Below are positions 1-64,000 of a stretch of DNA of 64,000 bases, one piece after another. The notes under the pieces were generated by a model, which saw nothing but the letters and a program-made list of their open reading frames with translations, ran no database searches and had not been told where the DNA came from. The position numbers and the translations under genes are program-made. The DNA comes from an uncultured Lachnospiraceae bacterium (lineage in GTDB: Bacteria > Bacillota > Clostridia > Lachnospirales > Lachnospiraceae). Within the stretch, counting starts at the first letter, position 1. Every line of letters begins with the position of its first letter. The stretch is taken from NCBI GenBank assembly GCA_947173495.1, contig CAMWFQ010000009.1:62001-126000 (forward strand). Direction: 5' to 3'.

Positions 1-1170
1 GATCTTTTCGGACTGAAAAGAATAAGGAAAACGGCAAGCGTGAAGGACGGAGTACTTCGCGATGTGATCAGGGACGCCAGAGGACGGATGGGCATCCTTT
101 TCGGGCTTTCGGCAGCAACTTCCCGGCTGTTCATGGGAGCGGCCTATCTGTTTGTGTGTTTAAAAGCCTGGGGCGGCGCTTTCGGAGTGGGCTCCGTGAC
201 CCGGTATATCGGCGCCATCACGGCTCTTTCCGCTGGCCTGTCCGGGGTGCTGAAGGTGATAGGTGAGGCCAGAGTGAACAGCGATACGCTGAAGATGACC
301 TTCGAATTTCTGGATATTCCCAACGAGATGTATCAGGGCTCCCTGACAGTGGAAAAACGTTCCGACAGAAAGTATGAGGTGGAGTTCCGGAATGTGAGCT
401 TCCGATATCCCCATACACAAATCTGGGCACTTAAGAACATCTCGCTGAAGTTCAGAGTGGGAGAGCGGCTGGCGGTGGTGGGGCAGAACGGTTCCGGCAA
501 GACCACCTTTATCAAGCTCCTGTGCCGTCTCTATGATCCCACAGAAGGAGAAATTCTGTTAAATGGGATCGATATCCGCAAGTACAATTACCGTGAATAT
601 CTTGGTATTTTTTCTGTGGTATTCCAGGATTTCCAGCTTCTTGCCATGAGCCTGGGTGAGAATGTGGCGGCCGGGAGCAGCAGAGGTTATGACAGGAAGA
701 GGGCCGAAGCATGTATCCGCATGGCGGGCCTTTCAGAGTGGTTCGCTGCAAGAGAAGAGGGTCTGGACACCATTCTTTATAAGGACCTGGACGAAAAGGG
801 GGTTAAAATTTCCGGAGGCGAGGCTCAGAAGATCGCCATTGCCCGTTCTCTGTACCATGACGCTCCTTTTATCATTCTGGACGAACCTACGGCAGCCTTA
901 GATCCGGTGGCAGAGTATGAGATCTACACAAAGTTCAATGAGATCGTGGGAAATCGGACAGCCATTTACATCAGCCACAGGCTTACCTCCTGCCGGTTCT
1001 GCGATGAAATCGTCGTGTTTCATGAAGGCAGCATTCTGCAGAAAGGAAGCCATGAGGAACTGCTCTCTGAGGAGGGCGGGAAATACTATGAGCTGTGGAG
1101 TGCACAGGCGCAATATTATGGGAAGGAGCAGCCTTCCCTTGACAGCCCTCATAAAGTCATCTATAGTTAA
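1..1170 (+). CDS. ABC exporter subunit, fused membrane and ATPase domains (5' end outside window)
   Basis: The reading frame is open from the first base, so the N-terminal part lies upstream of the window. What remains is the end of a type I exporter membrane domain followed by a complete nucleotide-binding domain: Walker A GQNGSGKT (near 481), signature ISGGEAQ (near 808), Walker B FIILDEP with D-loop AALDP (near 870) and the H-loop SHR (near 973). It closely resembles the ABC protein at 56511-58403, sharing long stretches such as FIKLLCRLYDPTEGEILL. That suggests two paralogous exporter systems, each likely a heterodimer. The substrate (peptide, drug or lipid) cannot be told. A LacI regulator follows 40 bp downstream, but nothing ties the two functionally. 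Confidence 0.9.
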   Translation, partial: DLFGLKRIRKTASVKDGVLRDVIRDARGRMGILFGLSAATSRLFMGAAYLFVCLKAWGGAFGVGSVTRYIGAITALSAGLSGVLKVIGEARVNSDTLKMTFEFLDIPNEMYQGSLTVEKRSDRKYEVEFRNVSFRYPHTQIWALKNISLKFRVGERLAVVGQNGSGKTTFIKLLCRLYDPTEGEILLNGIDIRKYNYREYLGIFSVVFQDFQLLAMSLGENVAAGSSRGYDRKRAEACIRMAGLSEWFAAREEGLDTILYKDLDEKGVKISGGEAQKIAIARSLYHDAPFIILDEPTAALDPVAEYEIYTKFNEIVGNRTAIYISHRLTSCRFCDEIVVFHEGSILQKGSHEELLSEEGGKYYELWSAQAQYYGKEQPSLDSPHKVIYS

Positions 1171-1210
1171 TTAATAAAAAATTAACCAGGATGAAAAGTG
1201 GGAAATCATT

Positions 1211-2380
1211 ATGGCCAAAAAAGTAACACTTGTGGATATTGCAGAGAGAGCCGGGGTCAGCAACGTGGCGGTACACAAAGCACTGACGGACAAGCCTGGC
1301 GTCAGCGATGAGATGCGCAGAAGGATCAAGGCGCTGGCGGAGGAAATGGGATACCGGAGTCCTTCGGATCACCGCAGCCCAAAGGGACACGGCGGCTCTT
1401 CAAACTACGGGAAAAAGGGGGAAGGCGCTCCCATGACCGGGAATATCGGCGTCATCATACCGGAGCAGTATTACGGCTGTTCTGTCTCCTTTTATGGGCA
1501 ACTGTATGAAAATGTAGTGAAAGCGCTGTTTAAAAAGGATTACTACGGGATTCTGGAGCTGCTTGCAAAAGAGGATGAGCTGGCGGGGAATACACCCAGG
1601 ATGCTCCGGGATCATAAAGTGGATGGCCTGATTTTTCTGGGGCAGATGCAGGAACAATATATAAAGGAGGTTCTCGCAAGGTCGGATGTGCCGGTGATCT
1701 TTCTTGATACCTATCACCCGGAGCTGATGATCGATACGGTGATATCTGATGGCTTTTACGGGACTTATATGCTGACGGAATATCTGATCAGAACCGGCCA
1801 TAAGAGAATCGGATTCGTGGGAAGCGCGGATGCTACCAGCAGTATCTCCGACAGATACTGGGGGTACCGGATGGCGCTTCGGAAAGGCGGGATCCATTAC
1901 CGGGATCACTGGGAAATCCCGGACAGAGACGAAAACGGAAGGGTATATGACAGGATCATCTCTGAGGATACGATTGGATCCGTCTCCGGAGCGGACAGGA
2001 AAGTCACAGACAGTGCAGACACAGACAGCGTCGGTGCAGGCGGTGCTGCCGCAAATGACGGAGAGCTTGACGCCCTGGTATGCAACTGTGATTATATCGC
2101 CAATATTGTGATTGAGAATCTGGAGGCTATGGGTAAGCGTGTGCCGGAGGATCTGTCGGTCACCGGCTTTGACGATTTTCAGCAGAGCGGACGGGAAGGC
2201 AGAGAGATCGATACTTATATCGTAGATATGGAGTATATGGCCTATCAATGTGTGAGGACGCTGCTGCGTAAGATCAGGGGCAAAAAGTACACCAAAGGCA
2301 TTCAGGTCATTACCGGGGAGATGGTGTGCAAAAAGACGGTGAAAGACCGGAGGCAGGGGTATGTGGAAGATGGAGCGTGA
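1211..2380 (+). CDS. LacI family transcriptional regulator
   Basis: A 389-residue repressor-type protein. Residues about 4-52 form the LacI helix-turn-helix (VTLVDIAERAGVSNVAVHKAL, split here only by length rules as VTLVDIAERAG then VSNVAVHKAL); the rest is a periplasmic-binding-protein-like sugar-sensing domain ending in the usual LSVTGFDDF region. It is somewhat longer than the typical 330-350 residues because of a low-complexity Ser/Asp/Ala-rich insert around residues 255-285. The start ATG follows the purine-rich sequence aagtgggaaatcatt. The nearest sugar operon begins at 3984, so that operon is a plausible target, but no operator was proven. Confidence 0.9.
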   Translation: MAKKVTLVDIAERAGVSNVAVHKALTDKPGVSDEMRRRIKALAEEMGYRSPSDHRSPKGHGGSSNYGKKGEGAPMTGNIGVIIPEQYYGCSVSFYGQLYENVVKALFKKDYYGILELLAKEDELAGNTPRMLRDHKVDGLIFLGQMQEQYIKEVLARSDVPVIFLDTYHPELMIDTVISDGFYGTYMLTEYLIRTGHKRIGFVGSADATSSISDRYWGYRMALRKGGIHYRDHWEIPDRDENGRVYDRIISEDTIGSVSGADRKVTDSADTDSVGAGGAAANDGELDALVCNCDYIANIVIENLEAMGKRVPEDLSVTGFDDFQQSGREGREIDTYIVDMEYMAYQCVRTLLRKIRGKKYTKGIQVITGEMVCKKTVKDRRQGYVEDGA

Positions 2381-2401
2381 CCGAAGCCTGCACAGCTTCG
2401 G
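2381..2401 (+). other. Short hairpin after the LacI gene
   Basis: CCGAAGC and GCTTCGG form a 7-bp stem with a 7-nt loop directly after the LacI stop codon. It is not followed by a clear T-run (caaagcttt follows), so termination is only a possibility. Confidence 0.35.
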
Positions 2402-2430
2402 CAAAGCTTTAGCACGGGTATGCCATCAAG

Positions 2431-2454
2431 GCAGCACAGAAATGAGGAAAAAGT
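2431..2454 (+). repeat. Tail of the SD-proximal repeat (solo fragment)
   Basis: The sequence gcagcacagaaatgagg sits 8 bp before the ATG at 2455. It matches the 3' tail of the family 1 elements described at 18976, 25879, 48034 and 51182 (consensus gcagcgcagaaatgrgg) and supplies the SD of the following ORF. The rest of the element is absent. Confidence 0.4.
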
Positions 2455-2661
2455 ATGAAAAAAGCATTAGCCATCGGTGTCGACAATTTTGAAGATATAG
2501 TAAGAAACAACTATTATTGCGTAGATAAAACTATGTTTATTAAAGAACTCATGGATTTGAAGGGGAAAGTCAATCTGTTTACCCGTCCCAGACGTTTTGG
2601 AAAGACCCTGAATCTGAGCATGTTGCGGTATTTCTTTGAGGATACCGGTAATGCGAAATGA
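2455..2661 (+). pseudogene. N-terminal remnant of an AAA-ATPase-like (PF09820-type) gene
   Basis: This 68-residue ORF has the start of the AAA-ATPase-like/DUF1703 family: NYYCVDKTMFIKEL, then the P-loop-like RPRRFGKTLNLSML. Full-length members run 500 residues or more; a complete relative lies at 41153-42829 with RPRRFGKT in the same place. All sequence after the P-loop is missing and the ORF ends in an ATGA overlap with the next gene. It keeps an SD and start codon, so a short peptide may still be made. Most likely it is a deletion remnant whose translation now leads into the GNAT gene. Confidence 0.8.
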
Positions 2662-3584
2662 AAGACTACAAAGTAATAAACAATTACCGGGACAATGAAA
2701 ACCTGCGCGGCAGTTTTAACAGGCTGGCAGGCAAAACCTTTGGACTGGATTTTGAGGACTGGTATCAAAACGGATACTGGGGGGATTCTTATAATCCGTA
2801 TTCTGTTGTGATTGAGGGACAGGTGGCGGCCAATGTGTCTGTGAACCGGATGGATTTTATCAGAAACGGGGAACGAAAAAGATATATCCAGCTGGGAACG
2901 GTGATGACGGATGAAAAGTACAGAAACCGGGGACTGATCAGAAGGATCATGGAAGAGATCGACAGGGACTGGGAAAAGGAAGCGGACGGTATCTACCTCT
3001 TTGCCAATGACAATGTGCTTGATTTTTACCCCAAATTCGGGTTCCGCGTGGAAGAAGAGGTGCTGCATACCAGGAAACTTCCCGTGTCGAAGAAATCCTC
3101 CGCGCTCGGAAAACTTTCCGTGCCGGGGAAACTTTCCGTGCCCGGAAAGAGAACTATGATGCCTTTTTCCATGAAAGAGAAAAGGGCGTGGAAGCAGCTG
3201 GAGGAGGCGATCAGAAAGAGCTGCGGCAGCAGTGCCTTCCAAATGGCGGGTAACAGCGCGCTGCCTATGTTTCATCTTACCAAATTCATGCAGGAAAATG
3301 TGTATTATGATGAAGAACTGGAGGTATACGCGGTGGCGGAGCAGGAGGGAGAGAGTCTCCTGCTTTATGATGTCTATTCGGAGAAAGAGATTAGTCTCCA
3401 CAGGATACTGGAAGCGTTCGGAAACGGTATCAGGGAGGTCAGTCTGGGATTTACGCCAAAGGATTCTTCAGAATTCACCACAGCAAGGGTGCAGGAAGAG
3501 GATACCACTTTGTTTGTCAGGGGGAAAGGGTTCGATGACTTTGCCTCCTGGGGCGTACGCTTTCCGCTGCTTTCATATGCATGA
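2658..3584 (+). CDS. GNAT family N-acetyltransferase
   Basis: A 308-residue protein with a GNAT core in its first half: the acetyl-CoA loop is seen as KYRNRGLIRRIMEEI, followed by the typical NDNVLDFYPKFGF. The substrate is unknown. The start overlaps the stop of the AAA remnant (ATGA) and no independent SD is visible, so translation probably depends on coupling. Around residues 137-160 there is a repetitive linker (KLSVPGKLSVPGK) made of three imperfect 18-20 bp DNA repeats. A hairpin terminator follows. Confidence 0.8.
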   Translation: MKDYKVINNYRDNENLRGSFNRLAGKTFGLDFEDWYQNGYWGDSYNPYSVVIEGQVAANVSVNRMDFIRNGERKRYIQLGTVMTDEKYRNRGLIRRIMEEIDRDWEKEADGIYLFANDNVLDFYPKFGFRVEEEVLHTRKLPVSKKSSALGKLSVPGKLSVPGKRTMMPFSMKEKRAWKQLEEAIRKSCGSSAFQMAGNSALPMFHLTKFMQENVYYDEELEVYAVAEQEGESLLLYDVYSEKEISLHRILEAFGNGIREVSLGFTPKDSSEFTTARVQEEDTTLFVRGKGFDDFASWGVRFPLLSYA

Positions 3585-3596
3585 AAAAGTCAAAGA

Positions 3597-3617
3597 CCCC
3601 GCAGTAAGCTGACGGGG
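3597..3617 (+). terminator. Hairpin after the GNAT gene
   Basis: CCCCG and CGGGG pair across an 11-nt loop 12 bp past the GNAT stop; catttaaac-like AT-rich sequence follows rather than a clean T-run, so efficiency is uncertain. Confidence 0.45.
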
Positions 3618-3619
3618 CA

Positions 3620-3800
3620 TTAAACTTGCAACGCAACAAAGCGCAATACATCTTCGATGTGTAAGGGATTTGACCCCTCGCCGGGGTGGCATCTCTTCTT
3701 CTTCGAAGAACAAATAAAGAATTCTTTAATAGGCGCGGTTACCGCGCCTATATCATTTAACAATAAGCTGGTTCGCGAAGCGTGACAGCGTTTGTTTTTC
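3620..3800. other. Non-coding cluster of tandem short hairpins
   Basis: This stretch holds a chain of small inverted repeats: ACATC-TTCG-ATGT, CCCC-tcgc-CGGGG, TTCTT-ctt-CGAAGAA, AGGCGCGG/CCGCGCCT, and GCTGgttcgcgaagcgtgaCAGC. The left end, cttgcaacgcaacaaagcgc, resembles the gcgcaacaaagc segment in the family 1 elements. A 60-codon minus-strand ORF spans it but has no coding character. A structured RNA or a decayed repeat is possible; strand is undecided. Confidence 0.4.
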
Positions 3801-3917
3801 ATCTCTGTAAAAACCCTGAAAAATCCAAAAATCTAAAATTTCAGTTAAGAATCGCGCTTTCGGTTATATTAGGAGGTCTTAAAAACGCGAAAATTAAAAA
3901 TAAAATAACAACATTTA

Positions 3918-3946
3918 TTGACAAAAACGATAATAAAGAATAACAT
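3918..3946 (+). promoter_or_regulatory. Sigma-A-type promoter for the 3984-8973 operon
   Basis: TTGACA (3918-3923), 17 bp, then TAACAT (3941-3946), in very AT-rich DNA 38 bp before the first start codon. The motif aacgataataaa here resembles aataataaacgaaa at about 10414, upstream of the other sugar operon, so a shared operator is possible. Confidence 0.6.
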
Positions 3947-3983
3947 AAAATTATAAAAGATAATAATAAGGAGAAAAAATGAT

Positions 3984-5012
3984 ATGAAAGGAAAAGTTGG
4001 GATTGGATTGATCGGCGCGGGAAGAGCCGGTATGATCCATGCAAGGAATATGTCTTTCCATATCAGGCAGGCCCGGATGGTATGCGTCTGTGATGCTGAT
4101 GAGAACAGTGCCTGTATGGCGGCAAAAGAGCTTGGGTGTGAATATGATACGGATTATCGAGCCATGCTGAAAAGAGAAGATATAGATGCGGTGATCGTGG
4201 CTGTTCCCACCAAATATCACAGAGAGATCGTGCTGGAAGCTGCCTTCCGAAAAAAACATATTTTCTGTGAAAAGCCCATGGCGATGAGTGTGGAAGAATG
4301 TGCAGATATGATCCGGGCGGCGGAGGAAAACAGTGTACTTCTGCAGATTGGTTTTATGAGACGCTTTGACAGGAGTTTTCAGCGGGCAAAGGAACTGGTG
4401 AAAGAAGGGAAGATCGGGGATGTAGTTATGGTGAAATCTCTCACCCACGGACCCAGTACGCCCCATGAATGGATGTACGATATCGGAAAAAGCAACGGTC
4501 CTCTGGCAGAGGTAAACAGTCATGATATCGATACGCTTCGCTGGATTACAGAAGCGGAAGTGAAAAGTGTCTATGCAATTGCGGGAAATTACAGATGTGA
4601 TGATGCCAGGGAAAGATACCCCGATTTTTATGACAGTGTATTGATGAGTGTGAAAATGGACAACGGTATGATGGGGTGTATCGATGGCGCCCAGGGGGTG
4701 GAATACGGTTACGATGCCAGAGTAGATATTGTGGGAACCAGGGGGCTGATTACAGTGGGAGACTTGAAAGGCACCTCTACCATGACTTATACCAGAGAGG
4801 GCGGAGCAGCCGGGGATGTGGTGAGAAGCTGGATGAACTTATTCACAGAGGCATACATTGAGGAGGACAGAAGCTTTGTGGAGAGCGTCCGGGAAGGAAG
4901 AGAACCTGCTGTCAGCGGAAGGGACGGTATGATGGCGGTGGCTGTGGTAAAAGCGGGAAATGAGTCTATCCTTACGGGGAAAGTGGTCCGGCCGGATGAA
5001 TGTATCAGATGA
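3984..5012 (+). CDS. Gfo/Idh/MocA family oxidoreductase (inositol 2-dehydrogenase-like)
   Basis: A 342-residue NAD(P)-dependent dehydrogenase. The Rossmann motif GLIGAGRAG is at residues 8-16, the family EKP motif (with the catalytic Lys) at 96-98, and the helix EVNSHDIDTLRW carries the His/Asp expected near the active site. The N-terminal domain binds cofactor; the C-terminal alpha/beta domain binds a polyol or sugar. Inositol-type substrates fit best but the sequence does not decide this. An earlier ATG at 3979 stops after two codons, so 3984 is the start, with SD aaggag. First gene of a four-gene catabolic operon. Confidence 0.88.
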   Translation: MKGKVGIGLIGAGRAGMIHARNMSFHIRQARMVCVCDADENSACMAAKELGCEYDTDYRAMLKREDIDAVIVAVPTKYHREIVLEAAFRKKHIFCEKPMAMSVEECADMIRAAEENSVLLQIGFMRRFDRSFQRAKELVKEGKIGDVVMVKSLTHGPSTPHEWMYDIGKSNGPLAEVNSHDIDTLRWITEAEVKSVYAIAGNYRCDDARERYPDFYDSVLMSVKMDNGMMGCIDGAQGVEYGYDARVDIVGTRGLITVGDLKGTSTMTYTREGGAAGDVVRSWMNLFTEAYIEEDRSFVESVREGREPAVSGRDGMMAVAVVKAGNESILTGKVVRPDECIR

Positions 5013-5025
5013 AAGGGGCAACGAA

Positions 5026-6357
5026 ATGAAAGCAAGAATCGTACCGCTTAAATTTGCGGAAATGAATGAAAGAGAAGAAGCGGAATATGCGGAGCAGCTG
5101 GCACAATTGGAGGAAATGTACCGGGAAGAAGCGGAATTTCTCGCTCCTGTCACGTTGGGAGAGGCATTGCCGCAGGAAGTGGATGCGGCAGTTTTCCCTA
5201 AAATGATTTATGCAGCCTTCCGTCATGATGAAGAGATGAAGGCGATAGAGAGGCCGATGGTTGTACTTACCAGCCAGTATGGCACCATCGAAATGTGGGA
5301 CTGGGAAATCGTGACTTACCTGAGAGATCTGGGCTGCCGGGTGCTGGCTCCCTACAGTGTGGAGATGGCGAAAGTGATACTGCGTGCGCTGGGCGTTCAG
5401 GCGAAGCTCCTGCAGGGTGCGAAGTTTTTACTGTTTCAGGATACGCCTGGGGAAGGGAAGCAGGCCTATATTTTTAAAAAATTTTACTGGTGGGAACAGC
5501 AGAGTATCCGCTCTATGGAAGAAACCTTTGGATGCAGGCTCATTTACCGGAGCTGGAAGGAATTAAATGAACAGGCGGGGCGGATTCCTCTGGAGGAAGC
5601 AGAGAAGGTCTGCAGGGAGTGGAAGATCTGCAGCCGGGAAGTGAAAGAAGAAGATTTGCAGCGCAGTGCCAGAATTTATCTTGCAGTAAAGCAGGTGATT
5701 GATGAGCTGGGAGGAGTGGAAGGCGTGGGCGCCAACTGTCTGAACGAGTCTGCATTCAGCGATACCACACCCTGCCTTGCCTGGAACATGCTCTTTGAAA
5801 GGGACAGGATTATATGGGCATGCGAGGCGGATACGCTCTCTCTTCTTTCGACGTTTATTATTTACAATACGCTGCAAAAGCCGGTGATGATGACCAATCT
5901 TTATCCGTTTTTAATGGGGATGGCAGCGCTTGCTCACGAAAGGATAAAGAGTTTTCCGGAAATAGAAGAGCCGGACAAGCATGCGCTGGGAGTACACTGC
6001 GGATATTTCGGGATGATGCCCAGGGAATTTTGCACGGAATGGACGCTGCGTCCCAGGGTACTGGAGATCGTGAATGAACATGCCTGCGCGGTGGACTGCC
6101 GGATGAAGGAGGGACCGGTGACACTGGCCAAAATTTATCCGGGATTTCGAAAGCTTTCGCTGATCCGGGCGGAACTGGAGGGGTATGTGCAGTATCCGGG
6201 ATCAGACTGTTTAAATGGCGCACTGATACGCTATCAGGACGGTTACCGCGTGATGGAGGAGTTGTGCTCCCATCATTCCCTGATTATTGAGGGAGAGTGT
6301 ATCCCGCAGCTCCGGCAGGTGGCAAAGATATTTGGATGGGAAGTAGTGGAGATGTAA
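5026..6357 (+). CDS. L-fucose/L-arabinose isomerase-like sugar isomerase
   Basis: A 443-residue protein with the overall look of the fucose/arabinose isomerase fold: an N-terminal domain with VVLTSQYGTIEMWDWE, a middle alpha/beta region, and a C-terminal part with NCLNESAF, CEADTLSLLSTF and the Cys/His-rich HALGVHCGYFGM. Family members interconvert aldoses and ketoses with a divalent metal. The substrate is unknown. The frame is open upstream to 4960, but the ATG at 5026 has a ggggc SD at proper spacing and avoids a 50-bp overlap with the previous gene. Its position between a dehydrogenase and a sugar kinase supports a catabolic role. Confidence 0.7.
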   Translation: MKARIVPLKFAEMNEREEAEYAEQLAQLEEMYREEAEFLAPVTLGEALPQEVDAAVFPKMIYAAFRHDEEMKAIERPMVVLTSQYGTIEMWDWEIVTYLRDLGCRVLAPYSVEMAKVILRALGVQAKLLQGAKFLLFQDTPGEGKQAYIFKKFYWWEQQSIRSMEETFGCRLIYRSWKELNEQAGRIPLEEAEKVCREWKICSREVKEEDLQRSARIYLAVKQVIDELGGVEGVGANCLNESAFSDTTPCLAWNMLFERDRIIWACEADTLSLLSTFIIYNTLQKPVMMTNLYPFLMGMAALAHERIKSFPEIEEPDKHALGVHCGYFGMMPREFCTEWTLRPRVLEIVNEHACAVDCRMKEGPVTLAKIYPGFRKLSLIRAELEGYVQYPGSDCLNGALIRYQDGYRVMEELCSHHSLIIEGECIPQLRQVAKIFGWEVVEM

Positions 6358-6374
6358 TATGATTTGAGGTCGGG

Positions 6375-7889
6375 ATGAAAGAGTATTTGATTGGAATTGA
6401 TATTGGCACCCAGGGAACCAAAGCGGCGCTTGTGGATGAAAAGCTCCGGGTGGAGGCTTCTGCTTTTGAGGCTTCCAGACTTCTGGGAGGAGAAGCGGGA
6501 GTCGTCTGGCAGGAGGGAGAGGATCTCTTCGGGTCCTGTGTGCGTACCATTCGGGAATTATTGGAAAAAAATCATATTCCGGGCTCCCGGATACAGGCCA
6601 TTGGCGTGGACTCTCAAATGGCAGGTATTATGGGGATTGATCAGGAGGGAGAAGCTTCCACCTGCTATGACTCCTGGCTGGATACCAGGTGCGGTGCGTA
6701 TGTACCCCTGCTGGAAAAGGAAGCGGGAGAAGAGATTCTTCTATCCAGCGGAGGACCGGTGACCGCAACACAGGGGGCAAAAATTCTGTGGTGGAAGAAT
6801 CAGCGCCCGAAAGCTTACCGGAATACAGCCAAATTCGTTCTTCCTCATGGCTATGTGACGGGCAAGATGGCGGGAAACCGTGCGGAAAAAGCTGTGTTTG
6901 ACCACACATGCCTTCACTTTAACAGCTTCAGTGATAATGAAAGAAAGTGCTGGAATGAGGAACTGCTCCATTTGTTTGGAGTGGCTGGGGATAAAATGCC
7001 CAGAATCGTATCCCCGTTTGAGATTGTGGGAACCGTCTCCCGGCAGTTTGCAGAGCTGACCGGCTTAAAGGCAGGAATCCCCATAGCTGCGGGGCTGGGA
7101 GATTCTGCGGCAAGCACCTTTGGGTCAGGAATGTTTGAGAAGGGAAGGGTTCTGGACTGCGCGGGAACGGCTTCTATTTTGTGCAGTGTAGTGGACAGCT
7201 ATGTTCCGGATCAAAAGAACAGGACACTGGTGATGATGCGCAGTCCGGAAGAAGGGATATGGTTTCCTCTCTCTTATATAGGGGGAGGCGGCATGTGCAT
7301 CCGCTGGGTAAAAAACCAGCTTACAGGACCTGAGTCCATGAGCTATGAGGAGTTGGAAAAGGAGGCGGAGAAGGTGACGCCTGGCTGCAACGGCCTGCTG
7401 TTTAATCCCCATTTTTCGGGCAGGGTGCTCCCTCCGGCACCGACGATGAAAGGGGCTTATCTGGGGCTTGATTTCAATCATTCCAGAGGGCATATGTATC
7501 GGTCGGTAATGGAGGGGATTGCTTATGAGTATGCCATCTACCTGAGTATTCTGAGAGAAAATTACCCTCAGGAGCACTTTCATAAGATCGATATTGTGGG
7601 CGGCGGCGCACGGTCAGATCTGTTTAATCAGATTAAGGCGGATGTGCTGAATATGGAAGTGGAAACCTTTGAAATGGGAGAAACCGCGTTGGTGGGAAGT
7701 GCTGCAGTGGCCGGGATTGCAGTAGGGATGGTGAAGGATTACCGGAAGATGATATCTGGGTCTGTTGAAAGGAAAAAGCGATATGTGCCGAATCCTGAGA
7801 ACAGAGAAATTTACTGCGCAAAAATCCGTCAGTACCGGAAAATGCTGGAGAAGATGGAGGAATGGAAGATGAGATCAGATGACCTGTAA
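6375..7889 (+). CDS. FGGY family carbohydrate kinase (xylulokinase-like)
   Basis: A 504-residue sugar kinase. The first phosphate-binding loop reads GIDIGTQGTKAAL (residues 6-18), the FGGY N domain continues with GVDSQMAGIMG, and the C domain has the conserved IVGGGARSDLFNQIKADV nucleotide-binding segment. Length and motifs fit xylulokinase/ribulokinase-type enzymes that phosphorylate ketoses with ATP; the exact sugar cannot be told. It follows the isomerase by 17 bp in the same operon, as expected for an isomerase-kinase pathway. Confidence 0.88.
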   Translation: MKEYLIGIDIGTQGTKAALVDEKLRVEASAFEASRLLGGEAGVVWQEGEDLFGSCVRTIRELLEKNHIPGSRIQAIGVDSQMAGIMGIDQEGEASTCYDSWLDTRCGAYVPLLEKEAGEEILLSSGGPVTATQGAKILWWKNQRPKAYRNTAKFVLPHGYVTGKMAGNRAEKAVFDHTCLHFNSFSDNERKCWNEELLHLFGVAGDKMPRIVSPFEIVGTVSRQFAELTGLKAGIPIAAGLGDSAASTFGSGMFEKGRVLDCAGTASILCSVVDSYVPDQKNRTLVMMRSPEEGIWFPLSYIGGGGMCIRWVKNQLTGPESMSYEELEKEAEKVTPGCNGLLFNPHFSGRVLPPAPTMKGAYLGLDFNHSRGHMYRSVMEGIAYEYAIYLSILRENYPQEHFHKIDIVGGGARSDLFNQIKADVLNMEVETFEMGETALVGSAAVAGIAVGMVKDYRKMISGSVERKKRYVPNPENREIYCAKIRQYRKMLEKMEEWKMRSDDL

Positions 7890-7935
7890 ACAGGAATATT
7901 CTGGTACACAAAAAAAGAGAAAGGGGAACTGGGGC

Positions 7936-8973
7936 ATGAAAGTATTGAGGCTATATGGACCGGAAAAAATCAGGCTGGAGGAAACGGCCATTCCTGACAT
8001 CAATGAAGAGGAAGTTTTGCTGAAAACAGAGGCTGCCGCCATATGCGGCACGGATGTGAGAATGTGGCAGTATGGTTATAAAGGGGTGGATGACGGACAC
8101 CCTCTCATTCTGGGGCATGAATTCGCCGGCAGGATTGTGGAAGCTGGAACAAAGGTCTCGTTTTATAAGCCGGGAATGCGGGTTTCCATGCAGCCGAATA
8201 TCGGATGCGGCATCTGCGAACGGTGCGTGGAAGGGAAATTTCATCTGTGCCGAAGTTACCGTGCTTTTGGCATTAATATGGATGGCGCCTTTGCAGAATA
8301 CATAAAAATTCCGGCGCAGGCTCTTAAGCGCGGGAATCTGATGGTACTGCCGGAGGAAATTCCTGCGGAGGAAGCGGCGGTTGTGGAGCCGCTCTCCTGT
8401 GCCTTCAACGGTTTTTCCAAATGTGATGTAAAGCCGGGGGAAAGTGCCATGGTGGCAGGAGCCGGCCCCATTGGGATGTGTCATGCCATGCTGCTGCACA
8501 TGGCGGGTGCGAGGGTGCTGGTGAATGATATTAACGAGAACAGGTTACAATATTGTAAACAGATTTTTCCATATATTGATATCTATTGTGGGGAGGATCT
8601 GGCAGGGTACGTGGATCGGTGGACAAAGGGAAAGGGGCTGGATGTGGCTGTTGTAGCCTGCCCTGTGCCTTCCGTTCAGGCGTCTGTCCTGACATTAATG
8701 AATTTCGGAGGACGCGTGAATTTTTTTGGAGGGATTCCCCAGGGACAGGAGCCGGTGCCTGTCGATACGAATCTGGTGCATTACCGGGAACTGTATCTGA
8801 CCGGATCCACCCGTTCGAGTATCGCGCAATATCGGAAAACTATGGGGTTTGTGGCGGATGGGCTGCTTAAGGTAGGCGGCCTTATCACAAATCGTTATGG
8901 GATAGAGCAGGCATATGAAGCTTTTGAAAATGCAAAAATGGGAATGGGAATGAAGCATGTGTTTGTGTTTTGA
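7936..8973 (+). CDS. Zinc-dependent medium-chain dehydrogenase (sorbitol/threonine dehydrogenase type)
   Basis: A 345-residue MDR protein. Catalytic zinc ligands are in CGTDV and GHEFAG; the structural-zinc lobe has four cysteines in CGICERCVEGKFHLC; the Rossmann motif is GAGPIG. It probably oxidises a polyol or sugar acid with NAD(P). The frame opens at 7879, overlapping the kinase, but the ATG at 7936 has the SD aaaggggaa and begins the conserved MKVLRLYGPEKIRLEE, so it is preferred. Last gene of the operon; a strong hairpin follows. Confidence 0.88.
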   Translation: MKVLRLYGPEKIRLEETAIPDINEEEVLLKTEAAAICGTDVRMWQYGYKGVDDGHPLILGHEFAGRIVEAGTKVSFYKPGMRVSMQPNIGCGICERCVEGKFHLCRSYRAFGINMDGAFAEYIKIPAQALKRGNLMVLPEEIPAEEAAVVEPLSCAFNGFSKCDVKPGESAMVAGAGPIGMCHAMLLHMAGARVLVNDINENRLQYCKQIFPYIDIYCGEDLAGYVDRWTKGKGLDVAVVACPVPSVQASVLTLMNFGGRVNFFGGIPQGQEPVPVDTNLVHYRELYLTGSTRSSIAQYRKTMGFVADGLLKVGGLITNRYGIEQAYEAFENAKMGMGMKHVFVF

Positions 8974-8997
8974 CCAGGAGAGAAAAAGCTGTGATAT

Positions 8998-9052
8998 AGA
9001 TTTCCAAAGGCGGCCGGCGTACCGGATGTTACGCGGCCGCCTTTGGAAATCT
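8998..9052. terminator. Bidirectional terminator between convergent operons
   Basis: A perfect 19-bp inverted repeat (agatttccaaaggcggccg / cggccgcctttggaaatct) with a 17-nt loop lies between the plus-strand dehydrogenase and the minus-strand SDR gene. A gcgtttt tract follows on the plus strand and an atatca-rich stretch on the other, so it can serve both operons. Confidence 0.85.
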
Positions 9053-9059
9053 GGCGTTT

Positions 9060-9770
9060 TCACCAGTTCAGAGGAGATTTGGTATAGTCAAGGTACATGA
9101 CGTTTTCGGGGATCTGCTCCGGGCGGACAGCGATATCCATGACAGCTGCTGCGGCCTGGCCGGCGGTAATGGCATCCGGTGAGAGCCGTGCCCCTTCTCC
9201 ACCCATGTCGGTTTTCATCCAGCCGGGATGATAGCAGAATACCCGGATTCCCCGCCCCTGCATCTGGTTGGAAAAGGTTTTGGAGGCCATGTTGCAGGCG
9301 GCCTTGGACATGCTGTAGCCGTATTCTCCCTTCCGGGTACAGTCTCCTACGCTTCCGGCTTCAGAAGTGACATTCATTACAACGGAGCCCTGCTTCAGAA
9401 AAGGAAGCGCATATTTCATGACGCGAAGAGGGCCAAGGCTGTTTACGTTATAAAGCAGGAGACAGCGGTCAATATCGGTTTCCTCCAGGGGTACCCTGTC
9501 AGATTCAAAGAAAATTCCCGCTATATTATAAAGGATGTCAATGGAAGCCCGGGAAGCGGCCAGATCCTGCAGAGCCTCTGACACTTCTCCGGTACTGGAC
9601 AGATCGCATTTCCTGATGGTAAGGGCTGAGAAATCCTTCTGAAGAGATAAGAGAGAATCGGTGAGCTGGTATTCCAGAGCAAATACCCGGTCTCCGGCCT
9701 CCAGATGCCTGCGGGCAACAGCGTATCCCAGCCCTTTTCCCGCTCCGGTGACTAAAACAAAACGGCTCAT
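9060..9770 (-). CDS. Short-chain dehydrogenase/reductase (SDR)
   Basis: A 236-residue classical SDR: cofactor motif TGAGKGLG at residues 8-15, NIAG around 84-87, an active-site Ser in NVTSEAGS and YSMSK (Tyr-x3-Lys) near residue 150. It should be an NAD(P)H-dependent reductase of unknown substrate. The start overlaps the end of the VOC gene by 4 nt, so the two are translated together. It ends just short of the bidirectional terminator. Confidence 0.88.
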   Translation of the reverse strand: MSRFVLVTGAGKGLGYAVARRHLEAGDRVFALEYQLTDSLLSLQKDFSALTIRKCDLSSTGEVSEALQDLAASRASIDILYNIAGIFFESDRVPLEETDIDRCLLLYNVNSLGPLRVMKYALPFLKQGSVVMNVTSEAGSVGDCTRKGEYGYSMSKAACNMASKTFSNQMQGRGIRVFCYHPGWMKTDMGGEGARLSPDAITAGQAAAAVMDIAVRPEQIPENVMYLDYTKSPLNW

Positions 9771-10237
9771 TCTGATAACACCTCCCCGTCTTTTTCAAGG
9801 AGTTCCAGAATCACATTCATGGAATCCATGGCATCAAGATAGGCATAGCTGCCTCCGGGAAAATCTCCTTTTTGGGTGAGGCAGGCTCCCATGGATTCAC
9901 AGTCCCGGATACATCCTTCCATATTTTTGACTGCGAAAGCGATATGATGGATGCCGGGGCCGTTCTTGTCCAGGCATTCTTTCCAGTAAGAGGGAGTATC
10001 GTCTACAGGCTGGATCAATTCCAATTCAATGTTTTCAAAGGTAAATCCCACCTGATAGATGCGTCCGTTGAGAGGCTGGCCGCGGTAGAGGGCGCGAGTC
10101 TGTTCATAGCCGCAGGATTCGGTGATTTCCTGGGGGGGAAGATTCAGGAATTTCTCCCATGCGGCTTTAGAGGTGTGGATATTCGCAGTCAGGATACCGA
10201 TTTGTGTGACGATTCGCTTTCTGAAGGTTTTCTGCAT
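9767..10237 (-). CDS. VOC superfamily protein (glyoxalase/epimerase-like)
   Basis: A 156-residue vicinal-oxygen-chelate protein: TQIGILTANIHTSKAAWEKF at the N terminus, the metal-ligand pair GIHHIAFAV in the second beta-alpha-beta unit, and a C-terminal MNVILELLE Glu. It resembles methylmalonyl-CoA epimerase and glyoxalase I, but neither function can be assigned. SD aaggag lies upstream of the ATG. First gene of a two-gene operon with the SDR. Confidence 0.8.
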   Translation of the reverse strand: MQKTFRKRIVTQIGILTANIHTSKAAWEKFLNLPPQEITESCGYEQTRALYRGQPLNGRIYQVGFTFENIELELIQPVDDTPSYWKECLDKNGPGIHHIAFAVKNMEGCIRDCESMGACLTQKGDFPGGSYAYLDAMDSMNVILELLEKDGEVLSE

Positions 10238-10267
10238 AGTGTATGTATCTCCTTTCGTATGGTTTAT

Positions 10268-10347
10268 TATGAAAGTTCAGCGCTCCGGCGCTGAACTGCG
10301 CGAGAACGGGGTCACGAAGTGACATCTTCCTCTCCCGTTTTCTGCGC
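10268..10347 (-). promoter_or_regulatory. Structured 5' leader of the VOC-SDR operon
   Basis: Read on the minus strand: nested stems TGCGC/GCGCA, AACGGG/CCCGTT and GTCAC-ttc-GTGAC, followed by a perfect 10-bp hairpin AGTTCAGCGC/GCGCTGAACT about 30 nt before the start. The tgcgcagaaaacggg segment is similar to the gcgcagaaaagggg tail of the dispersed elements. It may be a regulatory leader or a decayed repeat. Confidence 0.45.
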
Positions 10348-10522
10348 ATCCGCCGGAAAAGCTGTTAATGATAAATGATAGTATATCCTATATTGAAAGA
10401 AAAAGCAATAAAACAATAATAAACGAAAATAAATAATTTATTGAATTTTGTGCATTTGTAACAAAAATCGACATTTATATTTGTGAATTACAGAAAATGT
10501 AGGAAATATACAAAAAAACAGA

Positions 10523-10550
10523 TTGAAAAAATAAACAAGAATAGTATAAT
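10523..10550 (+). promoter_or_regulatory. Promoter of the sugar-import operon
   Basis: TTGAAA (10523-10528), 16 bp, then a perfect TATAAT (10545-10550). The surrounding region is strongly AT-rich. Transcription would begin about 10557, upstream of the 24-bp inverted repeat at 10577. Confidence 0.75.
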
Positions 10551-10576
10551 AAAAAACAAGAAACGAAAATAAAAGA

Positions 10577-10600
10577 AAACATTTCGCAAGTAAAATGTTT
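10577..10600 (+). promoter_or_regulatory. Probable operator: 8-bp inverted repeat
   Basis: AAACATTT, 8 bp, AAATGTTT: a perfect dyad just downstream of the -10 box and before the SD aaggagg. Its symmetry fits a dimeric repressor; candidates encoded nearby are the LacI protein (1211) and the DeoR protein within this operon (16241). Confidence 0.5.
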
Positions 10601-10626
10601 CTACCAAAAAGAAGGAGGTAGTTGTT

Positions 10627-12045
10627 ATGAAGAAGCGAATGAGAAAAGTGATGGCCTTATGCCTGGCAGCTTTGATGACTGCATCACTGGCAGGATGCGG
10701 AGAAAAAGAGAATACGCCGCCTGCCGCTTCCGATTCGTCCGATGCTTCAGAAGGTTCTTCAGCGGAAAGCACCGGGGCTGAGGAATCTGCAAATGATGCA
10801 GAAGAGACAGAAGGAACAGAAAATGCAGGAGAATCTTCCTGGGATCTGTCCGGAGAGATTACGGTAACCGCATGGAATTCTTCTTATACTGCGATCGTGG
10901 AAGGAGCAAAGCAGTTTATGGAGATGCATCCGGAGGCAACAATCACAGTGGAACAGGTGGCGGACAATACCAAGCTGTTTACACAGCTTGCGGCTGGAAC
11001 GGGCGTACCCGATATCATGCAGTTCCAGAACAGAGATAACCCTACGGCTTTTGATAAATATGCGGGTTCCTTCCTGGACATTTCCGATCTGATGTCCCAA
11101 TATGAAAAGGACATCATGCCGGCGGTTATTCCGTTGCTGAAGGATGGGGATACCTGGTATTCGGCACCCTGGGATGTGGCGCCGGCCCTGTTGTTCTACA
11201 GAACAGATATTTTTGAAGAGTGCGGTGTGAATCCGGATGACATCAAGACCTGGGATGACTATATTGAAGCCGGTAAGGTGATCAATGAAAAGACGAATGG
11301 CAAGACGAAGATCATGGGCTTTGACTATAATGGAACCAGCAGCTTTGATATGCCTCTGATCATCTTTTACGAGGAGTCAGGTTCTTTCTTTGATGAGAAT
11401 GGGGACGTACAGTTCAACAGTGAAGCGGTAAAGACGGCCTTTACCATCTTCCAGAAAATGGTGGATGAAGATATCGCCATGAATCTGCCCAGTGAGTGGA
11501 CGGACAGGATCACAGCACTGACCAACGATAATCTGTGTACCGTACCTTATGGCGTATGGTTTGCCGGAACGTTGAAGGAAAATCTGGCGGATCAGGCGGG
11601 GAAATGGTCCTGCATGGGACTGCCTTCCGTAGGCGAGAATGGAAACAATCAGGCAAACTCCGGGGGTTCTACGGTTATGGTATCTGCTAATACCAAGTAT
11701 CCTGAGCTTTGTAAAGGATTTATAGAATGGTTCCTGCTTTCCACAGAAGGAAGCCGTATCAATATGGAAGTATCCACTCTGTTTGATGCCTATATGCCGG
11801 CTTATTCAGATGAATCGTATACGAAAGTGGACGACTATTTCGGAATGTCTCCGGCAGGCCTGGCGGGCGAACTGTGTTCGGAAATTCCGGATCTTCCTTT
11901 CCCGGCTTACTTTACGGACATCGGACAGATTTTCCAGTCTGACGCCATTGGACCTTATTTCGTGGATGGAAAGGATATGGAAACGGTTTTGAATGAAGCC
12001 ACAGAAAAAGCGCAGAAGCAGCTTGAATATCTGAGGAATGAATAA
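10627..12045 (+). CDS. Sugar ABC transporter substrate-binding lipoprotein
   Basis: A 472-residue family 1 extracellular solute-binding protein. The signal peptide (residues 1-24) ends in the lipobox LAGC, giving a lipid-anchored protein outside the membrane. An acidic Ser/Glu-rich linker (about 27-70) precedes the two-lobed binding domain beginning at GEITVTAWNSS. It should capture an oligosaccharide or sugar for the permeases at 12190 and 13094; no ATPase gene is in the window, so a shared MsmX-type ATPase encoded elsewhere is expected. SD aaggagg at 7-nt spacing. Confidence 0.92.
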   Translation: MKKRMRKVMALCLAALMTASLAGCGEKENTPPAASDSSDASEGSSAESTGAEESANDAEETEGTENAGESSWDLSGEITVTAWNSSYTAIVEGAKQFMEMHPEATITVEQVADNTKLFTQLAAGTGVPDIMQFQNRDNPTAFDKYAGSFLDISDLMSQYEKDIMPAVIPLLKDGDTWYSAPWDVAPALLFYRTDIFEECGVNPDDIKTWDDYIEAGKVINEKTNGKTKIMGFDYNGTSSFDMPLIIFYEESGSFFDENGDVQFNSEAVKTAFTIFQKMVDEDIAMNLPSEWTDRITALTNDNLCTVPYGVWFAGTLKENLADQAGKWSCMGLPSVGENGNNQANSGGSTVMVSANTKYPELCKGFIEWFLLSTEGSRINMEVSTLFDAYMPAYSDESYTKVDDYFGMSPAGLAGELCSEIPDLPFPAYFTDIGQIFQSDAIGPYFVDGKDMETVLNEATEKAQKQLEYLRNE

Positions 12046-12076
12046 ACCCATATAAAAAAGGCTTTGCAAGCCGTTG

Positions 12077-12107
12077 GCGGCGGCACTTGAAAGAAGTGTC
12101 CGCCGCT
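12077..12107 (+). terminator. Intercistronic hairpin (attenuator) after the binding-protein gene
   Basis: GCGGCGGCACTT pairs with AAGTGTCCGCCGC (one bulge), followed by tttgtt. It lies between the binding-protein gene and the permease genes, where partial termination or 3'-end protection gives more binding protein than permease. Confidence 0.7.
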
Positions 12108-12189
12108 TTGTTAAATTTTCGGTCTGTTATAGAACCCGGCAAAAACCGGCCGGTTCCTGTAGGAGATTCGTGCAGGAAGGGAGAGATGT

Positions 12190-13053
12190 ATGAGTTACAG
12201 ATTAAAAATGAAAATAGCCCCCTGGTGCTTTATCGCTCCGTTTTTTATTGTTTTTCTCATCTTTGCAGTTTATCCGGTGATCTATTCCGTGATATTGAGC
12301 TTCGGCACCTACAAGGGCGGACAGGTAAGCTTATCAGGACTGCGGAATTATTCCTTTTTACTTTCGGATAAGTCATTTTTCCAGGCGATTCTGAACACCT
12401 TTAAAATTGGTCTGATTCAGGTGCCTGTTATGATTTTTCTTGCCATTTTTCTGGCATGTCTTATGAATTCCAGGTTGATTAAAGGAAAAGGATTTTTCAG
12501 GATGGCAATCTTTATTCCGGTTCTGATCGATGCGGTGAGCTATTCCGTTATCTTTTCGCTGCTTTTTAATGACAAGGGATTCATCAACAGTATGATTGCC
12601 AGGATGGGCCTGATTCCTCAGTCCTGGTATACCAATGCGGGTCTGGCTACCATGATGATTGTGATTGCCCAGACCTGGAAATGGACGGGCTATAATATGA
12701 TCATTATTTTGTCGGGGCTGCAGAATATACCGGGAGAGCTGTATGAAGCGGCCGCCATAGATGGCGCCGGCCGCATCCAGCAGTTTTTCAGAATCACCAT
12801 TCCGCTGCTTCGGAACATGATCCTGATGGTTTTAGTGACCTCTGTCAACGGCGCAGTCCAGATGTTTACAGAGCCGAATATCATTACCCATGGCGGTCCC
12901 ACGGGAAGCACGACCACGGTTATGTTTTATCTCTATAATATGGGCTTTAAGAACTTCAATTTCGGTATTGCGTGTGCCGGCTCTTATGTGGTTGTTGCCA
13001 TTGTAGTGCTTCTGACCATAGTTCAGCTGCAGGCGGGAAAGGAGAAAGACTGA
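12190..13053 (+). CDS. Sugar ABC transporter permease (MalF/UgpA type)
   Basis: A 287-residue inner-membrane protein with about six membrane segments. The conserved EAA loop that docks the ATPase is ELYEAAAIDGAGRIQQFFRITIPLL (shown in two parts: ELYEAAAIDGAGR, IQQFFRITIPLL). It should pair with the following permease in a heterodimeric channel. SD gggagag before the ATG. Confidence 0.9.
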   Translation: MSYRLKMKIAPWCFIAPFFIVFLIFAVYPVIYSVILSFGTYKGGQVSLSGLRNYSFLLSDKSFFQAILNTFKIGLIQVPVMIFLAIFLACLMNSRLIKGKGFFRMAIFIPVLIDAVSYSVIFSLLFNDKGFINSMIARMGLIPQSWYTNAGLATMMIVIAQTWKWTGYNMIIILSGLQNIPGELYEAAAIDGAGRIQQFFRITIPLLRNMILMVLVTSVNGAVQMFTEPNIITHGGPTGSTTTVMFYLYNMGFKNFNFGIACAGSYVVVAIVVLLTIVQLQAGKEKD

Positions 13054-13093
13054 CAATGCCGCAGAGGAACCTGCAGGAAACGGAGGTGTAAGG

Positions 13094-13930
13094 TTGAAAA
13101 TGAAGAACAAGACAAGGCTGGCATCCTTTATCTGCTATTGTCTGCTTGCAGTTTGTGTGGTACTGACCCTGTTCCCCTATTTGTGGACGTTTCTGGCAGC
13201 TACCCATACCAATTCCCAGGTATTCAATTTTGAATACAGCTTTAAACTGGGGAGCAATCTGATTCAAAATTACTATGATCTGCTGGAGGCGCTGCCGATC
13301 TGGAATAATCTGTTCAGCTCGCTTTTCGTTGCGGCTGTTTATACGGTGCTGATTCTTTTGATTGATTCTATGGCAGGGTATGGATTTTCTCAGTATCAGT
13401 TTAAGGGCCGTGATACGTTGTTTATCGTAATACTGGCGGCAATGATGATTCCGGTTCAGGTACTGATGGTGCCTTTGTATATCCAGTTTTCAAAGATGAA
13501 TATGGTGGATTCCTGGTGGGGAATCATCCTGTCCGGACTGCCGGGCGCTTTCGGAGTGTTTCTGATGCGGCAGGCCATGCTTTCCTTCCCCAGGGATTTG
13601 GTGGAGTCGGCCAGAATAGATGGGGCGGGGGAAGCGAGAAATTTCTTTACGATTGTGCTGCCCAATATGAAGCCGGCGCTGACTTCTCTGGGAATATTGT
13701 CCTTTGTGAATCAGTGGGGAAACTATTATGTTCCGCTGGTTTTGCTGAATACCACCGAAAAGTATACGGTCCCGGTGGCAATTTCGCTGCTGGCCCAGCC
13801 CAACTTTGACATCAATTATGGAGCGCTGATGCTGGGAGCATGTATGGCAGTACTGCCGATTATGGTATTTTTTCTGATCTTCCAGAAAAACTTTATTGAT
13901 GGTATGATGGCAGGAGCAATCAAAGGTTAG
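13094..13930 (+). CDS. Sugar ABC transporter permease (MalG/UgpE type)
   Basis: A 278-residue partner permease with about six membrane segments and the EAA loop DLVESARIDGAGEARNFF. The start is either TTG at 13094 (SD ggagg at 7-nt spacing, preferred) or ATG at 13100, two codons later. The C terminus FIDGMMAGAIKG is typical of this subunit. Confidence 0.9.
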   Translation: MKMKNKTRLASFICYCLLAVCVVLTLFPYLWTFLAATHTNSQVFNFEYSFKLGSNLIQNYYDLLEALPIWNNLFSSLFVAAVYTVLILLIDSMAGYGFSQYQFKGRDTLFIVILAAMMIPVQVLMVPLYIQFSKMNMVDSWWGIILSGLPGAFGVFLMRQAMLSFPRDLVESARIDGAGEARNFFTIVLPNMKPALTSLGILSFVNQWGNYYVPLVLLNTTEKYTVPVAISLLAQPNFDINYGALMLGACMAVLPIMVFFLIFQKNFIDGMMAGAIKG

Positions 13931-13967
13931 GAACGGCTTTACAGAGAAAGAAAGGAGGTTGAGAAGG

Positions 13968-15323
13968 ATGAGATTTAAAGAAGGATTTGCCTGGGGTGCG
14001 GCCACGGCGTCCTATCAGAATGAAGGCGGAGCGAGAGAAGATGGAAAAGGGTTATCCGTCTGGGATGTGTTTACACATGAAAAGGGAAGAGTGGCGGATG
14101 GGACGAATGGGGATATTGCTTCCGATCAGTACCACAGGATCAGTGAAGATATAAGAATCATGAAAGAGCTTTCCATGAACGCTTATCGTTTTTCTCTTTC
14201 ATGGCCCAGGATTTTGCCGGAAGGAACGGGAAGAGTCAATGAGAAGGGGCTGGATTTTTATGACAGGCTGGTAGACGAGCTCCTGGAAAATGAGATCGTT
14301 CCTTATATCACACTGTTTCACTGGGATCTTCCCTATGAGCTGTTCTGCCGTGGCGGATGGATGAATCCGGATATGCCCAAATGGTTTGGGGAGTATGCGG
14401 CGGTGGCGGTGGAGAGGCTCTCAGACAGAGTGGATCACTGGATCACTCAGAATGAACCACAGTGCTATATCGGAAGCGGCCTGGCGGCGGGGATCCACGC
14501 GCCGGGACTTAAGATGAACCGGAAGGACTATCTGCTGGCAGCACACCATTCTCTTCTGGCACATGGCCATGGCGTACAGGCGGTCCGCGCAAACGCGAAA
14601 AAGAAGCCGGTGACAGGCTATGCGCCTGCGGCCTGGTGGCTCTGGTCGCCGGTCAGTGAAGATCCCCGGGATATAGAGGCATGCAGAAAGCAGACCTTTA
14701 ACGCGGCCTCAGACCAGACAGGCGGAAGCTCCTGGTGGATGGATCCGGTCTTTCTTGGAGAATATCCTGAGAGCGGTGTGGAGAGTGCAGGAGAAGATTT
14801 TCCGGCGATCGGGCAGGATGATATGAGAATCATCTCCCAGCCCATTGATTTTCTGGGGATCAATGTCTATCAGACCTATCCGGGAAAGGCGGATGAAGAG
14901 GGAAACTGCATCACAGTAGCACACAGGCCCGGCTATGATAAAACGGCTTATCCATGGCCGGTCACTCCGCAGGCACTGTACTGGGGACCAAAGTTTTTTG
15001 CAGAACGCTATCACACGCAGATTATTGTCACGGAAAATGGAATGTCCAATACCGATTGGGTTCATCTGGATGGAAAGGTTCATGATCCTCAGAGGATTGA
15101 CTTTACACACCGGTATTTACAACAACTGAAAAGAGCGGCTGCGGAAGGGATCGATATCGGCGGATACTTTCACTGGACCCTCACCGATAATTTTGAATGG
15201 GCTACCGGATTTGGAAACCGGTTCGGACTGGTTTATGTGGATTTTGAAACGCAGAAGAGGATTATCAAGGATTCCGGCTACTGGTATCAGAAGGTAATCG
15301 AGTCCAACGGAGAGATTATTTGA
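13968..15323 (+). CDS. GH1 beta-glucosidase (or 6-phospho-beta-glucosidase-like)
   Basis: A 451-residue glycoside hydrolase family 1 enzyme. The acid/base Glu is in NEP (residue 163) and the nucleophile Glu in TENG (residue 356); the N terminus FKEGFAWGAATASYQNEGG is the family signature. No signal peptide, so it cleaves imported sugar in the cytoplasm. Because uptake here is by an ABC system rather than a PTS, an unphosphorylated beta-glucoside is the likelier substrate. The frame opens at a TTG (13959) that would sit inside the SD; ATG 13968 follows aaaggagg at 9 nt and is chosen. Confidence 0.92.
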   Translation: MRFKEGFAWGAATASYQNEGGAREDGKGLSVWDVFTHEKGRVADGTNGDIASDQYHRISEDIRIMKELSMNAYRFSLSWPRILPEGTGRVNEKGLDFYDRLVDELLENEIVPYITLFHWDLPYELFCRGGWMNPDMPKWFGEYAAVAVERLSDRVDHWITQNEPQCYIGSGLAAGIHAPGLKMNRKDYLLAAHHSLLAHGHGVQAVRANAKKKPVTGYAPAAWWLWSPVSEDPRDIEACRKQTFNAASDQTGGSSWWMDPVFLGEYPESGVESAGEDFPAIGQDDMRIISQPIDFLGINVYQTYPGKADEEGNCITVAHRPGYDKTAYPWPVTPQALYWGPKFFAERYHTQIIVTENGMSNTDWVHLDGKVHDPQRIDFTHRYLQQLKRAAAEGIDIGGYFHWTLTDNFEWATGFGNRFGLVYVDFETQKRIIKDSGYWYQKVIESNGEII

Positions 15324-15360
15324 CTGCCGGGTGGTATGCAGTTAGAATGGAGGATAGAAT

Positions 15361-16218
15361 ATGAGCGGTAAATTTCCAAGGACGGAAGTGGAAGGGCTTT
15401 CTCTTTCCAGAATGATCATCGGAACCAACTGGATGGCAGGTTGGAGCCATACGAGCCCATCCGCTGACCATATGATACAGAAAGCGCATGCATCCGGCAG
15501 TTCTATTGTGCCCATGCTGGAAGTATTCATGCAGGCGGGAGTGGATACCATCATGGCGCCATTCTCGCAGCTGCCGACAGTCTGCCGGGCGTTGAAGGAA
15601 GCAGAGGAAAAGACGGGAAAAGAATTTATCATGATCGATACGCCCATCATCAATGTGGAGGACAGCCCGGAGGCGAGGAAAGAGGCAAAAGAGCTGATCT
15701 GCAAAGGGAAGCAGCTGGGAGCGAAGATTTGCCTGATCCATCATTCCAGTGCAGAGCAGCTGGTAAACAAGGGAAAGCAGACCATAGAGCGTCTGGGCGA
15801 TTACACATCCATGATCAGAGAGGCCGGGATGATACCGGGACTGTCAGCGCATATGCCGGAGCTGATCGTATACAGTGACCGGAATGGCTATGATGTGCAG
15901 ACCTATATTCAGATTTATAATTGTATGGGATTTTTGATGCAGGTGGAAATAGAGACAGTCAATCAGATCATTCATGAAGCCAAAAAGCCGGTAATGACCA
16001 TCAAATCTATGGCGGCGGGAAGATGTACTCCCTTTGTGGGACTGAATTTTTCATGGGCGACCATCCGGGATTGCGATATGGTGACGGTAGGGTGTTTTCA
16101 TGAAGAGGAAGCCAGGGAAGACATTGAAATCTCTCTGGCAGCACTGGAACATAGAAAAGTAAATATAGGAAAACGCAGCAGTCCGAACCGGAAGCAGGAT
16201 GCGTTCGGCAGGCAGTGA
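15361..16218 (+). CDS. Conserved TIM-barrel-like protein of unknown function
   Basis: A 285-residue cytoplasmic protein I cannot place firmly. Alternating strands and helices (VDTIMAPFSQLPTV, KICLIHHSSAEQLV, GLSAHMPELIVY, VMTIKSMAAGRCTPFVGL) suggest a TIM barrel, and the C-terminal DMVTVGCFHEEEARED is reminiscent of aldo/keto reductases without their catalytic tetrad being identified. It sits between the glucosidase and a DeoR regulator in a sugar operon, so a sugar-processing role is likely. Confidence 0.65.
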   Translation: MSGKFPRTEVEGLSLSRMIIGTNWMAGWSHTSPSADHMIQKAHASGSSIVPMLEVFMQAGVDTIMAPFSQLPTVCRALKEAEEKTGKEFIMIDTPIINVEDSPEARKEAKELICKGKQLGAKICLIHHSSAEQLVNKGKQTIERLGDYTSMIREAGMIPGLSAHMPELIVYSDRNGYDVQTYIQIYNCMGFLMQVEIETVNQIIHEAKKPVMTIKSMAAGRCTPFVGLNFSWATIRDCDMVTVGCFHEEEAREDIEISLAALEHRKVNIGKRSSPNRKQDAFGRQ

Positions 16219-16240
16219 AATCTGAGTGGGAGGGATGAGG

Positions 16241-17029
16241 ATGAGCAGCAATCTGGAACAGGGAATGTTTGTGGAAGAGAGAAAGAGCAGAATCGTTGAA
16301 TTTATCAACGAGCATGAAAAGGCAACGGTTCTTCAGCTGTGTGCAAAGTTTGAAGTGTCTAAGGCGACGATCCGGAATGATCTGAATGAACTGGACGAAA
16401 AGGGACTGATCAAGCGTACACATGGAGGAGCGATCTCCACTCACTCTGTGAATTACGAGATGAGTATTGTGAACCGGGGCGTGTGGCTTCAGAGTGAGAA
16501 GGAGGCTATTGCAAAACAGGCTCTCTCTTATATCAGGGATGGCGACTGCATCGGAATGGATGCGGGAACCACGACCTTTGAGCTGGTCAAGCTTTTGTCG
16601 GGCTTTTCCAGGCTGACGATCGTAACCTACGATCTGAATATTGCTGCTTATCTGGATGCCAACACAGAAAATACGGTTATTCTGGCAGGAGGAGAGATCC
16701 GGAAGCATTTTCATTATATGACGGGGGATGCGGCATTACATACATTGAAGGATCTGTATCTGGATGTACTCTTTCTGGCAGGAAACGGTGTGGATGCGCA
16801 GAAAGGCCTGACGACGCCCAATCTGGACACAGCCAGACTGAAAAAATGTATGATTATGAACGCCAGACATAAGGTGCTTCTGGCGGATCACAGTAAGATC
16901 AATAATGTATCTTTTTCCAAATATGCGGATTTGTCTGAGATTGATGTGTTTATCACGGACGCGGGCGCAGATAAAAAGAGTCTCAGGGCGATCGAGGACA
17001 AGGATGTGGAAGTAGTAGTGGTAAAATGA
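16241..17029 (+). CDS. DeoR/GlpR family transcriptional regulator
   Basis: A 262-residue regulator. The N-terminal winged HTH contains VLQLCAKFEVSKATIRNDLNEL (residues about 25-46, split as VLQLCAKFEVSKATIR, NDLNEL) and RTHGG; the C-terminal sugar-phosphate sensor has DGDCIGMDAGTTTFEL. Such proteins respond to a phosphorylated intermediate of the pathway they control. The frame is open from a GTG at 16226, but the ATG at 16241 has SD gggaggg and is preferred. Within the operon it probably autoregulates. Confidence 0.88.
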   Translation: MSSNLEQGMFVEERKSRIVEFINEHEKATVLQLCAKFEVSKATIRNDLNELDEKGLIKRTHGGAISTHSVNYEMSIVNRGVWLQSEKEAIAKQALSYIRDGDCIGMDAGTTTFELVKLLSGFSRLTIVTYDLNIAAYLDANTENTVILAGGEIRKHFHYMTGDAALHTLKDLYLDVLFLAGNGVDAQKGLTTPNLDTARLKKCMIMNARHKVLLADHSKINNVSFSKYADLSEIDVFITDAGADKKSLRAIEDKDVEVVVVK

Positions 17030-17072
17030 TGGAATCTCCCGCAAAAATCCGGCGGGACGAAAGGAAAATAAA

Positions 17073-17765
17073 ATGAACAGTAAAACAATTACGCGGGCCG
17101 GGCTGTGCAGAATGTTTGATCACACCTGCCTGAAGCCCTTTGCAGATCATGAGATGCTCACAAAGCTGTGCAGCGAGGCCAGGGAAGGAAACTTCGCAAT
17201 GGTGGCCATTAATTCTGCACCGGTGGCATTCTGTAAAAAATTGCTGAAAGGTACGGATGTCCATGTAGGAGCTGCAATCTCCTTTCCCCTTGGACAGACG
17301 ACGATAGAGACAAAAGTGTACGAAACTGAAAATGCAATTCAAAACGGCGCGGATGAGATCGATTATGTTTTGAACCTGGGAGAAGTGAAAAACGGAAATT
17401 TTGCCTATATCAGGGAAGAGATGGAGCGGATAACGGCAGTTTGCAGAGAGTATGGCGTATTGTGCAAAGTGATTTTTGAAAACTGCTATCTGAACAGGGA
17501 GGAAATCAGACATCTGGCGGAGATTGCGGCTGAGGTGAAGCCGGATTTCATTAAGACAAGCACTGGATTCGGCTCTTCAGGGGCGGATCCGGAGGATGTC
17601 CGTCTGATGAAGGAGACGGTGGGTACGCTGGTGAAGGTGAAAGCGGCAGGCGGGATTCGCAGCTGGGAGACGTGCCGGCAGATGATAGACGCCGGAGCGG
17701 ATCGGATCGGAACAAGCAGCAGCCTTGCCATACTGGAAGAGTTTGACAGACAAAATGGAATATAA
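17073..17765 (+). CDS. deoC: Deoxyribose-phosphate aldolase
   Basis: A 230-residue class I aldolase that splits 2-deoxyribose 5-phosphate to glyceraldehyde 3-phosphate and acetaldehyde, or acts on a related sugar phosphate. The Schiff-base Lys is in FIKTSTGFG, the second catalytic Lys in VKAAGGIRS, and KVIFENCYL gives another family motif. Length is normal for DeoC. In this operon it may cleave an intermediate made by the neighbouring isomerase-like proteins. A small hairpin TCCCGC/GCGGGA (17037-17057) precedes its SD. Confidence 0.92.
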   Translation: MNSKTITRAGLCRMFDHTCLKPFADHEMLTKLCSEAREGNFAMVAINSAPVAFCKKLLKGTDVHVGAAISFPLGQTTIETKVYETENAIQNGADEIDYVLNLGEVKNGNFAYIREEMERITAVCREYGVLCKVIFENCYLNREEIRHLAEIAAEVKPDFIKTSTGFGSSGADPEDVRLMKETVGTLVKVKAAGGIRSWETCRQMIDAGADRIGTSSSLAILEEFDRQNGI

Positions 17766-17838
17766 ATCAGGATGGAATAATGTGACGGATAAGCGATCGG
17801 CATATCCGGCAGTGAGGGATAAAATCGGAGGAGAGTAA

Positions 17839-18666
17839 ATGAGACTTGGCATCAATGGGGATCTGGAACACAAAAGTCCGGAGGAATGGATCAGAAAAAT
17901 CCGGGCGTTCGGAGTGAGAGCGGCGATCGCACCTATGGAGCGGGATGCTCCGGAGGATGTGAAGCGGGAGTATCTGCGGCTGGCCCGTGAAAATGACATT
18001 GTGATCGGCGAAGTAGGCATCTGGAAGAATGTGCTTGATCCTGTGGAGGAGAGGGCAAAGAAGGCCATTGCCTTTGCAAAGGAGCAACTGGCTTTTGCGG
18101 ACGAGATCGGAGCAGGGTGCTGTGTGAATATTGCAGGCGCCGCCGGGGAAATATGGGATGGATATTATCCGGAAAATTACAGCCGGGAAACGTATGACAG
18201 GATCGTCGACGTAACCCGGGAGATCATTGATGCGGTAAAGCCAGTCAGGACCTTTTTTACCCTGGAGCCCATGTACTGGATGCACCCTGATTCCCCGGAC
18301 GATTACCTTCAGATGATAAAGGATATTGACCGGCCGGGCTTTGCGGTACATATGGACTACACCAATATGATCACCAGTTTTGAGCGGTATCGTAACTGTG
18401 AAGGGTTCATCAGAGAATGTTTTCATAAGCTGGGACCTTATGTGAAAAGCGTTCATGCCAAGGATGTGGTCTTTAAGAACGCGCCGCCGGTGTGTATCAA
18501 TGAGGTTTTGCCGGGGAGAGGCAGAGTGGACTTCAGACTGGTCTTTCGGCTGGCGGATGAGCTTGACCGCGATATGCCGGTATTTGCAGAGCATCTGTCA
18601 ACGCTTGACGAGTATGAAGAAGCGATACGGTATATGAAAGGCGTGTGGGCTTCGGTCAGTCAGTGA
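17839..18666 (+). CDS. Sugar phosphate isomerase/epimerase (AP-endonuclease-2 TIM barrel)
   Basis: A 275-residue member of the xylose-isomerase-like TIM-barrel family. Likely metal ligands are seen in FTLEPM (Glu), HMDYTN (Asp), KSVHAKDV (His) and PVFAEHLS (Glu), matching the E-D-H-E pattern of tagatose/allulose epimerases and related isomerases. The substrate is not determined. SD ggagga before the ATG; last gene of the operon, followed by a terminator. Confidence 0.85.
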   Translation: MRLGINGDLEHKSPEEWIRKIRAFGVRAAIAPMERDAPEDVKREYLRLARENDIVIGEVGIWKNVLDPVEERAKKAIAFAKEQLAFADEIGAGCCVNIAGAAGEIWDGYYPENYSRETYDRIVDVTREIIDAVKPVRTFFTLEPMYWMHPDSPDDYLQMIKDIDRPGFAVHMDYTNMITSFERYRNCEGFIRECFHKLGPYVKSVHAKDVVFKNAPPVCINEVLPGRGRVDFRLVFRLADELDRDMPVFAEHLSTLDEYEEAIRYMKGVWASVSQ

Positions 18667-18676
18667 AATGAGTGCG

Positions 18677-18704
18677 GGGCGTTTCTCTTTTCAGAGAAGC
18701 GCCC
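18677..18704 (+). terminator. Terminator of the 10.6-18.7 kb operon
   Basis: GGGCGTTTCTC pairs with GAGAAGCGCCC, followed by tcatttta. The same kind of GGGCG...CGCCC hairpin, also followed by a tttttatgcgca element, occurs at 23721. Confidence 0.8.
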
Positions 18705-18712
18705 TCATTTTA

Positions 18713-18803
18713 TGCGCACGGGCACCCAGAGGAAAAATATCAGCAGAAGCTGATGGGTGCCCGGTGCGCGAGCAGGGGAAAGCCTTCCCTGTTCGATTGC
18801 GCA
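18713..18803 (+). repeat. Structured repeat, family 3, copy 1
   Basis: A TGCGCA at each end encloses a long hairpin (GCGCACgGGCACCC with GGGTGCCCgGTGCGC) and a second hairpin (CAGGGGAAAG with CTTCCCTG), ending gttcgattgcgca. Two related units lie at 23764-23892. It directly follows a terminator in both places. Confidence 0.6.
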
Positions 18804-18890
18804 AGATAGAGAGGAAGATTGGTGATGGCATCGTCTCTGCGGCAGCCGCGAGCGGAAATAAGAGAGATATTTTACACACTTTTTTCCAAG

Positions 18891-18920
18891 TTTACATGTC
18901 AGAAGAAAGCGTGTTATAAT
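18891..18920 (+). promoter_or_regulatory. Promoter for the dehydrogenase gene at 19104
   Basis: TTTACA (18891-18896), 18 bp, then TATAAT (18915-18920) with an extended TG (TGTTATAAT). The transcript would carry the whole family 1 element as its leader. Confidence 0.65.
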
Positions 18921-18975
18921 TTTTATATCTATTTACAGGGAACGACAATCAGTTTGCCGGTTACCATATGTCGGG

Positions 18976-19103
18976 GCGCAAAAAGCAGCGCAGAAAAGGA
19001 GGAAAGATTGAAAATTAAAATTTTCAATCGCGAGATTTGTGTCTGCGCGTTGCTTGCCACAAACTCGATATGCGCAAAAAGCAGCGCAGAAAAGGAGGAA
19101 GAG
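18976..19103 (+). repeat. SD-proximal structured element, family 1, copy A
   Basis: Starts with gcgcaaaaagcagcgcag and SD aaggaggaa, then an AT-rich perfect dyad (ATTGAAAATT/AATTTTCAAT, 19007-19028), the GAGATTTGTG/CACAAACTC hairpin with TCTGCGC in its loop, and then the same 29-bp gcgcaaaaagcag...aaggaggaa segment again just before ATG 19104. GCGCAGA in that tail is complementary to the loop. The inner hairpins present in other copies are missing. The two tails lie 96 bp apart (32 codons), so the frame from TTG 19008 runs into the dehydrogenase. Confidence 0.75.
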
Positions 19104-20129
19104 ATGAAAAGTGCGGTATTTTACGGAAGGCATGATTTGAGGATTGAGGAACATGAAATGCCTGCGGTGGGGACGAAGGATGTTTTGATTCAGGTAAAGG
19201 CCTGCGGTGTCTGCGGGACCGATGTGCACATTTACGAGGGGGATAAAGGAGCGGCGGAGGTGACGCCTCCTGCCATACTCGGCCATGAGTTTTCCGGTGT
19301 GGTGAAAGCGGTGGGATCAGAGGTCACATCCTGTCAGATTGGCGACAGAGTGTGTGTGGATCCCAACTGTTATTGCGGGGCCTGCGATCCCTGCCGAAAC
19401 GGGGCGGCGCATTACTGTGAGCATATGATCGGTTACGGCACCACTGTGGATGGCGGATTTGCTGAGTTTTGCGCGGTGAACGAAAGGCAGGTATACAAGC
19501 TGGGTGAGAACACTTCTTTTGAGCAGGGGGCTATGACAGAGCCGGTGGCATGCTGTCTCCATGGAATCGATATGTGCGGGATCCAGCCGGGTTCTCAAGT
19601 GGTGGTGATTGGCGGAGGCATGATAGGGCTTCTGATGTTGCAGCTTGCAAAACTGGAAGGAGCTGCAAAGGTGGCGCTCTTAGAGCCTGTGCCGGCAAAG
19701 AGAGAGGTGGCGGCAGGACTGGGAGCGGATGTATGTATGGATCCCATTGGCCGGGATGTGAAGGCCGAACTGAAAAAAGCGGGCTTTACCTGGGTGAATA
19801 CGGTGATTGAATGTGTGGGACGCCCTGCAACCATACAGCAGGCGATTGATATAGCCGGAAATAAGGCGGTTGTCATGATGTTTGGCCTGACCAGACCGGA
19901 TGAGACCATTGCGGTGAAGCCCTTTGAGATTTTTCAGAAGGAGCTTTCTCTTAAAGCATCCTATATCAATCCTTATACCCAGAAGCGGGCTCTGGATCTA
20001 ATCGACAGCGGCCGTCTGGACGTGGAGAGCATGATCTGCGAGGTGTGCGGTCTGGAAAAGCTGGAAGAGGTGCTGAGCGATCCGGCAGTGAGAGCAAAGG
20101 GAAAATATGTGATATCTCCGGAGAAATAA
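19104..20129 (+). CDS. Zinc-dependent medium-chain alcohol/polyol dehydrogenase
   Basis: A 341-residue MDR dehydrogenase: catalytic zinc ligands in CGTDVH and GHEFSG, structural-zinc cysteines in CGACDPCRNGAAHYC, Rossmann motif GGGMIG. It likely oxidises a sugar alcohol or related compound. The frame is open far upstream (18819), but residues before 19104 come from the repeat element; ATG 19104 has SD aaaggagga. An alternative in-frame TTG (19008), with its own SD, would add 32 residues starting LKIKIFNREICVCALLATNS. Not part of the 10.6 kb operon because a terminator and a promoter intervene. Confidence 0.88.
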   Translation: MKSAVFYGRHDLRIEEHEMPAVGTKDVLIQVKACGVCGTDVHIYEGDKGAAEVTPPAILGHEFSGVVKAVGSEVTSCQIGDRVCVDPNCYCGACDPCRNGAAHYCEHMIGYGTTVDGGFAEFCAVNERQVYKLGENTSFEQGAMTEPVACCLHGIDMCGIQPGSQVVVIGGGMIGLLMLQLAKLEGAAKVALLEPVPAKREVAAGLGADVCMDPIGRDVKAELKKAGFTWVNTVIECVGRPATIQQAIDIAGNKAVVMMFGLTRPDETIAVKPFEIFQKELSLKASYINPYTQKRALDLIDSGRLDVESMICEVCGLEKLEEVLSDPAVRAKGKYVISPEK

Positions 20130-20140
20130 AAACTCCGGAG
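20116..20140. other. Paired CTCCGGAG palindromes between convergent genes
   Basis: The self-complementary octamer CTCCGGAG occurs twice, 9 bp apart, across the end of the dehydrogenase gene; A-tracts follow. It may form a hairpin between convergent transcripts, but no T-run follows on either strand in the right place. Confidence 0.35.
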
Positions 20141-20155
20141 AAAAAAGGGAAGTCA

Positions 20156-21172
20156 TTATAACCTTTCGGCGGCTTCGCGTAAAATTTTCTGACTTTCGCC
20201 CGGAATTCTTCCAAGGTGATCGGGCCCCACATTTAACAGGTAGTTAATGCCCATTCCGTTTAATTTCTGTTTGATGGAGAGGATTTTATCCGCACTCTTC
20301 CAGTCATGATCCCATGCACAGTACCCCCAGCTGTTGTTTATGGTGGCGGGAGTCTCATACAGGCCGTAGGGGGAGGGCTTGAACCCGCCTCCTTCATTGA
20401 GGCTTGAGGCAGACAGATCCAGTTCCTGATCTGACGGGAAAGAATCCGGTATTTCGTTGTCGCCGAGAGAAACATAATCGTAGGCGCCATTCCCCAGACG
20501 GGAGTTGATCAGGCAGTCCGGCTGATATTTTTTTACCAGGTCAAACAGCTCGCGGCTCTGCGTCTCATTGATGGTTACAGGAACATCAAACCAGATCAGA
20601 CAAAGATCTCCATAGCCCCGGAGAATTTCTTCTACCTGCGGCCGGATCTTATTCCGAAAGCAAATTTCAAAGTTTTTTGTACTGCTGTCGGGATAATCCC
20701 AGTCATTGCATCTGCACCAGGAGGGAGAATCAGGAAGATATCCGCCGCCGTGCTGTTCATGCCAGTCCAGATCCTGAGAATAGTAAAGCCCGAATTTCAT
20801 ATCATACTTGTAGCATGCTTCAGAGAGCTCGCCAATGATATCTCTTCCGAAAGGAGTCGCATCCACCACATTGAACGGATCAACCTTTGAATGAAATAAA
20901 GCAAAGCCGTCGTGGTGCTTGCTTGTGATGACAAAATATTTCATTCCGCAGTCCCTGGCCAGACGGACCCACTCATCGGCATTGAAAAATACAGGATTGA
21001 ATGCCTGGGTGAGTCTGTCATAATCTGTCCTGGGAATGCGCAGGCTGGCCTGGATCCATTCTGACTGGAAATCGCTCTTATTTCCGTTCCATTCGCCGCC
21101 GAGCAGGGAATAAAGCCCCCAGTGCACCATCATGCCATATTGTGCCTCTTTGAACCATTGTCTCATGTCCAT
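20156..21172 (-). CDS. GH29 alpha-L-fucosidase (cytoplasmic)
   Basis: A 338-residue glycoside hydrolase family 29 enzyme. The N-terminal GMMVHWGLYSLLGGEW, the KYFVITSKHHDGFALF strand and LCLIWFDVP (nucleophile Asp) are characteristic; YLLNVGPDHLGRIP closes the catalytic domain. It has no signal peptide and lacks the C-terminal beta-sandwich of longer family members, so it probably trims fucose from imported glycans. SD caggaggt precedes the ATG at 6 nt. It lies downstream of the NahK-like kinase on the same strand. Confidence 0.9.
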   Translation of the reverse strand: MDMRQWFKEAQYGMMVHWGLYSLLGGEWNGNKSDFQSEWIQASLRIPRTDYDRLTQAFNPVFFNADEWVRLARDCGMKYFVITSKHHDGFALFHSKVDPFNVVDATPFGRDIIGELSEACYKYDMKFGLYYSQDLDWHEQHGGGYLPDSPSWCRCNDWDYPDSSTKNFEICFRNKIRPQVEEILRGYGDLCLIWFDVPVTINETQSRELFDLVKKYQPDCLINSRLGNGAYDYVSLGDNEIPDSFPSDQELDLSASSLNEGGGFKPSPYGLYETPATINNSWGYCAWDHDWKSADKILSIKQKLNGMGINYLLNVGPDHLGRIPGESQKILREAAERL

Positions 21173-21288
21173 GTCAAATACCTCCTGATGAAGTTTATGG
21201 TTTTTTCGTCAGCCTTAATGTATCGCAGATTTAAAGATAAGTACATGAGTTTTTCGGACAGGAAAATGGATTTTTTGAATGGCGGAAC

Positions 21289-22377
21289 TTATGCGAAACG
21301 CCGTGTAATTGATTTCATTTCCGCCCACTTACGCTCCATATCAGCGGCCAGCGCCAGCTGGGTCCGGCAGCGGTCCAGATTATGATGTTCTCTGTGGATC
21401 CGGAAATAGGTATCTCCGGAAAGGAAATCTGTGAGAAAGCGCATTCCGCACTCCAGTGTCATCATTTTTGCACCCTCGGGAAGCAGTTCAAGTTCCTGTT
21501 CGGTCAGGCTTCCCTGACAGCCTTGCAGATACCCCTTTACATACAGTTCATACAGATTCAGATCCAGAGATACTTTTGTCAGGTCTGTCTCATCCTCGGC
21601 GGCTGTACAGGCACCAAAACGGATGGAATCCCCGAAGTCGTACAGGGACAGCCCCGGCATGACCGTATCCAGATCGATCACACAGATTCCGGTACCTGTC
21701 TGCTGGTCGATCATAATGTTATTCAGCTTGGTGTCGTTGTGCGTGACACGAAGCGGGAGTTTTTTCTGCTCCAGGAGATCGGTCAGCAGGGAGAATTCTT
21801 TTTTCCGCTCCATGAGGAATGCAATCTCCGGCTTTGCCTGTGCGGCCCGTCCGAAGCTGTCTGCTTCCACAGCCTTGCAGAAGGTTTCGAACCGTCTGGG
21901 CGTATTGTGAAAATCAGGAATGGTTTCGTGGAGCGTGGCAGCCGGATAATCTGAAAGCAGGGACTGGAAATTGCCAAAAGCAACCGCGCTTTCATAAAAG
22001 TCCCGGGGGCTTCTTACCATGTCAAGGCTTACAGAATCCGTAATAAAGTGATACATCCGGAAGCACTTATCGCCGTCTCTGTAATAGCCTTTTCCATCTT
22101 TTGTGGGAATGATCTGCATGGTTTCACGTCCCGGGTCGCCGCCTGCCTGCTCTATTTTCTTTTTCAGGAAGGAGGTTACATTTGCGATATTTTCCATGAG
22201 CTGGTCTGCATCATGAAAGATATCTGTGTTGATCTGCTGGAAAATGTATTTTTTCCGTTTGCCGTCCGCTTCGGTTTCCACCAGATAGGTTCGGTTGATA
22301 TGTCCGTTTCCGTATTCGCATACGCTTACAAGATTTCCTTCCACTGTAAATTGTTGAATCAGTTCCTGTTTTTCCAT
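21289..22377 (-). CDS. N-acetylhexosamine 1-kinase-like phosphotransferase (NahK type)
   Basis: A 362-residue aminoglycoside-phosphotransferase-fold kinase. The catalytic loop is VTHNDTKLNNIM and the metal-binding segment VIDLDTVMPG; the N terminus GNGHINRTYLV gives the nucleotide loop. The arrangement and length match N-acetylhexosamine 1-kinases, which phosphorylate GlcNAc/GalNAc at C1 after phosphorolysis of lacto- or galacto-N-biose. Neighbouring fucosidase and AraC genes fit host-glycan use, but no phosphorylase gene is in the window. The frame opens at 22542; the ATG at 22377 is chosen because it follows atggagt and starts the conserved MEKQELIQQF. Confidence 0.72.
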   Translation of the reverse strand: MEKQELIQQFTVEGNLVSVCEYGNGHINRTYLVETEADGKRKKYIFQQINTDIFHDADQLMENIANVTSFLKKKIEQAGGDPGRETMQIIPTKDGKGYYRDGDKCFRMYHFITDSVSLDMVRSPRDFYESAVAFGNFQSLLSDYPAATLHETIPDFHNTPRRFETFCKAVEADSFGRAAQAKPEIAFLMERKKEFSLLTDLLEQKKLPLRVTHNDTKLNNIMIDQQTGTGICVIDLDTVMPGLSLYDFGDSIRFGACTAAEDETDLTKVSLDLNLYELYVKGYLQGCQGSLTEQELELLPEGAKMMTLECGMRFLTDFLSGDTYFRIHREHHNLDRCRTQLALAADMERKWAEMKSITRRFA

Positions 22378-22380
22378 TTT

Positions 22381-22412
22381 TTTACTCCATTTCTGCGCTG
22401 CTTTCTGCGCAT
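22381..22412 (-). repeat. Tail of a family 1 SD-proximal element (minus strand)
   Basis: On the minus strand, tgcgcagaaagcagcgcag then aaatggagt lies directly before the NahK-like start codon. It matches the 3' tail of the family 1 elements; the hairpins that normally precede it are absent. Confidence 0.5.
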
Positions 22413-22547
22413 AATTTCCCATTTGTTCTGTTTTGACTGTGGCAGAGCGCTGCGTGGAGAAGAGCGTATCTGCACGGTATCGATTGGTTCTGATCATGAT
22501 TGTACAGCAGATCGGCAGAGAGGTATTTGCATGATTTCTCATTGTAT

Positions 22548-22576
22548 TTGCACAATCTGTTATGGTAACATATAGA
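22548..22576 (+). promoter_or_regulatory. Promoter of the AraC gene
   Basis: TTGCAC (22548-22553), 17 bp, then TATAGA (22571-22576), about 80 bp before the AraC start in the divergent region shared with the NahK-like gene. Confidence 0.5.
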
Positions 22577-22635
22577 TACGGACGCTGATGGCGTTTCTGA
22601 AACAGAGGACAGAGTGAAAGCAGTCAATATTGCCT

Positions 22636-22657
22636 GCAGCGCAGAAATGGATTTTTT
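22636..22657 (+). repeat. Tail of a family 1 SD-proximal element
   Basis: gcagcgcagaaatgg followed by atttttt and the AraC ATG. It is the mirror of the fragment before the divergent gene, so both divergent genes begin with the same short tail. Confidence 0.45.
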
Positions 22658-23560
22658 ATGTCATACAGCAGTGTTTATCTGGAACCTCTTATCGAGATTT
22701 CAGAGATTATAACGATTCACTATTTTGAATATGGCTGTGATTTTTCCTTTCCTGGGGAAGCCCATGATTTCTGGGAGTTTCTTTGTGTGGACAAGGGGGA
22801 AATAGAGGTGTTGGCAGGTCAGAGGCATCATATCCTGACCAGGGGGGATATTATTTTTCATGAACCCGACGAATTCCACGGCCTTACGGCAAACCACAGG
22901 ATTGCGCCAAACCTGGTGGTGATCGCCTTCCGTTGTGATTCTCCGGCCATGAATTCCTTCAGGAAGCGTATCTTTGCGACGGACCAGCAGGAGAGGGAGT
23001 TCCTGGCAAAGATTATTGCGGAAGCAAAGGCGGTCTTTCGTGATCCTCTGGATGATCCATATCAGACGCATATGACAAAAAAAGAAGATGCGCCGACAGG
23101 CGCGCTGCAAATCATAAAACTGTATCTGGAGCTGATGCTTTTGCATCAGCTGCGGCGTCTTGGCAGGCAGGGACCGGTTTCGGCGAAAGAAGAAGTGATC
23201 CGCAGAAAGCAGGATGCCCGGGAGTATCATCAGGTGATCTCCTATCTGGATAAGCATCTTTCCTGTCAGCTCACCCTGGAGCAGATTGCGCGGGAGACGA
23301 TGATGGGCAGATCCCGGCTTCAGCAGCTGATCCGCAGATACCATGACTGTGGGGTCATTGATCTTTTTGCCCGTCTTAAGATAGAGCGCGCCCGGCAGCT
23401 GATCCGGGAGAACCGGATGAACTTTACGGAAATATCGGATGTCCTGGGATACAGTTCGATTCATTATTTTTCCAGGCAGTTTAAAAAGCTGACGGGAATG
23501 ACGCCTTCGGAATACTCTTCGTCGATTAAGGGGATAGCGGAAGGAAACCAGCTGCGGTGA
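22658..23560 (+). CDS. AraC family regulator with N-terminal cupin
   Basis: A 300-residue regulator. The N-terminal half is a cupin-type sugar-sensing domain (GDIIFHEPDEFHGLTAN); the C-terminal 100 residues hold two HTH motifs, including LEQIARETMMGRSRLQQLI and FTEISDVLGYSSIHYFSRQF, then GMTPSEY. It is divergent from the kinase-fucosidase operon and probably activates it in response to its sugar. Confidence 0.9.
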   Translation: MSYSSVYLEPLIEISEIITIHYFEYGCDFSFPGEAHDFWEFLCVDKGEIEVLAGQRHHILTRGDIIFHEPDEFHGLTANHRIAPNLVVIAFRCDSPAMNSFRKRIFATDQQEREFLAKIIAEAKAVFRDPLDDPYQTHMTKKEDAPTGALQIIKLYLELMLLHQLRRLGRQGPVSAKEEVIRRKQDAREYHQVISYLDKHLSCQLTLEQIARETMMGRSRLQQLIRRYHDCGVIDLFARLKIERARQLIRENRMNFTEISDVLGYSSIHYFSRQFKKLTGMTPSEYSSSIKGIAEGNQLR

Positions 23561-23620
23561 GCTGCCCGCGCAGCTATCGCTTTCCGGCCGGATTGTACGG
23601 AAAAGAAGACAAAAACAGGA

Positions 23621-23649
23621 TTGACAAATAAATAATCCACGCGTATAAT
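23621..23649 (+). promoter_or_regulatory. Consensus promoter of the ammonium channel gene
   Basis: TTGACA (23621-23626), exactly 17 bp, TATAAT (23644-23649): a full sigma-A consensus. Transcripts would have a leader of about 275 nt before the ATG at 23931. Confidence 0.88.
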
Positions 23650-23667
23650 GCAAAACGTAAAGGCAAG

Positions 23668-23697
23668 GGCGTCTTTGAGAGCAGACTCAAAGGCGCC
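23668..23697 (+). terminator. Leader hairpin 1 upstream of amt
   Basis: GGCGTCTTTGAG pairs with CTCAAAGGCGCC around a 6-nt loop (agcaga), followed by ttttc. It lies only about 20 nt into the predicted transcript, so it is a candidate conditional terminator. Confidence 0.6.
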
Positions 23698-23720
23698 TTT
23701 TCAAATTGTAATACCGACAA

Positions 23721-23755
23721 GGGCGTCTTTTGTGATTTTCACACAGAGAGCGCCC
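23721..23755 (+). terminator. Leader hairpin 2 upstream of amt, terminator-like
   Basis: GGGCGTCT...AGAGCGCCC with TTGTG/CACA inside, followed by tcttttt. A promoter upstream and the gene downstream imply that readthrough must occur for expression, so this may be an attenuator. Confidence 0.65.
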
Positions 23756-23763
23756 TCTTTTTA

Positions 23764-23892
23764 TGCGCAGGCCCGCATAAGGAAATGCCCGGCGCGCGGG
23801 CGGGGAAAAAAGCGTTTCCCCACTTGATTGCAGGTTCGTATAAGGAAATGTCCGGTGCGCGGGCGGGAGAAAATCTTCCCTGCTCGATCACG
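23764..23892 (+). repeat. Structured repeat, family 3, two tandem units
   Basis: Two related units of about 60-68 bp share ataaggaaatg(c/t)ccgg(c/t)gcgcgggcggg and end in a hairpin (GGGGAAA/TTTCCCC in unit 1; GGGAga/tcTTCCC in unit 2). They relate to the element at 18713-18803. They occupy the amt leader between the terminator-like hairpin and the start codon. Confidence 0.6.
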
Positions 23893-23930
23893 GATTGTCT
23901 GTATTACAGAAAAATGAGGAGGATGAAAAA

Positions 23931-25682
23931 ATGGCAGTTGAAGAAATTACGAGGATTGTGGAAGAAGCAGTCACAAGTGAAGTGTTCGGCGTCTGGTTTC
24001 TGATCGGCGCGGCACTGGTATTTTTCATGCAGGCGGGCTTTGCCATGGTGGAGACAGGGTTCACCAGGGCGAAAAATGCCGGCAACATTATTATGAAAAA
24101 TCTGATGGATTTCTGTATCGGTACGGTAGGGTTTATCCTGCTGGGATTTTCATTGATGATGTCAGAAGATTATATTCTGGGATTTATCGGGATACCGAAC
24201 ATGAATATCTTTACAGATTTCGGAAGCTTTATTGAAGGAAACGCTTCCAGCTTTGTGTTCAACCTGGTGTTCTGCGCCACGGCGGCAACCATTGTTTCCG
24301 GAGCCATGGCGGAGCGGACCAAATTCCTTTCCTACTGTATCTACTCCGGTGTGATTTCCCTTTTTGTCTATCCCGTGGAGGCCGGCTGGGTGTGGAACTC
24401 TCAGGGCTGGCTTGCACAAATGGGCTTTCATGATTTCGCAGGCTCCGCAGCCATTCATTCGGTGGGCGGAATCACTGCACTGATCGGCGCCATGATAGAA
24501 GGTCCCCGTCTCGGAAAATACATAAAAAATAAAGAGGGAAAGGTAACGAAGGTAAATGCGATCCCCGGTCATTCCATTACCCTTGGTGCGCTGGGATGCT
24601 TTATTCTCTGGTTTGGATGGTACGGTTTTAACGGTGCGGCGGCCTGGAGCGGAAGCTCTCTTGCCTCTATTTTCCTGACCACTACCATTGCGCCGGCGGT
24701 TGCCACCTGCACCACCATGGTATATACCTGGATCAAGAACGGCAAGCCGGATGTATCCATGTGTCTGAACGCATCTCTGGCGGGGCTGGTAGGCATCACC
24801 GCCGGATGTGATGCGCTGGATGCGGCCGGATCCGTAGTAGTGGGCGTTGTGTCGGGGATCCTTGTGGTGGCAGTGGTTGAGCTGCTTGATTTAAAACTTC
24901 ATATCGATGACCCGGTAGGCGCGGTAGGGGTTCACCTTGCCAATGGTATCTGGGGAACGCTGGCAGTAGGTCTTCTGGCAAATCCTGCGGCGCCTGCAGG
25001 CCTGCAGGGACTGTTGTATACGGGAAGCGCCACACTGCTGGGAATACAGACGCTTGGAATTGCAGCGATTCTGGCATGGACGGCAGCGCTTATGACCATT
25101 GTGTTTGTGATCATCAACAAGACCGCAGGACTTCGGGCTTCCGCGGAGGAAGAGGTGAAGGGACTGGACAGCACAGAGCATGGCCTGCCCAGCGCTTATG
25201 CGGATTTTGCTCCTGCCGTTTCCGCTCTGGATTACGGGTTTGAGGAGGCGGAGCCGGTTACCGGAGAAGTACCTGTGGCGGAAGCTGTGCCGGTGAAGAA
25301 GGTACCTTCCTTTGAAGAAGGAACACCCAAGTTCACTAAGATCGAGATTGTATGTAAAGAATCGAGATTTGAAATCCTGAAGGCAGCGCTGATGAAGATC
25401 GGAATTACCGGAATGACAGTTTCCCATGTTCTGGGCTGCGGCGTTCAGAAAGGAAAACCGGAATATTACCGTGGAGTACAGGTGGAGGCAAATCTGCTGC
25501 CCAAGATTCAGGTGGACGTGGTCGTCAGCAAGGTTCCGGTTCAGAGTGTGATCGATGCCGCCAAGAAGGTTCTTTATACAGGGCACATTGGAGATGGCAA
25601 GATCTTCGTGTATGACGTGGAGAACGTGGTGAAGATCCGTACCGGCGAGGAAGGATACGACGCTTTACAGGATGTGGAATGA
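23931..25682 (+). CDS. amt: Ammonium channel (Amt) fused to a PII signal-protein domain
   Basis: A 583-residue fusion. Residues about 1-405 form an Amt/Rh/Mep ammonium channel with 11 membrane segments; the twin pore histidines are in AAIHSVGG and GVHLANGIWG. A linker rich in Pro, Val and Glu (about 410-465) leads to a complete PII domain from residue 467: FTKIEIVCKESRFEILKAAL, T-loop with EYYRG, and the B-loop GKIFVYDVENVVKIRTGE. PII normally is a separate GlnK protein that plugs Amt according to 2-oxoglutarate and ATP/ADP; here it would act in cis. ATG 23931 follows gaggagg; the earlier ATG at 23895 lacks an SD. Confidence 0.95.
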   Translation: MAVEEITRIVEEAVTSEVFGVWFLIGAALVFFMQAGFAMVETGFTRAKNAGNIIMKNLMDFCIGTVGFILLGFSLMMSEDYILGFIGIPNMNIFTDFGSFIEGNASSFVFNLVFCATAATIVSGAMAERTKFLSYCIYSGVISLFVYPVEAGWVWNSQGWLAQMGFHDFAGSAAIHSVGGITALIGAMIEGPRLGKYIKNKEGKVTKVNAIPGHSITLGALGCFILWFGWYGFNGAAAWSGSSLASIFLTTTIAPAVATCTTMVYTWIKNGKPDVSMCLNASLAGLVGITAGCDALDAAGSVVVGVVSGILVVAVVELLDLKLHIDDPVGAVGVHLANGIWGTLAVGLLANPAAPAGLQGLLYTGSATLLGIQTLGIAAILAWTAALMTIVFVIINKTAGLRASAEEEVKGLDSTEHGLPSAYADFAPAVSALDYGFEEAEPVTGEVPVAEAVPVKKVPSFEEGTPKFTKIEIVCKESRFEILKAALMKIGITGMTVSHVLGCGVQKGKPEYYRGVQVEANLLPKIQVDVVVSKVPVQSVIDAAKKVLYTGHIGDGKIFVYDVENVVKIRTGEEGYDALQDVE

Positions 25683-25694
25683 GTTTGACAGAAG

Positions 25695-25756
25695 GCGGGA
25701 AATATCAGATTTCTTTCCCGCAAAGAGACAGCCTTGCTGCCATGGCAGCAGGGCTG
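25695..25756 (+). terminator. Two hairpins after the amt gene
   Basis: GCGGGAAA/TTTCCCGC (25695-25721), followed by a strong CAGCCTTGCTGCC/GGCAGCAGGGCTG hairpin (25729-25756). Neither has a strong T-run, but they are the only termination candidates before purF. The rest of the 327-bp gap holds no credible gene. Confidence 0.45.
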
Positions 25757-25878
25757 CCAGCGGTTATAAGCAGATCTGCGAAGAGGAAATATGCCATGAA
25801 AAGGGCAGACAGACCTGCCGTAGAAAAGTGAGTCAGCAGACAGATACCGGTGTAGAAATGATGGAAGAGAGGATGAAG

Positions 25879-26009
25879 ATTGAAAATTAAAATTTTCAAT
25901 CGCGAGATTTGTGTCTGTGCGTTGCTTGCCACAAACTCGTTAATCCATTTTATGGATTTAGCCATATCATGGCTTTGCGCAACAAAGCAGCGCAGAAAAG
26001 GGGATAAAT
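25879..26009 (+). repeat. SD-proximal structured element, family 1, copy B (most complete)
   Basis: In order: AT dyad ATTGAAAATT/AATTTTCAAT (25879-25900); hairpin GAGATTTGTG/CACAAACTC (25904-25938) with TCTGTGC in its loop; hairpin AATCCAT/ATGGATT (25942-25958); hairpin AGCCAT/ATGGCT (25960-25974); then GCGCAGA (25990-25996), complementary to the loop with one G-U pair, 3 nt before SD aggggat and ATG 26010. A frame from TTG 25880 (47 codons, to 26023) overlaps the purF start. The left edge is an SD-like ggatgaag. Confidence 0.8.
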
Positions 26010-27437
26010 ATGAGTTTACATGAGGAGTGCGGTGTATTTGGCGTGATATCGCCCCAAAGGGCAGATGTGGCGCACATGGCATATTACGGATTATACGCGC
26101 TGCAGCACCGGGGGCAGGAGAGTTGCGGAATTGTGATCAATGATGATGGTGTGTTTTCCTCCCATAAGGATCCGGGACTTTTGAGCGAGGTGTTTTCAGC
26201 GGATATTTTATCCCGGATGCCTCAGGGGAACATGGCGGTGGGACATGTACGCTACGGAACCACCGGAGGCAGCAGCCGCAGCAACTGTCAGCCTGTGGAG
26301 GTCAATCATCAGAAGGGGAAGATGGCCCTTGCCCATAACGGAAATTTAAGCAATGCGGCGGAGCTGCGGGATACGCTGGAGATGTTGGGAGCAATCTTTC
26401 ACAGCACCAGTGATACGGAAATCATCGCCTATATCGTGACAAGAGAAAGGCTGAGATCGCCCTCCATTGAGGATGCCTTAAGCGCCGCCATGAACTTTCT
26501 GGATGGCGCTTATTCTCTTGTACTGATGTCTGCCCAGAAGCTGATCTGTGCCAGAGATCCTCATGGATTCCGCCCTCTCTGCTATGGGAGGACGCCGGAG
26601 GGAATGTACGTGGCCGCCTCTGAGAGCTGTGCGCTGAAAGCTATAGGCGCTGAATTTGTGCGGGATTTGGAGCCGGGAGAGATTCTTGTATTCGGGCCGG
26701 AGGGCATTGTTTCCCGCAGGGAGCATTGCGGCAGACAAAAAAAGAAGCTTTGTATTTTTGAGTATATCTATTTTGCGAGGCCGGATTCGGTGATCGATGG
26801 GGTTTCAGTGCACGGAGCGCGGATGCAGGCAGGAAGAATTCTTGCCCGGAGGCATCCGGCAGAGGCGGATATTGTGGTGGGCGTACCGGACTCCGGGCTG
26901 GATGCAGCCCTGGGCTTTGCCATGGAATCCGGAATTCCCTATGGGATCGGTCTGATCAAAAACAAGTATATCGGCAGAACCTTCATTTCTCCCGGACAGA
27001 ATACAAGAGTAGATCAGGTGAGGATCAAGCTCAGCGCTGTGGAGGAGAGCGTCAGAGGAAAAAGGGTGGTGCTGATCGACGATTCCATTGTACGGGGCAC
27101 TACAAGCGGCCGGATCGTAAAGCTCCTTCGTGAGGCCGGAGCAAAAGAGATTCACATGCGCATTTCTTCGCCGCCCTTTTTACATCCCTGTTATTATGGA
27201 ACAGACATTGATTCCAGAGATCACCTGATCGCCTGTCATCACACGGCGGAGGAGACCGCAGAGATCATCGGAGCGGACTCGCTGGGATATCTTCCGGCAG
27301 CCGAACTGGGAGCCCTGATCGGAGGAGAGGGATACTGCAGCGCCTGCTTTGATGGGAAATACCCTACGCCGGTCCCTTCCGACACACGGAAGGACCGGTT
27401 TGAACAGAAGCTGTCCGAGAAAAGACGGAAATCATAG
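26010..27437 (+). CDS. purF: Amidophosphoribosyltransferase
   Basis: A 475-residue enzyme for the first step of purine synthesis: PRPP + glutamine to 5-phosphoribosylamine. The N-terminal glutaminase nucleophile is Cys7 in EECGVFGV after a short propeptide-like lead; the PRPP loop is VVLIDDSIVRGTTS; cysteines in KLCIFEY, HPCYYG and CSAC match the [4Fe-4S] ligands of the Bacillus-type enzyme. The gene stands alone rather than in a pur operon, and its translation start is supplied by the family 1 element. Confidence 0.95.
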   Translation: MSLHEECGVFGVISPQRADVAHMAYYGLYALQHRGQESCGIVINDDGVFSSHKDPGLLSEVFSADILSRMPQGNMAVGHVRYGTTGGSSRSNCQPVEVNHQKGKMALAHNGNLSNAAELRDTLEMLGAIFHSTSDTEIIAYIVTRERLRSPSIEDALSAAMNFLDGAYSLVLMSAQKLICARDPHGFRPLCYGRTPEGMYVAASESCALKAIGAEFVRDLEPGEILVFGPEGIVSRREHCGRQKKKLCIFEYIYFARPDSVIDGVSVHGARMQAGRILARRHPAEADIVVGVPDSGLDAALGFAMESGIPYGIGLIKNKYIGRTFISPGQNTRVDQVRIKLSAVEESVRGKRVVLIDDSIVRGTTSGRIVKLLREAGAKEIHMRISSPPFLHPCYYGTDIDSRDHLIACHHTAEETAEIIGADSLGYLPAAELGALIGGEGYCSACFDGKYPTPVPSDTRKDRFEQKLSEKRRKS

Positions 27438-27505
27438 GCTCTTTTCGCAGGAAAAGCCGAAATCCGGTATGAGAAATGTCTGAGATGGTTTATAATCAGG
27501 ATAAC

Positions 27506-27596
27506 TGAAAATTTTTCATACGGCTGTTTGTGTCGGAGCGTCACAAATCAGCCCCGATAGCACATCATCGTGCAAACGCTCCGGAATGGAGATAAT
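27506..27596 (+). repeat. SD-proximal structured element, family 2, copy 1
   Basis: AT dyad TGAAAA-t-TTTTCA (27506-27518); hairpin GGCTGTTTGTG/CACAAATCAGCC (27522-27553, one bulge) with the 9-nt loop TCGGAGCGT; small hairpin CGAT/ATCG; then ACGCTCCGG (27576-27584), complementary to the loop, followed by SD tggag and ATG 27597. Same architecture as family 1, different loop and partner sequence. Confidence 0.75.
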
Positions 27597-27695
27597 ATGA
27601 AAAGTATGATAAAGCAGCATGGTTTCTGGAGCATGGTTCTTCTGGTAAGCTGGATCATGTGCATTTATACCGGGCATAAGATGATCAGGAAATGA
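27597..27695 (+). CDS. Small membrane-type protein, 32 aa
   Basis: The ORF starts at the ATG supplied by the family 2 element (SD ggaatggagat). It encodes MKSMIKQHGFWSMVLLVSWI then MCIYTGHKMIRK: basic N terminus, one hydrophobic segment (residues 11-24), basic C terminus, typical of small membrane proteins. No family was recognised. The start context is good but coding is unproven. Confidence 0.5.
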   Translation: MKSMIKQHGFWSMVLLVSWIMCIYTGHKMIRK

Positions 27696-27733
27696 GAGGC
27701 TTATGCGGAAGAGCAGGAAAAATAAATTTAATC

Positions 27734-27935
27734 GGGCAGGAGGTAGGTGAATGAATCACTTACCTCCTGCTTGATTCCCGCGAGCAATGAGCCAAGCGGC
27801 TGCCCATAGATATGCAAAGCATCTCATAGATATTTGGCGAATGCCGCGGGGTTGTTGACTGCACTGGCCCGTAAAGGAAACTCGGTTGCCGGTGCAACAT
27901 GTGCCGCGCAACAGGCGGGAAAAAATTTGGAAAAA
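27734..27935. other. Non-coding structured region, likely dispersed repeat
   Basis: Contains a 15-bp hairpin GCAGGAGGTAGGTGA/TCACTTACCTCCTGC (27736-27770) enclosed by GGGCAG/CTGCCC, then tccctctc-poor sequence with cgcgagcaatgagccaagcgg, ATGC-aaa-GCAT, and a GC-rich stretch (gccgcgggg...ccgcgc, 27843-27916) with several possible stems. No coding frame. It could be an RNA or a repeat; its function is unknown. Confidence 0.4.
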
Positions 27936-27982
27936 AATTGTGATATTTTTGAAGAAAAAGCGTCTTATAAGGGAAAGGAGGA

Positions 27983-28070
27983 AGCCTGGTGGATACCGTG
28001 AAAAATAAATTTTTCACGGACAAATTTGTGCTGACGCCCAAATTTGCAGGTGCTGGCAGCCTGGTGGATA
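27983..28070 (+). repeat. Structured insertion with 13-bp direct repeats at the sigma gene start
   Basis: AGCCTGGTGGATA occurs at 27983-27995 and 28058-28070. Between them are a perfect dyad CCGTGAAAAAT/ATTTTTCACGG and the hairpin CAAATTTG-n10-CAAATTTG, the same two-hairpin start as families 1 and 2. The offset is 75 bp (25 codons), so the frame stays open. Removing one repeat plus the insert restores aaaggaggaagcctg followed by GTG GAT AAC. Confidence 0.7.
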
Positions 28071-28316
28071 ACTATGATATTTCATTTGAAGAATATTATG
28101 AAGATGTACTGCGGTTCCTCAGAGGGCTTTCCAGAGACGAATATCTGGCGGAAGAACTGACACAGGAAACATTCTGTCGTGCAATGAAATCCATTCACAG
28201 CTTTCGGGGAACTGTCTTCTAAGGAGATCGCGGAGCTGTTTCAGAAATCGGAGCACTGGGCGTGTGTAACCTATCACCGTGCGAAGGAAATGATCCGGAA
28301 GGAATTGAAGGTCTGA
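27989..28316 (+). pseudogene. ECF-type sigma factor, internal deletion
   Basis: The N-terminal part has sigma region 2 features (FEEYYEDVLRFLRGLSRDE, then AEELTQETFCRAMKSIHSF) and stops at 28222. A different frame then encodes a region 4 HTH (LSSKEIAELFQKSE, VTYHRAKEMIRKEL) to the stop at 28314-28316. The segment between regions 2 and 4 is missing and the join is out of frame, so the gene is broken. It is also preceded by the in-frame structured insertion. The next locus is a broken anti-sigma gene, consistent with decay of the pair. Confidence 0.8.
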
Positions 28317-28356
28317 GGGGAATGAGAGCAAGGAAACGGTGGGGAAAGGAGAATCT

Positions 28357-29196
28357 ATGAAAACAGAATGTGATATTGTGAAGGATCTTTTGCCCTTATA
28401 TGCAGAGCAGATCACCAGCAAAGCAAGCAACCGGTTGGTGGAAGAGCATTTAAGAGAATGTGAACAATGCCGGAAAACGTATCAGGAAATAAAAACACCG
28501 GATCTGCAGGTCCAGTATGACAGGACACCGGCGGAGAGCTTTCATAAATATGTAAAGAAGAAAAAACAAAGGCTCGGGATTAAGGCTGCCCTCATAACCG
28601 CAGCGATTGTTCTGCTGATTGTTTTTGTCCGTCTGGCCCTGATGGGGGCGCTGGTCAGTTTTCTGGCGCTGGATGGCGAAAATGCCCAAATATATGAGGA
28701 TACGGACAAGGATCACTATCTCTGGTATATGGGACAGGAGGCAAAAGAAGAATATGCAGATAAATGGGGAATGGATGAGAGTATTTTCCGGAAAAAATTT
28801 TTGACAAAATGGATGTGTTGGACTATAAAATGGTGTATTATAATCCCTGGGATGCACAGTACCTGAGCTATCTTGTGGCAGAATATGAAGAGGAAGCGTA
28901 CCAGAGAGAGCGCGCGCGGCTTGCGGGCTACGATTCCACAGAATATACAGGATATTATGGGGCGGAAGGTTTTGAAGAAGGGTATGATCTGCTGGCGATG
29001 GAGGCCGATCCCTATTATGGATTTGTATATGCGCTGACCGGAGAGGAAGAGAGAGATTATTTATGTAGAGCTGATCTTCTGCAATTATTTCTTGGATCTG
29101 GATTATAAGAATCTGATCCCGGATAAATATCTCCCGGTGGGGTTCGACGCCACAGAGGATAATCCTTACAGGCAGCAGAGGATGGATGACCGATAG
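28357..29196 (+). pseudogene. Anti-sigma factor with zinc-finger domain, frameshifted
   Basis: From ATG 28357 the protein shows a zf-HC2 motif (EEHLRECEQCRKTY), a membrane segment (AALITAAIVLLIVFVRLAL) and the start of an extracytoplasmic domain. The frame shifts near 28797 (continuing as DVLDYKMVYYNPWDAQYLSY) and again near 29065 (continuing as LDYKNLIPDKYLPVG to the stop at 29194). Two frameshifts make it a likely pseudogene of the membrane anti-sigma partner of the sigma gene upstream. Confidence 0.75.
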
Positions 29197-29217
29197 ACAA
29201 AACGCGGAGGAATCAAT

Positions 29218-30021
29218 ATGGACATAGCGACACTTTGCAATGAAATCAATCTGCAGGCGGACGTCAAAAGCAGGGTTTTGGCTTTTGCGGACCGGTTTGA
29301 TTTTGAGACGGTTGACAGGCAGCTGAAAGGCTTTTTGTCCTATGAAAACAGGGAAACGGCCCTGAAGGAGCTGCAGGAGATTCTGGGCGAGGATAAAGAC
29401 AACGACAAGATACTTGCCTGTACGCTGAAGGCCTCGGCCGATGCCTTTGATTTTTACAGAGAAAAGGGGATCAGCGACGAAATTTATTTTGACACCATGA
29501 AGTGCTACACGCGCTTTATTGACGAAACCTGCCGCATGACAGGGAAGCTTTATTTTGACAGATACTGGTGGACCATCCGGCAGGCGGGCTGCCATTTATT
29601 CAGAATCGGCGCGCTTGAATATGAGATAAAATATGTCGGTGAAACCATGCAGATCAGTCTTCATATCCCCTCGGATGCTGACTTTTCTCCCGCATCCGTG
29701 GATGACTCTCTGGAGCGTGCAGAAAAGCTCCTTGGCGGGCGTTACCCGGCAGTAAAGAACCTGGAATACCGGTGTCATTCCTGGCTTCTGGACAGGCAGC
29801 TGAGGGGAATGCTGAGTGAAAAATCAAACATCATCCGCTTCCAGAACCGCTTTGAAATCCTGGACGAAGGCGAGGCGGACAGGGAATTTGTTCAATGGGT
29901 CTATAACTGCAATGCCGTTGATGATGCAAATCTTCCGGAAAACACCTCTCTGCAGAAAAAGATAAAAAACCATATTCTTTCAGGAGGAGTAATCCGAAAT
30001 GCATATGGAAGAATAAAATGA
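29218..30021 (+). CDS. Acyltransferase-domain protein (DUF5596/GNAT-like)
   Basis: A 267-residue soluble protein resembling the two-domain acyltransferase family with an alpha-helical N-terminal half (residues 1-110) and a GNAT-like C-terminal half containing YWWTIRQAGCHLFRIGALEYE and ISLHIPSDADFSP. The substrate is unknown. SD cggagg before the ATG; it overlaps the open frame of the TetR gene, and the two are probably co-transcribed. Confidence 0.65.
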   Translation: MDIATLCNEINLQADVKSRVLAFADRFDFETVDRQLKGFLSYENRETALKELQEILGEDKDNDKILACTLKASADAFDFYREKGISDEIYFDTMKCYTRFIDETCRMTGKLYFDRYWWTIRQAGCHLFRIGALEYEIKYVGETMQISLHIPSDADFSPASVDDSLERAEKLLGGRYPAVKNLEYRCHSWLLDRQLRGMLSEKSNIIRFQNRFEILDEGEADREFVQWVYNCNAVDDANLPENTSLQKKIKNHILSGGVIRNAYGRIK

Positions 30022-30059
30022 TCCGAATGTTACAAGAGATGGCGGGAGGAACCTGTATT

Positions 30060-30626
30060 ATGCCCAATACAACGAAGCTGGCGCTGGAGGCGTCTCTGAA
30101 AAAGCTTTTGCTTCATAAGCCGATTGACAAAATCACAATAAATGACCTGACATCGGATTGCGGTATCAGCCGGATGTCGTTCTATTATCATTTTAAGGAT
30201 ATCTATGATCTGGTGGAGTGGGTTTGTGTGGAGGACGGAAAGCGCGCCCTGCAGGGTAAAAAGACCTATGACACCTGGCAGGAGGGAATGCTGCAGATAT
30301 TTGAAGCGGTGCTGGAAAACAAACCCTTCATCCAGAATGTCTACCGCAGCATCAGCAGAGAAAAAATAGAAAACTATCTCTATAAGCTGACCTTCAACCT
30401 GATTGCAGATGTGGTGGAGGAAAAATGCGCAGGAACCGATCTGACTGGAGAGGAAAAAGGATTTATCGCAGAATTCTATAAATTTGGTTTTGTGGGAATT
30501 ATGTTGGACTGGATTGACCGGGGAATGAAGGGAGAGTGTCAGGAGATCGTAAGAAAGATGGGAATTACCCTTCGGGGGAATATCACCAATTCTATCAGCA
30601 ATTTTGAGCAGACGAAAAGGTTATAA
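30060..30626 (+). CDS. TetR/AcrR family transcriptional regulator
   Basis: A 188-residue regulator. The HTH (residues about 20-48) contains ITINDLTSDCGISRMSFYYH, followed by FKDIYDLVEWV; the C-terminal domain resembles the TetR_C_8 type found in DhaS-like regulators. The frame opens at 30018, but ATG 30060 follows ggaggaa and gives the normal N terminus MPNTTKLALE. Targets unknown; the neighbouring acyl/acetyltransferase genes are candidates. Confidence 0.85.
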   Translation: MPNTTKLALEASLKKLLLHKPIDKITINDLTSDCGISRMSFYYHFKDIYDLVEWVCVEDGKRALQGKKTYDTWQEGMLQIFEAVLENKPFIQNVYRSISREKIENYLYKLTFNLIADVVEEKCAGTDLTGEEKGFIAEFYKFGFVGIMLDWIDRGMKGECQEIVRKMGITLRGNITNSISNFEQTKRL

Positions 30627-30652
30627 TCTATGGCAGAAGGGAGAAACACGCA

Positions 30653-31183
30653 ATGAAAGAAATCGTTTTGGCTTCTGCCGGAGAAATGGAATTGGTAGGA
30701 AAGCTATATGATTCTGTAAATGATTATTTTGAGAAACATATAAATTATTGTTATCCTAACTGGCAAAAGGGTAAATATCCTGTATTGGCAGATGCGCAGA
30801 GAGCATTTGAGGATCAGACACTATATATACTGAAGGCAGCGGAAGGGATTTTGGGGTCTGTTATTATCGACTCTTTCCAGCATCCGGAGTACAAAAAGAT
30901 ACCATGGACATTGCAGGCTCCGGATGAGGACATTATGGTTATCCATACGCTTGTGGTAGATCCCGATTACAGGGGGCAGGGATTGGGAGAGAAGCTGGTC
31001 CGGTTTGGCATTGACTGTTGTAAAAAATCCGGCGCAAGGGCCGTCAGGCTGGATACTCATTATAAAAATATTCCTGCCAGGCGCCTGTATGAGAAATGCG
31101 GTTTCACAAGCCTGGGATGTTATAAGGCGTTTGTGGATGAGATATGGCAGGAGTTTGATGTTTTTGAGTATATTTTCTTTTAG
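30653..31183 (+). CDS. GNAT family N-acetyltransferase
   Basis: A 176-residue GNAT protein: beta4 HTLVVDPDYRGQGLGEKLV contains the acetyl-CoA-binding RGQGLG, and the C-terminal NIPARRLYEKCGF is the usual alpha4 segment. Substrate unknown. It lies 26 bp after the TetR gene and may share its transcript. The inverted-repeat arm begins 55 bp downstream. Confidence 0.85.
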   Translation: MKEIVLASAGEMELVGKLYDSVNDYFEKHINYCYPNWQKGKYPVLADAQRAFEDQTLYILKAAEGILGSVIIDSFQHPEYKKIPWTLQAPDEDIMVIHTLVVDPDYRGQGLGEKLVRFGIDCCKKSGARAVRLDTHYKNIPARRLYEKCGFTSLGCYKAFVDEIWQEFDVFEYIFF

Positions 31184-31237
31184 CGTGTAAAGCATAATTA
31201 TTTTACAGAACACAATAAAAAGGCTGATTGTTTCTTT

Positions 31238-31551
31238 TATCAAAACAATTTATACAGTTTAATATCCGTTTTGTCAGAAAAAATCATTGACTCAAATTCA
31301 TACAATTCGATATAGGGAAAAAAACTCTTCGTCATACCCTTCTGTTTCTCGTATTTTTCTCTCAATAATCCCCACTTTTTCATATGGATCATTTACCTTT
31401 TCTGCGTCTAAAACGCCAGGTACATCTGTCTCATATTACGGCTGACCTCCGATTATATTTTATAACTTCTCGGAATCTTCAGCCCTTATTTCATGAGGCT
31501 TTCAGAACCTATTTTTCAAAAATCATCCTCTTTTTTCTCAAAAAAACTTGA
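31238..31551. repeat. Left arm of a large imperfect inverted repeat
   Basis: Reads as the reverse complement of 35583-36016, with near identity over blocks such as cgtcatacccttctgtttct and cctccgattatattttataa. It lacks about 118 bp present in the right arm (between aatatccgttt and gaatcattgac). It contains a decayed DUF4276 fragment and about 85 bp of the insertion-sequence end beginning at tataacttctcggaat (31466). No intact gene lies in it. Confidence 0.85.
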
Positions 31552-31716
31552 TCAGAGAAATAACGGTGAACTGCTGCTTTTATAGATCAAGCGGCACAAA
31601 ATGCTCTTTACATATTATCACAGATATGGGATACTGTTCCTATCCGTCACAGCAGAAGAGTATATTGAAATATTTGAACATGAAACCGGTTACAAACCCG
31701 AACGGAAGCAAGCACC
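31552..31716. other. Non-coding stretch before the acquired ABC operon
   Basis: Moderately AT-rich DNA between the repeat arm and the ATPase gene. No complete promoter, gene or known element was recognised; gaacggaagcaagcacc precedes the start codon and gives only a weak SD. Confidence 0.3.
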
Positions 31717-32697
31717 ATGATCAACGCACAGAATCTCAGAAAAGTATACAAAATCAACGTCAAGAAATCCGGCTTAAAAGGCGCTCTCGGGAATCTGTTC
31801 CACTCGGAATGGATGGAGAAGGTGGCTGTGGGCGATCTGTCTTTTCAGATGAAAGAGGGCAGTGCGCTGGCCTGTATCGGGGAGAATGGCGCCGGGAAAT
31901 CGACGCTGATCAAGATGATGATCGGGATCCTTACGCCCACGGCGGGCCAGATCCGGGTCTTCGGAAAGGATCCCCGCAAGGCAGGGCACGGCTATTTGAG
32001 AAGGATTGGCGTGGTGTTCGGGCAGAAGACCAACCTGTGGACGGACATTCCGGTGATCGAGAGTTATCAGGCGGTAAAGACGCTGTACAAGCTGGAGGAA
32101 AAGGTGTTCCGTCGAAATTATGACAGGGTGGTGGAACTTCTGTCGCTGCAGCCGTTACTTTCGGTACCGGCCAGAAAGCTGTCGCTGGGGCAGCGGATGC
32201 GGGCGGATATCGGCATGGTGTTCCTGCACAGCCCGGAACTGCTGTTTCTGGACGAGCCTACGATCGGACTGGATATCAATGTGAAGCACACGATCAGGAC
32301 TTTTCTGCGGCAGATGAATCAGGAGACGGGGACGGGCATTTTCCTGACCAGCCATGACCTGGACGATATCGATGAAATCTGCGACGACGCGATCGTCCTC
32401 TCCGGCGGTAGACTGATCTATGACGGCGGCCTGGAGCAGTTGAAGCATCGGTTCGTGCAGGATAAGATGATACAGGTCGTGGGCAAGCAGGAGGGAGATA
32501 TTCACAGCCGCCTCCCGTTGGCAAAGATCGGCGCGGAGGGCCGGGTGACGAAGATCGTGTATCCGGTCAGGGAATACTCGTCGGCCGAGGTGCTGGCGGC
32601 GGTGTCGGCCTGCTTTGCGATCGAGGATATCACGATTGAAGAGCCGGATATCGACGAGGTGGTGTCCAGAATCTTCGCGGGGGAGGGGACGGCATGA
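31717..32697 (+). CDS. ABC-2 type transporter ATPase
   Basis: A 326-residue ATP-binding protein of the COG4586 type. Walker A GENGAGKST, Q-loop FGQKTNLW, signature LSLGQRMRADIG, Walker B LLFLDEPTIGLD and H-loop TSHD are all present; the C-terminal extension after residue 240 is typical of this subgroup. It should energise export through the two permeases that follow, the first of which is frameshifted. Codon use is visibly richer in GC-ending codons (cgatcgtcctctccggc) than nearby genes, suggesting transfer. Confidence 0.9.
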   Translation: MINAQNLRKVYKINVKKSGLKGALGNLFHSEWMEKVAVGDLSFQMKEGSALACIGENGAGKSTLIKMMIGILTPTAGQIRVFGKDPRKAGHGYLRRIGVVFGQKTNLWTDIPVIESYQAVKTLYKLEEKVFRRNYDRVVELLSLQPLLSVPARKLSLGQRMRADIGMVFLHSPELLFLDEPTIGLDINVKHTIRTFLRQMNQETGTGIFLTSHDLDDIDEICDDAIVLSGGRLIYDGGLEQLKHRFVQDKMIQVVGKQEGDIHSRLPLAKIGAEGRVTKIVYPVREYSSAEVLAAVSACFAIEDITIEEPDIDEVVSRIFAGEGTA

Positions 32698-33489
32698 GGA
32701 CTTTCTGGAAGCTGACGGCGATCTCCATGCAGAGTCAGCTTTATTACAGGACCAGCTTTTTCTTGAATCTTCTAAGCCCGGTCATACTGCTGTTCGGCCA
32801 GTATCTGCTGTGGGCGGCGCTCTATGCGCAGCAGGGTGGCGCGGCTATCGGCGGGATGGAGCGGCAGGAGATGTTTGCCTACATACTGCTGGCTTTTGCC
32901 ATGAGCAACCTGCTCAACTGGGCGGGAGAACCGATTGTCAAGAGAGATCAAGACCGGGCAGGTGGCGGCCAGGTGTGTCCGGCCGGCGGCTTTTCTGACG
33001 CAGTATCTGGCGGAGATGGTCGGCGCGCTGCTCATACAGGGTGCGGTCAATCTGTTTGTGGTTCTGGTTGGATTTCTGTGTTTTGGCAGATATATGACAA
33101 TACCGTCAGCTTCTGCACTGCCGGCCTTTGCCCTGTGCCTGATTCTTGCGGTGATGCTGCGACTTATGATGATCGACGTTTTCAGCCTGCTCTGTTTTTT
33201 TACGACGGGATATCTGGGGATCTCCTGGACGCGGGCGGCGCTGTTTGACTTTTTCTCCGGCGCCATGATCCCGGTGGCGCTGTTTCCGGGATGGCTGAAA
33301 GCCATAGCCTGCTGTACGCCCTTTCCTTATATGCTGCAGGCGCCTGTGGCGGTGCTTCTGGGACAGGATACGTTGGTCGGCCTGCCGGCGGTGTATGGCC
33401 TGCAGACGGTCTGGATCCTGATCTTTCTGGGGCTTCACGGCCTGATCTACGGCCTGGCGCGCAGGAATCTGACGATCGCGGGAGGATGA
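32694..33489 (+). pseudogene. ABC-2 type permease, frameshifted
   Basis: The first frame encodes an N-terminal cytoplasmic helix and membrane segments (FFLNLLSPVILLFGQYLLWA) up to about 32930; the continuation LSREIKTGQVAARCVRP then five more membrane segments run in the frame ending at 33489. The family normally has these parts in one chain of about 265 residues, so a single-base shift near 32918-32935 splits the gene. It could be a real mutation or a sequencing error. Starts in an ATGA overlap with the ATPase. Confidence 0.75.
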
Positions 33490-33504
33490 AGGCTGGAGGT
33501 AAAA

Positions 33505-34284
33505 ATGATCAGAATTTTTCTGGAGATGAAAGCACAGTATATTAAGACGGAGATGGAATACAGCGCCAACTTCTGGATGATGCTGTTCTCCGGCGTACTC
33601 ACCCGGCTGGTGAGTATGGCGGCGCCTTTCGTGATCTACAGCAATCTTCCCGACATTGCCGGTTGGAAGAGAGACGAGATCTATCTGATCCTGTCCTTTC
33701 TTTTTATTGCGGAAGGCCTGTGCAGTGTTCTGTTTGAGGGAATCTGGCAGATGCCGGCCATGGTGTTTGACGGCAAATTTGACTGCATTCTGTCGCGGCC
33801 GGTCTCGCCCCTGTTTCAGGTAATATCTTATGGAATGGGACTGCAGGGGATCAGTGTCTTTCTGGTGGGTGCGGTCAGCCTGCCGGTATTCCTGAAAAGA
33901 CTGGATTTATTTCATCCGCTGGGCGTGGTATTAAGCCTGTTCTTTGTCCTGTGCGGGACGTTGCTGTGTATGTCGATCTATCTGATGGGCAACTGTGTGG
34001 TCTTCTGGTTTGATGCCGGCGGCAGGACGACGATTCCCTATACGGTGTCGCAGGTGGGACAGTATGCCAGATATCCGTTGGAGATCTATCCGAATATCAT
34101 GCGGTTTCTGCTGCTGTTCCTGGTGCCCTACGGTTTTATCTGCGTCGTGCCGGTGGAGATTTTGCGGGGCAGTGCCGCCTGGACGGAGTGCTTTGGCGTG
34201 GCGGGAGTCAGCGCCGTCTTTTTCTTGGTGGCGCGGGCTGTGTTTTACCGGGGGATCCGGCATTATGAGAGCGTGGGGATGTAA
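33505..34284 (+). CDS. ABC-2 family transporter permease
   Basis: A 259-residue membrane protein with about six segments (for example FFVLCGTLLCMSIYLMGNCVV) that pairs with the upstream permease in COG3694/COG4587-type exporters. The motif MPAMVFDGKFDCILSRPVSPLFQ is characteristic. SD ctggagg precedes the ATG. The operon ends with an inverted repeat TCGTGA/TCACGA (34296-34316) without a T-run, then the insertion-sequence end. Confidence 0.85.
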   Translation: MIRIFLEMKAQYIKTEMEYSANFWMMLFSGVLTRLVSMAAPFVIYSNLPDIAGWKRDEIYLILSFLFIAEGLCSVLFEGIWQMPAMVFDGKFDCILSRPVSPLFQVISYGMGLQGISVFLVGAVSLPVFLKRLDLFHPLGVVLSLFFVLCGTLLCMSIYLMGNCVVFWFDAGGRTTIPYTVSQVGQYARYPLEIYPNIMRFLLLFLVPYGFICVVPVEILRGSAAWTECFGVAGVSAVFFLVARAVFYRGIRHYESVGM

Positions 34285-34336
34285 GGAAGCTTTTATCGTG
34301 AAGTCCAAGATCACGAAAAAATTGCAATATAAAAAT

Positions 34337-35673
34337 TATAACTTCTCGGAATTTCAATGAATGAGATTCCAACTATAGTCCTCTTTCTCGCGCTTGTTGG
34401 AGCGCTCCACGGAAGTCCTTCTGTCATATTCCTTTTCCCATGCTTTAGAGTCCCTTGGCGGTATGTTAAATAACCTTGGATTATCATCGGTAAAGATGTG
34501 TACGGTCCTTCCATATTTCGCCGGTGAACAGGGGTGTTCACAGAAACAGCCACGTTTCCGGTCTGATTTCGGGCACCGGTATTTTGCGCGGTGCTTGGCA
34601 GCTTCATATCCATCTTTATGCATACGTAAGCCCAACTTACAGACAGGGACACCATCGTCATCGATTGAAAAGCGGAAACACAGGGAGGTCGCTGAAGGAA
34701 TAGGAAGCCACATACATGTAGAGGTGGTAGCCGAAGAAATAACATTCCCGGTGGGAGTCCCATCCCCAGTTACAGTCGGGTTGGGAGTAATGACGTTTGC
34801 GGTTACAAGAAGAACAGCCTTTCTCCTTACAATCGCAGATGCGCTTTTTGCGCTGCTGTGCGGCAGTACGGACAGGGGTGCCGTCACCGGCAAGAGCCAG
34901 GTGCCGGGGATTAACCAAACCCCTGTGGATGGATTGGTCCAGGAATTGCTGCTGATAAAGCCGGAAAATGAGGAAAAAGGGATTCTCAGGCTTTAAATGC
35001 CAGCGTTCCAGCAGGGGAAGAAGTTTTGAAGCAGTGCTGGAAGAATCGCAGGGAGTCTTATCACCTTTCTTCTTCCCCTTGGGAGTTTTCTTCATTTTAG
35101 GGAACCGGTCTTTCGGGGAAAGGTTGTTGGAGTCATCCTGCCAGATGCGGGAAAAGAAATCATAAAAAGTCCCAACGCCTGGGGTATCGCCAAAAGAGAA
35201 CCCGCTGAGGATGGCATAAAGGGGAGTTTCCTTAAGCATGCGGCACCAGACAGTGATGGAAGTAACTTTCAGTTTCAAAGCAAGCAGGTAGGAACGCAGC
35301 ATGCAGGAAGGGAGCCTTGGTTCCGGGCCAAAAACAGAGTAACATTCCTGCATGATAGAATCCGTCTTGGAAAGATCGAGATACCAGAACTGCACGATAT
35401 AATCCCAAGTGCTTTTGGGAAGCACAAAGGGATCAGGGTAAAATTTAAGGAACTGGGATACGAAAGTATCCTGAAAGGCGGCATGACCGCCAGGGTTACA
35501 AGGTAACATCAAAAATCGCCTCCAATCAAAAAATGTACTTATTGATCAAGGGCGCGAAGCGCCGCATTTTTTGACTGGTTTGTCAAGTGTTTTTGAGAAA
35601 AAAGTGGGTGATTTTTGAAAAATAGGTTCTGAAAGCCCCATGAAATAAGGGCTGAAGATTCCGAGAAGTTATA
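34337..35673 (-). mobile_element. Defective IS1182-like insertion sequence
   Basis: About 1.34 kb bounded by the inverted repeat TATAACTTCTCGGAAT (left, 34337-34352) and ATTCCGAGAAGTTATA (right, 35658-35673). The transposase gene inside is broken. A third copy of the same end lies at 31466 in the left repeat arm. No clear target duplication was seen because the flanks are themselves repeated. Confidence 0.75.
34354..35512 (-). pseudogene. DDE transposase, internally deleted and C-terminally truncated
   Basis: The first frame (35512 to 34658) encodes the N-terminal half: FYPDPFVLPKSTWDYIVQ, RSYLLALKLKVTSITVWCRM, AGDGTPVRTAA with a catalytic-type Asp, a Cys-rich CDCKEKGCSSCNRKRHYSQPD, and VASYSFSDLPVFPLFNR. 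The frame then shifts and resumes at IDDDGVPVCKLGLRMHKDG through CPKSDRKRGCFCEHPC to TSVERSNKREKEDY, the Glu-containing end. From memory of the family, some 60 residues are missing at the join and the usual tail after KEDY is lost. It should be inactive. Confidence 0.8.
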
Positions 35674-36016
35674 AAATATAATCGGAGGTCAGCCGTAATA
35701 TGAGACAGATGTACCTGGCGTTTTAGACGCAGAAAAGGTAAATGATCCATATGAAAAAGTGGGGATTATTGAGAGAAAAATACGAGAAACAGAAGGGTAT
35801 GACGAAGAGTTCTTTTTTCCCTATAGTGAATTGTATGAATTTGAGTCAATGATTCTTTCTGATGTAGCAAAACTGGAGGAAGAATATTTTGAATATGATC
35901 TGAAAGCGCTGAAAGAATGTGTAAAAGTGCAAAGCAATCCGGAATTGATCAATGATGGGGAGGAAACGAAACGGCGCCTTCGAAACGGATATTAAACTGT
36001 ATAAATTGTTTTGATA
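35583..36016. repeat. Right arm of the large imperfect inverted repeat
   Basis: Mirror of 31238-31551, carrying the promoter end of the insertion sequence and most of a DUF4276 fragment. It is longer than the left arm by about 118 bp. Together the arms enclose the acquired ABC operon and the dead transposase. Confidence 0.85.
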
Positions 36017-36123
36017 AGGCAAATGTGGGAGTAGATGTGCTTGAAAGAATCGGAGTTGAGAAGATTGCCGGAAAATGCAGTCATTTTGCAGAATGGATCA
36101 AGCGCATTGAGGCGAGGATTTGA
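35699..36123 (+). pseudogene. DUF4276 family protein, N-terminally truncated and frameshifted
   Basis: Open from 35699: DVPGVLDAEKVNDPYEKVGI, then FFFPYSELYEFESMILSD, which matches the family FIPYxxLHEFEALLFSD pattern. The frame is lost near 35965 and continues as APSKRILNCINCF then VDVLERIGVEKIAGKCSHFA and EWIKRIEARI, the usual C terminus. The N-terminal half is absent. DUF4276 genes often sit beside an SMC/OLD-like ATPase in defence-type loci; no such partner remains here. Confidence 0.72.
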
Positions 36124-36154
36124 CTACATGGTATAGTAAAACGAAAAATTTTAT

Positions 36155-36199
36155 CAAAACAGGCTGGATGATAAGTTTTTTATCATTCAGCCTGTTTTG
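36155..36199 (+). terminator. Hairpin terminator after the DUF4276 remnant
   Basis: CAAAACAGGCTG-g-ATGATAA pairs with TTATCAT-t-CAGCCTGTTTTG; the long stem with flanking A and T tracts fits a terminator usable on either strand. Confidence 0.75.
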
Positions 36200-36316
36200 T
36201 AAGTGGAAAGACCTTTTCGTGTGTAATAAGATATGCTCATGAAATGAATCGGAGAGATCCGGATCATCAGAATATATACGTAATATCAAAAAATACAAAG
36301 AAAGGCGGTAACACAT

Positions 36317-38287
36317 ATGGCAGGAAAAAAAGGCGTAGGAATCGGAATGGCAGCTCTGGCGGCGGGAGCCGGAATGGCGGCAGTTGCGGCAAAGAATCAT
36401 AAGAAGGCGCAGACAGGCGCGAAGAAAAAGGAGGAAGCCCGCAGGCAGGAATACCGCAACACGGAGAGAGACAAAAATCAGAAGAACAGCAAGGGAATTT
36501 ACTACACAAACGGTAACTATGAGGCCTTTGCAAGACCGAAGAAGCCGGAAGGGGTGGAGGAAAAAAATGCCTATCTGGTAGGAAGCGGGCTGGCATCTTT
36601 GGCGGCGGCGTGCTTTTTGGTGCGTGACGGGCAGATGCCGGGTTCCCACATTCACATTCTGGAGGCAATGGACATTGCCGGAGGGGCGTGCGACGGGATC
36701 TATGACGCCACCAGAGGATATGTGATGAGGGGCGGCAGAGAGATGGAGAACCATTTCGAGTGTCTGTGGGATCTGTTCCGCAGCATTCCTTCGCTGGAAA
36801 CGCCGGGAGTATCGGTGCTGGATGAATATTACTGGCTGAACAAGGAGGATCCCAATTATTCCCTGTGCCGGGCCACAAAGGAGAGAGGAAAGGATGCCCG
36901 CACGGACGGCAAATTTAATTTAAGCCAGAAGGGCTGTATGGAGATCATGAAGCTGTTTATGACAAAGGATGAGGATCTCTACGATAAGACCATAGAGGAT
37001 GTTTTTGACGAGGAAGTTTTCGATTCTACCTTCTGGCTGTACTGGCGGACCATGTTTGCCTTTGAAAACTGGCACAGTGCCCTGGAGATGAAGCTTTACT
37101 TCCAGAGATTTATTCATCATATTGCGGGACTCCCGGATTTCAGCGCTCTGAAATTTACCAAATACAATCAGTATGAGTCCCTGATTCTTCCCATGCAGAG
37201 ATACCTTGAGGAGGCGGGGGTAGATTTCCAGTTTAATACGGAAGTGACCAACGTGATTTTTGAGGAGGAGAACGGAAAGAAGATCGCCAGAGCCATCGAG
37301 TGCCGGGTAAAGGGAATCGAGAAGGGAATCATGCTTACGGAAAATGACCTGGTGTTTGTGACCAACGGAAGCTGTACCGAAGGAACCGTCTACGGAGATC
37401 AGCACCATGCACCCAACGGGGATGCAGAGGTGAGAACCAGCGGATGCTGGAGCCTGTGGAAAAATATTGCCAAACAGGATCCTTCTTTCGGGCATCCGGA
37501 GAAGTTCTGTTCCGATATTGCAAAGACCAACTGGGAATCCGCCACCATCACCACGCTGGATGAGAGAATCCTTCCCTATATTACCGATATCTGCAAGCGG
37601 GATCCCAGAAGTGGCCGCGTAGTGACGGGAGGCATCGTGAGCTGTCAGGATTCCGCATGGCTGATGAGCTGGACCATCAACAGGCAGGGACAGTTTAAGG
37701 ATCAGGATCAGGATAAGGTCTGCGTCTGGGTGTACGGCCTCTTTACCGATGTGCCCGGAGACTTTGTGAAAAAGCCCATGCGGGAATGTACCGGCATGGA
37801 GATCACCCAGGAATGGCTCTACCATCTGGGAGTGCCTGTGGAGGAGATTCCGGATCTGGCGGAGAACAGCGCCGTATGCGTTCCCACCATGATGCCTTAT
37901 ATTACTGCATTCTTCATGCCCAGGACCAGGGGGGACCGTCCCGATGTGATTCCTGATGTATGTGTGAACTTTGCATTCCTGGGACAGTTTGCAGAGACCC
38001 CCAGAGATACGGTTTTCACCACGGAATATTCTGTGCGGACAGCCATGGAGGCGGTTTACGGACTTCTGGGGATTGACAGGGGCGTGCCGGAGGTCTGGGG
38101 AAGTGTCTATGATATCCGCGAACTCCTTGAGAGCAGCGTGAAGCTTATGGACGGAAAATCCCCTCTGGAGATGGAACTGCCGGGGCCGTTGAATGCCCTG
38201 AAAAAGCCTTTGCTGCATGTGATAAAGGGAACCGTGATCGAAAAGCTGCTGCGGGATCACGATGTGATCAGGGAAGGGATGATGTAA
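36317..38287 (+). CDS. ohyA: Oleate hydratase (myosin-cross-reactive antigen family)
   Basis: A 656-residue flavoprotein that adds water to the cis-9 double bond of unsaturated fatty acids such as oleate, giving 10-hydroxy acids; in gut bacteria this detoxifies host fatty acids. FAD-binding motif GSGLASLAAACFLVRDG followed by EAMDIAGGACDG; the family blocks MRGGREMENHFECLWDLF and TQEWLYHLGVP are present. The first 60 residues are a hydrophobic Ala/Gly helix then a Lys/Glu-rich stretch, which may anchor it to the membrane; many relatives lack this lead. SD aaaggcgg. Confidence 0.95.
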   Translation: MAGKKGVGIGMAALAAGAGMAAVAAKNHKKAQTGAKKKEEARRQEYRNTERDKNQKNSKGIYYTNGNYEAFARPKKPEGVEEKNAYLVGSGLASLAAACFLVRDGQMPGSHIHILEAMDIAGGACDGIYDATRGYVMRGGREMENHFECLWDLFRSIPSLETPGVSVLDEYYWLNKEDPNYSLCRATKERGKDARTDGKFNLSQKGCMEIMKLFMTKDEDLYDKTIEDVFDEEVFDSTFWLYWRTMFAFENWHSALEMKLYFQRFIHHIAGLPDFSALKFTKYNQYESLILPMQRYLEEAGVDFQFNTEVTNVIFEEENGKKIARAIECRVKGIEKGIMLTENDLVFVTNGSCTEGTVYGDQHHAPNGDAEVRTSGCWSLWKNIAKQDPSFGHPEKFCSDIAKTNWESATITTLDERILPYITDICKRDPRSGRVVTGGIVSCQDSAWLMSWTINRQGQFKDQDQDKVCVWVYGLFTDVPGDFVKKPMRECTGMEITQEWLYHLGVPVEEIPDLAENSAVCVPTMMPYITAFFMPRTRGDRPDVIPDVCVNFAFLGQFAETPRDTVFTTEYSVRTAMEAVYGLLGIDRGVPEVWGSVYDIRELLESSVKLMDGKSPLEMELPGPLNALKKPLLHVIKGTVIEKLLRDHDVIREGMM

Positions 38288-38456
38288 GGCGGAAATTTAC
38301 CCCGCAAAAATCCGATCAACATTTTTGATAGCCGAAAGGCGATGAGCTGGATGCCTGAAACCGTATCTTTATCGGCCGGATGCCTTGCAGCGGGGGGCAA
38401 AGCACCGTGAACAGTAACGGGGACTTTTCAAAAACAGGCGGGCAATGCTAATCTAC
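38288..38456. other. Non-coding stretch after ohyA
   Basis: No gene. It contains a short GCGG/CCGC pairing right after ohyA and a directly repeated ggatgcct(t/g) motif (38350 and 38378), but nothing assignable. Confidence 0.3.
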
Positions 38457-38485
38457 TTGAATAAAATGGCAGGATGTGCTATATT
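38457..38485 (+). promoter_or_regulatory. Promoter of the antisense RNA antitoxin
   Basis: TTGAAT (38457-38462), 17 bp, TATATT (38480-38485) on the plus strand, opposing the toxin gene. Confidence 0.6.
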
Positions 38486-38491
38486 AAACAC

Positions 38492-38585
38492 ATAAAAGGA
38501 ACAATCGCTCACAAAGGGTTGACCTTTAAGAAGATAGAAATTCCACCCTCTTTACCGACCAAGTATACAAGGGTGGTTTTTCTAT
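38492..38585 (+). ncRNA. Putative antisense RNA antitoxin (RatA-like arrangement)
   Basis: A transcript from the promoter at 38457 would run about 90 nt and end at the hairpin CCACCCTC/AGGGTGG (38543-38576) followed by tttttct. It converges on the toxin gene transcribed from the other strand, so the 3' ends would overlap, as in TxpA/RatA-type type I systems. Confidence 0.55.
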
Positions 38586-38622
38586 GTTGATCGCCATGCC
38601 TGTTGCCAGGACGTGAAAAACG

Positions 38623-38706
38623 CTACTGACTTATCAAAATGATTAAGGTCAGCAATGCAAGAATGAACATTCCGAAAGAAATTAAGTCTTTGAAATCGAA
38701 TTTCAT
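38623..38706 (-). CDS. Holin-like type I toxin peptide, 27 aa
   Basis: Encodes MKFDFKDLISFGMFILALLT then LIILISQ: a short polar head and one membrane helix, as in the putative holin-like toxin family (TxpA/BsrG-like). SD gggaggtg precedes the ATG at 38706. A longer ORF to 38805 exists, but the short form with the strong SD is preferred. Overexpressed peptides of this family damage the membrane; the antisense RNA encoded opposite its 3' region would keep it silent. Confidence 0.7.
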   Translation of the reverse strand: MKFDFKDLISFGMFILALLTLIILISQ

Positions 38707-38861
38707 CCGCACCACCTCCCATCTTTTGTAATAGGAGGCCAACACCTTGTAGTGATACGATTGTTCCCGTATCCAAATCTTATCATATGTCGCATCATTC
38801 AGCAATCATTTAAAGTGCATTTTGTGTCAACCAACCAATCATTTGACCGCGCTTATCAGGA

Positions 38862-39713
38862 TTACAGCGCGCCCTTCGGACAGCTCCTGACGCACTCCAT
38901 ACAGAGAATACATTCCGTTCCGTTTTTCCGTTTGCGTGAATTGTCGGTGACGTCCACCTCCATGGGACATACCTTTTTGCATTTTCCGCAGGACACACAT
39001 TTACTTTTATCGCATCGGATCCGCAACAGTGAAAAATAGCTCATAGGCTTTAAAAACACGGTGATGGGACATATATATTTGCAAAAAGCGCGATTATCCT
39101 GAAAGACAAAAGCCAACAGGATCCCAACTGCATAGTAGCATGCATTTCCAGCGATAAACGTCCAGAACATGATTTTTTCAAGATTACCCACCTGTGCGAG
39201 AAACAGTGCGGAAACAAACAGGAAGGAAACGGCAAATGTGACATAGCGGATCCATCCGATCTTTTTTCCCGGCTTTCGGGGAACTTTGTAGGGAAGAAAA
39301 TCAAGGATCATTGCTGTCCAGCAGGCAAAGCCGCACCAGCCCCTGCCAAAAAACAATGGTCCGAAAATTTTGGCAACAGCGTAGTGAATCGTTGCGGCTT
39401 CAAATACACCCGTGAAAAGATAGTACCAGAACCCTTCAATCTGCATATTTTCGCCACTGATCAGTCCCAGGTAAACCAGCATATAAAGTCCCACAAGAAG
39501 CTGCGTAACCCGCCGGGCATACCTGCATTTTTTCATAAAAAGGAATATTCCCAGAAAGAGAGATATTCCGATGTAACTGAAATTGAACAGGTAAAATAAA
39601 TTATCCTGCGTCAGCCACAATACGACGGCGACTGTCTCAAACAGCAACAGCATTGCGGCAGGCAGCAGGTAAGTTTTAATCTGCATACATTTCTTCTCCA
39701 TTAAATCAGTCAA
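38862..39713 (-). CDS. 4Fe-4S membrane protein (NapH/NosR C-terminal type)
   Basis: A 283-residue membrane protein with about six hydrophobic segments, the paired cysteine motifs GRGWCGFACW and FCKYICPITVFLKP, and a C-terminal ferredoxin domain with two clusters (CVSCGKCKKVCP and CILCMECVRSCPKGAL). Such proteins pass electrons across or along the membrane; the partner here is unknown. Its start overlaps the end of the preceding GNAT gene by 8 nt. Confidence 0.85.
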   Translation of the reverse strand: MTDLMEKKCMQIKTYLLPAAMLLLFETVAVVLWLTQDNLFYLFNFSYIGISLFLGIFLFMKKCRYARRVTQLLVGLYMLVYLGLISGENMQIEGFWYYLFTGVFEAATIHYAVAKIFGPLFFGRGWCGFACWTAMILDFLPYKVPRKPGKKIGWIRYVTFAVSFLFVSALFLAQVGNLEKIMFWTFIAGNACYYAVGILLAFVFQDNRAFCKYICPITVFLKPMSYFSLLRIRCDKSKCVSCGKCKKVCPMEVDVTDNSRKRKNGTECILCMECVRSCPKGAL

Positions 39714-40170
39714 CGCTCAGTTTTTTCTCCATAATTTCGTAAATCAGTCTGACATCATTTTCTAATTCATAAACGCCGTGCCCCACCGTTTTATATCCTC
39801 TGTGCTCGTATAGCCGTACCGCCGGAAGGGAAGCGTCCAGGACAGATACTTCGTACTTTTTGGCAATTTCAGCTTCCAACGCGTCCATAATCTGTGAACC
39901 GCATCCACGGCCCTGGTAATCCGGCAGCACATAGACGCCTGTGATATGGCTGTGATCAAAACATCCCGTTCCGACGATCCTGTTACCATCTGTCAACACG
40001 CCCATATTTCCGGACGCAATTCCTTCCAGAATGTGCTCCCTGCTATGATGCCTGCAAAAGAAATCCGCCACTTCCGCAGGGTAGTATTTGGGATATACTG
40101 TTAGGATTGTTGTATGTAACACATTGTAAATGGCATCTGCCATGTCGGAAGTAGCTGCTATATATTTCAT
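39706..40170 (-). CDS. GNAT family N-acetyltransferase
   Basis: A 154-residue GNAT protein: ITGVYVLPDYQGRGCGSQIM carries the acetyl-CoA loop QGRGCG, then ASLPAVRLYEHRGYKTVGH. Substrate unknown. SD gaaagga before the ATG. It leads a two-gene unit with the Fe-S membrane protein. Confidence 0.85.
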   Translation of the reverse strand: MKYIAATSDMADAIYNVLHTTILTVYPKYYPAEVADFFCRHHSREHILEGIASGNMGVLTDGNRIVGTGCFDHSHITGVYVLPDYQGRGCGSQIMDALEAEIAKKYEVSVLDASLPAVRLYEHRGYKTVGHGVYELENDVRLIYEIMEKKLSVD

Positions 40171-40225
40171 TTCATTCCTTTCAAAATACAGAGCGGGAAG
40201 CGCTCTCTGACATAAGGGGTTACAG

Positions 40226-40786
40226 TTACATGGGTTTCAGATTCTGATTGAGCCTGTCCACCATCCAGGCGATCCGCTTTTCTCTCCCGGCATCTGTCCT
40301 GGCATCAAAATAGGCCCGCGTATAAGTCTTTTTCACCGATAAGGACATGGCCTGAAAATTTGTGCTGGCAGGCTCATAGCCTTCCAACAGTGCGGAAAGC
40401 TGCGCAATCTGTTCCTCTGTAACCGCGGCGGGCTTTGGAGCGTCCCACTGTCCGTTCTGTCTGGCTTCCTCTATTTTCTTTCTGCCGAAATCGGTCATAA
40501 GTCCCCGCTCTTCAAGGCTTTGCGCTAAAGCCTTGTTTTTCTCCGACCATTTGCTCTTTTCTCTGCGCATGGAAAAATACTTTTTATAAGTTTTATCATC
40601 TATGCTCTGCATCTGACCATCGATCCAGCCAAAGCAGAGCGCTTCTTCAAGCGCCTCGCCCGCCTTTATGGTTTTAGGACCGCCGGCCTTGCCGAATAAA
40701 AGCCAGACGCCCTCATCTGACAGGCAATGATGGACAAGCCATTTCCTGAATTCCTCTCTGTTGGGAAATTCCAATAGTTCGCTCAT
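40226..40786 (-). CDS. YdeI/OmpD-associated family protein
   Basis: A 186-residue soluble protein of the YdeI family: FRKWLVHHCLSDEGVWLLF, EALCFGWIDGQ, and the C-terminal MSLSVKKTYTRAYFDARTDA then KRIAWMVDRL. The biochemical role of the family is not known; some members affect stress or bacteriocin resistance. SD aaaaggagg is directly upstream (40791-40799 on the minus strand). Confidence 0.85.
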   Translation of the reverse strand: MSELLEFPNREEFRKWLVHHCLSDEGVWLLFGKAGGPKTIKAGEALEEALCFGWIDGQMQSIDDKTYKKYFSMRREKSKWSEKNKALAQSLEERGLMTDFGRKKIEEARQNGQWDAPKPAAVTEEQIAQLSALLEGYEPASTNFQAMSLSVKKTYTRAYFDARTDAGREKRIAWMVDRLNQNLKPM

Positions 40787-40928
40787 GATACGCCTCCTTT
40801 TGCTGACAGCTGCCCGTTAAACACATACAGCCTTCGGTTTTATAGATGGCTTTATTATATTGCATTTATCCGGTAATAACAATGCCTGATTTTTTATGCC
40901 GCTTTTCTGTGAGCCTGCCAGATTGTAA

Positions 40929-41060
40929 CCCGGACAGGTGTAAATTTCTGAAGGAGCCCGTTCAAAAACGTCAGTACCAGGCGAGGTCCTTTCGAGCCCG
41001 GTACTGCTACGTTTTTGTCGAGCGAAAGCGAGGCGACGCAGAAATTTACACCTGTCCGGG
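40929..41060. repeat. Long nested palindrome (cruciform/hairpin element)
   Basis: A perfect 22-bp inverted repeat (CCCGGACAGGTGTAAATTTC plus TG; its complement ends at 41060) encloses a second inverted repeat (CAAAAACGTCAGTACC with GGTACTGCTACGTTTTTG, slightly imperfect) and a GAGCGAAAGCGAGGCGACG stretch. No coding frame. Resembles a miniature structured element; it lies between a YdeI gene and the AAA-ATPase gene transcribed away from each other. Confidence 0.7.
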
Positions 41061-41152
41061 CTCTCCACTGTCCAACCACTGAAAAGGTAACGTAAAGATT
41101 GCGTTCCCTATAAAAGCGGGTTATACTGTGTGTAAGGAAGGGAGAGCGGCAA

Positions 41153-42829
41153 ATGGGACTTTATCTGAACAGCAGAAAACCTCATAATAACTATCAGGAA
41201 GTTGTGAAGTCAGATTATTTTGTGGATAAAACGGGTCTTCTGGAGGAGCTGATTCCCATTGTGGGACCGGGAGAGGACGGAAATCCGGCTGGTCTGTCCA
41301 CCGGCCAGAGCAATAAATATATCTGTATCACAAGGCCCCGCCGCTTCGGAAAGACGATTGCGGCCAATATGGTCGCCGCCTACTTTGGAAAAGGGTATGA
41401 CGGTCATCTTACATTTGACTCTCTGAAAATCAGCGCCAGTAAGGAGTATGAGAGACATCTGAACCGGCATAATGTGATCAGTATCACATTAAATGAGCTG
41501 CCGCGTAACTGTCATAGTTATGATCAGTATATCAATCGCATTCAGGAACGTATGCTGAAAGATCTGATCCATGAATATCCACAGATACAGATCGACGGAG
41601 AGGATGCGCTCTGGGACGCCTTTAACAACATCTATGAGCTGGAAGAGAATGCAAAATTTATTTTCGTTTTGGACGAGTGGGATTTCATTTTTCACAGAGA
41701 CTTTGTAACCGACAGGGATAAAAGCTCTTATATTGGATTTTTGAGTAATCTTCTGAAGGATCAGCCCTATGTGGAACTGGCCTATATGACAGGGATACTT
41801 CCCATCGCAAAGTACTCCAGCGGCTCGGAATTAAATATGTTTTTTGAGTATACAATGGCTTCCGAAGAAAGGTTCGGCGGATACTTCGGCTTTTCGGAGA
41901 CCGAGGTAGACGGGATTTTTGAGAGGTATACCGCTGTAACGCGAAAGCCCAGGATAACCAGGGAGGGACTTCGGACATGGTACGATGGGTATCATACCAT
42001 GTCCGGGCAGAAGGTTTATAACCCCCGTTCTGTTGTGGCCGCCCTGACCAATAATAATCTTGGAAATTACTGGACCAGTTCGGGGCCTTACGATGAGATT
42101 TTTTATTATGTGGAAAAGAACATTGATGATGTGAGAGACGAGATCGCGCTTCTGGTTTCGGGCATTGCGGTGCCGGCGAAGGTAAGGGAGTATGCCGCCA
42201 CGTCCATGGAACTGACCACCAGGGAAGAAATTTTTTCAGCTATGGTGGTGTATGGATTTTTGAGCAGCGAAAACGGCAGGGTGGTGATTCCCAACAGAGA
42301 GCTAATGGACAAGTTTGAAGAAATGCTGATGAAAGAGGCTTCATTGGGATATGTACACCGCCTTGCAAGGGAATCCGACAGAATGCTGAAAGCCACTTTG
42401 GCAGGAAATACAGACGAAATGGTGGGAATTCTGGAATACGTTCATGACACGGAAACCCCTATTTTCGGTTACAGCAGCGAGGCGGAGCTGACCGCGGTGG
42501 TAAATCTGATTTACCTCTCAGCGAGAGATTCTTACAGGATAGAGAGGGAAGATAAAGCAGGTGTCGGATATGTGGATTTTATTTTTTATCCCAGATGCAG
42601 AAAAGAGGACGGAATTATTCTGGAGCTGAAGGTAGATCATACGCCGGAGGAGGCCATCGCTCAGATCCTTGAGCGGAGGTATATCCTTCGGCTGATGGGA
42701 AAGCTGGGAGAAGAGCCCGCATGCGAAGGACGGATTCTTCTGGTGGGGATGGCCTTTGACAGGAAAAGCAAAAAGCACAGCTGTAAGGTGGAGGTGTTGA
42801 GGGAAGGCAGTGGCGAAGAGACGGAATAA
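41153..42829 (+). CDS. AAA-ATPase-like protein with C-terminal PD-(D/E)XK nuclease-like domain
   Basis: A 558-residue member of the AAA-ATPase-like/DUF1703 family. N-terminal VVKSDYFVDKTGLLEELI and P-loop TRPRRFGKTIAANMV; Walker B-like FIFVLDEWDF; the C-terminal region has FIFYPRCRKEDGIILELKVD, the D-ExK core of a PD-(D/E)XK nuclease-like fold. The family is abundant in gut bacteria and its function is not settled. SD ggaagggag. Its 3' end overlaps the sensor kinase start by 20 nt, so the two are probably co-translated. A truncated relative is at 2455. Confidence 0.85.
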   Translation: MGLYLNSRKPHNNYQEVVKSDYFVDKTGLLEELIPIVGPGEDGNPAGLSTGQSNKYICITRPRRFGKTIAANMVAAYFGKGYDGHLTFDSLKISASKEYERHLNRHNVISITLNELPRNCHSYDQYINRIQERMLKDLIHEYPQIQIDGEDALWDAFNNIYELEENAKFIFVLDEWDFIFHRDFVTDRDKSSYIGFLSNLLKDQPYVELAYMTGILPIAKYSSGSELNMFFEYTMASEERFGGYFGFSETEVDGIFERYTAVTRKPRITREGLRTWYDGYHTMSGQKVYNPRSVVAALTNNNLGNYWTSSGPYDEIFYYVEKNIDDVRDEIALLVSGIAVPAKVREYAATSMELTTREEIFSAMVVYGFLSSENGRVVIPNRELMDKFEEMLMKEASLGYVHRLARESDRMLKATLAGNTDEMVGILEYVHDTETPIFGYSSEAELTAVVNLIYLSARDSYRIEREDKAGVGYVDFIFYPRCRKEDGIILELKVDHTPEEAIAQILERRYILRLMGKLGEEPACEGRILLVGMAFDRKSKKHSCKVEVLREGSGEETE

Positions 42830-44495
42830 AAAATCTATTTTCAGAGAAGTGATTTTATCAATGGGCATGGTTATGCTCGGTGGGATTCTGATCATCGAGA
42901 TAGCCAGCCTGTTTTTAATTCATAAGGATGGACAGCGCGCCCAGGAGCTGTTTGAGGATGCCATTGACAGTTACGCGGTATTATGGGAAAACAAGCTGAA
43001 TGAAACGGCAACGGCCATGCTGGGAATTGTCGGAATCGAGACGGGAACCCTTTACCATCAGCTGTGCGGGTCAGAGGATAAGCTGACCGTGGAGTCGGCT
43101 AAAAGGCAGCTTCAGACACAGATCACAGAGCTGAATGCAAGGTACGGATATGAGCTGACCACCTTTGTCTGTGTGCCGGAAAGGAATATTTATATTTCGG
43201 CGGAAGAAAAAGGAAGCAGCTATCTGCAGCAACAGGAAATGAAGGCAGGTATTTATGATTATATTGCAAATCATTCCATAGAAAGCCGGGAAAAATGGAA
43301 TGTTCTTTATGTACAGGACAAGCCGTTTCTGTTCAAAATTTACAAGATGGATAACGGGTATATCGGCAGCCTGTATGCGGCGGAGAAGATCTTAAACGGT
43401 ATGCATAACCGGGAAGAAAACTGGTTTCTGGAGATGGTAGACTCCAGGGGAAATATCATACTGGAGGAAGGAAAATCTCACAGAGGAGTGACAGTTTCTT
43501 ATGCAAGGGCGCTGAATTATACAAACGTGGAAATCAGGGTGACCATAAGGAGCGCCAGGCTCTATGGCAATGCAGGGCGCGGGCTGTTTATTCTGCTGGG
43601 GGCTATGATGTTTTCCTCTCTCCTTGTGTTTCTGGTATTCGGCAGACAGAGGAGAAATGTGTTTGAACCTTTGGAAAAGCTGCGTTCCGCCATGGAAAAC
43701 TACCGTATGGGAGACATGGACATGCGCCTTCCGGTGGTGGAGGACGGAACACAGATCGACCGGCTTTATCAGACATTCAATAATATGGCGGATCAGATTC
43801 AGGATCTGAAAATACGGGTATATGAAACGGAACTGGAGAAACAAAGGGTAAACAGCAATTATCTGAAAATACAGATACAGCCTCATTTTTATACGAATAT
43901 ACTGAATCTGATCTATGGAATGGCCCAGGTGAGGGATTATACTTCCATTCAAAAGCTTTCTCTTGCATGCGGAAGCTATTTCCGGTATCTGCTTGGGTGG
44001 AAGGGGACCTTCGTGCCGGTCAGGGAAGAGTTGAAATGTTTAAGCAGCTATATAGAAATTCAGAGATACCGGTATCAGGACAGATTCGAGACCAATATCT
44101 GTGTGGAGCCGGAACTGGAGGAACAGCCGATTCTACCGCTGGTAATCCAGACCTTTTTTGCAAACAGTCTGAAACACAATATCATGCGTGTCCCTGTTCT
44201 CAGGGTGGAGGCATCTGTCAAACGGACGGCGGAGGGTAAAATAGAGATCAGGGTCTGGGATAACGGCATCGGATTCCGGAAGGAAATACTGGAAAAAATT
44301 GAGAAAAACGAGTCCATCGAAAAAGATGGAGAACACATCGGTATTCAGAATGTGAAAGAACGAATCAGGGAATTTTATGGGCAGGAGGCAGACCTGTCCA
44401 TAGAAAGTGTGCCGGGCAGTACTATGGTGACGGTACTGTTGCCGGATATTCTGGCGGAAGGAGGAGAGAAAAATGAACCTGCTGCTGGTAGATGA
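42810..44495 (+). CDS. YesM-type sensor histidine kinase
   Basis: A 561-residue membrane kinase: membrane helix at about 12-34, an extracytoplasmic sensor, second helix at about 253-275 (GLFILLGAMMFSSLLVFLVF), HAMP (about 280-330), His_kinase domain with QIQPHFYTNILNLIYGMAQV (His acceptor), and HATPase motifs SLKHN (N-box) and DNGIGF. The GTG start at 42810 has gggaagg as SD and lies inside the AAA gene. It is expected to sense an extracellular sugar and phosphorylate the regulator at 44473. Confidence 0.88.
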   Translation: MAKRRNKKSIFREVILSMGMVMLGGILIIEIASLFLIHKDGQRAQELFEDAIDSYAVLWENKLNETATAMLGIVGIETGTLYHQLCGSEDKLTVESAKRQLQTQITELNARYGYELTTFVCVPERNIYISAEEKGSSYLQQQEMKAGIYDYIANHSIESREKWNVLYVQDKPFLFKIYKMDNGYIGSLYAAEKILNGMHNREENWFLEMVDSRGNIILEEGKSHRGVTVSYARALNYTNVEIRVTIRSARLYGNAGRGLFILLGAMMFSSLLVFLVFGRQRRNVFEPLEKLRSAMENYRMGDMDMRLPVVEDGTQIDRLYQTFNNMADQIQDLKIRVYETELEKQRVNSNYLKIQIQPHFYTNILNLIYGMAQVRDYTSIQKLSLACGSYFRYLLGWKGTFVPVREELKCLSSYIEIQRYRYQDRFETNICVEPELEEQPILPLVIQTFFANSLKHNIMRVPVLRVEASVKRTAEGKIEIRVWDNGIGFRKEILEKIEKNESIEKDGEHIGIQNVKERIREFYGQEADLSIESVPGSTMVTVLLPDILAEGGEKNEPAAGR

Positions 44496-45210
44496 CGAGA
44501 TCGCCATGATCCAGATCATGAAGGAATCCATTGACTGGAAAAAGTTGGGGATCCATAAGGTTTATACGTCTTATAATGCAGAGGAAGCAAGGGATATTCT
44601 GGAAAGCTCTGTTGTGGATATCCTGTTGTGCGATATAGAGATGCCGGGGGAGAGCGGACTGGATCTGATCAGGTGGATGCAGGATATGTATCCGGAAGTT
44701 GTCTGTATTATTTTGACAGGCTACCCGGACTTTAACTACGCAAGAAGCGCGATTTCTCTGGGAGTCTATCAGTACCTGCTGAAGCCAGTTGCTTTTGAGG
44801 AGATGGAGCAGGCGGTTATATCGGCAATAGAGAGAAAGGAAGAAGCCATGGCATCCTCCCGGAGTGCCCGGATGCAGGCGGCCGAGAATGTGGCTGATCC
44901 CATACAGACAGTGAAAGAGTATCTGGAGGCTCATTACAACGAAGTGGTAACCCGAAAAAATATAGAATCGCTGGTTCATCTGAACGGGGATTATATGAAC
45001 AGGGAATTTAAGAAGTCTACCGGCTACACTTTAATGGAGTATATACAGCGCTACCGGATTATAATGGCCAAAAAGCTGCTTCGGGAGACAAACCTGTCCA
45101 TGACGGAAATCAGCGCACAGATGGGCTATGATTCTCCGGCATATTTTGCCAAAATCTTCAAAAAGCAGACATCCTTAACGCCAAGCGAGTACCGGAGCAG
45201 ACATGAATGA
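44473..45210 (+). CDS. YesN-type response regulator with AraC DNA-binding domain
   Basis: A 245-residue regulator. Receiver domain with DDE acids (VDDEIAM), phosphoacceptor Asp in LLCDIEMPGESG, and Lys in LLKPV; C-terminal AraC domain with VTRKNIESLVHLNGDYMNRE and MTEISAQMGYDSPAYFAKIF, ending TPSEYRSRHE. It overlaps the kinase gene by 23 nt and probably activates the ABC importer genes that follow. Confidence 0.92.
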   Translation: MNLLLVDDEIAMIQIMKESIDWKKLGIHKVYTSYNAEEARDILESSVVDILLCDIEMPGESGLDLIRWMQDMYPEVVCIILTGYPDFNYARSAISLGVYQYLLKPVAFEEMEQAVISAIERKEEAMASSRSARMQAAENVADPIQTVKEYLEAHYNEVVTRKNIESLVHLNGDYMNREFKKSTGYTLMEYIQRYRIIMAKKLLRETNLSMTEISAQMGYDSPAYFAKIFKKQTSLTPSEYRSRHE

Positions 45211-45382
45211 AAGCAGTTCAAAAAGGATGCGTCCTGGAGAGGCAGTTTGTTTCGAGGGTCCCTTACCTGAAAAGTCGGTTTTGTTATAGAATGCACCGGT
45301 ATTAAAATTGCAGCGTGATGTCTGAACGGATATGATAATAAAAAACAGACAAAACTGTGATAAAGAAAGGGAGGACATAAAC

Positions 45383-46987
45383 GTGAAAAAGAAACTGATT
45401 GCAATGTTATTGACAGCTTCCATGGCAATATCCGTACTCGCAGGCTGCGGGAATAAGCCATCAGAGGAAGGTGCGGGCGGACAGCAGGCTGCGGAATCGG
45501 GACAGGAGGAGGTACAGAAAACAGAACAGGGAACCGGAGAAGGCGAGGAGTCAGAGGGAGAAGAAGCTTCCGGAGATGCTGTATTGAAGGATGGGGAGAT
45601 GACGGAACTGCTTATGGTCTGGCCGGGCTCCAATGCGTCCCCTGCCAGCATGCAGGAAGTGGAAGATGCCATGAATGAGATCATTGCTCCGGTTGTGGAC
45701 GCAAAGGTGAAACTGCAGATTATTGAATGGGGATCTTATGACGATCAGACGAACCTGATGCTCTCAAGCGGGGAGAAACTGGATATTTTCTTCACCACCT
45801 CCAATATCAGGGAAAAAGGGCAGAGGGGACAGCTGTATGATATTTCAAAGGACATACAGACCTATGCGCCCGATGCCTATAAGGCGCTGGAACGTTACAT
45901 TGACGCGTGCTATTTCGACGGCGCTCTGTATGGCCTTCCCAGCTTCCGGGATATGGCGGCCCAGGCCGGACTGATGTGCCGGAAGGATATTCTGGATGAG
46001 ACCGATTATACAGCAGACGATATTAAAACATTAGAAGATGTTGAAAAGATCCTGGCAAAGGTAAAGGAGCTTCATCCGGATATGTATCCTCTGATTCCCT
46101 CGGACCTGACAAGCGGCTGTCTTATGAGAGGAATACAGGGACAGTTTGATAACATTGCCGCAGGCGTGGGAGTGGATATGGGAGACGATCCTTCCGACGG
46201 CGTTACCATCGTCAGCCTCTATGAGACGGAGCAGTATAAGGCCCTTGCACAGAGAGCATATGACTGGAATCAGAAAGGATATTTTATGCCGGATTCCACC
46301 ACTAATACCACACCCCGGCAGGATATTCTGAAGGCGGGCAATGCATTCGGATACCTTGGAAATTATCATCCGGGCATCGTGACCCAGGAGACCATGAATA
46401 CCGGGATGGAAATTGTGGCAGTTCCGGTTACGGCAAAATCTCTTTCTACCGAATCCGTAAACTTTGTGGAATGGCTGATTGCAGCACAATGTGAAAATCC
46501 GCAGAAAGCCCTGGCAGTGCTGAATCTTCTCTACTCCAATGCCGACTTTCAGAATCTGTTCCGCTATGGTATTGAGGGGAAAGACTACGAGGTGAAGGAT
46601 GAGAAGAACGGTGTTGCGGGCTATCCGGAAGGGATTACCAGTGCAAATGTGGGCTGGGGAAATGAAATGTGGATCTCAGGTAATGCAGCAGTGGGATATG
46701 CGTGGGAAACGGATCCGGAAGAGGTGTTCATCAGATATGCTGAATTTAATGATACAGCAGTGCTCTCGCCTTTGTATGGTTTCATCTATGATACAGGCAA
46801 TGTGAGAAATGAGATCACGGCGATCAGCAATGCAACTGATAAGTATAAAGCGATTATTGAAAACGGGGATGCTGATCCGGAAACCTCTCTGGAAGCGTTC
46901 AATGAAGAATTAAAAGCGGCGGGAATTGAAAACATCATTGCTGATATGCAGGCACAGGCAGATGCCTGGCTGAATGAGAATAAGTAA
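45383..46987 (+). CDS. Oligosaccharide ABC transporter substrate-binding lipoprotein (LplA/LipO type)
   Basis: A 534-residue solute-binding protein: signal peptide ending in the lipobox LAGC, an acidic linker (Gln/Glu/Gly-rich, about 25-60), then the binding domain starting MTELLMVWPGSNASPA. The GTG at 45383 has SD gggagg and gives the normal KKKLIAMLLTASMAISVLAG signal; the upstream in-frame ATG (45332) would add a non-signal lead. It should feed the two permeases below. The adjacent fucosidase suggests a fucosylated substrate. Confidence 0.9.
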   Translation: MKKKLIAMLLTASMAISVLAGCGNKPSEEGAGGQQAAESGQEEVQKTEQGTGEGEESEGEEASGDAVLKDGEMTELLMVWPGSNASPASMQEVEDAMNEIIAPVVDAKVKLQIIEWGSYDDQTNLMLSSGEKLDIFFTTSNIREKGQRGQLYDISKDIQTYAPDAYKALERYIDACYFDGALYGLPSFRDMAAQAGLMCRKDILDETDYTADDIKTLEDVEKILAKVKELHPDMYPLIPSDLTSGCLMRGIQGQFDNIAAGVGVDMGDDPSDGVTIVSLYETEQYKALAQRAYDWNQKGYFMPDSTTNTTPRQDILKAGNAFGYLGNYHPGIVTQETMNTGMEIVAVPVTAKSLSTESVNFVEWLIAAQCENPQKALAVLNLLYSNADFQNLFRYGIEGKDYEVKDEKNGVAGYPEGITSANVGWGNEMWISGNAAVGYAWETDPEEVFIRYAEFNDTAVLSPLYGFIYDTGNVRNEITAISNATDKYKAIIENGDADPETSLEAFNEELKAAGIENIIADMQAQADAWLNENK

Positions 46988-47004
46988 AAGATGCTGACAC
47001 AGAT

Positions 47005-47038
47005 AAGCGGCCGATGGATATGGTTTTATCGGCCGCTT
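47005..47038 (+). terminator. Intercistronic hairpin after the binding-protein gene
   Basis: AAGCGGCCGAT pairs with ATCGGCCGCTT, followed by aatttatt. Same position and probable role as the hairpin at 12077 in the other import operon. Confidence 0.75.
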
Positions 47039-47104
47039 AATTTATTAAGAAATTGTCTTGCAATGTGCACGACCTGCTGCCGGATAGGTCTGAGGAGAAA
47101 GAGT

Positions 47105-48025
47105 ATGGATGGTAAAAAAAGGAAAAGCAGGATCCGCAGGGCGATACCGCTGTATATTATGGTAGCGCCGGGATTTCTGTATCTCCTGATCAATAATTAT
47201 GTTCCAATGTTTGGAATTGTGATCGCCTTTAAAAATATTAATTTTTCAAAGGGAATTCTGAAAAGCGACTGGGCGGGGCTATCCAATTTTGAATATTTGT
47301 TTAAAGCGCCTGACGCACTGCTGATCACGAGAAATACGCTTCTTTATAATGTGGCGTTTATTATCGTCAATACAGTTGCGGCGATGGTGATCGCCATTAT
47401 TTTAAGTGAGATCCGAAGTAAAGTTAAAGTAAGGATTTTTCAGTCCTGCGTGCTGATCCCGTCTCTGATATCCATTATCATTGTCAGTTATCTGGCTTAT
47501 GCATTCCTGAGCGGAAGGACGGGCTTTGTTAACGGGATGCTTGCAGGAGCGGGCAGAGAAACAATCTCCTTTTATACGGAACCCGAATACTGGCCGGGTA
47601 TATTGATCTTTATCAACTGCTGGAAGGGGGCGGGCTATTCGTCGGTTATTTATCTGGCGGCCATTCACGGAATCGATCAGGAGATGTATGAGGCCGCTGA
47701 AATCGATGGCGCTACCCGCTGGGGGAAAATCCGTTTTATTACACTGCCCATGCTGAAATCCACGGTGATCACGCTCACCCTTTTAAGCATAGGAAGAATA
47801 TTTTATTCTGATTTCGGATTGTTCTATCAGGTGCCGATGAATTCAGGGGCGCTGATCAATGCCACGAACACCATCGATACCTATGTGTACAGAGGATTGA
47901 TTGAGCTGGGGGATATCAGCATGTCATCCGCCGCCTGCGTGTATCAGTCGCTGGTGGGCTTTGTGCTGGTACTGGCAGCGAACCGGATCACCAGAAAATA
48001 CAGTGCGGAAAATGCGTTGTTTTAG
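47105..48025 (+). CDS. Oligosaccharide ABC transporter permease (LplB type)
   Basis: A 306-residue membrane protein with about six segments. The EAA loop is MYEAAEIDGATRWGKIRFI. The frame opens at 46991 through the terminator hairpin; the ATG at 47105 with SD gaggagaa gives a normal N terminus (MDGKKRKSRIRRAIPLYIMV) and is preferred. Confidence 0.9.
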   Translation: MDGKKRKSRIRRAIPLYIMVAPGFLYLLINNYVPMFGIVIAFKNINFSKGILKSDWAGLSNFEYLFKAPDALLITRNTLLYNVAFIIVNTVAAMVIAIILSEIRSKVKVRIFQSCVLIPSLISIIIVSYLAYAFLSGRTGFVNGMLAGAGRETISFYTEPEYWPGILIFINCWKGAGYSSVIYLAAIHGIDQEMYEAAEIDGATRWGKIRFITLPMLKSTVITLTLLSIGRIFYSDFGLFYQVPMNSGALINATNTIDTYVYRGLIELGDISMSSAACVYQSLVGFVLVLAANRITRKYSAENALF

Positions 48026-48033
48026 AGGGAGGA

Positions 48034-48159
48034 AGATTAAAATTTTCAATCGCGAGATTTGTGTCTGCGCGTTGCTTGCCACAAACTCGTTAATCCATTT
48101 TATGGATTTAGCCATATCATGGCTTTGCACAACAAAGCAGCGCAGAAATGGGGATAAAT
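48034..48159 (+). repeat. SD-proximal structured element, family 1, copy C
   Basis: Lies between the two permease genes. Preceded by SD-like gagggaggaag; the AT dyad has lost its left half; then GAGATTTGTG/CACAAACTC with TCTGCGC in the loop, AATCCAT/ATGGATT, AGCCAT/ATGGCT, and GCGCAGA before SD tggggat and ATG 48160. Very close in sequence to copy B. Confidence 0.8.
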
Positions 48160-49056
48160 ATGACTGGAAGAAAAACAGAAAGACGGTATCAGATGATGCT
48201 GACGGTTGTAATGGCAATGATTGCGCTGATTATGGTGATCCCTCTGGCTTTGTTGGTGATGGCTTCTATTACCAGTAACCAGGAGATCGTGCTGCATGGA
48301 TATTCCTTCTGGCCTGGGGAATTCAGCCTGGAGGCATACAGATACATATGGAATGAGAAGGGACAGATTTTCCGTGCCTATGGTATTACCTTTCTGGTGA
48401 CGATTCTGGGGACGGGGATGGGAACCGCGGCCACACTGCTGTATGGCTATGTACTGGCGCATGCTCCGTTTCCGGGGAAAACATTTCTGGCTTTTTATCT
48501 GTTCTTTACCATGTTGTTTAACGGGGGACTGGTACCGACTTACATCATGTACACCCGCTATCTGCATATGAAAAACACAATAGGCGCCCTTATCATACCG
48601 GCGCTTCTGATGAACGCCTTTAATGTAATTCTGGCGCGGACCTATATTCAGTCCAATATACCGGCGGCCTTAAGTGAAGCGGCACAGATCGACGGAGCGT
48701 CGGAATTCCGGATTTTCGGACAGGTGGTGCTGCCGCTGTGCAAGCCCATCATAGCAACCATCGGATTGTTTATCGGGCTTGGGTATTGGAACGACTGGAC
48801 AAACGGACTGTATTATGTGACGGATGCAAAGCTTTTCAGTATTCAGCAGCTTCTGAATAATATGATCAAAAATATTGAATTTCTGTCCAAAAATGCTAAC
48901 AGCAATATCAATCTGTCCAGTATCGGAGGGGGCATTCCCCAGGAGACAGTCCGCATGGCCATTGCGATCGTAGGACTGTTGCCGGTTCTGATGGTATTTC
49001 CCTTTGTCCAGAAATATTTTATCAAAGGAATTGCGGTGGGGGCGGTGAAAGGATAA
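48160..49056 (+). CDS. Oligosaccharide ABC transporter permease (LplC/YtcP type)
   Basis: A 298-residue membrane protein with about six segments and the EAA loop ALSEAAQIDGASEFRIFGQV; it ends KYFIKGIAVGAVKG as usual for this subunit. An ATG at 48148 is in frame, but by analogy with the purF copy of the element the SD ggggat serves ATG 48160. Transport energy presumably comes from a shared ATPase encoded elsewhere. Confidence 0.9.
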   Translation: MTGRKTERRYQMMLTVVMAMIALIMVIPLALLVMASITSNQEIVLHGYSFWPGEFSLEAYRYIWNEKGQIFRAYGITFLVTILGTGMGTAATLLYGYVLAHAPFPGKTFLAFYLFFTMLFNGGLVPTYIMYTRYLHMKNTIGALIIPALLMNAFNVILARTYIQSNIPAALSEAAQIDGASEFRIFGQVVLPLCKPIIATIGLFIGLGYWNDWTNGLYYVTDAKLFSIQQLLNNMIKNIEFLSKNANSNINLSSIGGGIPQETVRMAIAIVGLLPVLMVFPFVQKYFIKGIAVGAVKG

Positions 49057-49110
49057 CAAAAAGCCCGCGCAGAGAAAAGCCATTGCGTAGAAAAGCTACT
49101 GTGTAGAAAA

Positions 49111-49139
49111 GCCCATGAAGGGAAACGCTCTTCATGGGC
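49111..49139 (+). other. Hairpin and short tandem repeats before the fucosidase gene
   Basis: GCCCATGAA/TTCATGGGC forms a 9-bp stem with an 11-nt loop. Just upstream are three imperfect repeats of gcgtagaaaagc (49066-49112). No T-run follows, so this is more likely a processing or stabilising structure than a terminator. Confidence 0.45.
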
Positions 49140-49175
49140 CTGGAAGAATGGGAAAGAAAGGAGAAGAAAAACAGG

Positions 49176-50549
49176 ATGAAAACCACAGAACAAATGAAAT
49201 CCTTTGAGCAGGCGTATAAAAATTATATTCCCGAACAGGTGGAACGTCTGAACGAGAATCAGATGAAATGGTTCCGGGATGCCAAGTTTGGGATGTTCAT
49301 TCACTGGGGACTGTACTCTATGCTGGGAAAGGGCGAATGGGTATTGTTTAAGGAACGTCTGAATGTGAAGGATTATGAAAGACTGGCGGATGATTTTTCT
49401 GCCGTGAAATTTGATGCCCGCAAGTGGGCAAGGACGGCGAAGGCGGCAGGAATGAAGTATATGGTGCTTACCACCCGGCATCATGACGGATTCTGCCTGT
49501 TTGAGAGCAGGTGCAGTTCTTTTCAGGCAATGAACAGTGCGGCTCATAAGGATTTTGTGAGGGAATACGTGGATGCCTGCAGGGAGGAAGGGTTGAAGGT
49601 GGGATTTTATTATTCCCCTCTCGACTGGCGGTTTCCGGGATATTTTATGCCGGATCTGTACTGGGAGAATGCCCTGGAATTGAAGAAGCAGTGCCATGAG
49701 CAGCTCAGGGAACTGATGACCAACTACGGAAAAATTGATCTTTTGTGGTTTGACGGAGAGTGGCTGGCACTGGGAGGAATGGACTGGAATGAAACCGCAG
49801 GGTGGTTTCGCAGGCCGGACTGGGCGATTGGCAAATATATGAAAGTGAACTATTTCTGGGAGTCTGAGAAAATCATCAATGAAATACGGAGACTCCAGCC
49901 CGGGATCATGATCAATAACCGGTTCGGCTGGGAGGGGGACTTCCATGTAAGAGAGCGGAGAATCGACGATATCCGTACGGATAAGCCCTGGGACTCCAAC
50001 GACTGTATTGCAGATTCCTGGGGATATATTCCAGGAAGGCCCGTTTTATCGCTCAGGGAGCTGATTCATAATCTGGTATCCATTGCGGTGCGGGACGGCA
50101 ATTATCTTCTCAACGTAGGACCCGCAGGAGAGGGGGATATGGAAGAGGAGCAGACAGAGCGATTAAAACAGATGGGAGAGTGGCTTGCCTGCTATGGACA
50201 GACACTTTATGGAACCAGAGGCGGCCCTGTGATTCCCGGAAACTGGGGCGGAACCACCTATACCGGCAATACGGTGTATGTCCATATCCTGGAATGGCAG
50301 AAGGAAGGAGTGACATTTTCCATTCCGAACCATAAGCTTATGGCCTGGGGAGCGCTGAATGCAGCCAATGTCCATCTTGAGGAGAAGGAGGGACAGATTC
50401 GGATTGGCATTCCGGTGGCGGACAGGGATCCTTTTGATACCATCATAGAGCTTGTTTTTGACAAGGAAATAGAGTGGGAAGGGATTAAGGGAACGGAAAA
50501 TGATGTTTACGGGCTGGGGGATGGGATACAAAACCGCAGCGCTAACTGA
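49176..50549 (+). CDS. GH29 alpha-L-fucosidase
   Basis: A 457-residue fucosidase: AKFGMFIHWGLYSMLGKGEW, MKYMVLTTRHHDGFCLFES, the nucleophile Asp in LLWFDGEW, and NYLLNVGPAGEGD at the end of the catalytic domain, followed by a beta-rich C-terminal domain from about residue 350. No signal peptide, so it acts on imported sugar. ATG 49176 with SD aaaggag is preferred over 49134, which begins inside the hairpin. Longer than and only distantly similar to the GH29 enzyme at 20156. Confidence 0.92.
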   Translation: MKTTEQMKSFEQAYKNYIPEQVERLNENQMKWFRDAKFGMFIHWGLYSMLGKGEWVLFKERLNVKDYERLADDFSAVKFDARKWARTAKAAGMKYMVLTTRHHDGFCLFESRCSSFQAMNSAAHKDFVREYVDACREEGLKVGFYYSPLDWRFPGYFMPDLYWENALELKKQCHEQLRELMTNYGKIDLLWFDGEWLALGGMDWNETAGWFRRPDWAIGKYMKVNYFWESEKIINEIRRLQPGIMINNRFGWEGDFHVRERRIDDIRTDKPWDSNDCIADSWGYIPGRPVLSLRELIHNLVSIAVRDGNYLLNVGPAGEGDMEEEQTERLKQMGEWLACYGQTLYGTRGGPVIPGNWGGTTYTGNTVYVHILEWQKEGVTFSIPNHKLMAWGALNAANVHLEEKEGQIRIGIPVADRDPFDTIIELVFDKEIEWEGIKGTENDVYGLGDGIQNRSAN

Positions 50550-50598
50550 TTTCTGCGACAGACGAAAAAACATGTACGACTTATAAAACGTCAATCAC

Positions 50599-50649
50599 AC
50601 ATATAAAAAGCAGGATATGCCTTATGAGGATCTCCTGCTTTTTATATGT
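50599..50649. terminator. Strong terminator after the fucosidase gene
   Basis: ACATATAAAAAGCAGGA pairs perfectly with TCCTGCTTTTTATATGT around a 17-nt loop; the stem itself contains A and T tracts, so it can stop transcription from both sides. From here to 50767 there is no gene; a GTGAACG/CGTTCAC hairpin with an AAAAATTTTT core lies at about 50661-50692. Confidence 0.85.
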
Positions 50650-50767
50650 ACGACTTTATAGTGAACGAAAAAATTTTTGTTTTGGCGTTCACGGCACCGA
50701 TTTTGTGTTACGTGAAGGAAACAAGATTTACTCTTGCAAAATTTTGCGCATTCCCTGGAAGAAAATA

Positions 50768-50956
50768 TTAGATTGAGAAATTTTTCACTTCATCCCGCGT
50801 AAGCTCAATCAACTTTTTTCCACATTTTTTTGCATATCTTGAGAGCTCCAGCAAATTCACATGGCAAGAAGGTGCGTTAGCATATGGATCAGGCTGTTCA
50901 TAATAGCTTGGTGAAATGACCTGGTTTTCCATAAACTTAGGTTTCGTTCCATTCAT
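50768..50956 (-). CDS. Small conserved-looking protein, 62 aa
   Basis: Encodes MNGTKPKFMENQVISPSYYE through NLLELSRYAKKCGKKLIELT and ends RDEVKNFSI. Soluble, mixed charge, helical C-terminal half. It starts at ATG 50956 with SD ggaggtg; a longer frame to 50998 exists but lacks an SD. It overlaps a tiny upstream ORF in a two-gene arrangement reminiscent of antitoxin-toxin or regulator pairs, but no family was firmly recognised. Confidence 0.6.
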   Translation of the reverse strand: MNGTKPKFMENQVISPSYYEQPDPYANAPSCHVNLLELSRYAKKCGKKLIELTRDEVKNFSI

Positions 50957-51023
50957 AATGATACACCTCCAATAATTTTTTTGCCTGTTCTTCATCAATA
51001 AAAAATTGATACTGATGAAGCAT
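50937..51023 (-). CDS. Possible small ORF, 28 aa
   Basis: MLHQYQFFIDEEQAKKLLEV then YHYEWNET, overlapping the next gene by 20 nt in another frame; the SD of the next gene lies within it, so coupling is plausible. The frame is open further upstream but those codons lie before the predicted transcription start. SD is weak. Coding is uncertain. Confidence 0.35.
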   Translation of the reverse strand: MLHQYQFFIDEEQAKKLLEVYHYEWNET

Positions 51024-51067
51024 GCCTAAATATTCTGCATGAAAAACATTAATATAATGCTTCAATA

Positions 51068-51097
51068 ATTATATCCTACAGTATCATTATTTATCAA
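51068..51097 (-). promoter_or_regulatory. Promoter of the small minus-strand operon
   Basis: On the minus strand TTGATA (51097-51092), 18 bp, TATAAT (51073-51068). Transcription would begin near 51061. Confidence 0.6.
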
Positions 51098-51135
51098 CCT
51101 AAGAATCAATCTGTTCCCCATTTTCCACACATTTT

Positions 51136-51145
51136 GTGTTATACT
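51136..51145 (+). promoter_or_regulatory. Extended -10 promoter upstream of copy D and the MATE operon
   Basis: The sequence tgTGTTATACT contains an extended -10 (TG-n-TATACT); no convincing -35 box is seen. It would place the structured element copy D in the leader of the MATE operon. Confidence 0.35.
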
Positions 51146-51181
51146 GATTTGTAGTTGGAATTCTCAGGGAACGGAGTGGAA

Positions 51182-51315
51182 GATTGAAAATTAAAATTTT
51201 CAATCGCGAGATTTGTGTCTGCGCACTGCTTGCCACAAACTCGTTAATCCATATTTTATGGATTTAGCCATATCATGGCTTTGCGCAGCAAAGAAGCGCA
51301 GAAATGAGGGAAAAA
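51182..51315 (+). repeat. SD-proximal structured element, family 1, copy D
   Basis: AT dyad ATTGAAAATT/AATTTTCAAT; GAGATTTGTG/CACAAACTC hairpin with TCTGCGC in the loop; AATCCATA/TATGGATT, one base pair longer than in copies B and C through matched insertions on both arms; AGCCAT/ATGGCT; GCGCAGA; then SD tgaggg and ATG 51316. Preceded by SD-like ggagtggaag. The frame from TTG 51184 stops at 51267, so the leader peptide is not conserved here. Confidence 0.8.
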
Positions 51316-51507
51316 ATGGAAAACCGAAAGAAAATACTACGAAACAGAATGCGGCGGGAAAAGGAAATATGGAAGCAGGAAAAGAAGAGGCGGAAATGGA
51401 AGGAAAAGCGGTGGAAACGCATTAATACAAAGATAGAGAGGACAGCAGTCTTCCTGGCGATTGTGGTGTGCATTGTAAGTTCTGTGCTGGAGGCGCAGGA
51501 AAGATGA
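51316..51507 (+). CDS. Small highly basic protein with one membrane segment, 63 aa
   Basis: The first 40 residues are almost all Lys, Arg, Glu and Trp (for example KKRRKWKEKRWKRINTK), followed by a hydrophobic segment TAVFLAIVVCIVSSVL. Start ATG is provided by element copy D with SD tgaggg. It overlaps the MATE start (ATGA). Could be a small membrane accessory or a leader ORF coupling translation to MATE; no family recognised. Confidence 0.5.
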   Translation: MENRKKILRNRMRREKEIWKQEKKRRKWKEKRWKRINTKIERTAVFLAIVVCIVSSVLEAQER

Positions 51508-52880
51508 AATTAATATCCGGCGACAAACAATTTTACAGACGGGTGGCGGGGATCGCCATTCCTATCGCGTTGCAGGGATTTATCACCACAGGTGTGAACA
51601 TGATGGACACGATTATGATCGGCACGGTGGGGGAGACACAGCTTTCGGCGGTCTCGCTGGCGAATCAGTTTATCAGTATTTACCAGATTCTCTGTATGGG
51701 AATCGGCATGGGAGCTTCAGTGCTGGTGGCCCGGTATTACGGAATGAGGGAAAAGGATTCCCTGAAAAAAACGGTTGTCATCATGGTGAGGCTCTGCGTG
51801 GGCATCGCCACGTTGTTCTGCCTGATGACCGCCTTTTTTCCGCGATGGATCATGGAGATTTATACGGTGGAGGAGCCCATCATAGAGAACGGAATCAGAT
51901 ACCTGCAATATTCCGTGGTGACCTACTATCTTCTGGGGCTGTCGCTGACCTCCACCATTGTCCTCCGCAATGTGCAGAAGGTCAGGCTTCCTCTTTATAC
52001 CTCCATCGGCGCGTTTTTCATCAATGTGGGGGCCAACTATATCTTCATTTTCGGCAAGATGGGAGCTCCCCGGATGGAGGTGGCCGGGGCGGCCATTGGT
52101 ACCCTGATCGCCCGTATCTTCGAGTTTGGAATCATCTGCGGCTATCTGTTTTTCAGAGATCGAGAGATCGGAGTCCGCGTTCCGGACGTGTTTTGCCGGG
52201 TTGGGAATCTGTGGCGGGAATACATACGGATCAGCATTCCGGTTCTTCTGTCCGACGGGATTCTGGCCATCGGGAACAATTCGGTGGCCATGGTCATCGG
52301 GAGGCTGGGCGAGAGCTTTGTGGCGGCTAACGCGGTGACGGCGGTGACCCAGCAGTTGAGCACCACCGTGATTCAGGGCTTTTCTCAGGCAGGAGCCATT
52401 GTCACCGGCTATACCCTGGGAGAGGGAAACCGGGAAAAGGCGCAGGAGCAGGGCTATGCATTCCTGGGCATCGGAATTTTATTCGGAGCCATCGGCGCGG
52501 GAATCATTCTGCTGATCTCAGAGCCCATGATCGCCGCATACAGTCTTTCTCCCCAGACCCAGGAGATTGCCAGGGAGCTGATGCTGGCCATCAGCCTGAT
52601 CGTGCTGTTTCAGGCCGCCAACTCCATCATGACAAAAGGGGTTTTGAGGGGCGGGGGAGATACGAAGATCCTGATGGTGGCAGACAATATTTTCCTGTGG
52701 GTGGCATCCATTCCGCTGGGGATCCTTGCGGGGCCCGTACTTCACCTTCCGGCGTTCTGGATCTATTTTTTCCTGAAGGTGGATCAGGTTCTGAAGGCCA
52801 TATGGTGTGTGATCCGGCTTCGCAGCGGGAAGTGGATCAGAAAGATCAGATCGTCCTCTGAGCTGCAGGGGGCAGATTGA
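51504..52880 (+). CDS. MATE family multidrug/metabolite exporter
   Basis: A 458-residue membrane transporter with about 12 segments. The N terminus IAIPIALQGFITTGVNMMDT and the second-half repeat ISIPVLLSDGILAIGNNSVA show the two-fold MATE symmetry. It exchanges H+ or Na+ for cationic or other compounds; substrate unknown. The ATG at 51504 overlaps the small ORF stop; the ORF continues upstream to 51468 without an SD. Confidence 0.92.
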   Translation: MKLISGDKQFYRRVAGIAIPIALQGFITTGVNMMDTIMIGTVGETQLSAVSLANQFISIYQILCMGIGMGASVLVARYYGMREKDSLKKTVVIMVRLCVGIATLFCLMTAFFPRWIMEIYTVEEPIIENGIRYLQYSVVTYYLLGLSLTSTIVLRNVQKVRLPLYTSIGAFFINVGANYIFIFGKMGAPRMEVAGAAIGTLIARIFEFGIICGYLFFRDREIGVRVPDVFCRVGNLWREYIRISIPVLLSDGILAIGNNSVAMVIGRLGESFVAANAVTAVTQQLSTTVIQGFSQAGAIVTGYTLGEGNREKAQEQGYAFLGIGILFGAIGAGIILLISEPMIAAYSLSPQTQEIARELMLAISLIVLFQAANSIMTKGVLRGGGDTKILMVADNIFLWVASIPLGILAGPVLHLPAFWIYFFLKVDQVLKAIWCVIRLRSGKWIRKIRSSSELQGAD

Positions 52881-52898
52881 AAGGAGCATGACAGGAAT

Positions 52899-53621
52899 AT
52901 GGAATACAAAGCGGCGATCTGTGACGATGAGCCGGCGGAGCTTCAATATTTGTCCGGACTTGTGCGCAGCTGGGCCAGGCAGGGCGGGAACAGCGTCAGT
53001 CTGTCCCTGTTTCCCAGCGGGGAGGCTTTTTGGTTCCAATATGAGGAGGAGAAGGATTTTGACCTTCTGCTTCTGGACATAGAGATGGGGGAGATGAACG
53101 GTGTGGAGCTGGCCCGGCGGATTCGCAGGGAAAATGCGGATGTGCAGATCCTGTTCATCACTGCCTGGCCGGATTTTATGGCCGAAGGTTACGAGGTATC
53201 GGCCCTGCACTATCTGATGAAGCCGGTCAGGGAGGAAAAGCTTTTTTCCGTGCTGGAGCGGGCGGCGGCCAATCTGAAAAAAGCGGAGCGGTATGAGATT
53301 TTTCATACAGGCGGGGAGACGGTTCGGATTTCCCTGGAGGAGATTGTGAGCGTGGAGGCCTTTTCCCACGAGGTGGAGGTGGTCGTCCGGGAGGGCAGCT
53401 ATCGGGTGGAGGAGACTCTCTCCGGGCTTGAGAAGCGGCTGGGAGAGGGCTTTGTCCGATGCCACCGCTCTTATCTGGCGGCACTGAAATATATAAGAAA
53501 GATTACACGCACGGATGTGGTGATGGATACGGGGGCCAGAATTCCCTTATCCCGCCGCAGGTATGACGCGGTGAACCAGGCGTTTATCCGTTACTACAGA
53601 CAGGAAGGGGGAGACGGGTGA
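52899..53621 (+). CDS. LytTR family response regulator
   Basis: A 240-residue regulator. Receiver (residues 1-120): acidic pair CDDEPAE, phosphoacceptor Asp in LLLLDIEMGEMNG, Lys in LMKPV. LytTR DNA-binding domain from about 135: EIVSVEAFSHEVEVVVREGS, FVRCHRSYLAALKYIRKI. AgrA/VirR-like regulators usually control exporters, bacteriocins or quorum functions. It lies between MATE and the two-subunit ABC exporter, either of which may be its target. Confidence 0.9.
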   Translation: MEYKAAICDDEPAELQYLSGLVRSWARQGGNSVSLSLFPSGEAFWFQYEEEKDFDLLLLDIEMGEMNGVELARRIRRENADVQILFITAWPDFMAEGYEVSALHYLMKPVREEKLFSVLERAAANLKKAERYEIFHTGGETVRISLEEIVSVEAFSHEVEVVVREGSYRVEETLSGLEKRLGEGFVRCHRSYLAALKYIRKITRTDVVMDTGARIPLSRRRYDAVNQAFIRYYRQEGGDG

Positions 53622-54379
53622 TGGGACTGGTTTCCCTTTGGCTGGGAAGGGCGATTGATAAACGGATTGCCGGATATCAGAATGAGCTGATCGAAAAACA
53701 GTGCGACGAGGTGCAGAATATCTATCAGACCATGCGGGGGTGGCGGCATGATTATCACAATCATATCCAGGCCATGAAAGCCATGACCCTGCAGGTACGG
53801 CAGGAGGGAGGAGAGTGCGGCGCGCTTCTTCGGCTGGAGGAATATCTGGACAGCCTCAACGATGATCTGACCGCCGTGGACACGGTGGTGAAAACCGGAA
53901 ATGTGATGGTGGACGCCATCTTAAACAGCAAGCTGTCACTGATCAGAGCCAGAAAGATCCCCCTGCGGGTAAAGGCCGCCGTTCCGGCCAGTCCCGGTAT
54001 CGGGGAGGTGGATCTGTGTGTTATTATCGGGAATCTGCTGGACAACGCTATGGAGGCCTGTCTCCCTGCAGGCACCGGCAGGGGAAGAGATGCCGGCCGG
54101 GAAAATACGACAGAGGGCGCCTCTTCGGAAAAGTCCGATGGAGCCTTTATCCGGATCTACATCGGCGTGCTGAAAGATCAGCTTTATATCTCCGTGGCCA
54201 ATTCCTCTTTCGGAAAAATCAGCAAGAGTGGAAAGAGGTATCTGTCCACCAAAGGCAGCAGGGGTCACGGGTATGGTCTTACGCGGATTGACCGGATTGT
54301 GGAGAAATATCACGGCTACTTAAACCGCCAGAACGAGGAGGGAGCCTTTGTCACAGAAGTGATGCTGCCGCTGGGGTGA
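53621..54379 (+). CDS. GHKL-domain histidine kinase lacking membrane sensor
   Basis: A 252-residue kinase of the AgrC/CitA-like GHKL type. It begins with only a short helix, then the dimerisation helix with the phosphoacceptor His in RHDYHNHIQ, the N-box NLLDNAMEAC and the G-box RGHGYGLTRI. AgrC-type proteins normally have six membrane segments; here the frame closes before any, so it is cytosolic or truncated. A Gly/Arg-rich insert (TGRGRDAGRENTTEGASSEK) lies within the ATP lid region. Start overlaps the regulator stop (TGATG). Confidence 0.85.
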   Translation: MGLVSLWLGRAIDKRIAGYQNELIEKQCDEVQNIYQTMRGWRHDYHNHIQAMKAMTLQVRQEGGECGALLRLEEYLDSLNDDLTAVDTVVKTGNVMVDAILNSKLSLIRARKIPLRVKAAVPASPGIGEVDLCVIIGNLLDNAMEACLPAGTGRGRDAGRENTTEGASSEKSDGAFIRIYIGVLKDQLYISVANSSFGKISKSGKRYLSTKGSRGHGYGLTRIDRIVEKYHGYLNRQNEEGAFVTEVMLPLG

Positions 54380-54400
54380 GGGGCTGCAGAGACGACGGGA

Positions 54401-54460
54401 CTGTGGGAAAGCAGCGCAAGAAAATGCGGTGAAAAAGGCAGACCGTTCGCGCTCCCACAG
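54401..54460. other. Hairpin between the kinase and exporter genes
   Basis: CTGTGGGA...GCGC (54401-54417) pairs with GCGC-TCCCACAG (54449-54460). It lies in a 158-bp gap and has no T-run on the plus strand. The gcagcgcaagaaaatgcgg segment resembles the family 1 tail. Confidence 0.4.
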
Positions 54461-54537
54461 CCGCCGTTGACGGGATTCACTTACTTTTCTCCCTCAAATA
54501 TGAGAGAATAACCTCAAACCAAAGGGAGGGCGAAAAA

Positions 54538-56514
54538 TTGAAAAGAGATGTGGGAAAAGCAAAAAAGAAGGACAGACCCGTTTACAGTGTGGCGGACAAT
54601 GTCCTTTTTTTGTTGAAAAGGATCAGGAGGGAAAGTCCCGTGCTGCTGGTTTTCATGGGGATTGAGAGCATATTTTCCGTGGCAGGTCCGGTAGCGGGAA
54701 TCTGGCTCCCAAAGGTGGCAGTGGAGCTGGCCCAGGAGAGAGCGTCCCTTACCCAGATTGCGGTGCAGTTGGGAGGGGTGGGAGGGATTATGGCCCTTTC
54801 CATGGCGCTGTCCTCCATGGCGGGGCAGGGAAAATACATGAAGCAGAACAATCTGCGCTATCTGTACCGGAAAGAGCTGTTTATGGCATCCCTGTACTGT
54901 GAATATGCGCAGATTGAAAGCCTGGAGGGACAGCGCAGATACGCCAGGGCGTGGAAAACGCTGGACGACGGCGATTTTTCGGGATGCACAGTCATGTGTA
55001 ACCAGGTAGTAAATCTGCTTGTAAACCTGGGGGGCTTTGTGATCTATTCCGGTATTATCTCCACACTGGATGTCCGGGCGATGGTATTGCTGCTGGGGCT
55101 TTCCCTGATCAGCCTTCTGGCAATGAGAGGGGCAAATGCCTGGGAATTCCGGCATAAGGATCAGGAGGCGGCTCTGGCAGGTAAGCTGAATTATATCGAG
55201 TGGACAGCCAGGGACGCGCAGTATGGCAAGGATATCCGACTCTACGGCATGGGTTCCTGGCTTCTGCGGCTGCAGGATCAGGTGCTGGGGTCGTGGACAA
55301 AGTTGAGCCATAAGATCCGGAACCGGTATTTCGCGGCGGGAGCGGTGAACGCGGCTGCGTTGTTTTTCCGGGATGGGCTGGTTTACGCCTATCTGATTGG
55401 AAGCGCTGCTGCGGGAAAAGTCACGGCTCCGGACTTCGTACTGTATTTCGGTGCGGTCACCGGGTTTTCGGCCTATGTGGGAAAGATGGTGAATAACTTA
55501 AACGACCTTCACAGATCCAATCTGATGATGAACGATATGCGCGCCTTTCCGGACAGCGCAGCTTTGGAGGAACGGCAGGGAGAGCAGAGGAAACAGGGAG
55601 AAGAGAAGGACGTCTCCATTGACTTTGAGCATGTGATCTTTTCTTATCCCGTCCCGCCCGGCGATGAAAAGGCGGAGCCTGTGCTGAAGGACTTTAACCT
55701 TTCTATCAGAGGAGGGGAAAAGGTGGCCCTTGTGGGGGTCAACGGTGCGGGAAAAACCACTGTGGTAAAGCTGCTGTGCGGATTTTATCAGCCGGACGAG
55801 GGACGGATTCTGATAAACGGACGGGATCTGAGGGACTTTTCCAGACAGGAGCGGTATGCTCTTTTTTCTACAGTTTTTCAGGATATCTATATTCCGCCTT
55901 TTACGGTGGCGGAGAATGTTTCCATGAAGCCCGGGGCGGATACGGATATGGAGAGAGTGGTGCAGTGCCTGCGGCAGGCCGGGCTTTATGAGAAGATCTG
56001 CGAGTATCCGGAAGGGATCCATTCCTATATGCTGAAAGCGGTTCACGATGGAATCGTGCTCTCCGGCGGAGAACAGCAGAAGCTTCTGATGGCAAGAGCT
56101 TTGTATAAGGATGCGCCGGTGCTGGTCCTGGATGAACCTACGGCAGCTCTGGACCCTATAGCGGAGAGCGAAACTTATGAGAGCTTCCACCGTCTCACAT
56201 CGCGTCAGCCGTCAGCCGGGCATGTTGGTACATCTGGCGGAACATCTGGCAGGAACAATTTTCCCGGCGATCAGGAATCCGGAGCAGGGCAGCAGTCTCC
56301 TTCCGGAAAAAAGACGGCCATCTATATCTCTCACCGGCTGGCAAGCACCCGGTTTTGCGACAGGATCGTGCTGCTTGAGGACGGCAGGGTAAAGGAGGAG
56401 GGAAGCCATCAGGAATTAATGGAAAAGGACGGGGCGTATGCCCGGATGTATGAGATCCAGAGCCAGTATTACAGGCGGGATGCACAGGAGGGGGAGGAGG
56501 TGCAGGGAAAATGA
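54538..56514 (+). CDS. ABC exporter subunit 1 (membrane domain fused to ATPase)
   Basis: A 658-residue half-transporter: membrane domain (residues about 20-330) and ATPase domain (about 360-650) with Walker A GVNGAGKTTVV, signature LSGGEQQKLLMAR, Walker B VLVLDEPTAALDP and H-loop SHR. Between the D-loop and the H-loop is an unusual insert of about 35 residues (part: GHVGTSGGTSGRNNFPGD). TTG start with SD gggaggg at 7 nt; no ATG gives the full N terminus. It overlaps the next subunit gene (ATGA), so a heterodimer is expected. Confidence 0.9.
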   Translation: MKRDVGKAKKKDRPVYSVADNVLFLLKRIRRESPVLLVFMGIESIFSVAGPVAGIWLPKVAVELAQERASLTQIAVQLGGVGGIMALSMALSSMAGQGKYMKQNNLRYLYRKELFMASLYCEYAQIESLEGQRRYARAWKTLDDGDFSGCTVMCNQVVNLLVNLGGFVIYSGIISTLDVRAMVLLLGLSLISLLAMRGANAWEFRHKDQEAALAGKLNYIEWTARDAQYGKDIRLYGMGSWLLRLQDQVLGSWTKLSHKIRNRYFAAGAVNAAALFFRDGLVYAYLIGSAAAGKVTAPDFVLYFGAVTGFSAYVGKMVNNLNDLHRSNLMMNDMRAFPDSAALEERQGEQRKQGEEKDVSIDFEHVIFSYPVPPGDEKAEPVLKDFNLSIRGGEKVALVGVNGAGKTTVVKLLCGFYQPDEGRILINGRDLRDFSRQERYALFSTVFQDIYIPPFTVAENVSMKPGADTDMERVVQCLRQAGLYEKICEYPEGIHSYMLKAVHDGIVLSGGEQQKLLMARALYKDAPVLVLDEPTAALDPIAESETYESFHRLTSRQPSAGHVGTSGGTSGRNNFPGDQESGAGQQSPSGKKTAIYISHRLASTRFCDRIVLLEDGRVKEEGSHQELMEKDGAYARMYEIQSQYYRRDAQEGEEVQGK

Positions 56515-58403
56515 GCAGCCTGAAAGGAAAAAGGACGGGAAAAATGAGCAGCCTGGAAGGAAAAAGGACAGGAAAGAGCATAGTGGATACGCTCACAATG
56601 ATGTGGCGGCTGGACCGCACGATGGTGACCGCCATGGCGGGAAATGCCCTGATCGGGGCAGTCATCCCCTTTGTGGGGATTTATCTGTCGGAATACGTGC
56701 TGGATCATATTGGACCGGGATGCGATGTGAGGGCACTGCTTAAGGTGGTTTTCGCATCGGTGGGAGCCGTCTTCGTGCTGATGGTGGCAAGCGGCTATCT
56801 GAAAAAGATGTTCGAAGTGCACAGAGATATCTGTGTCCGCAGATTTGATATGGAGATGGGAAAACGCACCCTCACCATGGACTATGAACTGCTGGACAGC
56901 CCGGCAGTGAATGAGCTCCGTACCAGGATCCGCACTGATCGGGACTGGGGCGCAGGGTTCTATTCCATAATCGAGCAGTCGAACTACTTCATGCAGCAAT
57001 GCTTAAGCTTTGTGATCGCCGTTTTTGTGCTGGCGCCGCTGCTTACAGACAGCCGCGCGCTGCAAACGCCCTGGACGGCGCTGCTGGCTCTGTGCTTTGG
57101 GGCCGTCATCCTTGTTTCCGGCGTATACCTTACAAAGTGCCGGGAAAGACTCTTTCAGATGTTTTCCAAATATAGCAACAGCCTTGGATATGAGGACTAC
57201 TTCCTGTACCGCCCATGGAATCACAGGGAGGGAAAGGATATCAGAATTTATCAGGGGCAGAGGCTGCTTCTTGGATATATGGAGGAGGGGGAAGCGGCGG
57301 CAGCGCAAAAGAGAGAAAAGATCACCGGATCCCAGAGCCGAAGCGGGCTGGTAAGCGGCTCCTCCTCCGGACTTTTGCAGGTGCTGGCCTGGCTGTTTGT
57401 GGTGCTTCGGGCGGTTTCCGGGGCGCTCACTGTGGGAGCCATGATGAAATATGCCGCGGCTATTTACCGGTTTTCCCAGGCATTGGCGGAGGTATGCAAC
57501 GCGGCTTCGGGATATGTGGCGGCTGCAAAACGCAGCCAGTCTACCTTAGAGTATCTGAATGTGAAAGATGTGCTCTACCGGGGGAGCCTTCCGGTGGAAA
57601 AGGGGTTTTTCTGTGAGGAGAGGGACAACGATTATGAGATTGAGTTCCGCAATGTGAGCTTTCGCTACCCCTCTTCAGAGCAGTACGCCCTTAAAGATTT
57701 TTCCTTTACATTCAGGACCGGGGAGCGGCTGGCGGTGGTGGGCAGAAACGGCAGCGGGAAGACCACCTTTATCAAACTTCTGTGCCGCCTCTACGATCCC
57801 ACCGAGGGGGAGATTCTGCTGAACGGAATCGACATCCGCAAATACGATTACGAGGAATATAAGAGCATTTTTTCCGTGGTGTTCCAGGACTTCAGGCTGT
57901 TTTCCTTTTCTCTGGCGGAAAATGTGGCGGCCAGCATTTCCATCGACAGAAAAAGGGTGGCTGCCTGTCTTGAGAAGGCGGGACTGGGAGCGTGGCTGGA
58001 GAATTTGGAGGCGGGCATCGATACGTATCTTTACACCAATTATGACGAGGCGGGTATCGAGATCTCAGGAGGAGAGGCCCAGAAGGTGGCGCTGGCCAGA
58101 GCCCTTTACAAAGACGCCCCCTTTATTATCCTGGATGAGCCCACTGCGGCTCTGGATCCGGTGGCGGAGTTTGAAATCTACAGCCGGTTTAACGAGATCG
58201 TGGGGGAAAAGACTGCCGTTTATATCAGCCATCGGCTGTCCTCCTGCCGGTTCTGCAATGATATTGCGGTGTTTGACGAAGGAAGACTGGTGCAGAGGGG
58301 AAGCCACCAGGAACTGGTGGCAGATCGGAACGGGAAATACTATGAGCTGTGGCAGGCACAGGCGCAGTATTATGAGGAAACGGGTAATCGTCCGGGTACC
58401 TGA
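56511..58403 (+). CDS. ABC exporter subunit 2 (membrane domain fused to ATPase)
   Basis: A 630-residue half-transporter: membrane domain (about 30-340), ATPase domain with Walker A GRNGSGKTTFIK, signature ISGGEAQKVALARAL, Walker B FIILDEPTAALDP, H-loop SHR. The N terminus is a tandem duplication: MSSLKGKRTGK then MSSLEGKRTGK, from a 33-bp repeat that gives two start codons (56511 and 56544). It is a close paralogue of the partial gene at 1-1170. Partner of the subunit above. Confidence 0.92.
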   Translation: MSSLKGKRTGKMSSLEGKRTGKSIVDTLTMMWRLDRTMVTAMAGNALIGAVIPFVGIYLSEYVLDHIGPGCDVRALLKVVFASVGAVFVLMVASGYLKKMFEVHRDICVRRFDMEMGKRTLTMDYELLDSPAVNELRTRIRTDRDWGAGFYSIIEQSNYFMQQCLSFVIAVFVLAPLLTDSRALQTPWTALLALCFGAVILVSGVYLTKCRERLFQMFSKYSNSLGYEDYFLYRPWNHREGKDIRIYQGQRLLLGYMEEGEAAAAQKREKITGSQSRSGLVSGSSSGLLQVLAWLFVVLRAVSGALTVGAMMKYAAAIYRFSQALAEVCNAASGYVAAAKRSQSTLEYLNVKDVLYRGSLPVEKGFFCEERDNDYEIEFRNVSFRYPSSEQYALKDFSFTFRTGERLAVVGRNGSGKTTFIKLLCRLYDPTEGEILLNGIDIRKYDYEEYKSIFSVVFQDFRLFSFSLAENVAASISIDRKRVAACLEKAGLGAWLENLEAGIDTYLYTNYDEAGIEISGGEAQKVALARALYKDAPFIILDEPTAALDPVAEFEIYSRFNEIVGEKTAVYISHRLSSCRFCNDIAVFDEGRLVQRGSHQELVADRNGKYYELWQAQAQYYEETGNRPGT

Positions 58404-58424
58404 CCGGAAAATCAGGCAATATCG

Positions 58425-59315
58425 TCAGGCTGTGGCACATGAATGCTTCCGGCGATATTCGTTGGGCGTCATGCCGCAGGCCTTTCGGAACTGCTTTCCC
58501 ATATAGGCGCTGTCCGTAAATCCGCAGCGATAACTGATTTCTGTGACAGACAAATCTGAGCGGGAGAGAAGCTCCTTTGCCGCGTTTAAACGATAACTCA
58601 ACAGATATTCAAAAGGGGTCTGACGAATCGTTTTCTGAAAAATCCGGTTTGCTTCTCTCTCTGAAATATTTGCGGCAGCCGCAATCTCTTCCAGAGTAAT
58701 TTTATTCCCAAAGTTTTTGTGAACATAGGACAGCATATTTTTGATGCGGTTTGACTTTTCTGTCTCTATGAGCTGTGATGTTTCAAAATGCGTTTCAATT
58801 TCCTTAAGAAGCAGAAGCCATGTGGCAGACAGGGTATTTCTGATGAGAATTTCCTGGTCCGGCCTGCGGTTTATTTCCTTCAAAAGCACCAGCTGGTCGA
58901 GAACCGCGTCCGCTTCTTTCGTACCTCTTCGGATAATATGAACCGAAATCTGCTGATTCTGCAGAATCGGATTCAGATATTTGGCGGTGATCCGGCTTCC
59001 GAAATGGCCGCCGATAAAGATGGGATGAAAGATGTGGTTGATTTCAAGAGCGGGTTTTCCAGGATTTCCGTTGATCTTTGTATCCACAACATTTGTGTTG
59101 ATAAAGAATCCGTCTCCCTGATGGACCGGATATTCCTGATAGAGGGTCCTTATGATGCTGGTTCCCCGCTCAATATAGCCCAATTCCAGTTCCTCGTGCC
59201 AGTGCCAGGGAACAACAAAATCTGTCATATCCCGTTCATGCATACAATAGGGAAATTCCAGGGTCATGCCATCTATTTTTTCTACCTGATTTTGGTCCGT
59301 AACAAACGTCTGCAT
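58425..59315 (-). CDS. AraC family regulator with cupin domain
   Basis: A 296-residue regulator. Cupin-like N-terminal domain (HWHEELELGYIERGTSIIRT); C-terminal AraC domain with ITLEEIAAAANISEREANRI and VTEISYRCGFTDSAYMGKQF, ending GMTPNEYRRKH. SD gagggt upstream of the ATG. It is divergent from the iron alcohol dehydrogenase gene, its likely target. Confidence 0.9.
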   Translation of the reverse strand: MQTFVTDQNQVEKIDGMTLEFPYCMHERDMTDFVVPWHWHEELELGYIERGTSIIRTLYQEYPVHQGDGFFINTNVVDTKINGNPGKPALEINHIFHPIFIGGHFGSRITAKYLNPILQNQQISVHIIRRGTKEADAVLDQLVLLKEINRRPDQEILIRNTLSATWLLLLKEIETHFETSQLIETEKSNRIKNMLSYVHKNFGNKITLEEIAAAANISEREANRIFQKTIRQTPFEYLLSYRLNAAKELLSRSDLSVTEISYRCGFTDSAYMGKQFRKACGMTPNEYRRKHSCATA

Positions 59316-59464
59316 ATCATACCCTCCTCTTTTGTTTCTAATCTGACAACAACATCAGTATACAATATCCGGCGAGATAATACTACTATATGTCTGAAAA
59401 ATCATATCATATTTCCTGTTTTTGACTTAATATGGAATCATAAAAAAACAGGAGGAGACACATT

Positions 59465-60649
59465 ATGGCGTACAACTTTGAATACTATGCACCCACCAGA
59501 GTATATTTCGGCAGGGGGGAGGAGAAAAATACGGGGAGATACATCCGGAGATATGGAGCCCAAAATGTCATGCTGGTCTATGGCGGAAGCAGTGCCGGCA
59601 GATCCGGGCTGCTGGATCTGATCAGACAGTCCCTGCGTGACGAAAACATAGCTTTCTCTGAGATTGGCGGAGTCGTTCCCAATCCCCATCTTGACAAAGT
59701 GTATGAGGGAATCAGCCTTGGCAGGAAAAACGGAACGGATTTTCTTCTGGCGGTAGGCGGCGGAAGTGCCATCGATACTGCAAAGGCAATCGCCTACGGC
59801 CTTGCGGAGCCGGAGCAGGATGTCTGGGAGCTGTATGAACATACGCGGAAGGCAAAGAAGTGTCTGCCTGTTGCAGGCGTCCTTACGATTGCGGCGGCAG
59901 GAAGCGAGACCTCCAAAGGCAGTGTCATTACAAATGAAAAAACAGGCTCCAAAAGGGCCTATGACGACAACCTTGCAAGGCCGGTATTCGCCATCATGAA
60001 TCCGGAGTATACCGTTACGCTTCCGGATTACCAGACGGAAGCCGGATGTGTGGATATCATGATGCATACCATGGAGCGGTATTTCACAAACGGCGGAAAT
60101 ATGGAGATCACGGATGCCCTTGCGGAGGGACTGCTGAGAACCGTAATGAAAAACGCGGTGATTCTGCATACAGACCCGCAAAACTACGATGCCCGCGCCG
60201 AAGTAATGTGGGCAGGAAGTCTGGCACATAACGATCTGACAGGCTGCGGAAACGACGGCGGAGACTTTATGTCCCATAAGCTGGAGCATGAGTTGGGCGG
60301 GATGTTTGACGTTACCCACGGTGCGGGCCTTGCCGCTATCTGGCCCAGCTGGGCCAGATATGTGAAAGCAAGCTGCCTGCCGCGTTTTGTCCGTTATGCC
60401 GAAAATGTTATGGGCGTTTCCTTAAGGGGAACGGATGAGGAGATTGCCGAGGCGGGTATCAGGGCAATGGAGGGCTTCTATCGTCAGATCGGTATGCCTG
60501 TCAATATGGCAGAGCTGGGGATTGCCCCGTCGGATGAGCAGATCAGAGAAATGGCCGGCAGATGCATGGCGGCCTGCGGAGGGCACACAGGCTCGGCGAA
60601 GGTCCTCACAGAAGAAGATATGGTCCGTATTTATACAAATGCCAGATAG
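59465..60649 (+). CDS. Iron-containing alcohol dehydrogenase (butanol dehydrogenase type)
   Basis: A 394-residue group III alcohol dehydrogenase. NAD(P)-binding motif LAVGGGSAIDTAKAIA; metal ligands expected in GCVDIMMHTMERYF and HKLEHELGGMFDVTHGAGLA. The N terminus YNFEYYAPTRVYFGRG is typical of BdhA/YqhD-like enzymes that reduce aldehydes with NADPH. SD aggagg before the ATG. Confidence 0.93.
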   Translation: MAYNFEYYAPTRVYFGRGEEKNTGRYIRRYGAQNVMLVYGGSSAGRSGLLDLIRQSLRDENIAFSEIGGVVPNPHLDKVYEGISLGRKNGTDFLLAVGGGSAIDTAKAIAYGLAEPEQDVWELYEHTRKAKKCLPVAGVLTIAAAGSETSKGSVITNEKTGSKRAYDDNLARPVFAIMNPEYTVTLPDYQTEAGCVDIMMHTMERYFTNGGNMEITDALAEGLLRTVMKNAVILHTDPQNYDARAEVMWAGSLAHNDLTGCGNDGGDFMSHKLEHELGGMFDVTHGAGLAAIWPSWARYVKASCLPRFVRYAENVMGVSLRGTDEEIAEAGIRAMEGFYRQIGMPVNMAELGIAPSDEQIREMAGRCMAACGGHTGSAKVLTEEDMVRIYTNAR

Positions 60650-60664
60650 AAGGAGGAACAAGCA

Positions 60665-60904
60665 TTGAAACTATTTTCCATTCCCGATGCGGGAAGTTTT
60701 CTTAATTTGGTAAACAGCAGTCAGGGCGATGTAACACTGCATCTGCCGGACGGAAACCGGCTGAACCTGAAAAGAAGCCATACTGCTCAGCAGCTTTTTC
60801 AGATCATGCATCCCGGACAGTCCGGCCTGCAGATCAGCTTGTCCAATTCAGCAGATACGCCGGCCTTTATTCGATACATGATGGATGCCGTCAAACGCCC
60901 ATAA
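60665..60904 (+). CDS. Small conserved-looking protein, 79 aa
   Basis: MKLFSIPDAGSFLNLVNSSQ, GDVTLHLPDGNRLNLKRSH, TAQQLFQIMHPGQSGLQISL, SNSADTPAFIRYMMDAVKRP: an alpha/beta protein whose size and pattern are vaguely like HPr or a small carrier fold, without the HPr active-site His. The start is TTG with a strong SD aaggagg at 8 nt. It follows the alcohol dehydrogenase by 15 bp and is probably co-transcribed. Function unknown. Confidence 0.65.
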   Translation: MKLFSIPDAGSFLNLVNSSQGDVTLHLPDGNRLNLKRSHTAQQLFQIMHPGQSGLQISLSNSADTPAFIRYMMDAVKRP

Positions 60905-60935
60905 GAAATGGTCAAGCTGTTTTACTCTCAATTGT

Positions 60936-62222
60936 TTAGAAGGAATAATGCTGCACCTCTCCCCCTCTTTCCCGTGACCTCTCCGCCAGAAAGACCAGAC
61001 GGTGTCCGGTCATGGAGTCCTCTAAAGTGGTGTGGCAGGAGGATACCTCTTCTCCTCTGAGCATGGCAACAAAATCCCGGACGATGGCCTGATCGCCGCC
61101 GCCGTGGGCATTGCCCTTCTGAAGATCAGAGACATCGATCATCTGAAGGCGTCTGCCTTCGGGCGCGCAGGGATCGATGCGGGAGATGGTAAAGCACTGC
61201 TCCTCAAAGATGCCTGAAATTTCTCCCCGGGTGCCGGTAATGTGAATGTGCCGGCCGGAGGCGGAGGCCCCTCCGTTCATGGAAAAGGTGCCGGTTGCGC
61301 CGCCTGCAAAGCTGATCAGCAGGGACTGATGGTCCACAACAGGTATATCACAGCGGTAGACGCAGCGGCTAAAGGGCTGGTCCGGTTCTGAGAGGATGCG
61401 CATCTTTTCTTCATCGGAACCGGCCCGGCTGCCGTAATCGCGCCAGATGTTGTTTGCCCAGCGCTGGGGGTGCTCCACATACAGACGTCTGGCGGAATAG
61501 ATACAGCTTCGTTCTATGGGACAGTCTAAAAGACAGTGGCTTCCGGCGCCTTCGGGGGCCATCTCAGGACGGAACTGGAACTGGGATCCTGCGCTGGATA
61601 CGCTCAACGGACGAACATTGCCCATGAGCCATGCCATGATATCCAGATCGTGGCTGCATTTGGAAAGCAGCATGCCGGAGCCGCACAGCTCAGGGGAGGC
61701 ATACTTTCCCCGGACATAGGAAACAGAGTGGTGAAAAAAGCTCACCTGCTCCGCCATATGAATGTTGATGATATCGCCGAGCTCTCCAGCTGTGAGAGCT
61801 TCTTTTATTTTACGGTAAAAGGGGGCATAGCGCAGTACATGGCAGATCATCACATGCCTGCCGGTTTCTCTGGCGCAGCAAAGGAGCCGGTCTGCTTCTT
61901 CCTGACTGACCGCAAAGGGCTTCTCCAGAAGGATATCATAGCCGTGCCGAAGCAGGGGAAGGGAGGTGGGAACATGGAGCTGATCCATGGTGCCGTTGAT
62001 GACAGCGGCGGCAAAGCGGGGGACAGCTGCCAGCTCTTCCACCGACGAAAAGCAGTGCCCGTCAGGGATATGGAACATATTCTGCGCCTGGCGCAGCTTC
62101 TGTGGATCCACATCTGCCACGCCCACAATGCGGAGCAGATCAGGGTGCGATAATGCTTCACGGGCATAGATGGATGCGCGCTCCCCCATACCCACAACAA
62201 TGACCGGAATCGGATTTGGCAT
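60936..62222 (-). CDS. Gfo/Idh/MocA family oxidoreductase
   Basis: A 428-residue dehydrogenase: nucleotide-binding start PVIVVGMGERASIY (a GxGxxA variant), the EKP motif in ILLEKPFAVS, and CSHDLDIMAWLMG near the active site. It is longer than usual, with a Cys-containing insert (CLLDCPIERSCIYSARRLY) typical of a subgroup acting on modified sugars. ATG 62222 with SD caggagg; the frame extends to 62489 through the family 2 element but has no start signal there. Divergent from the response regulator. Confidence 0.85.
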   Translation of the reverse strand: MPNPIPVIVVGMGERASIYAREALSHPDLLRIVGVADVDPQKLRQAQNMFHIPDGHCFSSVEELAAVPRFAAAVINGTMDQLHVPTSLPLLRHGYDILLEKPFAVSQEEADRLLCCARETGRHVMICHVLRYAPFYRKIKEALTAGELGDIINIHMAEQVSFFHHSVSYVRGKYASPELCGSGMLLSKCSHDLDIMAWLMGNVRPLSVSSAGSQFQFRPEMAPEGAGSHCLLDCPIERSCIYSARRLYVEHPQRWANNIWRDYGSRAGSDEEKMRILSEPDQPFSRCVYRCDIPVVDHQSLLISFAGGATGTFSMNGGASASGRHIHITGTRGEISGIFEEQCFTISRIDPCAPEGRRLQMIDVSDLQKGNAHGGGDQAIVRDFVAMLRGEEVSSCHTTLEDSMTGHRLVFLAERSRERGGEVQHYSF

Positions 62223-62346
62223 AAAAAATCCTCCTGACTTTACCAATAGTACAAAGCTTGTTTTTGAAAATGGCTTATGATACCATAGATCAGAAGAGAT
62301 TGCAATACTGATGTGAAAAGAATTTTCGCCCGATAAGAGGTAATAG

Positions 62347-62481
62347 TGTGAAAAATCACACTGATGTGCTGATTTTTCACACGCAAATTTGTGCCGGAGC
62401 GTCACAAATTTGTTTGATGATAGACGCAAATTGGAGATTTGCGTCATCCCGTCGCGTAAACGCTCCGGAATGGGGATTTTT
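62347..62481 (+). repeat. SD-proximal structured element, family 2, copy 2 (most complete)
   Basis: In order: dyad GTGTGAAAAATCA/TGATTTTTCACAC (62347-62382); perfect 10-bp hairpin CAAATTTGTG/CACAAATTTG (62384-62412) with loop CCGGAGCGT; hairpin GACGCAAAT/ATTTGCGTC (62423-62445); then ACGCTCCGG (62460-62468), an exact complement of the loop, followed by SD tggggat and ATG 62482. Preceded by an SD-like agaggt. Confidence 0.8.
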
Positions 62482-63603
62482 ATGTACAAAATGGCAGTAG
62501 TAGACGATGAACCGCTGATGTTGGAGGGATTTTCAAAGGCTGTGGACTGGCAGGCTCACGGTTATGAGCTGGCGGGACTGTTCCGAAATCCATCCGGACT
62601 GTTGGAATTCTGCAAAAAGGAATGTCCGGATATTCTGCTTCTGGACATCACCATGCCGGAGGTGGATGGCATCACCCTTTTGAAGGATATCAAAAAGCTT
62701 TTTCCCGGGATGTGTGTGATCATGCTGACCGCCCACAATGAATTTTCTTATGTGAGGGATTCCCTGCGGTATCATGCGGATGAATATCTGTGGAAGCCGG
62801 AGATTAATTTTCAGGATATTCTGGAATGCATGGACAGGCTGATGGCAGGGAAAGAAAGGGAGAATAGGACGGAAGAGGAGGCAGAGAGAACCCTTTATGA
62901 ATTCACCGATTACCGGGAGGAGGAGAACCGCTTTTCCTATGAGGTGTTAAAAGGCATGCTGCAGGACGTGGAATATGCTCTGAAGATGGAGGATGTGGAA
63001 AGTCTGCAGGGGACCTGGAACCGGATCGAGGAGATGATAGCGGAGGACAGACCCTCCAAGGAAAGCCTGATGAGCGGTATATTGCACCTGTTTTATTCTT
63101 ACCGGGAATATTTTCAGGATGAGGAAACGGAACAGGAAATCCTTTCGATTTTCTGCAGGCAGAATACTTATGAGGAATTCAATCAGGAAATCCGCCTTAT
63201 TTTTGACAATTACCACAGACTCCTGACAGAAAAAAAGGAAAAAGAGACTATGGAGCTCTGTCGGCGGATTACAGCCTACATGGAAGCCAATCTGGCAGAT
63301 ACGGACCTGAACCTGATGCAGGTTTCAAAGGCCATCGGGCTGAGCTATTCCTACTGCTCCAGGATGTTTCCGGAAATCACAGGCAAAAATTTTTCCCGCT
63401 ATCTCATCGATATCCGCATGGATAAGGCCTGCGAATATTTAAAATCCAGCAGCTATAAGATCTCCAGGATACTGGAGCTGGTGGGATACAGAGATAAGAG
63501 CTACTTTATCAAAAGCTTCCGGCAGTATACCGGACTGACGCCTTTTCAGTACCGGGAAAAATACCGGTCGAAAAAGGAAGGAAGAACAGAGGAAGGACAA
63601 TGA
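62482..63603 (+). CDS. YesN-type response regulator with AraC DNA-binding domain
   Basis: A 373-residue regulator: receiver with VVDDEPLM, phosphoacceptor Asp in LLLDITMPEVDG and Lys in YLWKPE; a helical middle region (about 130-265); C-terminal AraC domain with LNLMQVSKAIGLSYSYCSRM and ISRILELVGYRDKSYFIKSF, ending GLTPFQYREKY. The frame opens at 62389; ATG 62482 with SD ggggat begins MYKMAVVDDEP. It overlaps the kinase gene (ATGA). Confidence 0.9.
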   Translation: MYKMAVVDDEPLMLEGFSKAVDWQAHGYELAGLFRNPSGLLEFCKKECPDILLLDITMPEVDGITLLKDIKKLFPGMCVIMLTAHNEFSYVRDSLRYHADEYLWKPEINFQDILECMDRLMAGKERENRTEEEAERTLYEFTDYREEENRFSYEVLKGMLQDVEYALKMEDVESLQGTWNRIEEMIAEDRPSKESLMSGILHLFYSYREYFQDEETEQEILSIFCRQNTYEEFNQEIRLIFDNYHRLLTEKKEKETMELCRRITAYMEANLADTDLNLMQVSKAIGLSYSYCSRMFPEITGKNFSRYLIDIRMDKACEYLKSSSYKISRILELVGYRDKSYFIKSFRQYTGLTPFQYREKYRSKKEGRTEEGQ

Positions 63604-64000
63604 AAGGGTTCCGCATCCATAAGATCAGCACAAAGCTGATCGTAACCTACACGCTGATCGTATTTCTGATATTTGCAGGCATGTGTATGGTCAGCTTAAG
63701 CGCTCTTCACAGGCAGTACAAAAGGGAGCTGATCCGCTCAGACAAGGAGGCGCTACGCCAGATTTCCAACAGCATCGTTCTTATGACGGATCTGATGGCG
63801 GAAAAGACCATCAATGTCTATTCCGATCCCAATGTGCAGGAATTTTTTGCGGATCTGTCAGACCTTGACAGTGAGGAATTCAGAGAGAGAAAAGCCGGGG
63901 ACTATGATATGGTGAAAAAACTCAAAAAGGTGCGGAAGGTATTGAGAGAAAACGCCATGCTCTATACCCAGATGAACGGCGGAGCCACACTGATCACGGA
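63600..64000 (+). CDS. Sensor histidine kinase, N-terminal part (runs off the window)
   Basis: 133 codons are visible: a membrane helix (LIVTYTLIVFLIFAGMCMVS, residues 13-32) after a basic N terminus, then the start of an extracytoplasmic sensor domain (ALRQISNSIVLMTDLMAEKT). Catalytic domains lie beyond the window. By overlap with the YesN-type regulator it is very likely a YesM-type kinase. Confidence 0.85.
   Translation, partial: MKGFRIHKISTKLIVTYTLIVFLIFAGMCMVSLSALHRQYKRELIRSDKEALRQISNSIVLMTDLMAEKTINVYSDPNVQEFFADLSDLDSEEFRERKAGDYDMVKKLKKVRKVLRENAMLYTQMNGGATLIT

Follow-up and report, generated by a model that had tools for sequence, protein, structure and literature searches.

The window analysed here, a stretch of 64,000 nucleotides from an uncultured Lachnospiraceae bacterium, raises the question of why short structured sequences of several unlike kinds stand directly in front of start codons of unrelated genes. 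The original prediction named six such places (18976, 25879, 27506, 48034, 51182 and 62347), each with a dyad, a hairpin, and a segment complementary to that hairpin's loop (the partner) beside an SD and an ATG. These parts are borne out at all six places. Of the first, positions 18976-19005 represent just the 3' remnant of an older copy that has been truncated and lies in tandem with a fuller element, and a 26-nt direct repeat is common to both 3' ends. A seventh element, missed earlier, is unrelated in sequence to families 1 and 2, and thus three families that are unlike in sequence (1, 2 and 4) occur in the window.

Copies in the window and beyond

18976..19005, + strand: 3' end of an older truncated copy, comprising partner segment and SD, the latter now serving as the first SD of the next copy
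19006..19103, + strand: family-1 element, the fuller of the two tandem copies, before a zinc alcohol dehydrogenase gene; dyad 19006-19029, hairpin 19036-19063, partner GCGCAGA 19084-19090, SD, ATG 19104
25878..26009, + strand: family-1 element before purF; dyad 25878-25901, hairpin 25908-25935, partner 25990-25996, SD, purF ATG 26010
27506..27596, + strand: family-2 element before a 32-codon ORF; dyad 27506-27518, hairpin 27527-27547, partner ACGCTCCGG 27576-27584, SD, ATG 27597
27983..28076, + strand: seventh element, family 4; 13-nt direct repeats 27983-27995 and 28058-28070 with the SD inside the repeat, dyad 27996-28019, hairpin 28021-28046, then ATG 28074
48035..48159, + strand: family-1 element before an ABC transporter permease gene; dyad 48035-48051 (partly deleted), hairpin 48058-48085, partner 48140-48146, SD, ATG 48160
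51182..51315, + strand: family-1 element; dyad from 51182, hairpin 51212-51239, partner 51296-51302, SD, ATG 51316, which is in frame with an ATG at 51304
62346..62481, + strand: family-2 element before a response regulator gene; dyad 62346-62382, hairpin 62388-62408, second hairpin, partner ACGCTCCGG 62460-62468, SD, ATG 62482

As judged by eye, the helix between loop and partner requires one G.U pair in the 25879 and 27506 copies. The 28-codon reading frame that begins at ATG 28074 is probably degraded. A scan of the window for direct repeats recovered one of the seven copies and two other hits, and adds little because the control expectation on that strand is 3.4.

There are 93 sites in the window genome that match the pattern TTTGTG-N6-24-CACAAA, compared with four for the reversed pattern, a copy number far above chance. 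Among the 64 sites examined, 53 carry a partner complementary to the loop just before an SD and a start codon, so that further copies keeping this complementarity do exist. By eye, eight of the 11 misses are still copies, with a short following ORF, a lost start codon or a degenerate sequence, and the other three (L045, L050 and L065) resemble chance matches. The same test is passed by 55 of 68 sites from other genomes, a count that includes two chance-like sites (L079 and L089, judged by eye) that were later dropped.

The architecture is found in eight further genomes of the same taxonomic family and in one of another, and the TTTGTG/CACAAA pattern is enriched in some other members of the taxonomic family. 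The genome from the other taxonomic family (G419), where the architecture was read, has 37 sites and none for the reversed pattern. For family 4 there are 20 related stretches in other genomes of the genus; 17 have an SD and ATG, followed in 15 by an ORF that has 60 codons or more, or that is open at the end of the fetched stretch. Tandem copies are seen in the window, in G419 and in family 4. A blast search with a family-1 element matched 13 unannotated phage records from the human gut, each over part of the query only (44-49%), and no plasmid. The exact family-2 pattern has no match in IMG/VR, and 80 named purF loci (541 kb) yielded one match, which is chance-like.

Position between two SDs

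A typical copy has a first SD before it and the start codon of an unrelated gene after it, and it supplies or duplicates a second SD. An SD-like tetramer is present 8-14 nt before the dyad start codon in 71 of 81 dyads, compared with 8, 4 and 9 of 81 at shifted positions. The similarity between the left and right SD regions of the same copy exceeds that of permuted pairs in G061 (n=14), G094 (n=12) and G196 (n=20), with p<=1e-4 in each genome, and with tandem cases removed the values are p<1e-4, 0.011 and 1e-4, respectively. The window genome shows this duplication weakly (p=0.009 for all copies and 0.03 for non-tandem copies, with four of 43 sharing at least 8 nt; p=0.068 by an earlier measure), and p=0.023 was obtained on nine copies in G419. 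In family 4 and in much of G419 the right SD hardly varies, unlike a copy of the left one, and SD-containing direct repeats occur in three genera. Both the placement behind a first SD and the supply of a second one had been overlooked in the original prediction.

In 73 of 81 copies, the reading frame that begins in the dyad crosses the hairpin without a stop (0 and 24 of 81 for the other two frames), and in 32 of 81 it stops no more than 30 nt from the main ATG. Some dyads lack a start codon (18 of 99 by the rule used), several G061 copies read GTG-TAA, and hairpin spacings differ by non-multiples of three. The idea that a leader peptide is the only conserved product was rejected.

Pairing of loop and partner

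An exact complementary run of at least six nucleotides is found in the 26 nt before the SD in 116 of 155 site-orientations, these being all with an SD and ATG 30-190 nt downstream and including some sites in both orientations. The corresponding count is 1600 of 17336 for cross-pairs, which set loops against partners of different loop classes. When the partner of family-2-like copies is placed by the GAA[TC] before the SD, at least seven of nine positions pair in all 73 copies. The proposed pairing is real and covaries, and compensatory change between loop and partner supports it.

With partners placed without use of complementarity, there are 39 G.U pairs and only one A.C, an imbalance which points to a pseudoknot that acts in the RNA. 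An earlier count (25 to 1) was biased, because loop-partner complementarity had been one of the criteria for the first set, of 153 entries with six sites in both orientations, and the scoring of that complementarity gave G.U more weight than A.C. A repeat set of 144 entries, with one orientation per site and with L079, L089 and the wrong-strand L246 dropped, gave the same outcome. The first, 153-entry set also underlies the alignment test, the count of leader stops, the count for the second hairpin and the fold modelling. In the alignment test, further pair types show no excess (23, compared with 22.9 in shuffles) and pairs with a double change show a modest one (9 compared with 6.6); within family 2, just one of the nine pseudoknot pairs has a double change. 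Changes in the second hairpin are without strand bias (G.U 8, A.C 10). Pairing with the partner is kept in 81 of 92 copies with a left dyad and in 32 of 43 without a detected one, some of the latter having a weakened or displaced dyad. In one hybrid copy (L183), loop and partner are mismatched.

Nested folding alone is inconclusive, with predicted z-scores for the six window copies that range from -0.89 to -5.05, the latter for the copy at 62346. The original prediction held that the pseudoknot could occlude or position the SD, and the modelling does not bear out occlusion as a general rule. On copies pre-selected for partner complementarity, taking up loop and partner is predicted to raise mean SD accessibility from 0.28 to 0.45 in family-2-like copies, to change it little in families 1 and 3 (0.50 to 0.57), and to lower it from 0.43 to 0.22 in the G094 type. 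The predicted effects thus differ between families, and the knot may help, block or switch translation.

Nature of the elements

A scan of 20 downstream proteins revealed unrelated functions and no common pathway, as originally stated. An RNA polymerase omega-like gene is among the carriers, and neighbouring leuC- and leuD-like genes have one element each. In none of the six purF loci read from the same genus does an element precede the gene, and both purF and a Sua5-like gene are without one in relatives. The empty-site relatives are only about 75-80% identical, and for this reason the junctions are not readable to the base. A metabolite riboswitch is ruled against by the unrelated functions and by the differing sequences of families 1, 2 and 4; the unrelated genes are better accommodated by the mobile reading that had been preferred to it, and nothing positive was found for the regulon-wide switch suggested alongside. 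We infer movement from the distribution of copies and not from any observed transposition event.

The position of the copies, their second SD and their number, the covarying pairing, the tandem and truncated copies, and the presence or absence between relatives are observed. We consider it probable that the elements are mobile, short and non-autonomous, belong to several families and are specialised for ribosome-binding sites, with an RNA pseudoknot abutting the second SD. From these observations we infer how the elements insert and how the knot affects translation. Several protein-less sequence families of about 85-150 nt would insert between SD and start codon in the orientation of the gene. 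The left flank would usually retain an SD and the right end would bear a second, either brought in by the element or copied from the first, depending on the family, which would leave the interrupted gene translatable. In the RNA, a dyad, a TTTGTG/CACAAA-type hairpin and often more hairpins would be followed by the pseudoknot, formed by the hairpin loop and a segment that ends a few nucleotides before the second SD. The main job of this fold may be to make the insert compact and to engage the sequence beside the second SD, which would make that SD usable and the insertion tolerated. In many copies, a short frame that starts in the dyad and is read from the first SD may add to the flow of ribosomes into the gene.

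One competing explanation, which we judge fairly unlikely, is that the pairing serves movement, with the folded RNA or a single DNA strand as the substrate of a mobiliser and the SD site resulting from target choice and selection. Left-truncated copies with intact right ends occur. These look as if they had been copied from the 3' end, and so do the direct repeats with an SD in three genera, although the right ends may persist simply through selection for the SD. The unbiased changes in the second hairpin also fit a role in movement. However, Y1 and RVT_1 profiles run against nine carriers revealed no mobilising enzyme that all of them share. The Y1 (TnpA/RAYT) transposase profile PF01797 has no match in G000 (the window genome), G094, G196 and G218 and is present in the other five; the reverse transcriptase profile RVT_1 has no match in G094, G218 and G173 and matches in the other six carriers and in eight of the nine genomes used for comparison. 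Nor were long autonomous, enzyme-coding copies seen by eye in the fetched stretches, which in G419 included copies close to contig ends. The RNA-strand bias of the pseudoknot does not separate a role in movement from one in translation.

Quite unlikely, in our estimation, is a translational switch wherein the pseudoknot blocks the 30S subunit at the second SD and ribosomes from the first SD, reading the leader frame, melt the knot. Expression of the gene would thereby be linked with translation of the leader, or with a factor that acts on it. The frequent first SD, the open leader frame and its stops near the main ATG agree with this, and the partner lies within the expected 5' edge of the 30S footprint. 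Against it are the startless dyads, the GTG-TAA copies, the spacing that is not in threes, the pairing kept where no left dyad is detected, and the lack of a pathway common to the downstream genes. A vertically inherited regulatory leader of a regulon would account for the conserved fold and the fixed place before start codons, but it is made very improbable by patchiness between relatives, differing sequence families, tandem copies and unrelated genes.

Bacterial gene starts are usually considered hostile to insertions. If mobile elements specialised for ribosome-binding sites are indeed present here, their dozens of copies at gene starts, including those of purF and the RNA polymerase omega-like gene, would show mobile DNA made harmless or useful via translation. 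They would also constitute a natural library for how structure beside an SD affects initiation, would matter for start-codon annotation in Lachnospiraceae, and would raise the question of which machinery places DNA precisely between SD and start codon. More tentatively, and with somewhat less than even confidence, we suggest that the elements form a class of their own among the mobile elements of bacteria. Its members would insert between SD and start codon, supply the SD anew or duplicate it, and through an RNA pseudoknot keep the gene translatable or translationally controlled. The pseudoknot of such a class would be one kept by compensatory change across unrelated sequence families.

There are no matches to Rfam 15 at the gathering threshold for the window and nine loci of several families; at a loose E-value, run for window positions 47900-51450 only, two unrelated families appeared, far below their cut-offs. 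No such element was described in the literature surveyed, which consisted of titles and abstract openings and included few subscription journals. Pseudoknot riboswitches such as preQ1 and SAM-II likewise pair a loop at or next to the SD, whereas the present elements are dispersed before unrelated genes and lack an Rfam match. Elements derived from IS200/IS605 are similar in their subterminal hairpins and in a hairpin region that pairs with the element end. Here, in contrast, four of nine high-copy genomes have no Y1 match and some genera have SD-containing direct repeats, which IS200/IS605 is not known to make. An attC/integron site and a CRISPR-like repeat were considered and put aside without test.

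The IS607 family, according to PMC6188088, lacks terminal inverted repeats, does not duplicate its target and codes for the serine recombinase tnpA. The absence of terminal inverted repeats is common to both, whereas the present elements have no enzyme and, in some genera, have SD-containing direct repeats. MITEs, BOX, RUP, Correia, bcr and REP/REPIN sequences are likewise short, protein-less, multi-copy, dyad-bearing and patchy between relatives; the present elements differ in their position between SD and start codon, single orientation, second SD and covarying pseudoknot, and in that one end is not repeated in inverted form at the other. Target-site duplication, as expected of classical DDE-type MITEs, has statistical support in G061, G094 and G196 and is weak in the window genome. 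The terminal inverted repeats of such MITEs are absent, with the ends, as read by eye from the alignments, being GTGTGAAAAA/GTGTAAAAAA.. or CTGTGAAAAA.. on the left and ..CTCCGG or ..GCAGCATGGAGG on the right.

Copies in the window and in other genomes

The six places in the window that were predicted to share an element (18976, 25879, 27506, 48034, 51182 and 62347) each contain, on direct reading, a dyad and a TTTGTG/CACAAA hairpin, followed by a 3′ segment (the partner) whose sequence complements the loop of that hairpin, a Shine-Dalgarno sequence (SD) and an ATG, and further hairpins are present in most of them. Some of these places need to be redrawn. At 18976 the parts are present, but nucleotides 18976-19005 are the residual 3′ end of an older copy, and the fuller copy occupies 19006-19103. 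The parts are also present at 48034, although the dyad is in part deleted, and the loop and partner at 25879 and 27506 pair if one G·U pair is admitted (by eye). The window holds a seventh element:

27983-28076: element of different sequence (family 4), with 13-nt repeats AGCCTGGTGGATA on both flanks

A broken remnant of an apparent sigma-factor reading frame lies 3′ of this element (28074-28230, by eye). Distinct from the SD-proximal elements are a separate repeat at 27762-27854, with up to 94% identity to places in the survey genome G264, and an inverted repeat beside it at 27730-27776, with 21-nt arms around GGAGGTAGGTGA.

There are 93 sites with the pattern TTTGTG-N6-24-CACAAA in the window's own genome (G000, 4.58 Mb), versus four for the reversed pattern. 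A Blast search with one element as query yields at least 42 matches, a count that takes in one 24-nt palindromic match as well as the query; 40 of the 119 candidates were scored. Among the 64 sites examined of the 93, 53 have a partner and a start codon 6-29 nt beyond it, which extends loop-partner complementarity to further copies beyond the six predicted places. The other 11 comprise eight that resemble copies whose ends are short, lost or degenerate, together with three that resemble chance occurrences.

Of 299 genomes surveyed in the family, 15 (G000 among them; counted by eye) carry 20 or more sites, a count no less than three times that of the control, and the exact family-2 pattern is absent from four of these (G024, G127, G164 and G253). 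The entries left after clean-up number 54 in G000, 29 in G196, 17 in G061, 15 in G094, 11 in G218, 10 in G264, 4 in G173, and 2 each in G253 and G273. In a survey of 246 genomes of the order, some of them of the same family, most of those outside the family are near control counts. The same element is nevertheless present in G419, from another family of the order, with 37 sites versus 0 for the control. Many G419 contigs stop within or beside an element (e.g. loci L295-L297 and L299-L304); assembly breaks there, and therefore copy numbers from draft genomes are probably too low. Counts are also raised in G532, G557 and G572; the listed sites, which come from G532 and G557, are unlike the element. 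G532, from a different family of the order, carries another dispersed and repeated hairpin, TTTGTGTATTTGAGGCATGGACAAATGTCCACAAA and its variants.

There are no Rfam matches to the window or to nine element loci from several families, and no description of such an element was found in the literature searched at the level of titles and abstracts. This is a short interspersed element that differs from others in its address, its re-supplied SD and its covarying pseudoknot.

Pairing between loop and partner

Partners were picked without reference to complementarity by taking every site-orientation with an SD and ATG 30-190 nt downstream and comparing the 26 nt before the SD with the loop. An exact complementary run of at least six nucleotides is found in 116 of 155 site-orientations, versus 1600 of 17336 cross-pairs of different loop classes. 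The prediction that pairing is kept while sequences differ is upheld by several loop classes, each of which matches its own partner: CCGGAGCGT/ACGCTCCGG, CCGAAGCGT/ACGCTTCGG, CCGCAGACGC/GCGTCTGCGG, CGAGAACGC/GCGTTCTCG, TCTGCGGTG/CACCGCAGA, TCTGCGCTGC/GCAGCGCAGA and TGTGCACTT/AAGTGCACA. In one copy (locus L183), loop and partner come from different classes and are mismatched.

Covariation was assessed on 49 of 55 family-2-like copies, both sets being pre-selected for complementarity. The named structure, including the pseudoknot, is paired in 97.6% of cells, versus 30-47% when partners are slid along, and 113 cells are changed on both sides versus 36.8 in shuffles. Weighing against this, further pair types show no excess (23 versus 22.9 shuffled), and most double changes fall in the second hairpin (8 of 11 pairs), with just 1 of 9 pseudoknot pairs affected in this family; the first hairpin stem is invariant because the search pattern required it, and is therefore uninformative. 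RNAalifold recovered the loop-partner helix unprompted.

To guard against selection bias, partners of 73 family-2-like copies were located from a GAA[TC] motif preceding the SD, and all 73 pair at seven or more of nine positions. These helices include 39 G·U, 1 A·C and 25 other mismatched positions (27, 1 and 18 on the 28 distinct helix strings). Such a preponderance of G·U over A·C is expected if the helix works in RNA of this strand. The second hairpin has 8 G·U and 10 A·C.

The family-4 set consists of 20 stretches from same-genus genomes, a subset of the related matches listed. Its pattern matches 19 of 21 sequences (window counted) and gives 20 elements, two of them in tandem at L319; L315 and L325 are missed, with a similar layout on reading. 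An SD and ATG are present in 17 of the 20, a left SD (upstream of the dyad) in 16, and an open reading frame of at least 60 codons or still open in 15. Judged by eye, the loop TGCTGACGCC could form pairs with two stretches preceding the SD, GGTGT and CAGCA.

Gene context and the two SD sequences

As predicted, the downstream genes are unrelated. Pfam scans covered 20 frames out of a list of 58, in which 4 entries have the wrong orientation. The matches include purF, SAICAR synthetase, CoaE, formamidopyrimidine-DNA glycosylase, a PALP enzyme (by eye tryptophan synthase beta), ArgR, a Trp repressor, a response regulator, an omega-like RNA polymerase subunit, FeoB and transport permeases. Neighbouring leuC- and leuD-like aconitase-family genes have one element apiece (L023, 138-1640). 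One genome has two FeoB-like genes with a variant copy at each (L035 by Pfam, L046 by eye).

An SD-like tetramer lies 8-14 nt before the dyad start codon in 71 of the 81 copies that have such a codon, versus 8, 4 and 9 of 81 at 20, 30 and 40 nt further up. The element thus sits between a first SD and the start codon of the downstream gene, with a second SD at its own end. By within-genome permutation, the two SD regions within a copy are more alike than those taken from different copies, to a degree that varies with the genome.

Left/right SD likeness by genome
G061: n=14, p<1e-4; at least 8 nt common in 11/14 versus 11.5% of cross pairs; without tandem cases, 7/10 versus 14%
G094: n=12, p<1e-4; without tandem cases, n=7, p=0.011
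G196: n=20, p=1e-4; without tandem cases, n=19, p=1e-4
G419: 9 copies, p=0.023
G218 and G264 (very few copies): n=3, p=0.16; n=4, p=0.04
G000 (weak): n=43, p=0.009; without tandem cases, n=38, p=0.03; at least 8 nt common in just 4/43; another measure on slightly different sets, p=0.068

The right SD of family 4 is almost invariant, and therefore is probably carried along with the element. The second SD seems to be copied from the first in some cases and element-borne in others.

Probable movement and possible effect on translation

The tandem copies, left-truncated copies and different sequence families fit with mobility. There is no element in the 330 nt preceding purF at six same-genus loci (G333, G330, G331, G325, G303 and G310), and a Sua5-like gene (by eye) has an element in G196 and none in the 70 nt before its start in nine relatives. 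At the roughly 75-80% identity of the closest relatives, the junctions cannot be read to the base. Two candidate mobiliser families, Y1 transposase and RVT_1, were sought in nine carriers, and each is missing from some of them, though a mobiliser could be lost or missed.

Modelled SD accessibility once loop and partner are engaged rises from 0.28 to 0.45 in family-2-like copies (73), from 0.50 to 0.57 in families 1/3 (47) and from 0.26 to 0.47 in others (5), and falls from 0.43 to 0.22 in the G094 type (15). The family-2 partner contains CTCC, which otherwise pairs with the SD at a mean modelled probability of 0.37; thus the knot would free the SD there, though not in general. In 73 of 81 copies a leader reading frame stays open across the hairpin; GTG-TAA variants and dyads lacking a start codon are counter-cases. 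The partner is kept in 32 of 43 copies without a detected left dyad and in 81 of 92 with one. Given these varied effects, the leader-frame exceptions and the retention of partners without dyads, we rank tolerance of insertion first as the role of the fold and a coupled translational switch second; the pairing may also play a part in movement. Under the favoured role, the knot would help the ribosome-binding site to tolerate an insertion. Family 2, unlike families 1 and 4, shows an anti-SD/anti-anti-SD arrangement, in which GGAG in the loop mimics the SD and CTCC in the partner can pair with the SD (e.g. window 27576-27592).
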